DNA of 64,000 nt from Neoconidiobolus thromboides FSU 785 (Eukaryota; Entomophthoromycota; Entomophthoromycetes; Entomophthorales; Neoconidiobolaceae), in NCBI GenBank assembly GCA_025603075.1, contig MU626360.1:1-64000 (forward strand). Direction: 5' to 3'. The notes under the pieces are model-generated. The model saw only the letters and a list, made by a program, of their open reading frames with translations, was not told where the DNA came from and did no database searches. Made by a program: the position numbers and the translations under genes. Positions 1-64,000 of the stretch are shown here, one piece after another (the stretch's first letter is position 1; each line of letters opens with the position of its first letter).

Positions 1-1457
1 AGTGACTTGTTTTTACCATCAATACCAAATTTAAACCAGAATAAAGACATTATTAAACCTGTACCTAAAAAACCAGCAATACATACTGCCGATCCAACAA
101 CATTCTTGGCCCCAGTAGGATCATATATACCAAGTAGAATATAAGGTGCTACAGCTGCAATTACTCGACCTGCAGCTACTGAAACACCAATACCAGTAGC
201 ACGTAGATGAGTTGGAAAAGCTTCTGTTATAGCTGGATATACTGTACCCATAACAGCAAAGTAAGAAAAGATATAATAACAATGAGCACCTTGAATAGCA
301 GCTTTGACATTAGGAGAATAATAAGCTGGTATAATTACTAAAGAGGCAATAATAGCATTGGTATAAACAATTGGTAAAAGGAATTTTCTACCAATTTTAT
401 CAATCAAATAAGCAGCAATTAAATAAGAAGCAATAGAACAAATAGTTCCATATAAGTAAGTCAATGAAACATCACCATCTTTGATATTAGCATCATTAAA
501 TACACCTAAGGACATGAGATTGGATTCACCATAATCAGCAAATGCTTGAGAGAAGTTCATAACCATACCAAATGCACAACGGAATGGGTATTTGACAAAT
601 AAACTTTTAACAACAGCAAACCAAGACATTTTTTCATGTGGTTTATAAGCAATCTGATTCTCACATGGTGGAGTATCATATTTATTATTAGGTTGACCAG
701 CAGATGTTTCAATAAATATGACTACTTCTTCAGCTTCTTGATAACGAGATTGAGCTAATAACCAACGAGGAGATTCAGGAAGTTTATGTCTAACAATTAA
801 AACAAAAATAGCAGCTGATCCACCAACAGCAAATCCAATTCTCCAATTATATGCTCTATCAACATAAGTTAATATAGGATATTGAATAGCATTAGCAACT
901 AAAGCACCTACAGCCCAAAAGCTCATTACAATTGTATTCACTTTACCACGATGTTTTGATGGGATAAACTCAGAGATTGTAGAGTTCACAGCAGTATATT
1001 CAGCACCTACACCAACAGCAGTCAAAAAACGGAATACTAAAAAGAAAGGATAATGGAATGAAGCAGCAGTAATACAAGTCATTAAAGAATAAAATAAGAT
1101 AGTAACAACAAAGGAAAGCTTTCTACCAAATCTATCACCAAAATAACCAAAACCTAAAGCACCAACTAAAGCACCCATCAACCATACAGTAGTAATAGCA
1201 CCTGCTGCTTGTGCAGTGATATTGAAATAAACTTTTAGATTATTAAGCATAGAAGATACAATAGTAATCTCAAAAGCATCAAATGCCCAACCTACACCAA
1301 GGATAACAGTCAATTTTGTATGCCATCTAGTCCAATTAAGATTATCTAGACGTTTGAATAAGTGGTTTGGGTCGGAAAATTCCTTGATGTGATCATTAGC
1401 CTCCTTTTGAAGTAGACTTGAGCCATCTCTGTTTATTTCCTTTTCTAATTTATTCAT
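1..1457 (-). CDS. MFS metabolite:H+ symporter (partial, runs off the window start)
   Basis: An uninterrupted reading frame starts at the ATG at 1457 and stays open to base 1, giving about 485 residues without a stop; the C-terminus lies outside the window. It is a 12-helix major facilitator of the sugar/metabolite:H+ symporter type. An N-terminal cytosolic stretch ends in NLNWTRWHTK. The first helix carries GWAFDAFE, loop 2-3 has the signature GDRFGRK, and PESPRWLL follows helix 6. The central cytosolic loop and the second six-helix half (including DKIGRKFLLP) can be read through to the edge. The closest families I know are carboxylate/nicotinate-like or phosphate-like symporters; the substrate cannot be fixed from sequence. 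It is divergent from the FTS-like gene, with a 0.6-kb shared upstream region. Confidence 0.85.
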   Translation of the reverse strand, partial: MNKLEKEINRDGSSLLQKEANDHIKEFSDPNHLFKRLDNLNWTRWHTKLTVILGVGWAFDAFEITIVSSMLNNLKVYFNITAQAAGAITTVWLMGALVGALGFGYFGDRFGRKLSFVVTILFYSLMTCITAASFHYPFFLVFRFLTAVGVGAEYTAVNSTISEFIPSKHRGKVNTIVMSFWAVGALVANAIQYPILTYVDRAYNWRIGFAVGGSAAIFVLIVRHKLPESPRWLLAQSRYQEAEEVVIFIETSAGQPNNKYDTPPCENQIAYKPHEKMSWFAVVKSLFVKYPFRCAFGMVMNFSQAFADYGESNLMSLGVFNDANIKDGDVSLTYLYGTICSIASYLIAAYLIDKIGRKFLLPIVYTNAIIASLVIIPAYYSPNVKAAIQGAHCYYIFSYFAVMGTVYPAITEAFPTHLRATGIGVSVAAGRVIAAVAPYILLGIYDPTGAKNVVGSAVCIAGFLGTGLIMSLFWFKFGIDGKNKS

Positions 1458-2080
1458 CTTTTTTCCTATTTGTATTAGTTTTAAATAAAATAAAATGAAA
1501 TTTATATCTTTGTTTTATTATTACACTTTTTATATTTAACTATAATTTCTAGCGAGAATGACTTAGATTCCTTCTGATTGGCTATACCCCTCATATATTT
1601 TAATTTTCATGTTTTTTTGGATCAACCAAACATTTAGTTGATTACTAACGCACTTTCTAGACACCGAGTTTTATACCTTTAGCTGTCCTTCTATCACCTT
1701 GTATTGATTTCATCTCAAAAGAAACTAACAGTAAAGAAAGTATATCATTAATAATATTATATTAATTATTTAATCTGCTTTGAGTTGCTATGATACCCAT
1801 GATTAAATGGTTGAGATGAAATGTACAAACTATAGAATATATTGTGCTTTAAAAAGCTAATATGTGAGCAATAGATATCTTCTCTTTATAAATAAATGAG
1901 TTCAATAAAGCCAAATATGCTTTTAGAAAATAAAGTATAGCTATTATAATATTTTAATTAAAATATTACAAAAATTATTTTATCTACTTTTATTCAATTT
2001 TAATTTTTGAGTTTTCTTAATTTAAATTTACGCATTTTTAGTTGAAATTAAATGTCTCCAAATTTTATTTCTTAATTTCA
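1458..2080. other. Shared upstream region of two divergent genes
   Basis: This is AT-rich DNA between the divergent starts at 1457 (-) and 2081 (+). I see no repeat, RNA gene or further reading frame. It presumably holds both promoters. Confidence 0.5.
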
Positions 2081-2974
2081 ATGTTTAAAGAACGTTCCTT
2101 AAACCGTAGAAGTACTCAGTTAGCACCAAAAAAGCCATTTTTACCACAAGGGGAGGAAGATGATAATTCATTAAGAAAATTTAACTCGGTTGAAGATCTT
2201 AGAAAAAGGGCCCTAAAGGAAAGTAATTTACAAAATAATAAAGAACAAGAAGTAGAAAAAGATAATGAAAAAGACCATTATTCTCACTATTTTAAAAGAT
2301 ATGAAATTATGATAGAATTTGCCAATTTACGTAATCATAATCAGTGCCCCAATGGTGTTTATGTAATACCACTACCTGAGAATATAAATATTTGGTATGG
2401 TGTATTATTTATCCATAAAGGCTATTACAAAGGCGCGGTTTTAAAATTTCGTATAGATATACCTATTTCTTACCCAAACAGCTCCCCAAGCGTTACCTTT
2501 TTGACTGATGTTTTTCATCCTTTAGTGGACAAAAACGGCCAGCTTAATCTTGAATTTAAATTTCCATCATGGACTCCTAGATATGATCATATAATTGATA
2601 TTTTAAAATTTATAAAATCATGTTTTAAGGTAGCTGTACTTAATAATATAACCGAAGAGGCAACTTTTAATAAGCAGGCTTATCAACTTTATAACAATGA
2701 GCCACATTTATTTGCCCGGTTATCACAACAATGTACTAGATTATCACAATCTGAACAGGTAGCCTTTGAGAATCCAGAAGAAGATAATCCAATAAATTTC
2801 ATCCCATTGACCAATAATAAGTTTGAAGAGCTATATCCGCAATTTTTAGGGCCAACGGGATCCAAAATTATACACGGAACTAGTAATAGTCTGAAGCAAA
2901 CTTCATCTTTAGACAATGTCATTAGTAATATTAAAAAATCAGTTTCAACTAATATCAACAAGTTGTTTGATTAG
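2081..2974 (+). CDS. FTS/AKTIP-like ubiquitin-conjugating-enzyme variant (UEV)
   Basis: A single-exon gene of 297 residues. The frame can be opened upstream at a TTG (2042), but the first in-frame ATG is at 2081 and is taken as the start. Residues ~75-200 form a UBC fold (YEIMIEFANL, WYGVLFIHKGYYKGAVLKF, YPNSSPSVTF, FHPLVDKNGQLNL, W.PRYDHI). The catalytic Cys region of true E2 enzymes is replaced by the FHPLVD/GQL pattern typical of AKTIP (Fused Toes). In animals and filamentous fungi, FTS joins Hook and FHIP in the FHF complex that links dynein to early endosomes. That role here is inference from family. The N-terminus and C-terminal ~100 residues are polar and probably disordered. Saccharomyces lacks this protein. 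Confidence 0.82.
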   Translation: MFKERSLNRRSTQLAPKKPFLPQGEEDDNSLRKFNSVEDLRKRALKESNLQNNKEQEVEKDNEKDHYSHYFKRYEIMIEFANLRNHNQCPNGVYVIPLPENINIWYGVLFIHKGYYKGAVLKFRIDIPISYPNSSPSVTFLTDVFHPLVDKNGQLNLEFKFPSWTPRYDHIIDILKFIKSCFKVAVLNNITEEATFNKQAYQLYNNEPHLFARLSQQCTRLSQSEQVAFENPEEDNPINFIPLTNNKFEELYPQFLGPTGSKIIHGTSNSLKQTSSLDNVISNIKKSVSTNINKLFD

Positions 2975-3800
2975 GTTTTTTAACTGTCCACTGTCTTGCT
3001 ATTACTAAATATTTTATTAAAATTAGTGTTTGGTTTTTTTGCCCCAACTAATCAAATTACTTCTTTATCAGTTTATTCTCCTTTTTTATCTTAACTTACA
3101 AAACGTTAATATAGTATTTAATACAACCATACTTGGTATTAATAGTATTTTAATTAGAATAGTATACAAACTGTAAAAGTTATAATCTAGCTTTATATAT
3201 TTTTATTTCAGAGTAATAAATTTGATTCTCCTTGCTCTTCAACCTATATATTATAACCAAGTAATCCTATAAATGACACTAAAAAATATTAAGTCTACTA
3301 CCTGTTCATTATTGAAGCATCATATTTGAGCCAAAAACCTTTAAGTTTAGGGACTATTAAATCCCTACTATTATACTTTAAAGAATCTTTGAAATTTAGT
3401 ACAAAATTAATTTTTAGAGTCCAAATACTATTTATGTTTACAGCCAACGTTTGATAATATGCCACTCATGCATGTACCTTTGTAGTACAATTATTAACTC
3501 TGTTTGTAACTTACATTCAAATATTGCCCAAATAAAAAATTTGACAATTGTTCTTATTTGATTTTTCAAGGTTTTTTATCAGTGATTATGAAATAAAAAG
3601 ATTTAATGCTAAGTAAATTAGGAATAAGCAGGGAAACAGACTGATTGGGCAAATCAATTAGTAACTATTGTCTATTAAAAATTGTATAAGCCAATAATAT
3701 CATTTAATTAAAATCAACTCAATTTAAAACCATTCTTTTTTATTACAATAGTATATAGAAGTTAATAAAAGTATAGCACTAGTTCAATAACATTAATAAA
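2975..3800. other. Intergenic, nothing recognised
   Basis: About 0.8 kb of AT-rich DNA between the FTS-like gene and NOT4. No repeat-family copy, tRNA or coding stretch could be supported. Confidence 0.5.
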
Positions 3801-6800
3801 ATGGATTCTGACGACGAGTTTTTTGATGAATGTCCAATTTGTTATGAAGAAATAGACATTAAAGATTCAAATTTCAAACCTTGTCTATGCAGCTTTAAGG
3901 TATTATTAATTCTTTTTGATTCTTTTAAATTAATCCAAAAAGATCTGTTACTTCTGCTATGATCGTTTAGTGGCTAAAAACGAGCCATGCCCTGCATGTC
4001 GTAGAGAATATAAAAAAGAATATATAACTTACGAACCTATTTCGGAAGAAAAGTAAAATAATTAAATTTTACAAAAGCAAATTTAAACATTTAATAGAAT
4101 AGCAAAATACGAAGCTAAAAAAAGAAAGGAGCTTGGTTTGGATGATGATGACAAAAAATTCATGAGAAATGCTAGGATAACGCAGTATAATTTAGTATAT
4201 ATACAAGGGCTCCCAGAAAAATATGCAAATATTGAAGTAAGTTTTAAAAGTTTAATGGTAGTTTATTAATATCATTAGAACTTGAAAAAACATGAATGTT
4301 TTGGACGTTATGGAAAAATTACAAAGCTTGTATTTGCTAATAAGAAACCTGAAACAGATAAAAATGGAAGTTTGTATATAACTTACTCTACTAAAGCTGA
4401 AGCTGAAAATGCAATTCGAGAAATCCATAATCATCCCATATTTGGAGGAATAACAAAGTAATATTGCAAGATTGTTTTATTTTAGCTAATTTAAACTTTA
4501 GAGCCTCATTTGGTACTACAAAATATTGTAAATTTTACTTGAGGAAAATACCTTGTCCAAACAGTGGATGTCTTTATTTACATGATAAACAATTACCTGA
4601 AGAAGTTGGCACAAATGCACACTCAGCTCAAAGGTAACTTGAATAATATTCGTTGTTTTTTTAACATTTAATATTTTAGTAAAATAAAACATACAACCAT
4701 AAAAAATACAACTGGAAAACAGAAAACTAGTACTTTATCAATGGTATCTATTCCACAGGCTAAAGCAAAGTCTACTGGTATTAATATTTCTTGTTGCTTA
4801 CTTATGAAATTAACTATTTTTAGGATCAATGTTACCAAAATCTGTGGGTTGGGCAAAAGGAACAGCCTTTAATTCACATGAAAATGATACCAAGTCAGTG
4901 CTTTCTCAAAGTAATGAGTTTCCGGATTTACGAGCCGCTACAACAACAAAACCAAAAGTTGTTCCGCCTGTTAAGAAAGCTGCCAAAGCTCCAGCAATAT
5001 CTAGGCCTACAACCTCCATACCTGAAACAATTCCATCAAATGACTCTGAAGATGAGCGTTTTGAAAGTGAAGATGAAATAATCAACGAATCAAATCCAAT
5101 CTCTGGTTCACATGAAGGTGGCGATAGTGAACCTGTATCACATAATAATGAAAATATACAACCATCACCAAATAAAGTTACTGATCCCACTATGGAAGAG
5201 AATAAAGCATCGCCTGTGTCTTTAATTAATATTGAGAAAGCAGCTGATCTAGAGATAACGGCTCGCTTGGAAATCAAAGATGTCGAAGAGGGAGTTTCAT
5301 TAGAGCATTCTACAAAGGAAATGCCTGCTGAGGATAACAAGAATTTAGAAGTGGTTGAAGAAGCTGAGGGCGAGAAAAACATCGAACCATCAATAGAATT
5401 AAAGGATACAATAACTGTTCAACGTCCGGAATTCAACCGAGGCCCATCTCCACGTTCTAGTTTTAGTACATTAAAAATAGATGATATTAGAAGAATAGAT
5501 TTCCCAAGAAGATGTACAATACATTATTTCAAGGATCTCAACAGTACAGATAATATAAATCCAATCTTAGAGAGAAGTATAGATCAATTAGATTATAGGC
5601 ATATAAATACACCTGAGAGTCTTAATGTTAGTAATATTGATCTAAACCAAGATATAATAACATCACAAAATAATACAAACTATGTCAAAGAACAAGCTAA
5701 AGTTACTGCTTCGATAAAATTTGTTGAAAGAATAATTGATAGTCCAAACTCATCTTATGGTCAATCCCATATGTTTGAAGTTCAACCTAATCTTGAAGTT
5801 GGTTTAGTTAATGGAAGGGAAGAGATATCTCTTGATGAACTATTCCAAATAGCTACTCCAATGTCTCAAATTGCAGAACATCAATACACAAATGGTGATG
5901 AAGAGGTAGAAGGAAAGAACCAAAATCGAGAACAGGTTAGTAGTAATATAAATTTGGAACAATACCAAAATATAAATAGCAATAGCATAGAAACTGAGCA
6001 ACCTTTACCTCCTAATCATAGCCAAAACTTTAGATATATGCATCCAGGAAACAGTAATAATCCAGCTCATATGTTACCAAATAATTACATAAGCATGGAC
6101 AGTAAAAATCAGCATCAAAATATGATAGGACCTCATAATCAGGCAGTAATGAATAGCATTGAATATCAAAATAGATATAATTATAACCAAAATGTTCCTG
6201 TTGATCAAAATGTTAAATCTTTTGAACATGTGGCCCATCGTCCTGAGTATAAATTACCTCAGGGAAATGAAATTTCAGCTCTACACCCAACCAATATGCC
6301 TATGCATCCTCCACTTCAACGCCCATACTACCCCATGGTTCCTCCAAATCAAGGCATACCACATGGTTACATACCGCGACCTGCTTATCATGGCCCTATG
6401 GCCTATCCGCTTCCAAGACCCAATGTTATTCCGATTCCACCTCAGTTGCCTCCTATGAACCATATGCCAAATCATCCTTTTAATGGGCATATTCAATACC
6501 CATCCTTAAATAATATGTATATGAATCCAAACCAAATGCACAACTATGGTCCTCACAGTGAAAGCCCACGTTTATCAGGGGAGGGCCCAGAAGGAGAGGA
6601 AGATATTGTAGATTTAGATAACTCAGAGTCTCAAGAAAGTAAGGTAGCTAATATTAAAAAAGAAGGTATTTAAAAATATACATTTTTTTTCAATGTTTTA
6701 ATTATTATAGAACTTTCTACAAATATTGATAAAAATTATGTACAAAATAAGGAATCAAATTTAAATATTGAAAATCAACTTGATAGTGTAACATTAAAAA

Positions 6801-8051
6801 CTAACGCAATTAACAAAACTGCAGATCTACAATTAGAAGATAAAAAAATAAGATTTATTGAAGATTTATTATTTATCAGTAGCAAATCACAAATACCCGC
6901 TGGAATGCCAGTTCAAGATTTTATTTTGGCAGAAGTAGTAGGATCTATCCCACATTATAAACAGACTCCTTTTAGCTCATCTTTGGAGATTATTACAATT
7001 TTGAAAAAAGTGGTAAAAGAAAGACTAATGCCTCAAATTAACTTTGATAGGTACAATTTTACAATCGCATCAAATGATCGAATTATGCTATCTATTAATC
7101 AAATAATTGAACTTCCAAATCTACCTCAAGCAAACAATGACATACATAATCAAAATGAAGTTAGATCAGGTAAGCTAGATTTCCTTAGTATTTAGGTTAG
7201 TAATTAATATCGATAAGATGTATTAACTCACCTTTAAGTAGATAATGAAAAAGTAAATGCTAGCAAAACTGGGACAGAAGCAACCCTTGATAATCCTATA
7301 CAGGATAAAATAACTGTGGAAACTAATGTAGTAATTCATAATCCTTTATTTGAATTTATTTAATAATTGAATTTAGGACTCAACCAAAGATCTAAAAAAG
7401 AAGGCTACTTTTGCTGACAAAGTCTTAGAGCACTGCGAAACTATGAAAACTGGAGTAAAAAATAAACCCATCGAAAAAACTAATGTTCTTAGAGAGAACG
7501 AATCAGTAGAAGCTTTAAACAAAGATGAATCAAAAGTAGTCAATAATGAAGAAAAGATAGCAAATAATTTAGATATTAAATCTAAAGAAGAAAGTGGGCA
7601 AAAGAAATTTAAATTCACAAGCAACCCTCTATTTGAGATGAACTTTAAACCAACTTTAACCACCCTAGAAACTCCATTAACTAATGAGCAGTTAGAAATG
7701 ATCTATAATGGATTAGGATCTACTTATGATTATTTATCTACTTCCCTAAACACCCTTATTAGCACGGATAAATCATTAAATAATTTACTAACTCCTACAG
7801 TACCCGAAAAAAAAAAGGATAGCTTACAAAGTAAAAGTGATAAATTAATGGTATTGCTTTTAAAGAAAGAGGAAGAAGAAGCTATATACCAATATTTTGA
7901 AGTGGATGCTTCCAAATCGGAATTATTATTAAAGAACAACAAATTTAGAAAAGATGTTAAAATGTTTCGAATTGATGCGTTAAAGATATTAGCTGTGTAT
8001 GAAGCTATTGCTTCTACTTTTCAAAATATTTTAATGATTGAGATATTTTAA
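3801..8051 (+). CDS. NOT4: CCR4-NOT E3 ubiquitin ligase subunit NOT4, with a long C-terminal extension
   Basis: Ten exons join in one frame: 3801-3899, 3943-4052, 4098-4236, 4279-4457, 4502-4633, 4680-4777, 4824-6665, 6711-7169, 7239-7327, 7377-8051. They give 3822 nt and 1273 residues. The C4C4 RING is at residues 11-52 (C11, C14, C28, C30, C35, C38, C49, C52), as in NOT4. An RRM follows (YNLVYIQGLP through ITYSTKAEAENAI). Next comes a CCCH finger with C-x8-C-x4-C-x3-H spacing preceded by ASFGTTKYCKFYL, a NOT4 hallmark. NOT4 ubiquitinates stalled-ribosome and other substrates within the CCR4-NOT deadenylase. The remaining ~1000 residues are low-complexity acidic, then Asn/Pro/Met-rich, then a charged predicted-helical tail that I do not recognise. 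The last three introns depend on modest splice sites, so the distal exons are less certain than the first seven. Confidence 0.85.
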
Positions 8052-8286
8052 ATTATTTCGTTATTATTTTTACATTTTCCTATTTTTTATTTCAATAAAG
8101 CTTTTTCATCAAGTGTTAGATTATTGTTTACTAGAGTTTAATTTATTACATTATAAGTTTACTGTATCAAAGTTTTCACTTTTATTCTAAAGAATTATTT
8201 TAAACTTAAATAGATAAGTAGAATACAAGTACATAATAAATTCTAAGGATTTAATTTAGGTTAAAAATAGTTATAGTTTATAGATA

Positions 8287-8387
8287 TGGGGATAAATTTT
8301 TTAGTTTCATTCCTTTTTCCATTTTTTAAGCGCTATTTGAGTGGAAAGATTGTTAGTAAAACTCTTAAACAAGAAAATACATCTCCA
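8287..8387 (+). mobile_element. 100-bp MITE-like element, copy 1
   Basis: Ends TGGGGATA...CATCTCCA flanked by TA on both sides. The core CTTTTTCCA/AAGCGC/GTGGAAAG is intact. Confidence 0.85.
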
Positions 8388-8546
8388 TATATTAAAAAAA
8401 CATTCTGCTTTAACTATTAACTGCTCTATTCAGCTTTATCCATATGTCTTCAACTTTAAATTAAATAAACATTAAGCATAAATCAAAATACCACCCTCAA
8501 TCGTGAAAAAGAATAAAAAAGAGTTTTGAATCTATTGTTAGATACA

Positions 8547-8642
8547 TGGGGATGTGTTTTTTTGAGAATTTTACTAACAAATCTTTCCACTCAAATAGCA
8601 TTTAAAAAATGAAAAATAATGAAATCAAAAAAAACGTCCCCA
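8547..8642 (-). mobile_element. 100-bp MITE-like element, copy 2
   Basis: Reverse orientation: TGGGGATGTG at the left end, GTCCCCA at the right, with an inner inverted CCACTCAAATAG. The core AAGCGC is mutated. Confidence 0.8.
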
Positions 8643-8757
8643 TATAGTTTAGCAATTTATTCAAAAAAATCAAAATCGCAATACTACATCAATCTAGAAA
8701 AAAATTGATAGGTGTAAATTAACCACTTTTCTATCTTTGTTTTTATTTTCTAATATT

Positions 8758-8857
8758 TGGGGCTGTTTTTTTTGATTTCATTATTTTTCCGTTTTTTAAG
8801 CACTATTTGAGTGGAAAATTTGTTAGTAAAATTCTTAAACACAAAAATACAGCCTCA
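8758..8857 (+). mobile_element. 100-bp MITE-like element, copy 3
   Basis: TGGGGCTG...CAGCCTCA ends carry a compensating change on both arms (GCTG pairs with CAGC). Flanks are TT and TT, so the target duplication need not be TA. Confidence 0.83.
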
Positions 8858-9061
8858 TTTAATTTTTTTGATGTAAACTAAAGTTCGAAATAAAATGCCA
8901 CTACTGGAAACTAAGTTTTATAATAAGTAGAAATTTAATAACTTGCTTTGATACTCATATTTCGACATCTAATGACGTTGATAAAATGATCGAAAAATGG
9001 TTGAGGTAGGAGTATGTTTTAATATGAGATTACAACCTTTGGACTATTGTTTATCTTTAAA

Positions 9062-9990
9062 TTAACTAAGGCTTTTATATACAGCTATGATTATAATAAT
9101 TATAACTACAATAATAATTGCAGCAAGTATATATTTTTTCTAATAAAAATAAGCAATTATAAAACAAAAAAAATATCGAATACCTTTCTTGAGCTTTTAG
9201 CCAATTGAGTTGCTTGTACAAGCTGTTCATTAACCTCAACCAAATTTTCATTAGCTTCTACAACATGAGCTTCTATCTTTTCAATCAATATCTCTTGCTT
9301 TTCAACCATATATTGCATTTCATGATATAAATTATTCAACTCTTCAATACTTTTAACAATTTTTTGAATATCCATATGCCTATCTTGTACTTCTTTTAAT
9401 GCTCTTTTGGCCTCTCCCCCGCGTGCTGATTGTAAGACCGATTGTGCAAATACTGATTCATTATTGTCTCCGTCAATTGCTTCTTTAATTTCTTCTTCAG
9501 TTGCCTCTGGACGTACAATACGATATTGTCTTTCTATCCTTGCTTTTACTTGTTGACGATGCTTTTGTTCAACTTTTTGATAACTAGTAATACTATCCAT
9601 AAACTGTTTTTTTAAAGTATTGTATTGAGTTTTACGAATATTATCTTCAGAAGGATCAGTCAACTTGGTATCAATTAAATGTTGTAAACAGGTTTTTATC
9701 AGTTGCATTAAAACATGGGCTTCAGATGTCAATTGGTCTGTTTTATCACTGTGTTCTTTCTTATGTTGGTCTGATGCTACGTTTAAGGCTTGTTCATTTA
9801 AAATACTTATTTTTGCTATTATGGATTTAAAATCTTTAATATCACTTTTGATTTTCGAAATATCTGATAAATAAGAGGAATTATCTTCTGGTATGAATGA
9901 GAGAGAAGTTTGATAAATATTAGTCATTTCTAAATTATTGGAATTATTTTTAGTGGCTGCCTTTGCTTCTGCTAACCTGTCTCGTCCCAT
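9062..9990 (-). CDS. Qa-SNARE syntaxin, plasma-membrane (Sso1/Sso2) type
   Basis: Two exons: 9184-9990 and 9062-9139, separated by a 44-nt GT-AG intron. The 294-residue protein would lose its membrane anchor if the intron were read through. The N-terminal Habc-like helical region covers about residues 35-160. The SNARE motif follows (DRHMDIQKIVKSIEELNNLY, then VEKQEILIEKIEAHV, where the Q in EKQE is the likely zero-layer glutamine). The second exon encodes the C-terminal anchor, a run of about 15 Ile/Val/Ala residues ending VYKSLS. Family knowledge: such SNAREs fuse secretory vesicles with the plasma membrane. Two tandem copies of a 147-bp block lie just upstream of the start. Confidence 0.88.
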
Positions 9991-10038
9991 TTTTAATTAT
10001 AGAAAATATTGAAATATCAGGAGGTTTAATATAAAAAT

Positions 10039-10332
10039 ATTGAAAAAGGTTTTTGAGTAGTTTTTAAATGAGCTATTTTGGGTTCATATAGGACTAATAA
10101 CAAATTTATTGGAAATATTAGTTGTTACTATACTCTTAAAGAACATAATCATTATTAGCTTAATTCGGTAATTTACTCTAAATATATTGAAAAAGGTTTT
10201 TGAGTAGTTTTTAAATGAGCTATTTTGGGTTCATATAGAACTAGTAACAAATTTATTAGAAATATTAGTTGTTACTATATTCTTAAAGAACATAATCATT
10301 ATTAGCTTAATTCGGTAATTTACTCTAAATAT
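10039..10332. repeat. Tandem duplication, two 147-bp units
   Basis: Unit 1 is 10039-10185 and unit 2 is 10186-10332, with four mismatches seen. Each begins ATTGAAAAAGGTTTTTGAG and ends TACTCTAAATAT. They lie 48 bp upstream of the syntaxin ATG, so the copy nearer the gene probably carries its promoter. Confidence 0.93.
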
Positions 10333-10736
10333 ATTTTTAACATTTTTATATCCCTTTTACAATGATTTATTTTAAATCTTATCTTTGAAATATCCTTAAC
10401 TATAAGCTTTGTACAGGTACCACACCAAGTTAATATTTGCGGATTATCCGAGAAATCTTTCATCTTTCTCTCTATTCGTAGAATGCAGGATTGCCTGGAA
10501 TAAAATTTTAATTTTGCGTGACAAGATCGAGTAAGGACAAGAAAGGAAAAGACATTCGCCTTCTTTGGACGAGTAGTCTATTTGTTGGGTTTTATTTTAT
10601 AGATTATACTTGGGAATTTTGCTCTTTCGAAAGCAAAAAACTATAAATTTATTTGAAGTGTTGCTACTTTACCAATTTAAACATGAACTGGAGATTTAAG
10701 TTGCAGTTGCTAGATATAAAAATAGAAATAACTATA

Positions 10737-10835
10737 TGGAGGTGTTTTTTTGACTTCATTATTTTTTCCATTTTTTAAGCACTATTTGAATGGAAAATTT
10801 GTTAGTAAAATTTTTAAACACAAAATACATTCCCA
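10737..10835 (+). mobile_element. 100-bp MITE-like element, copy 4
   Basis: TGGAGGTG...CATTCCCA with TA flanks on both sides; core TTTTTTCCA/AAGCAC/TGGAAAAT. Confidence 0.83.
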
Positions 10836-11103
10836 TATCTAGATTCAGTTAGTTCAAAAACTAAAATGCCCAATTCATGTTTAAATTGAGTCAGTAGTGC
10901 AATTGTAATAAATTACTCCCTAGTAGAGTATTTCTGTTAAAAATCACATATAGTACTATTGTGGTGTATTTGGTTCTAATAAAAAGATTCTTTAAATCCC
11001 TGTATTCAACGTTATAACGATCAAACTATTATGTTGAGTGCATTTTGCTCAAAATTTTATAATTTTGCTAGATATAAAAATATACCTAAGATCCTATTTC
11101 ATA

Positions 11104-11204
11104 TAGGGAGAGGTATTTTTTGATCCCATCGCTTTTCCATTTTTCAAGCGCTGTTTGAATAGAATAATTGTTGGTAAAAATTTTAAACAAAAAATATACC
11201 TCCA
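11104..11204 (+). mobile_element. 100-bp MITE-like element, copy 5 (diverged)
   Basis: TAGGGAGAGGTA...TATACCTCCA ends, CTTTTCCA core and AAGCGC present; flanked by TA. The two ends still match each other although both have changed. Confidence 0.75.
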
Positions 11205-11606
11205 TATATAAATTTCAGAGCTATATCAAACTATTCCATCGTGATCTTTACGTTCCCTTCTTTACTATTGCCTGATATCCGCTTCATTTATCTTCTAAGA
11301 AATGGCCACCCTTGCTACAAACAATCTAGAAATAATAGGATTTAAAACTGGAACAAATAAAGATCACTATATTTAGTAACCGTGTTTATTTCAATTTATT
11401 TATTTTAAATACAATACATCTAAAGTTATACTGCGTCGTCTATTAATTATTTGACTATCATTATCGGCTCATCATATTGCTCCCTAACAAGGACAATAGT
11501 GTTTCTCATTATCTTATTTCTTACTGCTTGATATATCATACCTATTAAGGCGTAATATATTACAGTACCTCTCTTGGGCCATTCATCAGTCAATTTTATA
11601 TATATA

Positions 11607-11706
11607 TGGGAGTGTTTTTTTGGCTTCATTACTTTTTCCATCTTTTAAGCGCTATTTGAGTGGAAAAATAATTAGTAAAATTCTTAAATACAAAAATACA
11701 TCGCTA
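11607..11706 (+). mobile_element. 100-bp MITE-like element, copy 6
   Basis: TGGGAGTG...CATCGCTA with TA flanks. The core ACTTTTTCCA, AAGCGC and TGGAAAAA are all present. Confidence 0.84.
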
Positions 11707-12008
11707 TATAATACTTTATATTTCATAGAGTTACACATATGAATCCAACGGTTGATTTTATTAAAAGTCATTTTTTTGATAAGAAACCAAGCTCATTTCA
11801 TGATTTCTACTAAAATAATAATATTTAAAAATAACAATAGAAATTTTGAAAATTATTTAATTATTTATTTAGTATACATGTTAGTAAAAGCTAATTACAT
11901 AATCTAAATTATCAACCCTTATTGCGATTGATCCTGTTTAAGATCAATTGATATAAAACTAGTACTAAAAATAAGGCTATATCTATCCATTAATCATTAT
12001 TTCCTCGT

Positions 12009-14060
12009 TTATATCTTAAAAGCTTGAAATAATAAATTGGCAGCATACTTCTCCTTTTTGTTGAAAAGATAGCGATCCAATGAACCAGCGGGTACTTTTA
12101 AAGTATCAATCTCTTTGAGTTTTAAGGAAGAATTCGAGCTTCCATTTTTTCTATAAAATGAAGGTGAGTAAATTTCATTCTTAGTGCTTTGTTCTTGTAA
12201 TAATTGGGTATAATGCTGGTATCTTAATAAATTTTCGTTATATGTAATTACTGGAGATTTCTGTGGATTTGATTCTGGACTTGAATTCGTGGATGAGCTA
12301 TTTTGAGTCAAAAAGTTTGATTTAAGCTCCAAATCAAGCATTGCTTTACCACTTTTGGGGGTTAGTTTATAGCTTAAAGTTTGATTTAAGTTTAGTACTT
12401 TTTTAATTTCTGACCTTGAAATGTTAATATTCGTAAAATTCACTAATTCCATTTCTTCCATTGAATTGTTCAATGAGTGATATGTAGAATCCCTGTCCTT
12501 CAATTGGTATTCCAATCGCTTGATTCGCTCTTTTTGCTGTTGATCCAATTTCTTATATTTCTCTATTTCTTCTAGTAAATACTGATTTGAATTTTGATTT
12601 TGGTATGTTATTAATTGTCCATAATCGCGCTGTAATAGTATTAATTTCTGTTTACTATGACTCAATTCTTGTTCTAAACACTTAATTCTTTTGATCAAAT
12701 AAGTTGAAGATTCGTCTATTGATATTAATATTAATACAAATAAATGTTTGAATAATATGAATTACCTCTTTTTATAATACTAGCCTCTTTTTCAACTGGG
12801 GCGGTGTTCTTTACTTCATTTGCGTTTATTGTTTCCTTCAATCTTACTATCTCATCTTTTAATTGTGCTATCAATTGTTTATCTTGGTAAGCATCGTCGA
12901 TTTTGTTTTTATGAGGGTTAAGTTGAATCTTCTTAGCCCTTGTTGCATAGTTTAGTGTATTCTAAAATAAATACCATTAATATTAGCAATTGATATAGCT
13001 TCAATTATTTACCAGCGTTTCATGATAATCCAATCGGTTATTATTGATACATGCTACCATTATCATCATATTTTTCTCTCCTAGACTATCTTGCAATAGT
13101 CGAGTTAATTTACTATCTAAATAACGTTAGTAAAAGAACCAAGCACAATAGTATTTTATACCTCTATACGGAATGTGATTTTTTTTATTTTTTGACTTTA
13201 CAGAAAGTGCATTGATGACATTACCTAAGGCTAAAAGTCCAGAATTAATAAAAATTCCCTCTTTTAGTTGGAGGTCTACAGCCCCAGTTTTAGTAATCTA
13301 GGTGATAAGAAACAATAGTTAATACCTAAATAAAGAGGAATTCAAATATAAAATATACCCTTTCCGATCCTGCCAAATCTACAAAATTGAGTTTGGAGCA
13401 AACTTTTGTAGTAGTATTAAATAGCTGTAGTGAAAAAATAGCATGCGATCTCGAAGAGATATGATTTTTATTTGTGGATCCAGTAGCCCGATTTTCAATC
13501 CCAAACTTTAAACAATCCAATATTTCTTCTAAATTATGACATTGGAACTCTTTAGCATTATACCAAATAATATTGCCATTTTTGTCTTGCCTTATTAATA
13601 TTTCCTCTTCCACATTATCTTGACTATTGAAGTTGTATAACAAATCTTTTACTTTTTCATTATAAACTTCTAAAAATTGAATTTTAATGCTATACTCTTT
13701 TAACTTTGGTAATAAATCAATAATAAAATTTTGAATTAGCCCATATTTCTGAATTTCTTGATGTTCAGTCGAGGTCCCTAAAGTGTACGTTTTCCCAGTA
13801 CTCGTTTGTCCATACGTAAATAATGTTAAATTATATCCTTCAAGCATATTGTTTATGTATGGTTTCAAAACACCTTGATAAATTTGTCGTTGATTTTGGT
13901 ATTGAAATATTTTATCAAAAGAATATTTTAATGCACCGGCGTTTAAATCATTAGGTGACTTGATGATTATCTCTTTATCATCGTGGTTGATAAAATTAAG
14001 GTCATCTATCCTTGTACTTCTTATTCTTAAATAAACTTTGATTTTAAGGGAATTAGTCAT
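12009..14060 (-). CDS. Kinesin, N-terminal motor
   Basis: Five exons on the minus strand: 13359-14060, 13162-13297, 13013-13116, 12766-12961, 12009-12715. They give 1845 nt and 614 residues. The motor domain has the P-loop GQTSTGKT at residues 84-91, switch I NHISSRSH at ~199-206 and switch II DLAGSER at 228-234. [16 protein letters not shown] and [13 protein letters not shown] follow, and [12 protein letters not shown] ends the motor. After the neck the tail is coiled coil (about residues 370-460) and then Ser/Asn-rich. The overall form suits a short plus-end-type kinesin; a kinesin-7-like assignment (Kip2/CENP-E) is possible but not secure. Its cargo is not evident. The 61-nt first intron falls directly after switch II. 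Confidence 0.86.
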
Positions 14061-14901
14061 TGTAATATTAAATTTAAAAATAAACTATCAAGCTCTTAAT
14101 CATTTTATTTAGTACTATTTGTTTTTTATTTACTCGTTTCATAACTGTTATGTTTTTAGTTAACTTTCAAAACGAGATTTATTTTAAGTAACTAAAATCC
14201 AATCAATTTGCATCTACTTTGCTTTTTACTGGCTAACTATTTATTTACTATTCAAAATATTAATTCAAACAATTATAAATTCAAAGCATCTAGAACAATC
14301 AACTATATCATTTTACTTCAAGTTTTCAAATACAACTTTTTAAAGCTTGATCTTTTAAAACCTTTTCCTATATAACTTTTTTGAAACAAATGTGGATTTG
14401 GCTTTTAGAACCAAATCAATAGATAATGCTAAATATGGTAAATCAAAAAAATTAATAGAAGCCAATTAAACCATTTGTACTTTGCAGCTGATAAAACTCT
14501 ACCCCAAATATTTTAGACAAGTTTGACAATAAGTATTAAAAACATTTGTTATAAATAAGTAGTAAAGGGTTTTTCGCAACCCTTCTTTCGTATTTAAAAA
14601 AATACTTACAAGCTAATTCTATAAAAACTAGTTTCAGAATAAGCTGAATTTCAGCTAAGAATTACTATCTAAAGCAATATACTGCAATACTATAAAGCTT
14701 ATTGTAAACGCAGTGAATTTTACAATACATTTGATATTTAGGACAAATTTTCTTTGGTGGTTATTTCCTAAATTTACCTGAATCATATAACATTGAATTT
14801 TAGCAAGTGTATAATAATCTTTTAAAAATTTACAAAAGGAATCCACTTTGATGCAAAGTTAAAATAAGTATTAATATTTTATTATTAATTGTTTAATTAA
14901 A
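14061..14901. other. Intergenic, nothing recognised
   Basis: 0.84 kb of AT-rich DNA between the kinesin start and tRNA-Thr. No element copy or gene seen. Confidence 0.5.
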
Positions 14902-14974
14902 GCCTTCTTGGCTCAGTTGGCAGAGCGTCCGCCTAGTAAGCGGAAGGTCATTGGTTCGATTCCGATAGAAGGCA
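14902..14974 (+). tRNA. tRNA-Thr (AGT)
   Basis: Full cloverleaf: acceptor GCCTTCT/AGAAGGC with discriminator A, D-stem GCTC/GAGC, anticodon stem TCCGC/GCGGA around loop CTAGTAA (anticodon AGT), T-arm ATTGG-TTCGATT-CCGAT. No intron. T-rich Pol III terminator runs follow at about 14983-14994. Confidence 0.95.
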
Positions 14975-15951
14975 TATTCATATTTTCTTTTTACTGATTT
15001 TCACCCTACCAGCCTGTCTCAATAAAACTTTTAAGCTTTTATAGTTTTTTTTCGACAATAATCGAAAGTGGACAAGATTAAAATCTAGTACAAAAGTTTT
15101 TCAGTTAAAACTACACTAATCTTAATTATGATATTTTGCAATCATAAAATTTTTTCAAAGTTTGGTTAATATTTTTTAAAACAGCTATAATAGGACAAAA
15201 AGCCTGTAAATGCTGAGATTTTATGGTCACACAGTATTTGTAGCTTATTACTATAAAAGCTTTTTATCGTAGTAATTTTATTTTAAATTTATATAGAATA
15301 AGATTTTCGGCAACTTTAAATAAAAGATTCAACAATAACATCACATCTATTTACTTTTAAAGTTAAAATTGTGAAGCCTGGTACTCAATGATTGGAGTCA
15401 AAAACAGCTATTGCCTGGTTGACTACACTGTAAGTCGAAAGGTCTTAGTTCATGTGACTAATATAGACTTAGATTATGAAGAATACCACATAATAGGCTA
15501 CAGACCATGTAAAACAAATACAATAGACAATACTAATATAAAATCTACGTAAAATACTATTAAGTAAACTTAGTGGCTTTATTAAATGTACGAGATATCA
15601 GGGAATAATTTAGTTAAAAAGCCTCGGAGCTACTATGTTCTAGGGTCTCTTTTATATTCCAACAAGTATGGATATCAAAACGGGGAGATAATATCCTTCG
15701 GAGTCATGGGATAGAAATTCACATAACAAATCAAAATAAGAGCATGGGATTGATTGCCTTTAAACTAGAGAGCATAATAGCTTAGGTGATTATTGTGCTA
15801 TAGTTAACCATGAGGCTGACAAAGTGATATTTCACAACTAAACATACTTTTTTAAATGTTAGTATAGAATTTACGCAATTTATACAATTTTTTTAAAAGA
15901 CTTTTTTATTGCTATATTTATTTTGTTTTCAAGTAATTTTTCTTAATTATA

Positions 15952-16050
15952 TGAGGCTGTTTTTTTTAGTTTCATTATTTTTCCATTTTTTAAGCGCTAT
16001 TTGAGTGGAAAGATTGTAGTAAAATTCTTAAACAAAAAAACACATCCCCA
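15952..16050 (+). mobile_element. 100-bp MITE-like element, copy 7
   Basis: TGAGGCTG...CATCCCCA, TA on both sides. It shares with copy 13 the shortened GATTGTAGTAAAA, so the two are sister copies. Confidence 0.88.
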
Positions 16051-16065
16051 TATACTAAATTCACA

Positions 16066-16161
16066 TGGTGATGTTTTTTTGTGTTTAAAAACTTTACCAA
16101 CAGTTTTTCCACCCAAATAGTGCTTAAAGAATAAAAAGGTGAGGTCAAAAAAACACCTTCG
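16066..16161 (-). mobile_element. 100-bp MITE-like element, copy 8
   Basis: Reverse orientation, starting 15 bp after copy 7: TGGTGATG at the left, diverged ACACCTTCG at the right. The core CCACCCAAATAGTGCTTAAAG is present in form. Confidence 0.75.
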
Positions 16162-16468
16162 TATATTAAAGCTATAGTCAATAATAATCCTATTTATTAG
16201 CTTTCGTTTCTTGTTTTCTTTAAACCATTAATTTTATACATTACTTGATTAAGTTTATTATTGATAATAATAAACTTTAATCATCTTTATTTTATTTTAT
16301 TTTGTTACAGAATCCTATAAATTTTGGATTATTATAAATACCTGTTAAAATTAATATAAGTGAATTATAATATTTATTAAAAATCCAATAAGAATAAAAC
16401 AATTAAAATAAGTTTTTTAAGTTAAACTTTTTTTTATTCGATTTAAGCTTTTTAAATTCAACTAACTA

Positions 16469-16635
16469 TACAGCGGTGTTTTTCCTGATTCATCACTTTT
16501 TCCATTTTTTTAAAGCACTGTTTGGGTGGAAAGGCTGTCAGTAAAATCCTCAAATATATTAAAGACTTGTAAATTTAAAGCTCAAAACCTAGGTTAATTT
16601 TTAAATAAATTCCGGAACTGATTTGGACATCCCCA
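16469..16635 (+). mobile_element. 100-bp MITE-like element, copy 9, interrupted by ~68 bp
   Basis: The left arm and core run from 16469 to about 16557 (GGTGTTTTTCC, CTTTTTCCA, AAAGCACTG, GGTGGAAAGG). The expected right end is displaced. After about 68 unrelated bases an exact terminal ACATCCCCATAT occurs at 16627-16638. This is best read as one old copy with an insertion near its right end. Confidence 0.65.
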
Positions 16636-16655
16636 TATGAACTAAAATTAGTATA

Positions 16656-16755
16656 TGGGGATGTTTTTTTTGTCTCCATTACTTTTTCCATTTTTAAGCG
16701 CTATTTGGGTGGAAAAATTATTATCAAAATTTTTGAACGAAAAAATATATCACCA
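16656..16755 (+). mobile_element. 100-bp MITE-like element, copy 10
   Basis: TGGGGATGT...ATCACCA with TA flanks; complete core with AAGCGC. It starts 20 bp after the end of copy 9. Confidence 0.87.
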
Positions 16756-17360
16756 TATTTTATATTAATTATAAATTAAGTATGCTTTTAGATTGATTTA
16801 TTACTAGTTTAAATACATAAAACCTACTGGTTTAAAACTAATAATATACATGATTGCCTTATGAGTTATAGATTGCTTTTATTAAATATAAATTATAAAG
16901 TGAATAATAAAATCAAAATAATCCATCTATGTAGATTTTATGACTTATATTTTTAATTGGTTTTTTTATATCAAGTCTTATGATCTATTTATTCAATTTT
17001 TAATCTGATAAAGGATTCATTGCAAATTTGAATATCCCGTATCTAATCGTTATATTATTATCCAAGGATTTATCTTTATTTGATTTTTTTCACTGATAAT
17101 CTTGCAAGTATAAAAAAGAGAAAAAATATAAATTAAAAATTTCGGGCAAGTGTTAAAATAAGGTGTCAAAAATTCTAAAAGCAAGGATTAACTAAAAATA
17201 GCTATTATAATGACTACATAGTTTATCTCTGATACTTCATAGCCTTATTACGTTATTTGTTAATTGATTAATGTTGCTATTTACTCATAAATTTGTGCAA
17301 TTTAAATTATTTAGAGTAAAGTGCGAAGTTAAAAGATATTAATATTTATGAATTTGAATA

Positions 17361-18407
17361 TTAAATAGATAGTTTATTAAAACACTTTAATTTACAGTCA
17401 AAGAACCTTGTATCTAGAAACGTTTCTTTTTTCTTTAACAAAAAATAGCCTCTAGTTTGATTAGTTGTTGAATCTAAACTTAACATTGAATCAAATAGCA
17501 ATTTTAAGTCTACAAAAAATGGAGGGTATTTAAACCTAATTGTTTCAAGAGTTAGATCTAAATACAAAATTAGATATACTAATTTAGTTTACCTAGCCAT
17601 ATCTAAAACTAATACTTTATCAGTAATGGGATCATAAGCTGCGATTGGTGAAAAATGGCCTGTCCCTGTTTGACCTAAGGTTTTACGATAAAAATTTAAA
17701 ACTAAGCTTTCATTTTGTGAGCTACAAACTCTTTTTATATCTAAGCGAAATTTTTCTAAATCTAGGTTATCTCCACGCTGGCTTTGAACCTTGCAATGTC
17801 TTTTAGAAATACCTAAAAAAAGAACTTTTAGTATATAGACTGTAATATGATACTTTTACTTACAATGAAATTGATCAAACGTTACACCATTTTTTAGTAT
17901 ATATTCTGTAGGTATACATGCTTCCTCTAATACAACACCTTCATCATACCTAATGAATAAAGTATTATTAAGCTGCTATTTTTAATATATAACTAGTTAC
18001 CATCTCCAAACTCCTTTCCATTGTTTTAAAGGATCGATCCCCAAAGCGTTTAAGCACATTACTAGAGAGCTTACACCACAAACTAAAAATTATAAGCTGA
18101 AGTTTTAAGTATTTGGGATAATATTACATGCAGGTTCACTTTGAAAAGAGAAATGGCCAACTGTATTAAAATAAGCTTCGGTATATCCAGATTTCATAGA
18201 GTTTTTGAAGTGATCTTTTCCTTCTTTACTACTCAAAGCTATTAAGTGTTTTGGTAATGGTTTTTGATAGTAACTCAGTGGTATATCTTTATTATTATCT
18301 GTAGCTAATTTGGCAGCGATCGGCGAACTTGTAAAAACATTGTTTGTATGTTGTAGGATGGTCGATAAACTAGATATTCTCTTAGTGGTCTGTTTTAACG
18401 AATTCAT
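17361..18407 (-). CDS. Phytochelatin synthase (glutathione gamma-glutamylcysteinyltransferase)
   Basis: Five exons: 18128-18407, 18082-18001, 17949-17864, 17812-17593, 17535-17361. They total 843 nt and 280 residues. The enzyme makes phytochelatins from glutathione and thereby detoxifies Cd and other metals. Visible family motifs are YYQKPLPKHLIALSS, FSFQSEPAFCG, LNALGIDP..WKGVWRWYDE, QTGTGHFSPI and LDMARFKYPPFFV. The catalytic triad is C95, H202 and D220, with the same spacing as C56/H162/D180 of the plant enzyme. The first intron splits the codon just before C95; without splicing the frame stops at once. It ends after the catalytic domain and lacks the variable Cys-rich C-terminal half of plant enzymes. 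A possible N-terminal targeting stretch of ~40 residues precedes the domain. The annotation is firm although the gene is fragmented into small frames. Confidence 0.93.
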
Positions 18408-19822
18408 ATTTTAATAAATAGTTAGTTGATATAAAAAATAAAAAGAGATAAAATTTTGATTTATTAATAAATCAATTTTCTTTTATAGCTTAGCATTATC
18501 AGTTTTTCTATTATCTGATTTTTTTTATTCGATTTAAGCCAATTATTTTGATGTAACTTGATAAGTTAATTACAATGTGATTTAAGTTGATTCATCTGAT
18601 AATTTTTTTCATCTGATAATTTTTCATCAGATATCTTTGTAGAACCCAGCTTAATTTTATAATAAATAAAACTTAAAAATTAATCTTACTGAATAAAGGT
18701 ATTGTTTACATATTATAAATTGTTAAACCAATATTAATAGAAATATGATTTAAATTGCCATTTTATATCAAAGTGTATCTAAATTAGTAATAACTGCCTA
18801 TAAGTAGATAGGCTCTCTAGGTCTATTAAGCTTGATTATAATCTCTTAATATTAAAGTTATCAGATATAATCAACAGCAGTTTATTAGTAAAACAACTAC
18901 TAATAAGATCTTAAACCAATTATGAAGTTATAATTCTTTGATATAAGTTAAAAATATCAGTACAAGTATAAAATGACCCATATTAAATAAACCAATAGCT
19001 TTAACGTATAACTGCGTTTTTTACCTATTTCCTTTTTTGCTATTTTAAAAGTTGAAATTGATCTGCTAATGCAACTATTTAAGTTCAAATGTGCGCTAAT
19101 AAATGGCAAATTTTGTAATTGATTATTTGCTTATCATAATAGCTTGACACCTACTATCTAATTCTTGTTTTAAAACAAGCAATTAGCTAATACTTAACCA
19201 AGTTTGAACAGGATACTGTTCAATTAACTTCTAAACTTAAAGAAATAGCAAAAAAGGACAATCAGTAAAAAATATACCCATATGTATAATTTAACTTATA
19301 GCCACACCAATTACTTGCAAAATTAAGAATGACTTCATTTGTAAGATAGATTTTTAGAATTGTAATATCAAATTTTTATCTGTTGAATATCAGATTAAAA
19401 GTATAGACGGAACTTTATATTTATATTAAGTATTTTAAAAAATATCAGTGGTCAAAAAAATATATAATATTTCACCTGCTTGCAAATTTTGTTTTCTGTT
19501 TAAAGAAAAAGGTTTTTTAAATAAGTTTATTTGTAAGCTTTTACTATAGCTTTGTATCATTAAATGTACCAACAAAGTATAAGCCATACAATTTATATTT
19601 GATACTTGAATACAATATTTATTTACAATTAAGGCTAAATTTTCAAGTTCTTATTTATTACAATATAGCATTATTTTGCATCATTTTGGAAATAATGATT
19701 GATTCATGTTTTTTATCATTATAAAAGGAATAATCTCATATTATCATCATTAGAATTAGATGGATATATAACTTATGTTAAAGTTAAATTGATAAAAAAG
19801 TTATTTTGAAAAAGCCAATGAA

Positions 19823-19921
19823 CGGGGATGTATTTTTGTGTTTAAGAATTTTACTAACAAATTTTCCATTCAAATAGTGCTTAAAAGATGGAAAAAGCGA
19901 TGAAGCTAAAAAACACCCCCA
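19823..19921 (-). mobile_element. 100-bp MITE-like element, copy 11
   Basis: Reverse orientation: CGGGGATGTATTTTTGTG at the left, ACACCCCCA at the right, flanked by AA on both sides. The inner TTTTCCATTCAAATAG is intact. Confidence 0.83.
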
Positions 19922-20054
19922 AATACAGAAGTGATTAAAAATGATTAAGGGAAAAAATAAAATACTAAAAGCAGACTTTAGGTAAAAACAGCTGCACGAA
20001 TTGTAAGTCATTGTTTACAGTTTTAACCTAGTTCATTTTCAAGAGTAAAAGTAA

Positions 20055-20125
20055 CTTCCTCATGGGGAATCGAAGCCCAATCGCTCTGGTGAAAGCGAAA
20101 AACATCAGCCATTAGACCTTTAATC
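20055..20125 (-). pseudogene. Degenerate tRNA-Glu (TTC)-like sequence
   Basis: On the minus strand a TCGCT/AGCGA stem encloses TTCACCAG, as around the TTC anticodon of tRNA-Glu. A GGCTTCGATTCCCC T-arm-like segment follows. The 5' acceptor strand does not pair with the 3' side and the D-arm is poor. I read this as a decayed tRNA gene. Confidence 0.5.
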
Positions 20126-20613
20126 TGTTTCAGTCTACCAATAAACGTTTACATGCCTTTTGACTCGGTTTCCTATACTTTGATAACAACTTAATCCACT
20201 TAACTAACCTTCAGTTAAATCCCAACTACTGGACCATAAAGAGCTAATATTAATGTTAAAAGTTTAATATAGCCTGTTTTTGAAATAAAGTTAATTAAAT
20301 ATTTTAGCCATTGGAGTTTATGTATTCCTTCTAGGTTTTTAAATAGAAAGCGTTCTAAACTCTTTTAAGAATATGACATTTTACATTATTTAGCTTGACA
20401 ATGGTACTAATATTCGATTTTGTACTATTTATATACTTAATTATATATATATTAGATATTTATAAGCTAATATTTTGAAGAATGTTAAAAGGTAACAAAG
20501 TTTAGATAATACTCATGACTAAATAATGGATAATAATAAAACAGATAAAGTAAGATATATAATTATTTATTTTTTTCAAAAAAAGGCTATTTAACAAATG
20601 CAAACAAGCGAAC

Positions 20614-21528
20614 TTAGCAAAAGTTGCTATCGATCAAAATACCAAAATACTCTACATGCGAAGGAAGGTCTAATACAACCCTAGGTACACCAAGGGAACA
20701 GTTAGGATCTTCTAAGGCTGTGTTAGAACAATAGTGAGGCCCCCTTCTATCTAAGTAAATTTCGTTACCATGATGGGTATAATCCAAGACTATTCTTGGA
20801 GGGAGCCTTGGTATCAAGTCAGCAAACTGAACTACTCGCGCTGTTTTTAACGGTTTTGAGTTATACCATCTAGCAAAATTGGAGTTCCCTACACGCGTTT
20901 GGCCATAAGTGAATAAGGAAATACGTTCCCAATCCAAGTCAAGGACAGCTTGGGTTCTAGCAGCTGCTAGAGAAGCTATCGAGCCACCCATAGAATGGCC
21001 AATGAATTTTATATTGTAATTCTTGTACTCTTCTTGTTGTAGCAATGAATCAATGATTTCCAAAAACTGTTTAGATACAGAATCCATTGCTCGATAAATA
21101 CCAAGATGAACACGTATTTTGGTATCTCCAGCGTCTGGGAATTGAGTGTTTAATAGATAAGTGGTATCCAATAGGTTACTGATACTATTTAACCCACGAA
21201 ATACTATAAATATTGATTTATCGTCTTCATCAATACCTACATAGCCTTGAATTTCAAATAAAAAGTCACTAAACGCTTGTATAAATTTTGTATTTGGAAG
21301 AGTATCACATAACCTACAATCCCAGTTTTTTATTTTATTAGGGTTGCATAGACCACTAGCCGCGTACCATACATTTCTTTTGGCTTCTTTTATAGTCGCT
21401 CTTTTAGTAACATATTTTAGACCCAAGCTATGATCTGCTATAGCTAAATCGTATATCTCTTCAGAGGTTATTAATTGGGAATATATAGTGTGAAAAGTTA
21501 AAAAGAATAAAAATAGAAGGGAGTTCAT
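20614..21528 (-). CDS. Secreted class 3 lipase (Rhizomucor-type triacylglycerol lipase)
   Basis: Single exon, 304 residues. Residues 1-18 form a hydrophobic signal peptide ending near TIYSQ. Alpha/beta-hydrolase of the fungal class 3 lipase family: VFRG at 109-112 (oxyanion region), nucleophile S179 in GHSMGG, catalytic D237 in FADLIPRLPP and H291 in LPSHVEYFG. Cysteines at 61, 71, 74, 267, 277 and 304 suit disulfides of an extracellular enzyme. The usual activity is hydrolysis of triacylglycerols outside the cell; exact specificity (lipase versus feruloyl esterase-like) is not decided here. The length is as expected for the family and the gene is complete. Confidence 0.93.
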   Translation of the reverse strand: MNSLLFLFFLTFHTIYSQLITSEEIYDLAIADHSLGLKYVTKRATIKEAKRNVWYAASGLCNPNKIKNWDCRLCDTLPNTKFIQAFSDFLFEIQGYVGIDEDDKSIFIVFRGLNSISNLLDTTYLLNTQFPDAGDTKIRVHLGIYRAMDSVSKQFLEIIDSLLQQEEYKNYNIKFIGHSMGGSIASLAAARTQAVLDLDWERISLFTYGQTRVGNSNFARWYNSKPLKTARVVQFADLIPRLPPRIVLDYTHHGNEIYLDRRGPHYCSNTALEDPNCSLGVPRVVLDLPSHVEYFGILIDSNFC

Positions 21529-23968
21529 TATTAATTAGATAAACTTATTTCTTTTCTCAAAAAAATAATCAAAAGTTATGATAAATAAAAGAATTGAAGT
21601 ATTATATATATATTAATTACTTCTTTAATCTAGTGCCATGCTTTCCGTTATTTAAACTGCTCTCAATATTAAAACTCAACATTTCTTTCAACGGGTAGAA
21701 TTTGCTACTCTATTTTTGGAAACTGAGCATTAATCGGTTTAAATTTCGAGTATACAGTTACTTCAACTCTATTTAACTTAATTTGCGAAGACTTTTAGAA
21801 CTGATTATTTGTTTATTTAGCTTCTTTTAACCTTAATTTGCAAACTTGGTATATTTTATCTAAAAAAATTCTTAAATGAACAGTTAAATATGTCACAATA
21901 AAGTTGCATCAATTGAAATTATTAAAGGAATATTAATTGGTAGTTAAAAATATCACTCTACGTTACAATCTAGAAATTGAGATTGAAAATTTAATGCTCC
22001 TATTAAACAAGTTGACATTAAATATAGCCATCATTTTCAAGGCAATTTTTAAAATGGAATTCAATGTTTAAAGATGTTCTGGCCTTCAAATCCAAAGTTT
22101 CTTTGGTAAGCCTTATATATCCTTTAACTACTATCGATTCTATACTATTTGAACATTAAACTGACTAAAAATCACTTTTACAATGTCATCATTAAAATGC
22201 TTTTTATTACAATTAATGCCTATTTATAGGTTTATTTTCTAATGAGAAAGTTTATGTCAAGAACTATACAAAGCACATATTAGCTAAATTAGTACCCCAA
22301 TCATTTATGCCTTATATTATTGAATTTGTACTTAAAAAGTAGATAAAATACTAAAGAAATTATGTTATAACCTATATAATAGGACAACATATTTCAATTT
22401 GATTTTATAATATATCTGTAATTGAATTAACTTATATTCAAATCTACCTTATAATTACTATAATGACTCAGACATTTAAGAAGCAAAACTTTTAAAGTCG
22501 AACATTCACTAAGTTTAACTCCATATAAACTTGAAAGTTTTATCATCACAAAACTAATGTACAAACTAAGAGATGATGCCAGTATTATGAAACTGAAGCA
22601 TTAAGGTGTTAATAAAACATTATTATCAGTAAATTTTAAAAGAATTTTTTATTAAGAAAAATGTTACAAGCTAAGCTTAATTTTTATTGATTTTTATTAT
22701 AATTCATACTGCTAATAGCTTATACTATTACTTTGTTATATAGATTTTTAAAATGATATAACAGCTAAAATATATATATTTGATGATGAAACTTGAGGAT
22801 GCTAAAAATAATTAATAACCAAAATATGAAGATGTATTTTTGTGTTTAAGAATTTTACCAACAAATTTTCCACTTAAATAGCGCTTGAAAAATGGAAAAA
22901 ATAATGAAACTGAAAAAAACACTCCCATATTCTTCAAAAATGTCTTAATTATAGTTCTAGACAAATAAATATAAAAAAATACAAATGAAAAATAGTTGAT
23001 TTTTTATAGCTAATAATTAATTAAAATACAATAAAATTAAATAAAACCAAACTAGAATATAGTAACATTCAATAGTTACAAATATAAGAGGTTTTATTCC
23101 CAGGACCTTTATTTCCATGGTGTGTTTTTGATATTAGTAGATATGGCAAACATACACTATCTACTATTTCAAAACAATGTGATTTGTATTAAGTTTCAAA
23201 AAAATAAAGACAAAGCGTAATACATCATAATTACCTGATATTCGATATAAATTTCCGACCTAATGTTTATTTAAATAAACTATTTATTAGATCTTATTTT
23301 TATATTTTTTATGTAAACAAGATTAAATTAACCACAATGCTATGCCTGAATTTACGAATCAGAGATAAATTATTGTATTTACAATTATTAAATAATTCTC
23401 TTATTGTTTATCTTTACGTTATTTAAAAACTTTGAGTTATTTAACAGAATTTTGTACAAACTTTGTTTTGTAAGCTGTAATAGCTACTGGAAAGTAAATT
23501 AAAATAGTGCTAACAACCCAAAATTATAGTAATAAAATTAAAATCGAGATCATAAAAGAGAGATCATTTCAATGAAAGATGATTTCAAAATAAACTAAAA
23601 TATTTATTTGATGAAAAATAGGAGGTAAATAAAAGGTTAATTTAAACTAATCTAATATCATAGCAAATAGCATAAACATAAATTAAGGTAAAATACTAAA
23701 AACTTGCTTAAAAAAAAGATATAGAAATAATAAACAGTGGTGACAAAATGACGACATAAAGAAGGTCAGACGGCTAATAGGTGGATTTAGAAAAAATAAT
23801 AAATAAATAAACAAACATTTCACAACTAAAAATAACAAAATATTTATTATTATGAATCCTACAATTTATAACATTACACAAAACTTGAAAACAAAAAAAG
23901 TGAAAACACAACTCAAATGAGCTTACTAATAGATTATGATTTTAATTTTTTCCTCTATGATACCAAAA
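21529..23968. other. Long gene-poor stretch
   Basis: 2.4 kb of AT-rich DNA with one element copy (22827). No coding frame, tRNA or further repeat could be supported. Confidence 0.55.
22827..22927 (-). mobile_element. 100-bp MITE-like element, copy 12
   Basis: Reverse orientation: TGAAGATGTATTTTTGTG at the left, ACACTCCCA at the right, TA flanks. AGCGCTTGAAAAATGG core. Confidence 0.83.
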
Positions 23969-24643
23969 TTAGTGCAATAAGCTTATTCCAACCATTGATA
24001 AACTGAACAAAATCGAACTACAAATTGAAACTGCTGATGAGTCAACGTTGTTGAGGGCAGTATTCATTTTTTTGGATGTCACTACCAATACCACTGTAGA
24101 AGTAGATGAAATCTTTTTACCACCAATTTGAGTGGTTGTAACTCTAGTACTTGTTATTGTACTTTCACTATCGCTAGAATCCTTTGATTCCTTATCGCTA
24201 CTTTTATCGTCACTACTGGTTTTACTATTTTTATTATTTTTGCTATCGGTAGTAGTATTGCCCCCATTACTCGTACTAGTATTACTATCATCTGTGCTAG
24301 TCTCAACCTCTTTACTAGTTTTTTTTTGCGTGGTAGTTGAAGATTCGGACGAAGAAGACTCAGAGCTTTTGCTACCTCCACTTTTGGCATTTATATCTAC
24401 CCAATCAAACAAACATTTATTGTTGTCTCCATACTCAAAACAATGAAATACATCTTTGCTCTCTTGCTTCCAACATGGTGGACAATCGACAGTACATACA
24501 GAGCTTTTATCACCACCTCGGTAACACACTTTACCATTGGTATCTGGTATTGATAAGCCATTAATACCTATGACTAAGCTGGCATAATAGATTAAGCTAT
24601 TGGTAATAAAGGATTTAAACAACATTTTAAACAAACAAAACAA
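23969..24643 (-). CDS. Secreted Ser/Thr-rich cell-wall protein with predicted GPI anchor
   Basis: Single exon, 224 residues; M7 is an alternative start. A hydrophobic N-terminus (to about residue 29) acts as signal sequence. A short cysteine module follows with C40, C50, C54, C57, C68 and C77. A Ser/Thr/Asp/Lys-rich stretch spans about 90-190, likely heavily O-glycosylated. The C-terminus ends in a hydrophobic tail (SSILFSLSMVGISLL) after small residues, as in GPI-anchor signals. I do not recognise the cysteine module as a CFEM or hydrophobin domain. A cell-surface location is inferred from this architecture; no function is claimed. Confidence 0.75.
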   Translation of the reverse strand: MFCLFKMLFKSFITNSLIYYASLVIGINGLSIPDTNGKVCYRGGDKSSVCTVDCPPCWKQESKDVFHCFEYGDNNKCLFDWVDINAKSGGSKSSESSSSESSTTTQKKTSKEVETSTDDSNTSTSNGGNTTTDSKNNKNSKTSSDDKSSDKESKDSSDSESTITSTRVTTTQIGGKKISSTSTVVLVVTSKKMNTALNNVDSSAVSICSSILFSLSMVGISLLH

Positions 24644-25436
24644 AGTAATTAAAGTATAATAAAAAGAAAAGTGAAGTTTTAGTTATCTATTTTAATTGCT
24701 TTTATGCATTTTTTTTGTTGATTTAATCTATTGACATTAAATTTAACGCTTGACCAGTTACTAGCTATTTTTGTTCGTTATATTGCCTAATTAATTAAAA
24801 TCATTTGCATATAAAATGATCAAGTATGTGAAGAGCTTATTGGTTAAGAACTTTGTTGTTACATTTTTACTAAAAAATACGCTCCTATTTAATAACAAGT
24901 ATTTTGTTATCATCTTACTTATCAATGGTACCTCAAGTGTTAGTACGTTCAACATCTATTAAAATTTTGATTAACTTGGGGTTTATTACTATATACTAAA
25001 TGGTAGAAGGCAATAAAGTAATAAAAATAACCCTTTTTAATAATATAGTTACATAATAGTTCCCTTTTATGCATTTAATAGATTAGAAAACAAGTTAATA
25101 TTATTAGTTTAGTCAATTCTTAGAATTTTTCTTGGCGATAAACTTATTTTTAAGCTGTGCCTATATCATTGGCTGATAAAAATGCCGCTTAATAGAGTAA
25201 AAATAGATAAGCCAAAACAAAAAAGTAGAGTCTTAAGGTACATCAATTAAAGAACATTTAATTAAAAAGTTGATCACTTGGTATGCGTAGTATTTTCATG
25301 GATTGATTTTTGAAAATGGCCTAATAAGTCAAATTAATCTTAAATCATGTGCCTACGATATAATCACATTTATTCATCATCTAATGTTTAAATCTAGTAA
25401 GCTAAAGTACAAAAACTGTACTAAAAACAATAAGCA
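24644..25436. other. Intergenic, nothing recognised
   Basis: 0.8 kb of AT-rich DNA between the cell-wall protein and tRNA-Met, without visible elements. Confidence 0.5.
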
Positions 25437-25509
25437 GCTTCTTTGGCGCAGCTGGCAGCGCGTGAGTCTCATAATCTCAAGGTCGTGGGTTCGATCCCCA
25501 CAGGGAGCA
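25437..25509 (+). tRNA. tRNA-Met (CAT), elongator
   Basis: Acceptor GCTTCTT pairs with AGGGAGC (three G-T pairs), discriminator A. D-stem GCGC/GCGC. Anticodon loop CTCATAA (anticodon CAT) on stem TGAGT/TCTCA with one T-T mismatch. T-arm GTGGG-TTCGATC-CCCAC. The acceptor and T-arm lack initiator-type features, so it reads as the elongator. A TTTTTT terminator follows at once. Confidence 0.93.
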
Positions 25510-25677
25510 TTTTTTGTCTTTTTCATACATAATGATCAATGTAATATACCAAAGAAAAATATAAAAACATCAAATTAGTTTATTTGTAAGTGTCAATCAA
25601 ACCGCAGAAGTAAAGAAAAAAATATGATTAAAGTGAAAAAAAACAAAGATAAACAAACAAAGCATCGATATTTTTTT

Positions 25678-27369
25678 CTAAATCATAAGCACCTTAAGTC
25701 GATTTCGTACCCCAGCAATTTTAGAATCTAGAGAATCTAGTTGTTGCTCTAATTCGTATTGCTTTAATCTTAATGTCTTAGTTACTTTACTGATAGGGAT
25801 TTTAGAATAAGCTTGCGTCACTTTCTTTTTTTCTTCCATTAATTGATCTAATTTATTATTTAAATAATCCAATTCACTCTCTTCATTCTCTTTATACTCC
25901 ATCGTTGGTGAGGATAATGGTGTATCATTCATACTGCTACTAGTTTTTATTAGTTTGATTCAAATTACTATTGGAAGTTTTATACTTACCCTTCCTTAAT
26001 GTTTTCACTATTATCGTTGTTTAAACTATAAACGGAGATATTAAAAAACACAAATATCAAATAAATAAAAGACTACCTTAAAGTAAGTGAGTGTCTCTTT
26101 TTAACTTCTTCCTTGATAATTGGGCTTAAAAATACTTGGAATTGTTCAACTTTATCCTAATCATAAATGTTAGCTATCGGATTGTTTAGCTGTTGTCTGA
26201 TTTACTTTAAGATCCTGATTCTCTTTTTTATAATTTTGAATATCCTTTTCATATTTCTGAACTTTTCTATATAAATGTTTAGTATAAAATCCCTTATTTG
26301 TAATGTTTAATCTTACTCTTCCAATTCTTGGATTTTACTCAAGTCTTCCTCGTTATTCTAAATAAATTTATTAAACACACTATTTTATATGTTATAATCG
26401 ACTTGCCTTGTTTTCTTTAACTGTATTTTCAAGCTCACTACACAAAGCTGGTTAGCGTCTCAATAATACGTTAAAAGTATAACTTACTTAACCTTGACTA
26501 AATTTAATTTATAAACTGCTTTGAGTTCAGCCAATTCCAATCTAATAGAATCATTTTGATCCTAATAATGTAAATATTTTTTCTGATGACTTAATAAACT
26601 TTACTTTTTCTTCTTTGAGCCAAACTTTAAGTTGATCTCTTTCTAAAGTAAGCGAAGCTTTAATTTCACTTAACTCAGTTTCTTTAAATGTAAGGTCTAA
26701 AATCATCATTAATAACCTTCATATTATTATTGTCTTTTATTTTTACTTTCAACTCTCTTTTTATTGTGCATATAATTAGTAGTAATATCGTCCATCTGTT
26801 TTAATAATTTCTTATTTTCTTCTTCAAGTTCCATATTCTAAATAGAAGCGATTACATTAAAAACAAAATATACAACAAGAATAATTACCTTTAAACTTAA
26901 CTCCTCCTTTTCGTCCAAAACCTCTTGTAAATTATTACTCTCTTCTATCATATCGAACTCTTGTTTGACTTGTAACTTATTTTCCAAAAGTTTAATTTTA
27001 TTTAATAAACCATCAAGCTCTTTTTCTAATATTTGAATCCTCTCATTTTTCTCTGTTTGCTTCTTTTCCCCTTCCTTAACCTTGACTTCATAACTCTCTC
27101 TTTCTACTGACATTTGTCTCACTTTCTGCTGTAACATTTGTAACTCTTTTTCTTTTTCAAAGTTTACTTCGATCGGACTGGTCTTATTATTTTTTATACT
27201 AAAGGGTTTTTTTTACTCAATAGCTATTAATTTAACTTTGATGTTATCAAAATTACCTAAATCCACTATCATGGCTCGCAATTTCTTTAATACTTAAGTC
27301 CTGGCTGCTTTTATTATCGACCTTCATCAACCAGTTTCCGGTTTTAAATTTTAATTTACCAAGGCCCAT
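25678..27369 (-). CDS. Coiled-coil protein of unknown function, about eleven small exons
   Basis: Starts at ATG 27369 (MGLGKLKFKTGNWLMKVDNK). Exon 1 is 27257-27369, exon 2 is 26889-27198, exon 3 begins at 26837. A series of exons of ~40-120 nt then runs to the last one, whose frame (MNDTPLSSPTMEYKENEE) ends at 25678. All junctions keep one frame, so this is one gene and not several small ones. One intron begins GC (AAG|GCAAGT) and ends AG. Almost the whole protein is heptad-rich coiled coil. The conserved-looking ends are the N-terminal ~38 residues and the C-terminal ~60 (LDQLMEEKKKVTQAYSKIP...). The latter is loosely reminiscent of enkurin-type C-termini, which is too weak to name it. A cytoskeletal or spindle-pole role would be a guess. 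Confidence 0.68.
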
Positions 27370-27919
27370 ATTTGTACTCTTTTAAATATTAATCAAAGCT
27401 AAAGTAGATGTTACTATTATTTAGTTTAGTTTGTACAATATTTAACTAAGTGGAAAGCAATTATAAAGAAATTAAGGATGTTGATTTTAAGCTTGAATTT
27501 TTTTTCTTTCCCAATAATAACACCGAGCCAATTAAACTACTGCTTCTCCGTTTTTTTAATTAAATCGTTTTTGAACTGTTTGTGATGCTACTGTTTGAGT
27601 TAAATTGCTTATTAAGCGTTATGTCAATGATTAGCATTATAATTTTAAAAAAATAAAATAAAGATAATACTGATGAAATCAGTAATAAATTTTATAATGA
27701 AGCTATTGATTATTAATGAAGGCAGTGTAAACAATAGTAAAAGTAATATAAATAATAATTATATTAGCAATAAATAACTTTAAAACAAGTTTAATTGAAA
27801 ACTTATAACTTAGACTTTAAATCCAAATAAGCGAAAAATTAATACCCAAACAAAAAAGCAAAAAAACAAAAAATAAAAGGTTATTGAAATTTTGTTTCTT
27901 ATTTTTAAAAAACAAATAA
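27370..27919. other. Shared upstream region of two divergent genes
   Basis: 0.55 kb of AT-rich DNA between the starts at 27369 (-) and 27920 (+). No repeats or RNA genes seen. Confidence 0.5.
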
Positions 27920-29121
27920 ATGCGCAACCGAAGTGAAGATAGCAACGAAAATAGTAGAAGAAGAGGCAGGGATGATGAGCCTAATATAACCTCAGTAGTA
28001 GGATCCAATCCAGATTCACCTTTATCTATTGCATTACAAGAGCTACTGTCAGCCATAAATGGTAATAGTTTACAAGCTGGTTATCGTAGTCGTAATTTAC
28101 GACAAAGAGGCAGAAGTGGGAGTACTAGAAGAATACGTAAAAAAATGATGTTACCAAAGGATAAAAGTTTAGCTATTATATCTTCTTCATTTAGAAATTT
28201 ATCAAGCCGTAGTACAACAGAATATACATTGCATTTTGATGTAATTAAATCAGATGGTGGAGAGCATAAGTAAGTGTTTATTTTTAATGAATTGGGAAAG
28301 ATTGTTAAGATTTAGTAGCCATATATATTCGATTAATAATATTTTAAGTGAGGATAGTGGGGTTTATAGGTAATATTAAGAAAATGATAATGATTAATGA
28401 TGATAACTAAAATATTCTAGTTCCCAAAAAAAACAGAATGTAAATGTATTATTAAAATTTAATCCAGGGATCACAGGGGTAGCAGATCCAAGCTGTGTAA
28501 TCACAAAAGCAACTGCTCAATCCCCCTTTGAAGGATTTACTGCGCCTTGTAATTTATTTTTTATCTATTAGTTTATATTGATCTTAAATTTATAAGGTAC
28601 TGAAATAATTTTGTTTTTAAGTCACAAAGCGATTCAAATAGAAGGTATTTTATTCTTTTCAAGTTAATATAAAAATTATTTAATAATGGCACAAGATTTA
28701 TATTAATATGATTTTCTTTTGTCAGATATGGAAAAATACGATGATATAAGCTATGAAGAATATAGACAATGTGTAAAAGAACCAGAAAAGCACCCATGGA
28801 GGGTTAAAGACTTGCCGGTTGATTCCTATATTATATTAGACAAAGATAAAAATTACGTAAAAACACAGACTATACCATTTAGGTAACAATAATAACATCA
28901 TCGCTTAAAAAACACATTTATTTACTTATGATTTAATTGAATAGAATGGCACGTTATATCGGACTCAAATTGATTCGATCTCAAGGAGATTTAGGCAACA
29001 TTGATTTTCAGTATTTTAGTGTTAAAGGTAAAAAAGAATCAAGAATAGGTTAAATGAATCATTAATTTAAGAGCTAGGTTTTTCTGGCCCCCGTTCGTTT
29101 TCTAAGGCAGATATATGCTAA
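27920..29121 (+). CDS. Conserved protein with a C-terminal galactose-binding-like (DOC/discoidin-like) segment
   Basis: Five exons: 27920-28269, 28421-28548, 28726-28882, 28945-29027, 29078-29121. They give 762 nt and 253 residues. The N-terminal ~90 residues are Arg/Ser-rich and disordered. From about residue 100 the chain forms a domain that ends ARYIGLKLIRSQGDLGNIDFQYFSVKGFSGPRSF. The KLxR...NIDxQ...G..GPR pattern is one I know from the C-terminal beta-sandwich of several fungal ubiquitin-pathway and F-box-associated proteins. I cannot assign a specific name. The third intron-flanked join (28549-28725, 177 nt) is the longest intron in the window and a small exon could be missed there. Confidence 0.65.
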
Positions 29122-29127
29122 AAAAAG

Positions 29128-29173
29128 ATATAATATAGTATAATATAGTATAATATACTATTATATTATATTA
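29128..29173. repeat. AT-rich palindromic repeat between two convergent genes
   Basis: Several tandem units of TATAATATAG are followed by their near inverse (TACTATTATATTA). It occupies the 69-bp gap between the converging stop codons at 29121 and 29191. It might serve as a two-way 3'-end signal; that is inference. Confidence 0.6.
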
Positions 29174-29190
29174 GTAGCTATTTTTTTAAT

Positions 29191-30067
29191 TTAATTTAAT
29201 AAATTCATTGGTTCAATTTCTAAACCTTGTATTTTATCTTTAGTGTTTATCGGTTGGGATTTAAGATTTAACTATAATATGATAAATGTATTAATATTAA
29301 ATTAGTAATAAATAAATTTACTTTATATGGAAATACAAATTTATCTTTAGAAGTAATTGGAGGTATATGCTCTTTAAACTGATCCATGGTATGTATAATA
29401 CTCATCAGTATTTTTTTAATTTGTCTTTCTTTATTAGTGTTATTATAATTAGCGTTAGTATGATCTATTAAATTATTAGATTAGATTATTATACTAGCAT
29501 AAATAGAATTAATTTGCCATTCAATATTAAACTCCAATGCTCCCAGTCTACTTCTTCTTCTGTTACTGAAAACCAGGCCTTTCTATACTTGCGCTCCATT
29601 AAAGTTAGTTCAATCTAATATATAAATTACCAATTATTTCTTTAATAACTTTTAATCCTTACCAGCCATAGATGCTCTTTATCGATTTTGATCCTATTTA
29701 TTGCTTCATAAGTTATACTCTCAATCTTACTTTTTAAAGCCTCATCTTTGACTTTTAACTAAATTAACATTACTATATTGCTTTCTTTCAATATTATTAT
29801 ATTGCTTAATTACATAATGTAGCTCATTTTCGCTTTCTATTGGTTGTATAATACCAAATACACGATGAAATAATATGGTATTTAAAATAGCTAATATTTA
29901 TAATATAAATATCCCAATATTACTATCTATAAGTTAATACTAACCTAATAAACTTTCTTTATCTATAGCAATCCATTTTTCCTAATTAAACAAGCAAGTC
30001 AATTTATGCTCTTATTCTTCGCTTAACTAAATAAATTTACTAAATCAATTTTAAACTGTGCGACCAT
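29191..30067 (-). CDS. ATG101: Autophagy-related protein 101
   Basis: A multi-exon minus-strand gene from ATG 30067 (MVAQFKIDL) to TAA at 29191. The exons read in one frame as EKWIAIDKESLLA, ILNTILFHRVFGIIQP, then LKSKIESITYEAINRI. Next come ERKYRKAWFSVTEEEVDWEH, a helical stretch, and HIPPITSKDKFVFPYK. The TILFHR.FG, KAWF...EEVDWEHW and HIPPIT..FPY motifs are those of ATG101, the HORMA partner of ATG13 in the ATG1 kinase complex that starts autophagy. It is missing from Saccharomyces but present in most fungi. The intron after WSLILN fits best with a GC donor (G|GCAAAT), so that border is uncertain. The C-terminal ~30 residues come from a last exon with weaker similarity. No single frame is longer than 60 codons, so simple ORF searching misses the gene. 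Confidence 0.8.
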
Positions 30068-30365
30068 GATATAAATAATAAAAGAACAGAAATAAATTGA
30101 TTCTTTTAATTTTTCTAATTGCTTGTTTTAACCGTTTCTTTTTTAAGCTAAATATATTCCATAAAACTGAAATGAAACAATAAATTGAAATTATTGGCTG
30201 TTACTGGATTTAGCCAATGATCAATTAAAATACTCAAATAAAGGGATGACCTCACAATTAAATACAAATTATGAAAAAATGAAAAAATGAAAAAACAAAA
30301 AGCTATAAATTAAAAGGAAAACCAACTTTAAGCTATTTATTTTGTATTTTTAAAAACAATCAAAA

Positions 30366-32385
30366 ATGTTATTATTGCTTCGTAATTTAAAATTAGTTAA
30401 AGCCCAAAACAAAGTGTTAAGCTCTTTGATTAAAAATAATAGCTTTAGTACTACAAAGTCAGTTAAAAACGTCATTCAACTTCATAATGAAAGGGTAAGA
30501 TTACTATTTGTTTTTATTGTCATTATTGAATATTTATTTAGCTTATGAAAAATACGTTGTTAAATGAAATCAAGTCAAGTCTTGAGGATGACGGAGGCAC
30601 TTTTTTAGTAAACGGTGAGATTACATACAAGTATTTATATCTGGCAATATAGTTAAAATAAAATTAGATCCATCAACTCAGTCTCCACTAGCTAAAGTAA
30701 AAGAGATGGGTAAAAAAGAGGGAGAAGACAAGATCAGGGAAAGTTATGATTTGTTTCATTCTCCTTCGTGGAAAGAACTGGGTATTAAAGTACTATTGGT
30801 TTCTCATTGATATCAAGTACTAATTCATGATTATAGCAAAGGCACGATAAGTTACGACAATTATATGATTTAATGATCAAAAATGAAAAGGAGTTAGCTA
30901 CTATCATTACTTTAGAAAATGGAAAGGTAATTTTATTTGACTCAATAAAGGTGTATTAATTTAATGCTTTTATTGTAGACATTTAATGAGGTAATTATTT
31001 TAAGCTAGTTGTTATATGTAAATTAAAATACTAGTCAATCGGTGAAGTAAGATATGCTGCTTCTTTTATAGAGTGGTTCTCAGAGCAAACATTACGTATT
31101 GATGGAAGTGTCATTAATTCCGAGAATAAAGATTCAAAATATTTAGTAGTAAAAGAACCGGTTGGTGTTGTTGGGATAATTACACCTTGGAATTTTCCAT
31201 TAGCTATGATCACTAGGAAATTTGGCGCTGCTTTTGCTGCAGGTTGTACAACAGTAATAAAACCAGCCTCTGAGACCCCGTTAACCTGTTTAGCATTTGC
31301 TAATTTATTGAAAAAAGTTGAAATACCTGAAGCCTCTTTTTCTGTCATAACTACACATGAAAGCACTAAGGAGATTGGAAAGTTATTATGTCAAAGTGAT
31401 TTGATTAGTAAAATTTCATTTACTGGATCAGTAAGTTGTTATTTTTATATCATAGTTGATTCATTTACCATATACTTAGACTATGGTTGGTAAGTTATTA
31501 CTAAGAGATAGTAGTGATACTGTAAAGAAAGTAAGTATGGAGTTGGGTGGTAATGCGCCTTTTATTGTGATGGGTAATTCTTATATACCATACCATTATT
31601 ATATTGATGCAATATTTTAAATTAGAAAACTCTGATATTGGCAAAGCAGTGCAATGTAATCATATTATTATTATTTTTTAATAGTTACATAATAATTTTA
31701 TTAGGCTTAGTTCAGGGCAAATTCCGTAACTCTGGGCAGACATGTGTTTGTCCGAACCGAGTTTATATTCAAGATACTATTTATGATGCGTTCTTAAATA
31801 AACTAACTAAGAAGGTTGAAGAATTAAAAGTAGGTAATGGATTTAAAGAAGGAGTAACTGTAGGCCCATTGATCAATGAAAAGAGCATAATTAAGATAGA
31901 GAAATTGGTTAAAAATAGTATTGAATTAGGAGCTAAAATAGTATGTGGTGGGAATCGAGTCAATGATAATGACGTTGAAGGATATTTTTATCAGCCAACA
32001 ATAATCAAAGATGCTAATCCTAAGATGGATATCTCATGCAATGAAATATTTGGTCCTGTCTTAGTGTGTTACAAGTTTAGTAGCTTAAAAGAGGCAATTG
32101 AGTTGGCTAATGATTCAGAATACGGGTTAGCTGCTTACGCGTTTACTAATGATTTAAAAGAGGCATTTGAATTAGCTAATAAAATTCAATCTGGCATGGT
32201 TGCTATCAATGCAGGTAGTGTGTCTAGTACTTTGGCACCATTTGGTGGGGTTAAGCACTCTGGGTTTGGAAGAGAAGGTGAGTAGCTTATATTGATGATT
32301 ATGAATGCTAATAGTAATTTTTTTAGGCTCAAAATATGGGCTTGATGACTATCTTAATATAAAAACGGTCAATTTAAACTATTAA
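30366..32385 (+). CDS. Succinate-semialdehyde dehydrogenase (NAD(P)+)
   Basis: Ten exons: 30366-30494, 30542-30614, 30653-30789, 30837-30926, 30979-30990, 31035-31430, 31480-31573, 31626-31655, 31705-32277, 32327-32385. They give 1593 nt and 530 residues. Aldehyde dehydrogenase fold: [26 protein letters not shown], the general base E in MELGGNAPF and the nucleophile C in [13 protein letters not shown]. The C-terminal [18 protein letters not shown] is typical of SSADH. It oxidises succinate semialdehyde to succinate in the GABA shunt. The N-terminus is rich in Leu/Lys/Asn/Ser without acidic residues for ~40 positions, suggesting mitochondrial import. The fifth exon is only 12 nt (encoding TFNE) yet is needed to join ENGK to [11 protein letters not shown] in frame. 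Confidence 0.92.
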
Positions 32386-32459
32386 ATAAATAAAGATCAA
32401 ATGTATGTTAGCAAAGATATTATTTTATATTATTATAATGTGCCGAAATAGAATAGCAA

Positions 32460-32533
32460 GCTCGTATGGCGCAATTGGCTAGCGCGTTCGACTGTTAATC
32501 GAGAGGTTGCTGGTTCGATCCCAGCTATGAGCG
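32460..32533 (+). tRNA. tRNA-Asn (GTT)
   Basis: Acceptor GCTCGTA/TATGAGC, discriminator G. D-stem GCGC/GCGC. Anticodon stem TTCGA/TCGAG around loop CTGTTAA (anticodon GTT). T-arm GCTGG-TTCGATC-CCAGC. No intron. It lies 74 bp after the SSADH stop. Confidence 0.95.
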
Positions 32534-33148
32534 ACAACCATGATTATATTTCTTTTTTTATTAAAATAAAGTAATGTTATATTTTAAGTAGTTTTTCATA
32601 ATATAATAGATTGTTTGATAGTAAGACCATAGCAGTCATTTTTCAAATAACGAAATCGAATATGCCTTTAAATGACTTATTGATTTATAATATAAATTAA
32701 TCAATAAAAATAGAAGGGCATGAAGCCAAACCTCATGTCTACTATAGTACCTTATTAAGAGAGCTTTTATAAAACCATTCTTCGGTCCATACATTTTTCA
32801 ATTCATATCAAATGGATTGTAAAATAGGGTATGAAGGCCCCTTTTAATATAGTAGTCTTGCGTGAACCCTGTGATAGTTCAAAAAACAGGTATTTAAAAG
32901 TTAGTTAAAAGTGATGTGGAAAGGCTCAAGGTAAAAGCCAATGTAATTGATGTTATAATTTAGTTCATGAGAATCTGGATAGATTAATAAAATTCTAGTA
33001 CAGTAGACTTTTACTAAGGGATTGGCAAAAAAATCCATAACCTAATGAATTTTCTAAGTTATTATAAAGTAACTAGAATTTGTTTTGGATTTGGAATAAA
33101 ACGTTATAATTATTTATTTAATACAGATTTAAAATATTTGGAAGTTTA
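32534..33148. other. Intergenic, nothing recognised
   Basis: 0.6 kb between tRNA-Asn and the end of aminopeptidase P. No repeat or gene seen. Confidence 0.5.
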
Positions 33149-35354
33149 TTAAATGGCAGCAGTTTGTTTCTTTAACCAACTTAAAGTAAAATCATCATCT
33201 TTAAGGAGTGGAGATAAAGTATTATAAACTCTTTGATGGTAAGAATTTAAATAATCAACTTCAAATTTAGATAATAAGTCCTTATTAATCAATTTAGTGT
33301 GAATAGGAACCTAAAAAACAAGATACATTAACATTCATCATATTTGTTGTCACAAAATAAAATTTACCAAAGTTACATTTTCAAATCCATAATATTCTAG
33401 ATTACCAAAATTCTTTAAACCTTTTACTTCTTTAACAATCAGTATATTTTCAGTACGAATACCAAATTTGCCATCTTCATAATACCCAGGTTCATTGGTA
33501 ACAGTCATATTAGGCTGTAATGGGATATCTAAATAATTTCTACGGAATCCAATACCTTGTGGACCTTCATGAACGTTGAGGTAAGATCCTACACCATGTC
33601 CAACACCATGACGGAAATCTAAACCACTACGCCATAATGGAGCACGGGTAATGGAATCTAAATGGAAACCTAATTATAAAAATTAAGAACCAATTGTCGA
33701 TATTAAATAATATTCTATTTACCAGTTGTACCCTTTGGAAAAGTTTGAGTTTCTAAGGTAATAACACCTTGTAACACTCTAGTGAAAGCTTCTTTTTCAA
33801 ATTCTGTTGGTGAACCAAAATGCCAAGTACGTGTTACATCGGTAGTACCATCTCTATTGAAGAAAAAATATGTATATTAAAATCCATCTAATAAAAAACT
33901 AAACTAGAATGAAGAATTACTTATATTGAGCTCCTGAATCACAAAGATACATTTGGTTAAGTTGGATTTGATCACATTTTTGATGAGTTGGATGATAATG
34001 AATGATTGCTCCATTAGGTCCAGTAGATGAAATAGTAGCAAAAGAATCCGAAACAAAATCTTGATTGACTTTTCTAAATTCTAATAATTTATCAGCAGCT
34101 TCAGCTTCAGTGATTGGATTTTTAGAATAATCCGATTTGGTAAGTAAATCTTCTAAATAAGCAAAATATTTGACTAAAGCAACTGCATCACGTACATGAC
34201 AATTTCTAAATCCATCTAATTCAATATCATTTTTAATAGCTTTTGCTAATACTATTGGACTAACTCCTAAGGATACATTATCTTTTCCTAGACTTTCTAA
34301 TAATGCTAAACTGGCATTTTTAGGCAATAATATCTTTTCTTGTTTTATAGTGGTACTTAATGTAGTTAAATGTTTTAATATTTCTTCATATTCTTTAATT
34401 ATTACTTTATCACCTAAATATTGTTTAATCTTGTCATTAATTTGTTCTTTATGAATATATAAAGTAACTTCATCATGAGTAATAGTAGCATAAGCAAAAA
34501 ACACTGGATTATAGATGATATCAGAACCTCTTAAATTAAATAACCAAGCAATTTCATCTAAAGCAGAGATAACTAAACCAGAGTATTGATGTTGTAATAA
34601 TTTGGATCGAACTAACTTCAATTTATCTTCAAAAGAAATACCTGAATATTTCAGTTCTAAAATTTCAATTTCATTTTTAGTTCTCTTTGGCTGATTGTTC
34701 CAAACTTGATCAATTAAATTCTCTTCAATAGAAACCAATTTTAATCCTTTGTTCTGAGCATTTAAATTACTTTTAACTAACTCAGCTTCTGAAATGGAAA
34801 TTAGTTTTGAATCAACACCAACCCTTCCATTTTCTGGTAATATACTTGAAATAAAATCATACCATAATGGGGTACTACTTTCTCCTTGTTTTTTTAGTTC
34901 CCAATTGCTATCCAATTGCTCATTAGCTTGTAAATAATATCTTCCATCGGTAAATAAATAAGCCTTTTCTAATCCAATAATAGCAATACCTAATAGGAGG
35001 AGAGGATTAATTTGTCTGAGTTATAAGAGAATGTAGAATAATTTGAAATTACCTGCAGATCCATCGAAACCTGAGATATAACTACGACGTGCATCAACAT
35101 CCGCAGTGTATTCACTCTATAATAGATAAGTATGGTATAATAATATATGAAATTAAGATTACTTGGTGAGCGTCACCGGAAGGTACAATATAAGCATGAA
35201 TGTTATACTCCTGTTTTTTCATCAATTGACGTAATTGATTGACTTGTGAACTAGTATCTATTGGACTCATTGTCGTTATTTTTCTTATAGAGAGTAATGG
35301 ATTGAAGTAGAGTTTGGGTTTTAAAAGAGTTTTGGAAAGAAATGAAAATAACAT
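33149..35354 (-). CDS. Xaa-Pro aminopeptidase (aminopeptidase P, M24B)
   Basis: Six exons: 35163-35354, 35053-35116, 33921-34989, 33723-33853, 33368-33669, 33149-33310. They give 1920 nt and 639 residues. It releases the N-terminal residue before proline. Three-domain layout: two creatinase-N-like domains ([21 protein letters not shown] early on) and the M24 catalytic domain. Metal ligands are seen in [19 protein letters not shown] (two Asp), [10 protein letters not shown] (His), NEPGYYEDG (Glu) and GIRTEN (Glu). The first ~28 residues ([20 protein letters not shown]) look like a mitochondrial presequence. An internal ATG (M29) would give the cytosolic form, so dual targeting by alternative start is possible. 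Confidence 0.93.
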
Positions 35355-35618
35355 GGTAAATAAATTGAGGTGTTTATGAATTGCTTTTTTTCAAGATGGG
35401 AAAGAAGATTATTGGATAGTGATTTCATTTTAGTCATCTATTACGTGGATGGCGTTTTATTTGTTAAGTTTTTATTTTTTCTTCCGAATTGTGTTGCTGA
35501 TTTTGAATGGAAATTACATTTCAATAATAGTCACTTTAGTTTATTAATTATATATAGTAGTAATGACAGAATGAAACAAAAATAATGAGTTAGTATATTT
35601 TTTATTTATTTATTTAAT

Positions 35619-36407
35619 TCAACTAAACTTTACACAATCCAAATTATTTTGTAAAAATAATTTAGCTTTATTTTCTTTTTCTAATACTTTAATACTTTCT
35701 TTTAATAATAACAAGGGTATATTAAAAAATTCTATAATAAATAAACAAATAAAGTTAATATATACTCAATATTATTATACGAATACTATTATATTACCTT
35801 CATTCTTATGGTCTTCATCATCAATTAAATCCATTAATAAAAAAGTTTTATTATTTTGACCGTTATCCTTTACCTGTTAAAAAAGAAACAGACGAATTAA
35901 TTTATTGTATTATAAAAGAATTAGCAATAATATCTATTACCCATTGATAAATAATATCAGCCCATTCATTAGGTTTTCTCCATAATATAATAAATTTCTC
36001 ATCTTCGAATAATACTAATTTACATTTATACATCTCAGTTACAATCTCTTTTAAAAAATCTAAATTCAATTTTCCTAATGAAGAAAATAACATTAACATT
36101 ACATTCTATATTTTTATAGAATAATATAAATATATATTGGAACTTACTTCCTATTTTTTTATTTTCGAAACATTCCATCGATATATCTTGTTTATTGAAT
36201 AAATTTATGTCTAACAAAAATAGACGATGATAATAATAATAATTTAGTATTATTTGTTTCCAATGTTCTATTTGTTCTTCTTGTATTTTAGGCACTATTT
36301 GTTTACTATATTTAGGTTAGCAAATAAGGGTTGAAAAGAGTTGGGGTAATACTAGATTACCTAAATAAAGGCGGAAAATCAAAGATCTTTGGATATTGAA
36401 AACTCAT
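35619..36407 (-). CDS. VPS25: ESCRT-II subunit VPS25
   Basis: Five exons: 36361-36407, 36148-36305, 35941-36074, 35798-35873, 35619-35731. They give 528 nt and 175 residues, the usual VPS25 size. The start MSFQYPKIFDFPPLF is the classic PPxF N-terminus by which VPS25 binds VPS22/VPS36. The middle shows FENKKIGRKLNLDFLKEIV and then FIILWRKPNEWADIIYQWV, matching the second winged helix. The end is LLKESIKVLEKENKAKLF...VKFS. ESCRT-II links ubiquitinated endosomal cargo to ESCRT-III. The 73-nt second intron uses the acceptor at CATTAG|GA; using the nearer AATATAG acceptor breaks the frame. It is divergent from ALG6, with 164 bp between starts. Confidence 0.9.
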
Positions 36408-36571
36408 TTTATAGAAGGGGTTAGTTAATAAAAGAAAAAAATAAAGCTGTGAATGCTTCATAATTATTCGATTTTAATTGGGTGATGGTATTTTCAAATT
36501 TTAAATTTCACATTAATTTCTAAAGAAATATTAATTTTTGTTTTTTTATTTGATTGTTCAATATTTCAATA

Positions 36572-38451
36572 ATGGAAAAAAATAAAGAAGACGTTATCGA
36601 GGATACTACACTCATTAATAAAATCAATAAAAAACTAACTTATTATTATGATACTGACTACCCAATAAAAAACTTTTTATTGATAGTATTAGTAGCCCTA
36701 TTACTTCGATTAACTGTAGCGTTAGGTAACTACTCAGGTAATTCAACACTCTTCTCACATTTACTTCTTATCCACTAACAATCCCCTTTAGGCTTTGGAA
36801 AATCCCCTTTATATGGTGATTTTGAAGCCCAACGACATTGGTTAGAAATTACTTTAAATTTAAAACCTAAAACATGGTATTTTTATGATTTACAATATTG
36901 GGGTTTAGATTATCCACCAGTAACAGGATATCATTCTTTACTATTAGCTAAAATCGGAAATTATATTAATCCAAGTTGGTTTGAATTAGTTACTTCTAGA
37001 GGAAATGAGGATAAAAATTTAAAAATATTTATGAGATTGACAGTAGTTTTTAGTGAAATATTGACTTTTGTTTTACCATTGTTTATGTTTGTTTTGGCTT
37101 GTATGGATATCAAAGCGAAAAAAGAATTGCAATTAAAATCGGTAAATTTATTTATTTATTATATTTAGTTACTTAATTATATATATTGTTATAGTTATTT
37201 ACTCTATCATTTATATTATTTAACCCTTTATTAATCATTATAGATCATGGACATTTTCAGTAAGTAAAATATAAAATAAATTAAAATAAACCAAATTAAC
37301 TTAATTCATTACTTTAGATATAATTGTGTTATGTTAGGATTCTTAATCTTTAGCTTATATTATATTCAACAAAAGGATTATATTAAATGTAGTGTATTTT
37401 TTTGTTTGTGCGTTGGATTTAAACAAATGGCATTATACTATTCATTACCGATATTTGCTTATCTATTAGCCAAATGTTTATTTCCAATGAATTTAATAAG
37501 GTTAATTAAAATTGGTGCTACAGTTATTGTTACTTTTGGTTGTTTATTATATCCTTTAATTTATCAAGAAAATGATTGGCTAGATATTATAAAGCAAGTT
37601 TTTATTAGAATCTTTCCATTACAAAGAGGCTTATTTGAAGATAAAGTAGCTAACTTTTGGTGTAGTTTGAATATTTTAATTAAATTAAGGAATTATTTTA
37701 AAGTGGATGAATTGGCTAAAATTAGGTAAAACTAAACTTTTTATACATTAATAAGATTATAAACGTTAACTATTTATAGTGCTTTAACAACTTTAATCAC
37801 GTGTTTACCCTCATTTTATAAATTATTAAGGAAACCTTCGATGCCCAGATTATTACTAACGTTAACTATCCACTCATTTTCGTTCTTCTTATTTTCATTT
37901 CAAGTACATGAAAAATCTATCTTGTTACCAACACTTCCCTTGTTTTTATTTTTATTTGTTATTAAGGCTTATGATATTAAAAAATGGAATACTACAATTA
38001 CAAATGAAAATGTGGTATTGTTTACTAATGTAGCGATGTTTAGGTAAGAATTTATATGATTTCATTAGTAGTTACTAATGACTAATATATTTTTTAGTTT
38101 ATATCCCTTAATTAAAAAAGATAATTTAATATCCGAATATTATGGATTAATTCTATTTTTCAATACATTATTTAACAATACTTCTATAACTAATAGATAT
38201 AATGTAAGTTTTTTATCTATCCATCATACAACTCTCATAATCAAATTCATCAACCTTTAATTTTTTAGTTGATTTACCTACCGATTATTATATGGCATAT
38301 AGCAGAATTGTTTTTATTACCTCCAACAAAATTACCCGATATTTTTACTGTACTTAATCAAGCGTATGCTTCAGTTGTGTTCTTAGGTTTTTGGCTGATA
38401 TTAAATGTTATTTCCTTCTACAAACCAGTAACTAAAAGTAAAAAAGAATAA
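36572..38451 (+). CDS. ALG6: Dolichyl-P-Glc:Man9GlcNAc2-PP-dolichol glucosyltransferase
   Basis: Seven exons: 36572-36737, 36792-37141, 37195-37259, 37318-37725, 37780-38043, 38098-38203, 38269-38451. They give 1542 nt and 513 residues. ALG6 adds the first glucose to the lipid-linked N-glycan precursor in the ER lumen. A short cytosolic N-terminus precedes the first membrane helix. The lumenal loop then has PLYGDFEAQRHWLEITLNL and WYFYDLQYWGLDYPPVTGYH, the ALG6-type signature (the Asp of GDFEAQRHW is the expected catalytic residue). Further signatures are IDHGHFQYN, LFEDKVANFWC and FQVHEKSILLP. About ten hydrophobic helices are visible. ALG8 would differ in the first loop, so ALG6 is preferred. 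The first in-frame ATG is at 36572; a frame extension upstream begins only at a TTG. Confidence 0.92.
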
Positions 38452-38808
38452 TAAAATAAAATAGCTAGCAATAAAAGTAAATAAAAAAATTAATATATTT
38501 TTATTTGATTTAAAATTCGCTGAATGTAAGCTGTACAGAAATTAAAATTACTGTTATTGTATGTTATGTTTGGATGATAAATTTTATAAGACTTTATTAG
38601 CATAAATGACATAGCTAAAGATTATGTCAAAATGACTGTTAATTGGAATTATTTATAGTAAATGCTTAATATTAGTAGAGGAATTTAATGCCAAAATAGT
38701 TGTAACTAAATCACAATCACTATTAAGTAGAATTATGATCATTATGTACTGAATTGAAATCGTTATGATAAACTTTATTGTTTCGTTGAATAAAACTTAA
38801 TCCATTAT
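38452..38808. other. Intergenic, nothing recognised
   Basis: AT-rich DNA between ALG6 and the promoter block of the intact F-box gene. Confidence 0.45.
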
Positions 38809-38880
38809 GCATTAAAGTTATAGTAATTTTACACAAGTATTATTCAACTAAGCTGGGATTAAAAAGTATATAAAATGGAT
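38809..38880 (+). promoter_or_regulatory. Conserved F-box-family promoter block with TATA box
   Basis: TATATAAA lies at 38867-38874, 92 bp before the ATG of the intact F-box gene. The ~60 bp before it (CATTAAAGTTATAG...CAACTAAGCTGGGATT) align with the same positions upstream of the decayed paralogues at 41.4, 43.9 and 54.1 kb. Confidence 0.6.
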
Positions 38881-38965
38881 ATAATCAATCCTTTGCTTAA
38901 TCTAATTTATAAAGTTTAAAATACAAGTAGATCTAACCTTTTGTTTTCTTCCATTTCACTTCAAT

Positions 38966-40297
38966 ATGAGTTTAACCTTTGAGTTTCTATCTGAGATTTT
39001 ATTAGAAGAAATTTTCAAATATGTGAGTCCAATCGAATTATTTAATCTACAATTCTTAAACAAATATCTATTTAAAGTTGTTAACAATGTTATTAAATTC
39101 AATTTAACTTATTCAATTTATAATGGATACAAATTTAAGGAATACTATGAGTATCAAAATAAATTTATTAAGGAAAATGGAGGACTAATGAAACATGTCA
39201 GTATAGAAGGTAGGACGATTGAATGCTTAAAAGATTTTTTGAATGTAACATCTATAGAATATACACAACTATATAATAATGAAAATAATGATCAGAACAA
39301 CAATAAACTAAAGATGCAACTACCAGGATTAAAGAAATTAGTTATACATTCATCTAATTACGCACAAACGTTGATGTTCTTTAAAGATTACTTAAAGCAA
39401 CTTGAAGTAGTTCAGATTAATAGTCATAATTTTACTATTGAAGATATTATCACAAATTTGAATCCAGCCAAGTTAGGATCACTTGTATTAAATGCAAATG
39501 GTAGTTCTTTATACCTTCAGGGATTAGATATTATCAAAACAAAATTCAATAAGCTAAAGAAATTACAATTGAAGGCAGATAAATATATTTATTCTAGTGA
39601 GAATAACCCAAAAATAAATTTCACTTCTAGTTTAGAATTGAAAATTGAAGGAAAATTTAACAGAGATTTTAGTTTAGACATTCAATATTTTGGTAACTTA
39701 CAGAATTTAAAAAGTGTGATGTTGTTACATAGATATGGTGAATTCTTTAATAGAATAAATAAACGTGTCAACATAAAATCATTAAAGATATGTAATAAGG
39801 TTATTTTGGGGTATTTTGATTCAAGGCATTCGATTGATTACGACTTTTTAAGATTACCCAATCTTAAGCAGATTTATGTTAGTAGTTTAGATAATGAATT
39901 ATTAAAATCAATTTTTTTTTTATCAAATATTAAAACAATTCAAGTTCATGTTTTCCATACTTTTGGTTTTTATAGAGAAATGTTCTATAATATTAGTGAT
40001 GCAAATAGTAAGAATCTTTATACAGAAAAGCGTGGATTGATCCAATGTCCATTTGTAAAAGAAATTGAAGTTAATATTTTTGCTAGTTCTTATGTTAATT
40101 TTCTTCTTTTTTTATCTTTATTCCCAAACCTTGAGATACTTAAGATTACTGATTTTTATTTAATGGGTATAGTAGACACAGAAGTAGAGCTTAAACTAAC
40201 TACTCCGCTGTTATTACTTGTTACTATCCCAGATGAATCAAATTTAGCTTATGAAGAAGTGGAAAAGATCCCAATGTTAAATTGGATTAAATTGTAA
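38966..40297 (+). CDS. F-box/LRR-like protein (intact family member)
   Basis: Single exon, 443 residues. The N-terminal ~45 residues are an F-box: FEFLSEILLEEIFKYVSPIE then LFNLQFLNKYLFKVV. The rest is a run of leucine-rich, asparagine-rich strands (LPGLKKLVIHSSN, LKKLQLKADK, LPNLKQIYVSSLDNE, FPNLEILKITDF), an irregular LRR solenoid. The C-terminus PMLNWIKL recurs in the paralogues. Family knowledge: F-box proteins bind SKP1 and present substrates to an SCF ubiquitin ligase; which target is unknown. It is the only undamaged member seen here; at least four decayed relatives lie at 41.5, 44.0, 51.3 and 52.8 kb. It has lower-complexity AT-biased codons like the accessory region around it. Confidence 0.8.
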   Translation: MSLTFEFLSEILLEEIFKYVSPIELFNLQFLNKYLFKVVNNVIKFNLTYSIYNGYKFKEYYEYQNKFIKENGGLMKHVSIEGRTIECLKDFLNVTSIEYTQLYNNENNDQNNNKLKMQLPGLKKLVIHSSNYAQTLMFFKDYLKQLEVVQINSHNFTIEDIITNLNPAKLGSLVLNANGSSLYLQGLDIIKTKFNKLKKLQLKADKYIYSSENNPKINFTSSLELKIEGKFNRDFSLDIQYFGNLQNLKSVMLLHRYGEFFNRINKRVNIKSLKICNKVILGYFDSRHSIDYDFLRLPNLKQIYVSSLDNELLKSIFFLSNIKTIQVHVFHTFGFYREMFYNISDANSKNLYTEKRGLIQCPFVKEIEVNIFASSYVNFLLFLSLFPNLEILKITDFYLMGIVDTEVELKLTTPLLLLVTIPDESNLAYEEVEKIPMLNWIKL

Positions 40298-40688
40298 ATT
40301 CAATAATTACTATAACTGCAGAATTTAGTTTATTAATATTAAAATATCCTTTACTTTATTTTAAATTAACTCTTGTTTTTAATTTATTCATTACTAATTA
40401 TTTATCATATATTAACAGAAAATATTTGAGTTAATATATAAATTGAAACTATAAAAAATTATTATTATTAAACACCTTTTATTTTACTAATTACCAATAT
40501 AAAATAATTCAATGTCTTAATAGTTTATTTAAATGCAAAGTAACAGCATCAATACTATACAACTTTAAACATATTCATAGTTAATATAATACAAGAATAA
40601 TATGTACTCAATAGCACGTCAAAATTATTTTTTATACAAAAGCTTTTGAGTTATTTATAAAAAATATAAAAAATAAGGCATTTATATA

Positions 40689-40788
40689 TGGGGCTGTTTT
40701 TTTTTAGTTTCATTATTTTTCCATTTTTTAAGCGCTATTTGAGTGGAAAGATTGTAGTAAAATTCTTAAACAAAAAAACACATCCCCA
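40689..40788 (+). mobile_element. 100-bp MITE-like element, copy 13
   Basis: TGGGGCTG...CATCCCCA with TA flanks. It is almost identical to copy 7 (one substitution and one T in a homopolymer by eye) over the whole length. Confidence 0.9.
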
Positions 40789-41131
40789 TATGCTTATATG
40801 AAAGTTTTATGAAGTGTTCGTAAATAAAAATAATAGGAAAAGTTCTAGACAATAAGACATACAAAAATGACTTAATGTATAAATTTGTCTTAATAAGGGT
40901 TAAAGTGATAGTTAATTAAAAATTATTAAAAATTATTAAAAATAGATTGAAGTTAATAATCTAAAGTCACAATATTTATAAGTTTAAATCAGTAATAGTT
41001 TTTCAAACAGAGGTTTTATCATAAATTAGTAAAAATTGACCATTTTACATACACTTATACACTTATAATGCATTTTGTTAGCTTTTTTTCATTGAAAAAA
41101 CTGTGTAAATAATAATTTAAGTATAAATATA

Positions 41132-41231
41132 TGGGGATGTATTTTTGTATTTAAGAATTTTACTAACAATTTTTCTATTTAAATAGCGCTTAGAAAATGG
41201 AAAAAATAATGAAGCCAAAAAAACACTCCCA
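41132..41231 (-). mobile_element. 100-bp MITE-like element, copy 14
   Basis: Reverse orientation: TGGGGATGTATTTTTGTA at the left, ACACTCCCA at the right, TA on both sides. AAATAGCGCTTAGAAAATGG core. Confidence 0.86.
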
Positions 41232-41376
41232 TATGTTTGTAATAAAGCTTAACCTTAGTAGTTAATTAAATGCTAAAATAATCGTAGTCAAGTCAAAGCA
41301 CTATTGATTGATGTCTTAGTTACTGTATGTTAAAGCCTAACCCACTTTTATTAAGACTTCAATATGTCATACACTA

Positions 41377-41437
41377 AAGTTTATATCATTATAGGCAAAT
41401 ATCGTTTAGTTGGTGTGAGATTTAAAAAATATAAAAG
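41377..41437 (+). promoter_or_regulatory. Conserved F-box-family promoter block (in front of a dead copy)
   Basis: TATAAAAG at 41430-41437, 45 bp before the former ATG (41482). The preceding CATTATAGGCAAATATCG and TTTAGTTGGTGTGAGATT match the other family promoters. Confidence 0.55.
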
Positions 41438-41481
41438 GAAATTGAATAAAATCTTTTGTTTAATTTAAATCACACTTTAAC

Positions 41482-42861
41482 ATGAATATAATATTTGAGT
41501 GTTTATCTGAGATTTTACTAGAACAGGTATTTGAATATTTGAATATTTGAATATTTAGACTCAGCTAAGTTGTTTGATCTATGTTTCTTAAATGGGTATT
41601 TGCTTAAGCTTACAAATAATGCTATTAATTAGAATTTAATCTATTTGATTTACAATCAACATAACGATGATGAATTTAAAGACTTTCAAGAAAGATCTAT
41701 AAGGGACAACAGATCATTAATTGAGCATATAAATATAAATGGTGATATAGTTAGATATCTAAATAGTTGTCCAAATATAATATCTATAGTCTATATTCGA
41801 ACAACTAATAATAATCATAATGATAATACCAGTGTTTTTTTATATTTTTGGCAGTAACTACAATGGAATAAAGGCTGAATTACCAGGATCAAAAGGGCTA
41901 ATCATAGATTCATCTAATTATTTACAACCCTTAACATATTTCAACAGGTATTTGAACCAAACGGAGTTTCTTAAAGTCTATGCAATACTATTGCTACAAA
42001 TATCATTAATCCTTTAAATCCAATTGTATCGAAAGTATTAATATTAAGTTTTGGTTATAAGTTACAGCTTTACAGGTTAGATATTATTAAGAAATTCAAG
42101 AAGTTGAGCTTATTATGATTACAGTTAAACAGCTCTGTTTGCACCTCTATTGTATTTAATTCTAAAATGAACTTTATTTCTAAAATTAGCAATTAGTGCA
42201 AAATTTGATAACCTTGATCTTAAATGTTTGGTGATTTAAATGAATTCATAAGTATAAACTTTTTAAATCACAGTACTCAATATTTTAATGTTGGTAATGA
42301 AACTAATAGAATGAATTTAATCATAAGCTGTAATGTTATTGCTTTGAGTGAGTTTGATTCAAATCATGTTATTCCTGATGATTTTTTAAAGCTAATAACG
42401 CTAAAAATAGTTTGTATTACTTATAAAGGCTTTGTTATGTTTAATTTCACCATTGACAAATATTCAAGGCACTCATTTTAGTAGTGTGTATTTCAATGTT
42501 GGGTATGTATTCAATAAATTAATTGAATTGGGAGCGATATTTATAATAAATAGTACGATTCAATAAATTAATTGAATTGGGAGCGATATTTATAATAAAT
42601 AGTACGATTCAATTAAATGGAGTTTTAGAAAAAAGATAATAATTAATCATTTTGGCTATTCACTCGATATATTCTTATGCTTTTATCCCTTTTTCTAAAT
42701 CTTGAGCAGCTTACAATTTCTCATTTTAAAGTAGAAGCCAAAAATACAAGAGTTTAGTATAATATCAACATTAGGTTATTACTTATTACACTTATTACGC
42801 TCAAATCTAACCTAACTTCTTATGAAGGGCTTGAAAAAATCATATTAAATTGAATAAAAAT
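41482..42861 (+). pseudogene. F-box/LRR pseudogene 1
   Basis: It starts like the intact gene (MNIIFECLSEILLEQVFEYL) but the frame breaks inside the F-box. A threefold repeat of TTTGAATA lies there (about 41528-41551). Later segments in different frames still match (PGSKGLIIDSSNY, FDSNHVIPDDFLKL). The tail ends in a mutated ILNWIKL-like stretch near 42850. Many stops and shifts are present and a 49-bp tandem duplication lies inside it. No functional protein is expected. Confidence 0.8.
42509..42606. repeat. Perfect tandem duplication, two 49-bp units
   Basis: Units 42509-42557 and 42558-42606 are identical. Each begins ATTCAATAAATTAATTGAAT. A third partial start (ATTCAATT) follows at 42607. 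It lies within F-box pseudogene 1. Confidence 0.95.
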
Positions 42862-42993
42862 ATAACAGCTTCCTTGTTAGACTTACTATATCATTTGTAA
42901 TAAAATATCTTCATGTTTTATCTTTAAATTGTTTTTTTTTACTTTACAAGATCTTATTGAACAATTGAGTATTACTTTGATTTAGATAGCATA

Positions 42994-43079
42994 TGTGGAT
43001 GTGTTCTTGTGTTTAACAATTTTTCCACTCAAATAATGCCTGGAAAATGGAAAAAGTAATGAAGCCAGAAACATCCACA
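42994..43079 (-). mobile_element. 100-bp MITE-like element, copy 15 (internally shortened)
   Basis: Reverse orientation: TGTGGATGTG...ACATCCACA with TA flanks. Only 86 bp: the usual TTTTACTAAC segment before TTTTTCCACT is missing. Its arms carry a matching G-to-T/C-to-A change on both ends. Confidence 0.84.
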
Positions 43080-43737
43080 TACATTATAGATTTTATAAGA
43101 TTAAAATTAAGACAGTTGTTTAAATAATATTCCCTTTGATCCCCTCTCTCACCATTGAGTAAGAACCTATTTGGAGATGAGAAGTAAAACGAATCTTATT
43201 TCGTCTTTTTGACTCGCTTCCTACCTTATCAGACAACTTCCTTTAATAACTTTGTCTCTTAAGTCAATAAAGTTGAGTAGTTGATTTTTGTTTTATCTAA
43301 TAAAACACTTGTGACTTTGGTCTTTCAAGAGCAAAAAAAGCAATTTTCTAACAGTACTTAAATTAACGTTTAAAAGTTATTATTATCTTTGTATTAATTC
43401 TATTAGCTGATAGTATACAAAAATAGTCAACTATTATTTGAAATGAATTTATACTTTGTTTACATTTAAGCTATTGTAAAAAATAAAATCAATTAGACAA
43501 CATTTCACTATAAAATTAAAACAATTGAATACGGAATACATAAAGATAAATAAATAATTGAAGATCTTAAATGATGAAGAAATCAAGCTATTTTGTATAC
43601 ATTTGTAACGAATTTCAAAAGCTCTCTTTATTTCTAAAAGTTAATTTTAAGTGATTAGAAATAACAAATTATTTATTCGAAATAATCTTTAGTATTAAAT
43701 AATTTAGTCAAAATCATTATAGTCAGGTTTAAGTAAT

Positions 43738-43829
43738 TGGGGATGTTTTTTGGTTTTATTACTTTTTCCATCTTTTAAGTACTATTTACGTGGAAAAATT
43801 GTTAGTAAAATTCTTGAAATACATCCCCA
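43738..43829 (+). mobile_element. 100-bp MITE-like element, copy 16
   Basis: TGGGGATGT...ACATCCCCA flanked by AT on both sides; the segment AACACAAA before the right arm is deleted (92 bp). Confidence 0.86.
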
Positions 43830-43880
43830 ATTATTAAAATTAGTTTTAGTCCTCATATGCTAAAGTAATTCATTGTATAG

Positions 43881-43943
43881 CAAAGTTTAAGTCATTAAGA
43901 GTAATTACTACTTGATTAAGTTAGCATTCAAAAAGTATAAAAG
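43881..43943 (+). promoter_or_regulatory. Conserved F-box-family promoter block (in front of a dead copy)
   Basis: TTCAAAAAGTATAAAAG at 43927-43943, the same 17 bases as upstream of the 54.0-kb copy. Preceded by AAGTTTAAGTCATTA and TTGATTAAGTTAGC as in the other members. Confidence 0.6.
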
Positions 43944-43995
43944 AAAAACAAAGTGGAATCTCCTTTATTTTACAATTTTATTTGAAAGGAGTATA

Positions 43996-45021
43996 AAATT
44001 TGAGTATTTATCCAAAATTTTATTATAAGGTATTTTCAAATATGTGAACCTAATTGAGTCATTGGACCTGTGTTTTTTAAATATTTGCTAAAAGCTATAG
44101 GCAAAGCTATCAAATTTAAGTTAACTCATTCGATTTATAATCAATATAAGTGTAATGGATATCAAGGCTATCAAGAGAACTTTATTAAAGAAAATGGAAA
44201 GCTAATGGGGCATGTAAATACAGCTGACAAAACACTTGAAAATTCAAATCATTATTCAAACATTGCATCTATAGTCTATAAATAATTAATTATTGTATAC
44301 AAAAAAGGGTTTGATAATTATACCAAGATAGAAATTAAGCGTCCACAGGTAAAAAGATTAAATATGTCCTCAATAATTACACATATTCATTAACTTTATT
44401 TAATAACTATTTAAACCAACTTGAAGTGTTTAAACTTAATAGAGATAATTCCAAAATTAAAGACAGTATTAAAGATTTAAACCCAAATAAATTAAAGTCA
44501 CTTATATTGAATACAAGTCATATATTATTGTACCTTTATGGATTATATACTATTAAAATAAGATTTAATAAGTTAAAAGTGTTATATTCAAGTACTCAGG
44601 AACATTTAGACGTTAGAGAAAATAGCTCAGAGATAGGCTTTATTTCTAGCTTGGGATCAAAAATTGTAAGAGTATTTACTTTTAATTTTAATGTCGCTTC
44701 CTTTAGCAACTTATGGAATTTAAAAAGTATAGCATCATTTATTAGATAAGTGGGTTGATAAAATATGTATTTGTAGAACAAATCGAGATAGATTATTTTC
44801 ATAGCATATTTGAAAACTTCTTTCATTTCTTATAACTAACTCTATTTCTAAATCTTAAGCTATTTGAAACTAAGGAGATTTTGCCTCTTGATGTAGGCTC
44901 AATATTTGAACTTAAGCTTATTACTCCACTATTATTGTTTGGCAGTATTTTATCCGACCCAGATCTAGATTATTATAATCAAATAGAAAGTATTATAGTA
45001 TTAGATTGGATAAAGCTATAA
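43996..45021 (+). pseudogene. F-box/LRR pseudogene 2
   Basis: The start codon is lost (the F-box begins FEYLSKILL). Frames shift around 44070 and 44290, but long pieces remain. These are KYLLKAIGKAIKFKLTHSIY, DLNPNKLKSLILNTSHILLY and a C-terminus ITPLLLFGS...VLDWIKL ending at TAA 45019-45021. The middle third of the LRR region is deleted compared with the intact gene. Confidence 0.8.
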
Positions 45022-45038
45022 ATCCGATAAGCAATATA

Positions 45039-45141
45039 TAAGGCTGTATTTTTGTGCTTAAGAATTTTACTAACAAATTTTCTACTCAAATAATGTGCTT
45101 AAAATTGGAAAAAGTAATGAAGCCAAAAAAAACACCCCTCA
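45039..45141 (-). mobile_element. 100-bp MITE-like element, copy 17
   Basis: Reverse orientation: TAAGGCTGTATTTTTGTG at the left, ACACCCCTCA at the right. It lies 18 bp after F-box pseudogene 2. Confidence 0.78.
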
Positions 45142-45460
45142 TATCGTAATTATAATAAATTATCTTTCAACTTTATTTTAGTTTTTTCAGTCATTTTATC
45201 TATTGTATATTGATCTAGAAAAATATGGCAATACATTGATCAAGCAATATTTAAAGTCATAGAACCTTGAAACAGTTTATTTTAATGCACAAAGTTTAAA
45301 CGAACTGTAAGATAATATAACAACTCTCAATATGTTTTGATGTTATTTATTTTCTTATAATGCTAATAAGAAACCAAAGAAAGTAGTTGAACATATTCAA
45401 AATATGAATAGTCTAATATCAATCCAGTAAGAAATAAAACATTTTATATAAAAAATCAAA

Positions 45461-45715
45461 ATGTATATAAACTTTCAATTCAAAGTAGTGACTGAATATC
45501 TTTGTTCTCAGCAACTATGCCAAAGTTCCAGAGGCTCAAAAAAGGATATTGGTTTTATACATAAAAAGGGTAAGTTTTTAATTACTGATAAAGGTTTAAA
45601 TAAGCTATTTTTATATACCAAGTTTGGTAATTTAGTACAATTCATTAATGTTAATTTCCTTAATCATAAACATCTTGTGTTTAGGAAAAAAGCGGAAGTT
45701 AGAGGTAGATATTAA
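45461..45715 (+). pseudogene. Relic of a secreted propeller-like protein paralogue
   Basis: The frame contains GKFLITDKGLNKLFLYTKFG and NFLNHKHLVFRK. These match DKILVIGEGSNKIFLYTKLG and SFFELKHLVFSEK of the intact gene at 48.8-49.7 kb. A shifted frame just before it still reads AKVPEAQKRILVLYIKK, against NVPEVQKVVSILPIKN in the intact copy. Only the C-terminal third survives. An LRR-like remnant (LETVYFNAQSLNEL) lies at about 45250-45310, so this patch may mix two relics. Confidence 0.7.
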
Positions 45716-46940
45716 GGAATAGTTCATGATCTAGTAAGCTTTTTGCTAATAAAGTTACCCTTCAAATAATTTTTAAGATTTATAAATTAGTAAGATAAAA
45801 CAGTTTTTAGCTCAACATAAGTCAGTTGTTTAATATTATTTTTTATTGTATTTAACTTTAGTTAAATTATCGAATATACAACTATATACCTAAGTAGCTA
45901 TGCAGCTATATAGCTAAGTAACTAAAATAAGGCTTTGTCTTTATGCAGTCACACATAGACTAGTTTAAACCTAAGAGATTCAATCTTTTTCCGATTAAGT
46001 TATTAAGGTTCTAAATTGATCACAAACATTATAAAAATAGTATGATTTGTTTTACTTTAAATATCAATTGTTTTGAAAACTTATGCTATGTATAAAATGA
46101 ACAAAATAGAATTAAACACCTTTAACATAATTTCATAAATTTAAGCTTAAATTAAATTGAACAGTTTGATTTAAGTTTTTAAATTATTTAAAGCTATCTT
46201 GTACTTTTTGATATTTCAAAATAGTTGATTTAAACTTATTTTAATATACAAATAATTTAAGTTACTAACATTTTCTAGATAATACTTTTTAGTTACGTAT
46301 CTATGAAGAAGGCTTAGTTTATTTAAGGAATTTAAAACTAAAGATTCTAATGACACTATTTAATAATTGATTTCGTTATCATTTTGATATCTTTGATTAT
46401 AAAAGTTTATTATTATTATTATTATTATTATATTTATATTTATGTTATTAAAAAAGAATGATATTTAATAATAAATTAGTTTTATAAAACATTAATAACT
46501 CAAAAAATCAATTTAGTTATAGCTATTTAATTTATTGTGCTATATCGTATAATATCGGAAAACAGTTATATCAAAAGCATGCTATAAAACTTGATTGTTA
46601 ATTAATCTGGTTTTATATTATTTATTATTAGCTTTGAGCACTTTGAAATATAATTGGCTATTTATTAATTTATAGATTTTGATAAGATAGAATGGTAATT
46701 TAAGGGTAAGATTATGATTCAACAGCTAATTGATTGATTTATTAAAAATTAGAACTTTAACTTTTTAATAAGTTGAAGAATAAAAAGTGGCAAAATAATC
46801 TCAAAGATTCAAAAATTGGAGAAATTACTAAAATTAATACTGCTTTAACCAAATATAGAATTTTTCAAAAAAAAATTCCTCCTTGAAAATAATAAAATCA
46901 AAATTACTGGAACAAAAGGTATAAATAATTGAACTTTCGA

Positions 46941-46971
<31 letters not shown>

Positions 46972-46980
46972 AATTAAATA
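45716..46980. other. Intergenic, AT-rich, with a TTA microsatellite
   Basis: 1.26 kb with no gene. A (TTA)n run of about 24 bp lies near 46408-46431. Nothing else recognised. Confidence 0.55.
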
Positions 46981-48084
46981 ATGAAATATTTGTTACTTAC
47001 ATCTTTAATATTAAATTTAGTGGCTAGTCATGCTACTATGGAAAAACCAGCTATTCGTGGAAATACCGAAAATTGGGGTTTCTGTGATAGTGAAGAAGGT
47101 TGTCCTGGACCTTGTGAAACACCCAAAGATAAAGTAGATTATACTTATCGTCAAAAAGAAGTTTATCAAAGAGGAGCAAAGATTCCAGTTGAATGGAAAA
47201 GACTTAATCACCCTGGAGGTTTTGTAAGACTTGCTATTGTACCAACCGAACAAAGTGATGATAAACAAGCTTTTGATCAAAATGTTTACCAATATTCTTG
47301 TTTTGAATCTAATTGTAAACAAGATGACAATATTGATGATTCTTTCCATGGTTACATGGCTGGACCTAACTTTGCTAATAATCATCCCCAATGTAGTACT
47401 GAATTCGTTATTCCACCACATTTAGAAGATGGTGATTATACTTTACAATGGATGTGGTTCTCTGGTGGCGTTAACACTGGTGATCGTTTCAGAGCCTTTG
47501 GTAATTATTATGCTTGTGCTGATTTAAAAATTCGTGGTGGAAATAAAGGTGAAAAACCACCAGTAGCTTTTATTGGTAAAGATGCTGTAACTGAAGATCC
47601 AAAACAATGTCGATTCTGGGGTAAGAATGATGAATATTCTTGTGAAAAGAGTTATGATGCAAGTAATCCAGATAAATGTCCAAGAGGTGGCCCTCGTCTT
47701 GGTGCACCTTCTGCTTTCTCTGTTGGTATTTCTGGTGAACAGTCTAATAGAGGTATCCCATTTGAAGCTCCAGAATGGTACAAACAAAAATATCCACAAG
47801 CTGATGTTATGCCACAAAGTCCAGTAAATTGGACTCCTCCAGAAAAGTATAACCCTAATCCATATAATCAAGGTGCTCCATTTATTGAAACTAATCATAA
47901 CAAACAACAAAATCAAGAACAAAAGCCTGTAGAACAAAAGCCTGTAGAGCAACAAAAAAATGGACAAGATTCAGTTTGGACCCCACCTCCAGGTTATAAT
48001 CCATACGCTGAAGGACAACCATTAGCTGGTAAAACTCCAGTTTGGACCCCACCTCCAGGTTATAATCCATATGGCCAAAATTAA
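46981..48084 (+). CDS. Secreted LPMO-like protein (histidine-brace, chitin-binding type-4-like)
   Basis: Single exon, 367 residues. The signal peptide is residues 1-16; cleavage after VAS would leave His17 as residue 1, the key first ligand of the copper histidine brace in lytic polysaccharide monooxygenases. The domain (to about residue 185) has a CxxxxxCPGPC cluster, NHPGGFVRLAIVPTE, YSCFESNCKQ, HPQCSTEFVIPPHLEDGDYT, LQWMWFSGGV and FGNYYACADLKI. These suit an Ig-like LPMO fold with a second His in HPQC. Similar proteins are common in Mucoromycota and Zoopagomycota. After a Cys-containing linker, the tail holds three WTPP units. The last two are VWTPPPGYNPY repeats 35 codons apart, and a Gln/Lys-rich hinge lies between. 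It might oxidise chitin or glucan; the substrate is not known from sequence. Confidence 0.75.
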   Translation: MKYLLLTSLILNLVASHATMEKPAIRGNTENWGFCDSEEGCPGPCETPKDKVDYTYRQKEVYQRGAKIPVEWKRLNHPGGFVRLAIVPTEQSDDKQAFDQNVYQYSCFESNCKQDDNIDDSFHGYMAGPNFANNHPQCSTEFVIPPHLEDGDYTLQWMWFSGGVNTGDRFRAFGNYYACADLKIRGGNKGEKPPVAFIGKDAVTEDPKQCRFWGKNDEYSCEKSYDASNPDKCPRGGPRLGAPSAFSVGISGEQSNRGIPFEAPEWYKQKYPQADVMPQSPVNWTPPEKYNPNPYNQGAPFIETNHNKQQNQEQKPVEQKPVEQQKNGQDSVWTPPPGYNPYAEGQPLAGKTPVWTPPPGYNPYGQN

Positions 48085-48834
48085 AAAGCTTTATCGTTAA
48101 TATTGTCTGTTATTTATCATTAATTAAAATATCAAAATTATTATTAATTTTTATCTAATAAATATAAATGCGTTTAATTTTTTATTTATTTAATAAATAT
48201 TTAAAAAATTAATATATAAAATACTATTTAAGAACAGAATTTTAAAATGTCTAATTATAGTCTTGAGATAATTATAACTATTAAACAACTTTAGACTATG
48301 CTATTATTATCAATTGAATATTATAAAAAACCCTTATAACCCCTCATCTCCTCGTTATCTTTTATTATTTAGAGAGGATGGTATTCTATAAAATAAACCA
48401 TAATTATAGCCACAATTCTGATTACTTAAATTATCCGAAAAAAGACTTTGAAGCTCCTAATACTTTTATTTCTTTATTGAATATTTAATTATTTTATCAA
48501 AGACTGGGTGATTGATACCTTAAATATTTTTAATAATAATCACAAACTAAACATATTGTTACACTAATATTTAAATAATATGAATAGGAGATATATTTTT
48601 GTGTCTAAGAATTTTATTAACAGTTTTTCCATCTAAATAGTGCTTAAAAGATGCAAAAAGTGATGAAGCCAAAAAACATCCCTCATATCTTGGACAATTT
48701 TTTATAAAATAAAACTCTATTTTAGCTGTATGTATAATAAGTTAAAGTTAAATGTAAAAAAGATTAACATTAAATAATCAGTTTATATTAAAGTAAATAA
48801 ACATAATACTAAAGTGATATATAGTATAATTTAT
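48085..48834. other. Intergenic with one element copy
   Basis: 0.75 kb between the convergent LPMO-like and propeller-like genes, holding the element at 48585. Confidence 0.5.
48585..48685 (-). mobile_element. 100-bp MITE-like element, copy 18
   Basis: Reverse orientation: TAGGAGATATATTTTTGTG at the left, ACATCCCTCA at the right. AGTTTTTCCATCTAAATAG core. Confidence 0.8.
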
Positions 48835-49695
48835 TTAAAGAGTAATTTCATCAACAAGAAGTTTACTTGACCCTGAATTATTTCCTAATACCCATACTTT
48901 ACTTCCATCTTTTTCGCTAAACACGAGATGCTTGAGCTCAAAGAAGCTAGCATCAATGGTTTCCACTAAAATACCAAGCTTGGTATATAAAAATATTTTA
49001 TTTGAGCCTTCACCAATAACTAAAATCTTATCGTTTTTAATAGGTAAAATGGATACTACTTTTTGAACCTCTGGAACATTAGCAGTAATTGGTGCATAGA
49101 AACTTGCTTGATCATTGTACACAGAAAGTTCAAAAACATTCTTATCTTGGGCATAAAATAAGCTATCTTTTGCTTCATCCATAACGAAATGATTAAGATC
49201 TCCAAGATGGCTAAGTATTATTTTTGGTTTATCAGTACCGTCACAAGAAAATAAAATACCATCTTTAGTAGCTCCAAAGATAGCTCCACTTTTAGTCAAA
49301 GCTAAGCCTGCCACCTGTTGAGTTGATAATTCACTAAAATCACAATAAACTTCAGCACTATCGTATTGTCCAGCACCTTGTTTAGTAGCTTTATAAATTT
49401 TTCTATCATCCAAATTTGCAAAATAAAGATTATTCTCATCAAATAAGGTAGCAGTTGCTTTAAAGTTTCCTGAGCGGATAAATAAGGCTTCTTTATACCC
49501 ATTAATAATTCTAAAGTATCTACCTTTACCTTGAGATTCATTATGGAAAGAGGCATACACAGCTTTATGGGTTGGATCATAAGCAGGGGCATTTACAGAG
49601 GTATCTAGATTGGATAGCGATTCATTTAAATAATTCTTAATTTGCATACCAGTAACCAGCTGGCCAAGAACTAAGGTGAATAAAAAATATTTCAT
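48835..49695 (-). CDS. Secreted protein, probable beta-propeller
   Basis: Single exon, 286 residues, with a signal peptide (KYFLFTLVLGQLVTG). The body repeats a strand pattern of about 40 residues: KAVYASFHNES, NNLYFANLDDRKIYKA, GAIFGATKDGILFSCDG, DSLFYAQDKNVFELS, DKILVIGEGSNKIFLYT, SKVWVLGNN. This suits an SMP-30/NHL-like propeller, but no catalytic metal site is obvious. Function unknown. A decayed paralogue piece lies at 45.5 kb. Confidence 0.72.
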   Translation of the reverse strand: MKYFLFTLVLGQLVTGMQIKNYLNESLSNLDTSVNAPAYDPTHKAVYASFHNESQGKGRYFRIINGYKEALFIRSGNFKATATLFDENNLYFANLDDRKIYKATKQGAGQYDSAEVYCDFSELSTQQVAGLALTKSGAIFGATKDGILFSCDGTDKPKIILSHLGDLNHFVMDEAKDSLFYAQDKNVFELSVYNDQASFYAPITANVPEVQKVVSILPIKNDKILVIGEGSNKIFLYTKLGILVETIDASFFELKHLVFSEKDGSKVWVLGNNSGSSKLLVDEITL

Positions 49696-51329
49696 GATTA
49701 TTTTGAATATATGATCCTAATTTCTAATGAACTTCAATGTAACTTTTATATCTTTATATATTTTTGGTTCTTATAATATCTACTATTAATTAGAGTAATT
49801 CCATTTATTAAATGCAATTATATCACTGGTTATATATTCACTTATATTCATTATAGCATATATAATTAATTAAATGCGTGATATGATTGTTTAGTATTCT
49901 ATGTCATGTAACTTATTTATTGTTATACTATATTTCTGACGTGTTTTTCTTATAATTTAGATGTTTACAGTCCAATTCTTTTTTTGGTAAATAAAATACT
50001 CTTATTATTCTCGTGAGAAAAAAGACTATTACTTTAATAAAAAAATAATTTAGGTAAAAAAATACTAAAGACAAAAATAAATGAAAATAGTGAAAAATCA
50101 ATTTTGGCTCTACACAGACTCCTATTTAAGGCTCTAGACTTTGATAGTTATAATGCTAATATATTTGACAGTAAAATTATAAAATTGAATACTTTGGAAC
50201 TTCATAAGAAAAATATATACATATTATTAATAAATCCTTTTTAATGATAATAAATAAATACATTGACTCATTTAAAACCATATATTAATATGTAATTATT
50301 AATCATGAAATAATTCATATCTTTTCTGAATAAATCATCTTTTTGTTGAATGTAATGCCCTCCAATGCTTCACCACAATAAAAATATTAGAAGCTCAAAT
50401 TAGCTAATACAAAAGACAACAGTATATCAACAAGGTTTTTTTATTCAGATAGTTTTATTTGATTATCTACTGCTTTTAGGATAAATAACATAGATATAAG
50501 TAAATAAATTAAACTATATCCACAATTTTAGCTTTGAATATATTAAGAATACAGTAAGTTCTTTAAAATAAATTAAATTATCACATTCTATGACTATTTA
50601 CTATTTTTAAATTAATATATAGGGGTGTTTTCTTGGCTTCATTACTTTCCCCATCTTTTAAATACCATTTGGACGGAAAATTTGTTAGTAAAATTCTTAA
50701 ACATAAAAATATATTCCCATATTTTAGTAACTTGTAAGTCTCAAAAGAAAAGTCATATTTATTACAAATAAGAATAATTTTTGGATGTTTTCATGTTAAT
50801 AGATAATAATTTTGGATAATTAGTCTTTGATATTCATTAATTCAAATAATTATAAACAACTTGATTAAGTTATACTAAAGACAATATCAATAACTTTTAT
50901 ATCAAAAATATACTCCACAATACAAAATAGAATTGAAGCAAGCAATTTCTAATCAGGTTGATTTTTCCTTCTTTCTACTTAAAATTATGAATTTAAATCT
51001 ATGAATTATGTTTTATGAATTAATACTTTAATCCCTCTAAAATTATAAACGAAATATGCCTTCATTTCTACATAACCCTTTATGTATATTATATGATCTT
51101 TACTCATAACTCATAAATTTTATTACCTAAGATTTTGTGAAACATCTATTATATAATTGTATTAAATATTCTAGTTTCCCAATAACTTACAAATAGTTTA
51201 AAAGCTATTATGAAAGTCGATTTTACCGTCTGTTAAACTCAGTTCTCTTTATATAGTTTAAATATGAGTATTAAATATATAATTTATTTAAAATAACACT
51301 AAAATAAAGTTATAATAAGTTAAATTTTC
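49696..51329. other. Gene-poor stretch with one element copy
   Basis: 1.6 kb of AT-rich DNA; only the element at 50620 is recognised. Confidence 0.5.
50620..50719 (+). mobile_element. 100-bp MITE-like element, copy 19
   Basis: TAGGGGTG...ATTCCCA; the core lacks AAGCGC (AAATACC instead) but the arm TTTGTTAGTAAAATTC is intact. Confidence 0.8.
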
Positions 51330-52707
51330 TTTAGATGGAACAATGGCAAATAACAATAGAGGGGTAATAAGCTCATATTTAATTATTATATACATATCCG
51401 TTAGTTTAAAATATTTATTTTCAGTGTTCTAATATTTAGGAATATGGATAAAAGAAGGAGAGATTTATTATCAAAGTATTACTAAAATGATTAATTTTAA
51501 TCTACTTTACAAATGTATATTTGATTGAGTCATATTTTTTAGTATAAAGATGAGTTTTGTTATAATTGCAGCTATTGTAGAATAAATAATAGTAAAAATA
51601 ATAGTCATGAAGATCACCAAATGTGTAATAATTTGGATATTTAATAATAATAAAATATTGAACTCGATAAGCTCATTTGTTAAGCTATTGACATGAATTT
51701 GCTTCATATTTGGTAATTTCAAAAAATTATAATATATTAATATTTTAAATCAAAAGATTCTAATCCTATAGCACAATATTTGTTTAAATTTAATATTATT
51801 ACATTTGCTTGTGGTGTCAAAAAATGCACTGATATTATCTAATAGTGTCACGCTTTTCAGTTGTTTTAAGTTTCCTGAATAACTAATATTAAAATTAAAG
51901 TGAAATTTTCTTATAATTTTTAACTCTATGTTGGAAACAAAATTTATTTTAGATTATTTTCAGTAAATAAATATATTCATGAGTACTTGATTGAACTATA
52001 ACACTTTTAACTCATTAAATTTCGTTTTAATAGCATCTAATCCACAAAGGCTCAAATATCTATTATTTGGGGATGTTTTTTTGATTTCATTACTTTTCCA
52101 TTTTTTAAGCGCTATCTAAGTAGAAAGATTGTTAGTAAAATTCTTAAACACAAAAATACATCCCTATTTGGATTTAATATAAGCAACTTTGACTTGCTTG
52201 AGTTTAAATCTTTAATAATACCCTTAATAGTCAAATTACTTTTGTTACCCCCGAATTCTTTAAACTGATTTAAATGGCTATTAAATAATTATTAAACAGT
52301 ATCAATAATTGTGTATAATTGAATAATAATAATCAACTTTCTTAATTCGGCCAGTTTAATTTCTAGCTTGATATTTTCTCCATTAAAAAATGTTTATATA
52401 TAATCAATCTGTGGAAATTATGTTTGAACAGTCATTTAAATATTCAATTGTTCTATCATTCTATCATTTAGGTTGTTATGCTTTGTTAGTGATCCATTTT
52501 CTCTAATAAGGTTATTTCGGTAGCTATTATATCTCTTATATTTATGTTGATAATAAATTGAATGAGCTAAGTTGAACTTAATAACTTTCCTTACAATTTT
52601 GAACAGATGCCTATTTAAGAAATACAAGTTAAATAAATTGATCAGGTCCACATATTTAAAAATCTCTTCTAATAGAATTTGAGATAGATACTCAGAGTCA
52701 AACTCAT
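51330..52707 (-). pseudogene. F-box/LRR pseudogene 3, split by an element insertion
   Basis: The former ATG is at 52707. A one-base loss about a dozen bases later shifts the frame, but the F-box (YLSQILLEEIFKYVDLINLF, FNLYFLNRHLFKIV) is intact in the next frame. The LRR part continues in broken frames (IIKDLNSSK...LILNPN, CGLDAIKTKFNEL, KLPNMKQIHVNSLTNEL) to an LITPLLL-like end near 51340. The 100-bp element at 52068-52166 sits exactly inside the LRR coding segment. Confidence 0.8.
52068..52166 (+). mobile_element. 100-bp MITE-like element, copy 20, inserted in a coding relic
   Basis: TGGGGATGT...ACATCCCTA, flanked by TT on both sides. Removing the element and one TT restores an alignment of equal length with the intact F-box gene across the site. 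Confidence 0.9.
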
Positions 52708-52818
52708 ATCGAAGTGAAATAAAGAATAAGCTCAATCTATCTTTTGCATTATTTAAATGACTAAAATAAGGCACAAAAATAATTTATACAAGTAATAGTA
52801 ATAAGTCTGTCAAGGAGA

Positions 52819-54031
52819 TTATTTGAGTTTAATTAAATTCAACATTGGGATTCTTTCAGCTTCATCATAATAAGCTAGATCCGCTTCATATGCTATAGGG
52901 GCAATAAGTAACAGAGGAGTAGTAAGACTATACTGAACTTTTATGTTTATACTTTCCAACTTAAAAGAGTCTCTAATTTTAAGAAGTCTAAGACATGGAA
53001 AAAGGGCCAAAAAACATAAAAGTGTATTAAATGAAAAGTTAAATTTATCAATTGAAATTTCTCCTATAGAATTGCACTTAATTGAATTATATTTTTTATT
53101 ATAAAGATCGTTTCCATTTAAATTAGTTTTGTTAAATATTTCCTTTACATTAAAACAAAGCTCATCAAAATAAATAGTTTGGATATTTGTTAATGGTGAA
53201 ATTAAATGTAATATGTTTTTTGAAAATTTATTGAAATAAATTTTTTTTAATGTTGGTAGCTTTGAAAAATTATAATGAATTATGTCGTTTGAGTTGAATT
53301 TTCCTAAAGAAACAATGTTGCCATTTTCAATTAAAGTTAAACTATCATCCTCATTGTCAATATCAGAATAAGAAGTATTACAATCAAATAATTTCATCTT
53401 TCTTAATTGCTTCAAATTATCTAAACATTTTATATAAAGATTATCTGATCCTCCTTTGATTGTTGATTCTATATTTGCACTAAGATTAATATAGGAATCA
53501 AATAGAGTAGGAATAAGAATTGTTTTTTTTGATTTTAGATGTAGAAATCTTAATTTCTTAAACTTTTTAATAATATCTAATCTATCAAGATGAAATATAC
53601 AATCAGAATACATTTCCAATACTTTTATTTTATATGAATCCAGGCCCTTGATATTGTCTTCAATAAGTGCAAGATTCCCATTAATTTCGGAAATTTAACG
53701 GTTAGTTTATTATAATGTTTATTGAATAATTGTGTATAAGCTATAGATACTATATTAGGACAAAAGTTTAAAAGTTCAATTGTATCATCATTTATATTTA
53801 TATGCTTTATCAATGCTCCATTTTCTATAGTAAATTTTTTTTGATAGTTGTAATATTTTCCATATTCATCATGATCATAAACCCAATGAATTAGATGAGA
53901 CTTGATGACTTTTCCAACAACTTTAAACAAGTACTTATTTAAGAAACATACGTTGAATAGATCAATTGGATCGAAGTATCTAAAAATGTCTTTAGTAAAA
54001 TCTCGGATAGATATTCAAAGGTTAAACTCAT
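52819..54031 (-). pseudogene. F-box/LRR pseudogene 4 (recent, two frameshifts)
   Basis: The ATG at 54031 (MSLTFEYLSEILLK) leads into the F-box. One missing base near 53990 shifts the frame before DIFRYFDPIDLFNVCFLNKY. A second shift near 53680 separates the 53930-53625 frame from the long 53619-52819 frame. That last frame is 267 codons and keeps the whole LRR body (DRLDIIKKFKKLRFLHLKS, LPTLKKIYFNKFSKN) and the end PMLNLIKLK. About 40 codons present in the intact gene are missing near 53680. The good preservation suggests recent loss; sequencing or assembly error should be excluded. Confidence 0.78.
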
Positions 54032-54072
54032 TTTGAAGTGGGATATAAAATAAAAGAGTTTGATTTATTTAT

Positions 54073-54133
54073 CTTTTATACTTTTTGAATATCATACCAA
54101 TTAAATCATGTTTGTCTATAATGACTAAAACTT
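54073..54133 (-). promoter_or_regulatory. Conserved F-box-family promoter block with TATA box
   Basis: On the minus strand TTCAAAAAGTATAAAAG ends at 54073, 42 bp before the ATG of pseudogene 4. The upstream AAGTTTTAGTCATTATAG is shared with the other members. Element copy 21 lies directly upstream. Confidence 0.65.
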
Positions 54134-54153
54134 TGTGTAATAGACTACTAGTA

Positions 54154-54252
54154 TGTGGAGATGTATTTTTGTGTTTAACAATTTTATCAACAGTTTTTCC
54201 GCTCAAATAGCACTTAAAAAATGGAAAAAGTAATGAAACCAAAACATCCCCA
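54154..54252 (-). mobile_element. 100-bp MITE-like element, copy 21
   Basis: Reverse orientation: TGTGGAGATG...CATCCCCA with TA flanks. The core TTTTTCCGCTCAAATAG is present. Confidence 0.86.
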
Positions 54253-54299
54253 TATAACAGACTGAAATTTATTCGATAGTACACTATCTTCATGAAAGC

Positions 54300-54775
54300 T
54301 AAGTACACATTAATAAAATAAAATATTATCAATTTTTAACGAAAGTTTGTGTCATTTTACATAAAAAAGTAGTAATTGACTTAAAAAGATTGATTTATTT
54401 TCAACCAAGAAATTTATCGATTTTTTGACTTTTATCTTTTAAAGCAAAATTATAAAATGAAACTTTAACTTCAAAAATCTAAAATGATGTCAAAAAGTTC
54501 TTTTAAGTGATATTAAAAGATTTGTTAGTTATTCTATATCCAAAGCTTGATGTTTATTTAAAATCTGAGGATTTTGAATTTTATACCACATTAAATTTTA
54601 AGCTTAAATTTTATATCCTTCAACTAAGCTTTAATAAATCAATAGTATTTTTGCAATTTTACACACATAAATTTAGGCCATTTTTTGAAGTCAGTTACTA
54701 CTTTTTTGTGTAAAATGACACAAACTTTTGTTAAAATTGATAACACTTTATTTTGTTAATGTGTGCTACATAGTT
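54300..54775. mobile_element. Foldback element with ~80-bp terminal inverted repeats
   Basis: The left arm at about 54302-54382 (ACACATTAATAAAATAAAAT, AAAGTTTGTGTCATTTTACA, AAAAAAGTAGTAATTGACTT) recurs inverted at about 54688-54770 with roughly 10% difference. The interior of ~300 bp is AT-rich with no convincing frame. It is unrelated to the 100-bp family and I found only one copy here. Confidence 0.8.
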
Positions 54776-56088
54776 TTTATAGAAATGCGTGGCGTGAATC
54801 ATTTATAAAATAATGTAAACTGTAATTCTATAATGATCTGAATTTTAATCTATGAGAAGTGGAACTTCGCCCAATAATGATTGGAGTTTAGTTATAAGTA
54901 CTTAAATCATTTGTTGGGCTTAAATTTACTGTAAACAAAAATAACTTATTGATGCTAGAGCTATTTATATTTATCTATTAGTGATGATAGTCTTTAACTA
55001 ACGAAAAGCTTTATAAGGAATCCATCATCTAAACTATGCCCATGATAGTTGTATTCTATATAACCAACTTATAAATAGTCAAAACTTAATATGAAGTTCA
55101 TTATACTATATGATTTAAATTTACTTGGTCAACTATGAAAAAAGGCTCGATATCTTTAATTTAATCTTACATTTGATTATTTTATAACCAGGAATTAATA
55201 ATGTAAATTTCCTTTTGCTAATACTGTTCGAATATAAATGATATAAATTTTAAGAGTGAATAATGATTGACCATTTTTTAATAAAAGCAAACTATAGGTT
55301 TCACAAAGTGAAGGGCTATTTTTTCTAGTCTTTTCTAACAAGCTAAATGGTCTACAGTTGTATTTATATTAAAGGGTTTAAGGATTTGATTGAATTAGAT
55401 ATATACTTTTTAGTTTGAAATAAGTTCAAACTTACAAAATTAAGACTCTATTTTCTTAGCATCAACATCTAATTTACGATATTTAGATAATTTAACATGG
55501 AAAAAAGTTATACTTCAGATACAAATTAGTGCATGTCAGTAACCCAAAGCTAAAGAAGAATATCAAAGCTAGAAATATCATTTTTATTTTAATTAAAGCG
55601 CTTGAGTGATTAATTATTTAATAGTACTTTTGTTTTTTCAAAACAAAATAATATTTTTAAATGTGACTGCGATTTTGACTATAAAATTAAACTCTATTTT
55701 TATTCAAAAACTAGGATCATGATAATGTTCTATTAAGAATTTATAGAAAGAATATTGGTACTAATTTTATATTTATTATATATTTATTATATATGATAAT
55801 GAAAAACAATAAAGTATAAAGTAATAAAATTTTGTTGAAATTATTTTTTTGAGAAATGCTGACAAATAAATATTATTCAAACTCGGGAAAGCAGGTTTTA
55901 ATAAGCAACCAATAAAGAATGAGCGACATTGAAGTAAATGTATAAAAGCACGCCATATTTTTTCAAAATGAAGTAAAAAATCCTTTTTATTACACCATTG
56001 AAAGCAAAATGTATTTAAACAAAACAATGAACTATGAGTAAACAACAGTTAACATTTTTAATTTATTATTAACATTTATTTAAGTGAA
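54776..56088. other. Gene-poor stretch, nothing recognised
   Basis: 1.3 kb of AT-rich DNA between the foldback element and the nitronate monooxygenase gene. Confidence 0.5.
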
Positions 56089-57175
56089 ATGGGAAAAGAT
56101 CGTAGTGTTGGTGAATTATTGAATTTATTACAGATAAAGTTACCTATTATTGGTGCTCCAATGGCTGGAGTAAGTGGAGGTGAGTTAGCAGCAGGTGTAC
56201 AATTAGCAGGAGGTTTAGGTTTTATAGCCGTAGGCTACAATAATGAAAGTTTTTTAATTGAGCAATTAGAACATGCAGTACTCCAATTAGAGTTATCACA
56301 ACCAAGTTTACCAAACCCACAAAGAAGTTTACCTATTGGAATCGGATTTATTACATGGAAAATTCAAGAGAGTGTATTTGATTTAGCATTAAATGCGAAT
56401 CCAAAAGCACTTTGGTTTTCATTTGGGAATTATAATTCTTATTTATCTAAGGCGCGCCATTTTAATCCTAATATTAAAATTTTTATTCAGGTAGATAATG
56501 TACAAGAAGCTTTAATTGCTGCTAAAGATGGAGCTGATGTTATTATAGCACAAGGTTTAGAGGCCGGTGGTCATGGTCCTAAAGAAGGATTATCTACTTT
56601 TGTTTTGATTAGTAATATACTTAGAGAGTTTGAAAATATAAAAAATCCACCTTTAGTTATTGCTGCCGGAGGTATTGTTGACTGGCGTGGTTTATCTGGC
56701 GCTTTAGCTATAGGTGCTACTGGAGTAGTTTTAGGCACAGCTTTAACAGTGGCTAATGAAAGCTTATTAAATCCTAAAGCTAAAGATTTAATTGTTAAAG
56801 CTGACTCAGATAGCACTTTAAGTACTGGAGTCGTTGATCAATTACGCGGTATCGATTGGGATTTAAATAGATTTGGAGCAAGAGTATTAAAAAATCAAGT
56901 AACAACAGGAGAAATAAAAATCAACAAAAAGGATTATGAAAGTGCTAGAAAAGAAGGAAATTATAATATTTTGGTAATTAATTTTAATTTAGTTTTTTTT
57001 TGTATTTAGTTTTATTTAGGGTATATTTGCAGGTATGGGAGTAGGTTTAGTAAAGGAGCGCAAAAGTGCAAGGGAAATTATTGATAAAATAGTTAAAGAT
57101 TATTATTATTTACATTTACAACATCGTTCACGCCAACAATGGATCCCAGTTCCTTCTACTCACTCTAAATTATAA
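56089..57175 (+). CDS. Nitronate monooxygenase (2-nitropropane dioxygenase family, FMN)
   Basis: Two exons, 56089-56973 and 57020-57175, with a 46-nt intron; 346 residues. TIM-barrel flavoprotein that oxidises alkyl nitronates such as propionate 3-nitronate. Motifs: PIIGAPMAGVSGGELAAGVQ near the N-terminus, GGLGFIAVG, IAQGLEAGGHG (the catalytic-His region) and PLVIAAGGIVDWRG, GATGVVLGTAL (FMN phosphate site). The second exon supplies GIFAGMGVGLV, needed to close the barrel, and a basic tail. It is tail-to-tail with the coiled-coil gene, with only 35 bp between stops. Confidence 0.9.
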
Positions 57176-57210
57176 ATAAACTGTTTTTTTATGCAACTTA
57201 CTTATAACCT

Positions 57211-58212
57211 TTAGTTTATATTATCATCTTGTTTTAGCTCCTCATCTATAGGTATTATACTATTTATATTGTGTAATTCATTTTTTATTAAATTTAATTT
57301 ATTATATTGATTAATAAGCTGTTGTAAAGAAATCTTGGAGTCATCCATTATTTGATTTAAACTCATTTCTAACTCAATTTTCTTTTTTGTAACATGACTA
57401 TCTTTTTCAATAATTTGTTTGATTCCTTTTTCTTTTTTTAATTCCAATAATTCTTCCTTTAATGATATTGTTTCTTGTTCAATTGCATCATACTTTTCTT
57501 TAATTTCTACTTCTCTTTTTTCTGCTTGAATACAACGAATAGTAACATTCTTTAACTTGTCATTACTCTCTTTCTGTTTATTTTCAGCATCGTTGATCCT
57601 ATGATTTAATTCTGTTATGTGAAATTGAGCTTTTGATAATTCTGAGGATATAGTAGCAATTGTTTTTTTTTGTTGCTCAATTAAATTCTTATAATTCTCT
57701 AACTCAAGTTCCTTTTCTTGCTTAGGTGACAATGGTAATTTTTTTGATCTTGAATTTAAATTAAAAAGTCCCAATCCATTACCATTCCTTTCCATTTCTA
57801 AATCAGATGCTTCACTATCAATATCTTGAAAATAATTGAGCTCTAAACTGTTTTCCTTAGCTTCGTTGATTGCACTAAACCCTGATTGATAATTTGGCGA
57901 TAATTCGGACAAATAATGATTGAATGTCAGCGAACTGGACCTCGAATGTTGTCGGATACTAGGCAATTTCCTTTCATTACTTTTGTCATTCTTTAGACTT
58001 TGCGGGTTTAAATGAGACCTAGATCTTAGCTCATTAAAATTATTACTACTATTATCTAAAGGGCTGTTATTTAACTTTGGTGGAGTAGTAAAGAAAGGTG
58101 AGTTTATAGGATAATTTCTACTTTTTTCCTTCATTGTTTGATTCCATCTTTTGGTATTTGTCTCATAATTATCTGGTTGAAATTCTTTATTGTATCTTGG
58201 TAGTTGGTCCAT
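57211..58212 (-). CDS. Coiled-coil protein of unknown function
   Basis: Single exon, 333 residues. The N-terminal ~150 residues are Ser/Asn/Pro-rich and disordered (many SxS and RS motifs suited to phosphorylation). Residues ~165-310 are a long heptad coiled coil (ENYKNLIEQQKKTIATISSE through KKIELEMSLNQIMDD). The end is acidic. I do not recognise the family; a cytoskeletal or polarity role would be speculation. Confidence 0.75.
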   Translation of the reverse strand: MDQLPRYNKEFQPDNYETNTKRWNQTMKEKSRNYPINSPFFTTPPKLNNSPLDNSSNNFNELRSRSHLNPQSLKNDKSNERKLPSIRQHSRSSSLTFNHYLSELSPNYQSGFSAINEAKENSLELNYFQDIDSEASDLEMERNGNGLGLFNLNSRSKKLPLSPKQEKELELENYKNLIEQQKKTIATISSELSKAQFHITELNHRINDAENKQKESNDKLKNVTIRCIQAEKREVEIKEKYDAIEQETISLKEELLELKKEKGIKQIIEKDSHVTKKKIELEMSLNQIMDDSKISLQQLINQYNKLNLIKNELHNINSIIPIDEELKQDDNIN

Positions 58213-59215
58213 CTTTAAAAAAATAATTTCTTATTTCTCCACTTTTTAAATTTTTATTTGGATTATTGTTATACCTCACATGTGGATAACTAATGATATC
58301 ATTTTTGATTGGCCATACTGAGTTTAAATTGCCTCTTTAAGCCAATCAAATAGAATTAATTTATAGTTTCAAGTCATTTACCACCATGATCGTTTTAATT
58401 TATTCTTTTATAATTAAATTAATTAAATTAATAGAAAACTTAAATATATTTAATGTTTTGAAACTTCTACATAAGAAAATACCGTAAAATATTATAGATA
58501 GCTTTGGGTTATTATTCTTTAAAAAATCCTATTGTATTTTAATTTTTTTTGGATATTGAATCAAACTCCTTTCTACTCTCTTTTATTTTCCTTATATAAA
58601 GTGAGTTCTAGACTTTTAATAAATGCATATTTTCGAAAATAATTTTTGCACTAAAGTCATAGTTTAGTCTTAGCCCTTTTGGTCTCATAGACGAGATATT
58701 TTGTCCAATTTAGTGTAGTTAGCAATAAATTCTATTTATAGCGAGTTTATTTTTTAAAATTTACTTGGTACTAAAGGGGTAAAATAACTGAGTTTAAAAA
58801 CTATAAAATAACAAAACAAATTATACTATAAAACGATAACTTGTAAATAGACTGATGGTATAAACTTCAATTTATGATAACTTAAATAGTATAGAAATCA
58901 GATTGTAAAAATAGACTGAGTATTTGTTAACTTACTACTGCTTTTATAAAGAAATATACAAAATATTTAATATAAGATGCACTTTAAACTGACAAATTTA
59001 AAATCAATGATAAATGATAACTAAATAATAACATTAATAAAGTACAGTTATATTCTTTGCTGATATTGTTCATTTGCTTATCAATACAACAGCATCATAG
59101 TTATTTTGATTTTTTCAAAACTTTAATTTTCCTTTTAACCAATAAAAACCGAACAATTTTAAGTCCATAATTGGTTTTCATTTTCAAACTTTATCTTTCT
59201 TATATTAAACAAGCT
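58213..59215. other. Shared upstream region of two divergent genes
   Basis: 1 kb of AT-rich DNA between starts at 58212 (-) and 59216 (+). No repeats or RNA genes seen. Confidence 0.5.
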
Positions 59216-60411
59216 ATGGGATTAAGAAAAGCTAATACAACGTTCAAAGCCTTGAATCAAGTATTTAAAAGGAGCATAACCAATAATGCTAATGAAAAAC
59301 AAGCCGTCCTTGAAGAATTGGGTAAAAGTAAAGTGGCTGAAAGAAGTAACAGGATTACGATATCTACCACGGATTTAAGACCTAGTCCATTTAATATTAG
59401 TTTGGAAAGTAAACAAAGGAAAGCCGATTTATTGGGTTTGAGGAATTTTATTCCAGGAGATATAGAAAAGCCAAAGAAAGTTGAAAAGGCTGAGTTGAAA
59501 TTGGATGAGGCTAGTAATCAACTTGAAAGGAAGAAACTGTAAGTTTAAAAAAAAAAATTGAACTATAGTTTACTTAATCGTTTTTTAGTACTAGGAAAAT
59601 ACTAACTCCCTATTATCAAGATTTTCATGGTACTTTTTAATTTTACTTTTTAATTTTAAGATTTTATATTAATTTTCAGACATTCGTAATACCGATGGTA
59701 AGCTTTTCGAAGCAATAGAAAAAGAAGTAGCCGAAAAGGTAAGGTGTTTTGACTAAAAAGAACAAAAGCAATAACAGAAAACAAATCCAGGAATCCTTTT
59801 ATATGCCAAACATGGAGTTACAGCCTTTAAGTAATCAAAATGTACATAAAAAATCAAATTCAAAAGTGGAATTAATGGATATGTTGGATAAAAAAGTAAG
59901 CTTAGTTGCATTTTATTTATCTCAATATGGGGAAAATCAAGCTCAAACCTTCGTTCATCCTTTTTTAAACTTTTTAAAATCGGTACCAAAAGAAAATCAA
60001 AACGAACTACAGTTAATTGAAGTAAGTTTAATGTATAGCTGTTTAATTTAAGGTGTTTATTTATTATAGATTAATGTGTCTGAACAATGGATGAAGGGGC
60101 TTATATCACGCTTGTTTCAATCTAAAATACGTAATCAACTAAATGAAGAAAGACAAGTAAGTTTTTTAATAGTATACAATTATAATAGAGATTGATTGTT
60201 TATATCTTAATAGTTAAATTATTTATTTAAATATGGAAGTATTGAACAAGTAAGAGAAAAGTTGGGAATGGTGAATGGGTTAATCGGTTATGTATTTTTG
60301 ATCGATAAAAATTCAAAAATTCGTTGGTATGCGAATGGAAATGCCACTAGTAATGAGATTACTACTTTATTAAGTTTGGCTAAACATCTTACATTGAATC
60401 CAAGGGCCTAG
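59216..60411 (+). CDS. ATP10: Mitochondrial ATPase assembly factor ATP10
   Basis: Start ATG 59216 (MGLRKANTTFKALNQVFKRS), a basic mitochondrial-type presequence; a frame extension to 59171 begins with TTG. Exons read TRKILTPYYQDFH, DIRNTDGKLFEAIEKEVAEK, then FYMPNMELQPLSNQN...KVSLVAFYLSQYGENQ. INVSEQWMKGLISRLFQSKI follows, then GLIGYVFLIDKNSKIRWYAN and TAG at 60409-60411. The P-x-ILTPYY, YMPNM, V.V..W...L and GYVFLID..KIRW pattern is ATP10, which helps assemble the Fo sector (Atp6 ring) of ATP synthase. The intron near 59740-59775 is problematic. The frame is kept only by a 34-nt GT-AG intron (59742-59775), shorter than any other here, so this junction may be wrong. Confidence 0.82.
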
Positions 60412-60630
60412 TACTGTTTATAAGCTCTTCATTCTATTCTTTAAATTTAAAAAATAATAATATTAGATGTTACATCATAGGTTTCATATTTTTAATGTTT
60501 TACTATTTAATTAATATTTATAATACAGTCATATTGACCTATACAAATTTTAAACAATATAAAAAGTGATTACTGTTTAAATAAAAAAAGTTAAATTTTA
60601 TTCGAATCTTAGTTACAAAGTGCTATTAAA

Positions 60631-61923
60631 TTATTCCCTTTCAAAGATAGCAGCCATACCCATACCAGTACCAATACACATAGAGATAGCTCCAAGTTTC
60701 TTGTTTTGTCTTTTAAGTTCTGGGAAGAGGGTGGCAACTTGGCGAGCTCCAGTACAACCTAAAGGATGACCAAGAGCAATAGCTCCTCCTTTTGGATTAA
60801 CTTTGTTATAATCTAAACCAAGTTTTTCGATACTGTAAACAGCTTGAGATGCAAAGGCTTCATTTAACTCAACGATTTCAATATCTTGGACTTGAACTCC
60901 GGCTTTTTTAGCAGCAGCTGGAATTGCATAAGCTGGTCCAACACCCATAATATGTGGTGGTACACCAACTACAGCTGAAGAAACATATTTACCTAAGATA
61001 GGTAATTTGAGTTGCTCAGCTTTGCTACGACGCATTAATAAGACAGCGGCAGCACCATCGGATACTTGAGAAGCGTTACCGGCAGTGGTGAAACCATCCT
61101 TAGAGAAGGCTGGTTTAAGTTTATTCAAAGTTTCAAAGGTGGTTTCTGGGCGGATACCATCATCTTTAGTTATAGTAACCTTCTTTTCATTACCTTCTTT
61201 ATCAAGAACAATGGTTTCAACTGGGATGATTTCCTCATCGAAATATCCATTTTTTTGTGCAAGTGCAGCTTTTTGATGAGAAGTAGCAGCAAATTTATCT
61301 TGTTTTTCACGTGATACTTTGAATTCTTTAGCTACATTTTCTGAGGTGATACTAATTAACAAATATAAAAATTTAAGTAACACATATATATAATAAACTT
61401 ACCCCATAGGTAAAAGAGATTCTGCAGCCTGTTTAGTAGAGTTTACAGCTTCAGAGATAGAAGTTGGTTGAGCTTGAGCACCATAATGCATGGTCATAGA
61501 TTCAACACCAGCAGCAATACCAACATCAATCAAGTTAGCTTGAATTGAGGAAGCGATGGCAGCAACAGCTTGAAGACCAGAAGAGCATTGTCGGTTAACA
61601 GAATAAATAGGAACAGAGTCTGGGATACCGGCATGTAAAGAGGCCATACGAGACATAGTGGCAGCAGTACCAGTTAATACATTACCTACAGCTATGTCTT
61701 CAACTATTTTTGGATCAATCTTACTCTTTTGAATAACAGCTTTGAATACGGCGGACAATAAGTCTTCGATATGAGTATCTTTGAAACCACCTTTACGTGC
61801 GCGAGTGATTGGGGTACGCAAAGCAGCTATGATAACTACATCGTCACCTGATTTGTGACCTACCTTAGTAGCGTTTTTGGTAGATAACTGATTGCTGATT
61901 TGGTTTAATCTTTGAGAAGCCAT
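60631..61923 (-). CDS. Peroxisomal 3-ketoacyl-CoA thiolase
   Basis: Two exons, 61403-61923 and 60631-61351, with a 51-nt intron; 413 residues. It performs the last step of peroxisomal fatty-acid beta-oxidation. Residues 5-13 (RLNQISNQL) match the PTS2 consensus R-L-x5-Q-L, so import by PEX7 is expected. Active-site C113 in VNRQCSSGLQA, the His in GGAIALGHPLGCTGARQ and the second Cys in CIGTGMGMA are all present. Full length and intact. The N-terminal signal distinguishes it from cytosolic acetyl-CoA acetyltransferases. Confidence 0.95.
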
Positions 61924-63141
61924 TTTAAAATTAAGTTTTAAATTTCAATTGACGTATATTTATACTTTTAGTTTTAACTCCTAATTAAATTAATGAGGTT
62001 GATTGGTTGCCTATAATTTACTATTTACTAATCCTTACCAAGTATTCATTGTCTATTTGAACACTTATTGGCTGGTTCTGGATTCAATTGCAAGTGCCAT
62101 TCATTCTCTCAGCTGATTTTTATTAAGCAGTTAAGAATGGAAAACCATGTGAAAAAAGGATATTAGTTCCCTCAAGCATGGCTTCAATTAACTGAATGCG
62201 GGAGTAGCAGAGTGAGCATATTATAATAATATTTATTCAGAAGATACACTATAATACTATTCAAAAAATAGTAGTTTTAAAAGAGATTCTAAGTTTAAAA
62301 CTAATATATTAAAACTAAAATCTACGCTTAGAATGAGTTTATTAGATTTAATCACTAGCAGGTTTTAATTACTAGCAATTGTTCTCTATTGTTTAATAGA
62401 ATAATCCAATTTCGCAAAAATAAATTGTCATTTTGAAACGCAAATTTAAATTTTAGCCTTGATGTTTATATTTTCTATAATTATAGAGATTTCTCATATT
62501 TTTAGTTACTTCTCATTTAATCCACCTCTTTTCAAACTTTGTTTGTATTAGGTTTTTCCAAAAATTATTTGAATTTTTCAAAAGTTCAAAACAATAGTGG
62601 TGTAGAATTGAGATAGTATTTAGATTTTATACATTTTTATTTATATATATAATTTGTACTAATGCAACCAATGACTATATGCTTTTTAATAATAAAGGAA
62701 GGAATTTATGGAAACCTAAGATTACACAATAGAAAAAAACATTTTAAAGATCATAAATGAAAACAGTTTATTAGGCTGATTTATGTTTCAGAAATTTTAT
62801 AACTAAAAAAGCAGTCAAAGGTAGCTAAATAACCACTGCAGCGGTTGAAGAAATTTATTAAAATGAACACTGTCTTCAAACATTAAGGAAATCTACTGAT
62901 GGGACTGACAGCATACTATTTAATACATGCACAAAAAACACCTGCTATACAAAAGCCAATCTACTACATATTAAAAAAATTGAGTGAAAAGATAAGAATA
63001 TCAAGTATCCATTCTTATAATCAATTTTTTTTCAGTGTTCAACCATCTTAAAATTAAAGTCAATATTTAAATAAATTATCTATTTTATTAAAACTATATC
63101 CCGGAAAACAACATCAATATTTAATTATATCATTAACAACA
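61924..63141. other. Gene-poor stretch, nothing recognised
   Basis: 1.2 kb of AT-rich DNA upstream of the thiolase. I see no element copy, tRNA or frame. Confidence 0.5.
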
Positions 63142-63756
63142 TTAAGCCCTTTCTAATATAAAAAGCCATTTGAAATAAATCTTTATCTTGGAGATAAAGA
63201 TATGTGAATATTTTCTACAATAATCATCTATGAAATCAACCACCAAAATATGACAAAAAAATATCAAAACCAAAGGAGTAAGTAAGCCTAAGATAATAAT
63301 TCCAATTAGGCTTTGAAAGATAATGCCAAGGATTGCCCCAGTACTAATACCGACACAAAAAAATTTTAAAATTTGAATAAAAAACTTGTAACGGATAGCT
63401 AAAAGACCAAGGGTGAAACTGAATAATGTAACAAGCACTAGTAATATCACCAAAGGAACTCTAGCTTTATCTAAGGGCTCAATATTTGTTAAAAATTTCT
63501 CAAAAGTTAAATCCAGATGGGTGTTTATACTTATGAATAGTACTCCTATTGTAAGCAATATATACCAGATTACAAAAGTCACTGTTAGTATGTACACTAA
63601 ATTTTTGAAGCGTTGGGATAAGGCCAATAGTATGAATAAAATAAATAAAAGATTGAAAAACCAAAAAGAGATTATTTTTGAAGTTGGATTTATGTTAATA
63701 AATAGAGAGTATAGTACAGTCAGTATAATTTGTTTGAAGAAAAGAGTTAGAACCAT
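63142..63756 (-). CDS. Multi-pass membrane protein of unknown function
   Basis: Single frame of 204 residues with about six hydrophobic segments (around 5-20, 28-46, 53-75, 98-118, 128-148 and 150-172) and very few charged residues between them. It ends in a basic, amphipathic tail (DDYCRKYSHIFISKIKIYFK). An acidic/hydrophilic loop lies at about residues 78-97. I do not recognise the family. The frame is AT-biased but the membrane pattern is regular enough to favour a real gene. Confidence 0.5.
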   Translation of the reverse strand: MVLTLFFKQIILTVLYSLFININPTSKIISFWFFNLLFILFILLALSQRFKNLVYILTVTFVIWYILLTIGVLFISINTHLDLTFEKFLTNIEPLDKARVPLVILLVLVTLFSFTLGLLAIRYKFFIQILKFFCVGISTGAILGIIFQSLIGIIILGLLTPLVLIFFCHILVVDFIDDYCRKYSHIFISKIKIYFKWLFILERA

Positions 63757-63957
63757 TACATAACAAATATTGATAAATAAATTGAAAGATCAAATCTAAA
63801 AGATTATTTATTTGTTTTTATATAATTCACTTCATAAAGTTCTATTAATCTAAAAGAACTTTAATAAATTAATTTTTATTATTACAAGTCAGAGCTATTC
63901 GCTCTCTTTTTGTGAGCTTTAGTTTTGAATAGGAATTGATTTATCAAATTTACTATA
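63757..63957. other. Intergenic end of window
   Basis: Short AT-rich stretch between the membrane protein start and element copy 22. Confidence 0.4.
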
Positions 63958-64000
63958 TGGAGGTTTTTTTTTGCTTCATTATTTTTTCCATCTTTTAAGC
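63958..64000 (+). mobile_element. 100-bp MITE-like element, copy 22 (cut by the window end)
   Basis: TGGAGGTTTTTTTTTGC, then TTTTTTCCATCTTTTAAGC at the last bases; preceded by TA. The right half lies outside the window. Confidence 0.82.

What the first reader, a model, noticed from the sequence alone, without database searches (positions are those of the whole stretch)
8285..64000. A dispersed ~100-bp hairpin element family: 22 copies in one 64-kb window
Seen directly: 22 copies in both orientations, ends TGGGGATGT and ACATCCCCA. An inner inverted pair TTTTTCCA/TGGAAAAA surrounds a centre with AAGCGC. No copy can code for a protein. Most are 92-101 bp and flanked by a 2-bp repeat (TA in most, TT at 8758 and 52068, AA at 19823, AT at 43738). 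This is the architecture of a MITE. Unlike classic Tc1/mariner MITEs, the target is not always TA. Density is about one per 3 kb overall, but none lies at 22.9-40.7 kb or 54.3-63.9 kb. The parent transposase is not in the window. I do not know a described family with these ends.
Basis: partly seen in the sequence, partly recalled or inferred. Interest (0 to 1): 0.8.

Follow-up and report, generated by a model that had tools for sequence, protein, structure and literature searches.

The report
Relaxed-target MITE swarm in a fungus
The repeated ~100-base hairpin elements are a large family of tiny jumping DNA pieces that make no protein, copy two target bases on insertion, and, unlike the best-known kind with two-base copies, do not insist that those bases be TA; their source enzyme was not found.

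Summary
In detail: a profile finds 22 copies in the window, 13 + and 9 -. The family is genome-wide: 764 exact hits of an internal 17-mer in 23.1 Mb, control 0; I estimate 4,000-7,000 copies. In 156 near-full-length copies exactly two flanking columns covary as direct repeats (z 7.0, 7.3), so the target site duplication (TSD) is 2 bp: TA/TA in 87 of 155, identical but not TA in 23 (3.0 expected), TA on one side only in 35, other mismatches 10. It sits in a palindrome ANNA[TA]TNNT. Paralogous empty sites and identical copies in unrelated flanks show insertion and recent movement. Rfam and compensatory changes give no good support for an RNA. No parent transposase was found; the most telling search did not complete (tool busy). 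In passing: none of 20 Tc1/IS630-type ORFs examined keeps the D-D-E triad, yet dN/dS is 0.20-0.47 (14 ORFs).

The parts
8289..8387 (+). MITE copy
   Evidence: nhmmer 87.0 bits, flanks read
8547..8640 (-). MITE copy, flanks TA / TG
   Evidence: nhmmer 59.0 bits
8760..8857 (+). MITE copy, TSD TT/TT
   Evidence: nhmmer 82.5 bits; TSD
10738..10835 (+). MITE copy
   Evidence: nhmmer 74.8 bits
11108..11204 (+). MITE copy
   Evidence: nhmmer 58.7 bits
11608..11706 (+). MITE copy
   Evidence: nhmmer 85.5 bits
15953..16050 (+). MITE copy, 99% identical to 40691-40788 with unrelated flanks
16066..16160 (-). MITE copy, flanks TA / TG
   Evidence: nhmmer 72.2 bits
16472..16568 (+). MITE copy, right end decayed
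   Evidence: nhmmer 48.0 bits
16658..16755 (+). MITE copy
   Evidence: nhmmer 73.5 bits
19823..19921 (-). MITE copy, TSD TT/TT in element orientation (AA on +)
   Evidence: nhmmer 92.1 bits; TSD
22827..22925 (-). MITE copy
   Evidence: nhmmer 83.8 bits
40691..40788 (+). MITE copy, twin of 15953-16050
   Evidence: nhmmer 82.5 bits
41132..41230 (-). MITE copy
   Evidence: nhmmer 84.3 bits
42994..43080 (-). MITE copy, diverged ends
   Evidence: nhmmer 51.8 bits
43738..43829 (+). MITE copy, TSD AT/AT
   Evidence: nhmmer 69.3 bits; TSD
45039..45138 (-). MITE copy
   Evidence: nhmmer 70.2 bits
48586..48684 (-). MITE copy
   Evidence: nhmmer 82.7 bits
50621..50719 (+). MITE copy
   Evidence: nhmmer 68.9 bits
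52069..52166 (+). MITE copy, TSD TT/TT; paralogous empty sites near 39.5 and 44.5 kb
   Evidence: nhmmer 83.3 bits; TSD; empty sites
54156..54254 (-). MITE copy
   Evidence: nhmmer 86.4 bits
63958..64000 (+). MITE copy cut by the window end
   Evidence: nhmmer 17.0 bits, E 3e-4
39410..39580 (-). paralogous empty site for the copy at 52069
   Evidence: 69% BLAST match across the joined flanks, alignment
44430..44600 (-). paralogous empty site for the copy at 52069
   Evidence: 77% BLAST match across the joined flanks, alignment

Best explanation
A high-copy family of miniature inverted-repeat transposable elements, about 100 bp (TGGGGATGT...ACATCCCCA), moved by cut-and-paste by a transposase supplied in trans. 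Shown: hundreds of places by exact match of one internal word (thousands by estimate), both orientations; defined ends; an exactly 2-bp target duplication; a palindromic target ANNA[TA]TNNT; TA preferred but not required; empty paralogous sites; identical copies in different places. Inferred: the transposase binds the short terminal repeats, cuts the target with a 2-base stagger and reads mainly the A and T that flank the stagger, not the stagger itself. Within this explanation the enzyme is or was most likely (about 0.45) a relaxed Tc1/mariner-IS630 type, next (about 0.2) an ISL2EU-like one, otherwise another or undescribed type. Its gene may be lost, unassembled or too diverged for the six family searches that were answered.
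For: Copies. TSD: of 12 offset column pairs only two covary as direct repeats (z 7.0, 7.3; the other ten at most 2.4), none of 12 as inverted (largest z 1.8); 23 of 155 identical non-TA against 3.0 expected, 0 of 20,000 shuffles. Target palindrome: A 93% and T 89% beside the TSD, A 64% and T 70% three bases further out. Non-TA insertions keep the outer A (21 of 23) and T (20 of 23) as TA ones do (82 and 84 of 87). Five paralogous empty-site alignments. Three copies identical over the 100 consensus columns with unrelated flanks, and another such pair. Length 84-109, median 100 bp. 1,289 of 1,628 mismatches to consensus are transitions and G/C positions are hit more (19%) than A/T (7%), as for neutral decay in an AT-rich genome.
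Against: No autonomous element or transposase with these ends was found. Apart from ends that belong to complete MITE copies, no facing pair of TGGGGATGT ends (up to 1 mismatch) frames a DDE_3 match in L009-L032; these loci reach about 1.5 kb to each side, less where a contig ends, and the two DDE_1 loci were not scanned. Terminal repeats are short (9 perfect bases in the consensus). 45 of 155 copies have unequal dinucleotides, taken as decay because their share grows with divergence. No nested insertion was found with one junction pattern (0 hits).
Confidence: 0.93

Rival explanations
1. An ordinary Tc1/mariner MITE: every insertion was at TA, and the non-TA flanks are later mutations.
For: TA/TA is the commonest class, 87 of 155; of the six transposase-related families searched, only Tc1/IS630-type DDE_3 is found in number, 24 matches.
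Against: Identical non-TA pairs exceed independence more than sevenfold (23 against 3.0) and are not rarer in the copies closest to consensus (5 of 25) than in the most diverged (4 of 30). For the TT copy at 52069 one empty paralog has TT, the other CT; the paralogs are only 69-77% alike, so this is weaker evidence.
Confidence: 0.04
2. A MITE of the ISL2EU/PHIS type, whose published target is A|AT|T with a 2-bp duplication (a sub-case of the best explanation).
For: 2-bp TSD flanked by conserved A and T, as reported for ISL2EU (PMC4482050, passages); ours has the same A..T frame.
Against: Our TSD is TA in 87 and AT in only 2 of the 110 identical pairs; DDE_Tnp_4 0 matches (control rang in 1 of 14, a bacterium) and YqaJ 0 matches (control rang in 2 of 14) in the genome.
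Confidence: 0.2
3. A structured RNA gene family or regulatory hairpin kept by selection.
For: The consensus folds better than shuffles as DNA (z -3.3); the inner pair has 6 double-compensated cells against 3.2 expected, reached in 19 of 300 shuffles.
Against: Outer pairs show no compensation (16 against 20.9 expected); of the five real copies folded z is -2.2, -1.2, -1.2, -0.5 and -3.7; Rfam gives only three tRNAs in the window; TSDs and empty sites show insertion.
Confidence: 0.02
4. A short retroposon (SINE).
For: High copy number, short length, no coding.
Against: Inverted ends, fixed 2-bp TSD, palindromic target and no A-rich tail at either end of the consensus.
Confidence: 0.01

Closest known systems
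Stowaway/Tc1-mariner MITEs
   Same: Short non-coding element, inverted ends, 2-bp TSD, TA favoured (recalled); palindromic target motifs that extend beyond the TSD are general for the Drosophila TIR families studied (PMC3276498, passages).
   Different: TA is not required: 23 of 110 identical TSDs are something else. [quoted passage not shown]
ISL2EU group of the PHIS superfamily
   Same: 2-bp TSD with a conserved A before and T after (PMC4482050, passages).
   Different: Reported TSD is AT, ours is mostly TA, then TT; no DDE_Tnp_4 or YqaJ match in the genome.
CMC (CACTA/Plavaka) elements
   Same: Superfamily with 2-4 bp TSDs (PMC4482050, passages).
   Different: Ends are not CACTA (motif recalled); Transposase_21 and Plavaka gave 0 matches, but no control rang, so absence is not shown.

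Membership tests
MITE | short, non-coding, many copies, in both orientations | tested here: met
MITE | terminal inverted repeats and fixed-length TSD | tested here: met
   9 perfect terminal bases in the consensus; TSD 2 bp only; empty sites
MITE | shares ends with an autonomous element | tested here: inconclusive
   none found around the 24 DDE_3 loci; the pattern search for ends without the MITE core did not complete
Tc1/mariner (Stowaway) MITE | 2-bp TSD | tested here: met
Tc1/mariner (Stowaway) MITE | TSD is TA | tested here: not met
   23 of 110 identical TSDs are not TA
Tc1/mariner (Stowaway) MITE | mobilised by a Tc1/mariner transposase | tested here: inconclusive
   24 DDE_3 and 2 DDE_1 matches in the genome; no DDE_3 locus is framed by these ends; Transposase_1 search unanswered
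ISL2EU | target A|AT|T with AT TSD | tested here: not met
   outer A and T met, but AT in 2 of 110 identical TSDs
ISL2EU | PHIS-type DDE transposase and YqaJ partner in the genome | tested here: inconclusive
   DDE_Tnp_4 and YqaJ 0 matches each; distant members or an unassembled copy could be missed, and a MITE can outlive its parent
Structured RNA family | compensatory base changes | tested here: not met
   outer pairs below shuffles (16 against 20.9), inner pairs weakly above (6 against 3.2, 19 of 300 shuffles reach it)

The most novel reading that the evidence does not exclude
The elements belong to an undescribed transposase lineage that recognises a palindromic frame A|NN|T (ANNA-NN-TNNT) and is tolerant of the two staggered bases, between Tc1/mariner (TA) and ISL2EU (A|AT|T); and the genome keeps a selected family of catalytically altered DD34E transposase proteins that could bind these ends and restrain or bookmark the thousands of copies.
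Probability: 0.15. Interest if true: 0.7.

Novelty: new variant of a known kind. Interest (0 to 1): 0.45.

Why it matters
It gives a rich natural data set on how a transposase can relax its TA requirement while keeping a palindromic target, which bears on how target rules change between superfamilies. It also marks an AT-rich, probably early-diverging fungal genome in which one MITE family makes up roughly 2-3% of the sequence (estimate) with identical, hence young, copies. For most specialists the MITE itself is ordinary; the target rule and the missing parent are what is worth following.

Tried and rejected
Tc1-type parent: the 24 DDE_3 loci were scanned for TGGGGATGT ends with up to 1 mismatch and for TA-flanked terminal repeats of at least 19 of 24 matches; only L012 gave a repeat pair, and it lies inside a MITE copy and a MITE remnant. 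In L018 two facing ends lie on either side of the DDE_3 match, but they belong to two complete MITE copies. DNA comparison shows these loci as diverged gene families, mostly 64-75% alike, not as transposon copies.

Other families: PF13359, PF18759, PF09588, PF02992 all 0 matches; for PF18759 and PF02992 no control rang, so nothing follows. PF01359 did not complete.

Nested insertion at one internal TA: 0 hits. Longer elements in the fetched loci: of 18 partial profile matches 12 are cut by a locus edge and 6 are internal and read as truncated or diverged copies; the left half in L116, which stops abruptly, was not followed further. Viral contigs: core sequence 0 exact hits (the tool may leave out this genome's own records). 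Rfam: three tRNAs only.

Literature: searches (and 25 for ISL2EU) listed no paper that by title or the start of the abstract describes this family; some searches showed only part of their hits (15 of 41, 15 of 16, 10 of 88, 10 of 21). Only open-licence papers are held and no Repbase search was possible.

Counts: the 156 copies are 20 from the window and 136 from loci chosen by an exact internal 17-mer, by similarity to a consensus or around transposase genes, so they lean to well-kept copies. Dropped before alignment: matches that do not span most of the profile, lie too near a locus edge or repeat a copy already taken (179 rows gave 156). Identities are over the 100 consensus columns; insertions are not counted. 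The junction search gave 239 rows, many of them to other MITE copies or to the same locus; five filled copies with paralogs were picked by eye; in L046 and L113 the left flank aligns poorly.
Full report
What is there. A profile from 13 seed copies finds 22 copies in the window, on both strands, one cut by the window end. The end 9-mer occurs 10 times against 0.1 expected. No ATG ORF of 100 aa or more overlaps any of the 22. The window lies in contig 103 of an unnamed 23,116,642-base genome of 392 contigs. A protein from the window (46981-48084), which I take for a chitin-active LPMO from recalled features, has its best named relatives in Kickxella, Entomophthora and Smittium among 15 hits, so the host is most likely an early-diverging fungus (inference).

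How many. One internal 17-mer has 764 exact hits, 0 for the reversed control. In stretches not chosen for the MITE, 6 such hits go with 45 copies (22 in the window, 23 distinct in the loci fetched around DDE_3 genes), which scales to about 5,700 copies, with a wide error because it rests on 6 hits. A consensus search had 4,232 first-look candidates, of which 40 were scored. Both figures are rough; 4,000-7,000 is my estimate.

Anatomy. The consensus of 156 near-full-length copies is 100 bp; copies run from 84 to 109 bp. Mean identity to consensus is 89%, mean pairwise identity 81%; 1,289 of 1,628 mismatches are transitions, and G/C positions are hit harder (19%) than A/T (7%). The first and last nine bases of the consensus are perfectly complementary. 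The consensus folds as a hairpin with z -3.3; five real copies have z from -0.5 to -3.7. Compensatory changes do not exceed shuffles in the outer stem and do so only weakly in the inner one.

Target. Columns left and right of the element were compared as direct repeats at 12 offsets. Two adjacent columns covary strongly (z 7.0 and 7.3); the next best is z 2.4. Of 155 copies, 87 have TA on both sides, 23 the same non-TA dinucleotide (TT 13, AA 4, AT 2, TC, AC, TG and CA 1 each), 35 TA on one side only and 10 other mismatches, 3 of these last being non-TA pairs that match as inverted repeats; 3.0 identical non-TA pairs are expected by shuffling and 0 of 20,000 shuffles reach 23. One of the 23, the CA copy in L037, has an end that does not look like the family's and may be misaligned. 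Outside the duplicated pair the target is palindromic: A 93% / T 89% next to it and A 64% / T 70% three bases further. Palindromic motifs that extend beyond the TSD were found for all the Drosophila TIR families of one study (PMC3276498, passages). The non-TA share does not grow with divergence (5 of 25, 9 of 55, 5 of 45, 4 of 30, from the class nearest the consensus to the farthest), while mismatched pairs do (4 of 25, 9 of 55, 16 of 45, 16 of 30). The non-TA duplications are thus best read as insertion events and the mismatched ones as decay.

Insertion and age. Five paralogous empty-site alignments were examined. The clearest is the window copy at 52069 (TSD TT): F-box-like paralogs (name recalled) near 39.5 and 44.5 kb lack the element and carry one dinucleotide, TT and CT, where the filled site has two. 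L093 and L021 agree with a single dinucleotide in the empty paralogs; L113 does on the right side, with a poor left flank; L046 aligns well on one side only. The paralogs are diverged, so the exact bases of the old target are not certain. Three copies on C208, C186 and C120 are identical over the consensus columns but have unrelated flanks, as have two copies on C267 and C17; the window pair 15953 and 40691 is 99% identical. Movement was therefore recent on this scale.

The missing parent. DDE_3 gives 24 matches and DDE_1 two; DDE_Tnp_4, Plavaka, YqaJ and Transposase_21 give none, the second and fourth without a working control. Apart from ends of complete MITE copies, no DDE_3 match is framed by the MITE ends within about 1.5 kb. 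A pattern meant to list MITE ends that are not followed by the MITE core did not complete, nor was a search for Transposase_1. Absence of a parent is therefore not shown.

Classification. The element works like a MITE and passes that test except for the unfound parent. It fails the TA rule of Stowaway/Tc1-mariner and the AT rule of ISL2EU, while sharing the 2-bp length with both and the A..T frame with ISL2EU (PMC4482050, passages). I therefore leave the superfamily open. No paper describing it came up in the listings, some of which were capped.

A side result. Of the 24 DDE_3 matches, the ORFs of 20 could be aligned (21 rows; L026 shows the same ORF as L015, and the matches of L026, L027, L031 and L032 themselves were not examined). 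None of the 20 keeps D-D-E at the aligned positions, taken from L010 and recalled motif positions; the common forms are N-D-E and D-N-E. For 14 of them, in two subfamilies (51 pairs), dN/dS is 0.20-0.47 with dS 0.67-1.73. Pfam names DDE_3 in both members scanned, and a Sleeping Beauty-type HTH below cut-off in one. This looks like a domesticated, catalytically altered transposase gene family; any link to the MITEs is speculation.

Noticed in passing
genome loci L009-L025, L028-L030 (C225, C162, C3, C1, C96, C18, C39 and others): A family of Tc1/IS630-type (DDE_3, 34 or so residues between the last two catalytic places) proteins with open frames; none of 20 distinct ORFs examined (of 24 matches) keeps the D-D-E triad (mostly N-D-E or D-N-E), and dN/dS in 51 pairs of 14 of them is 0.20-0.47: probably domesticated, with clusters on C225 and C162.
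   Followed up: partly
all 155 copies scored: Among identical non-TA duplications TT is seen 13 times and AA 4 times in element orientation; with a palindromic target they should be about equal, so orientation may be biased. Small numbers.
   Followed up: no
window 15345-15575; L093, L113, L130: A second dispersed repeat, about 74-82% alike between places, that itself holds MITE insertions.
   Followed up: no
window 38957, 41473, 43978 and about 52.8-53.6 kb: Related stretches of an F-box-like gene (family name recalled) around which several MITE copies sit.
   Followed up: no
window 10025-10318 and 42509-42606: Two tandem duplications, of 147 bp (95% alike) and 49 bp (100%).
   Followed up: no
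G000:C267:11558-11764: Two MITE copies back to back whose matches overlap by two bases, as if the second used the TSD of the first as its target.
   Followed up: no
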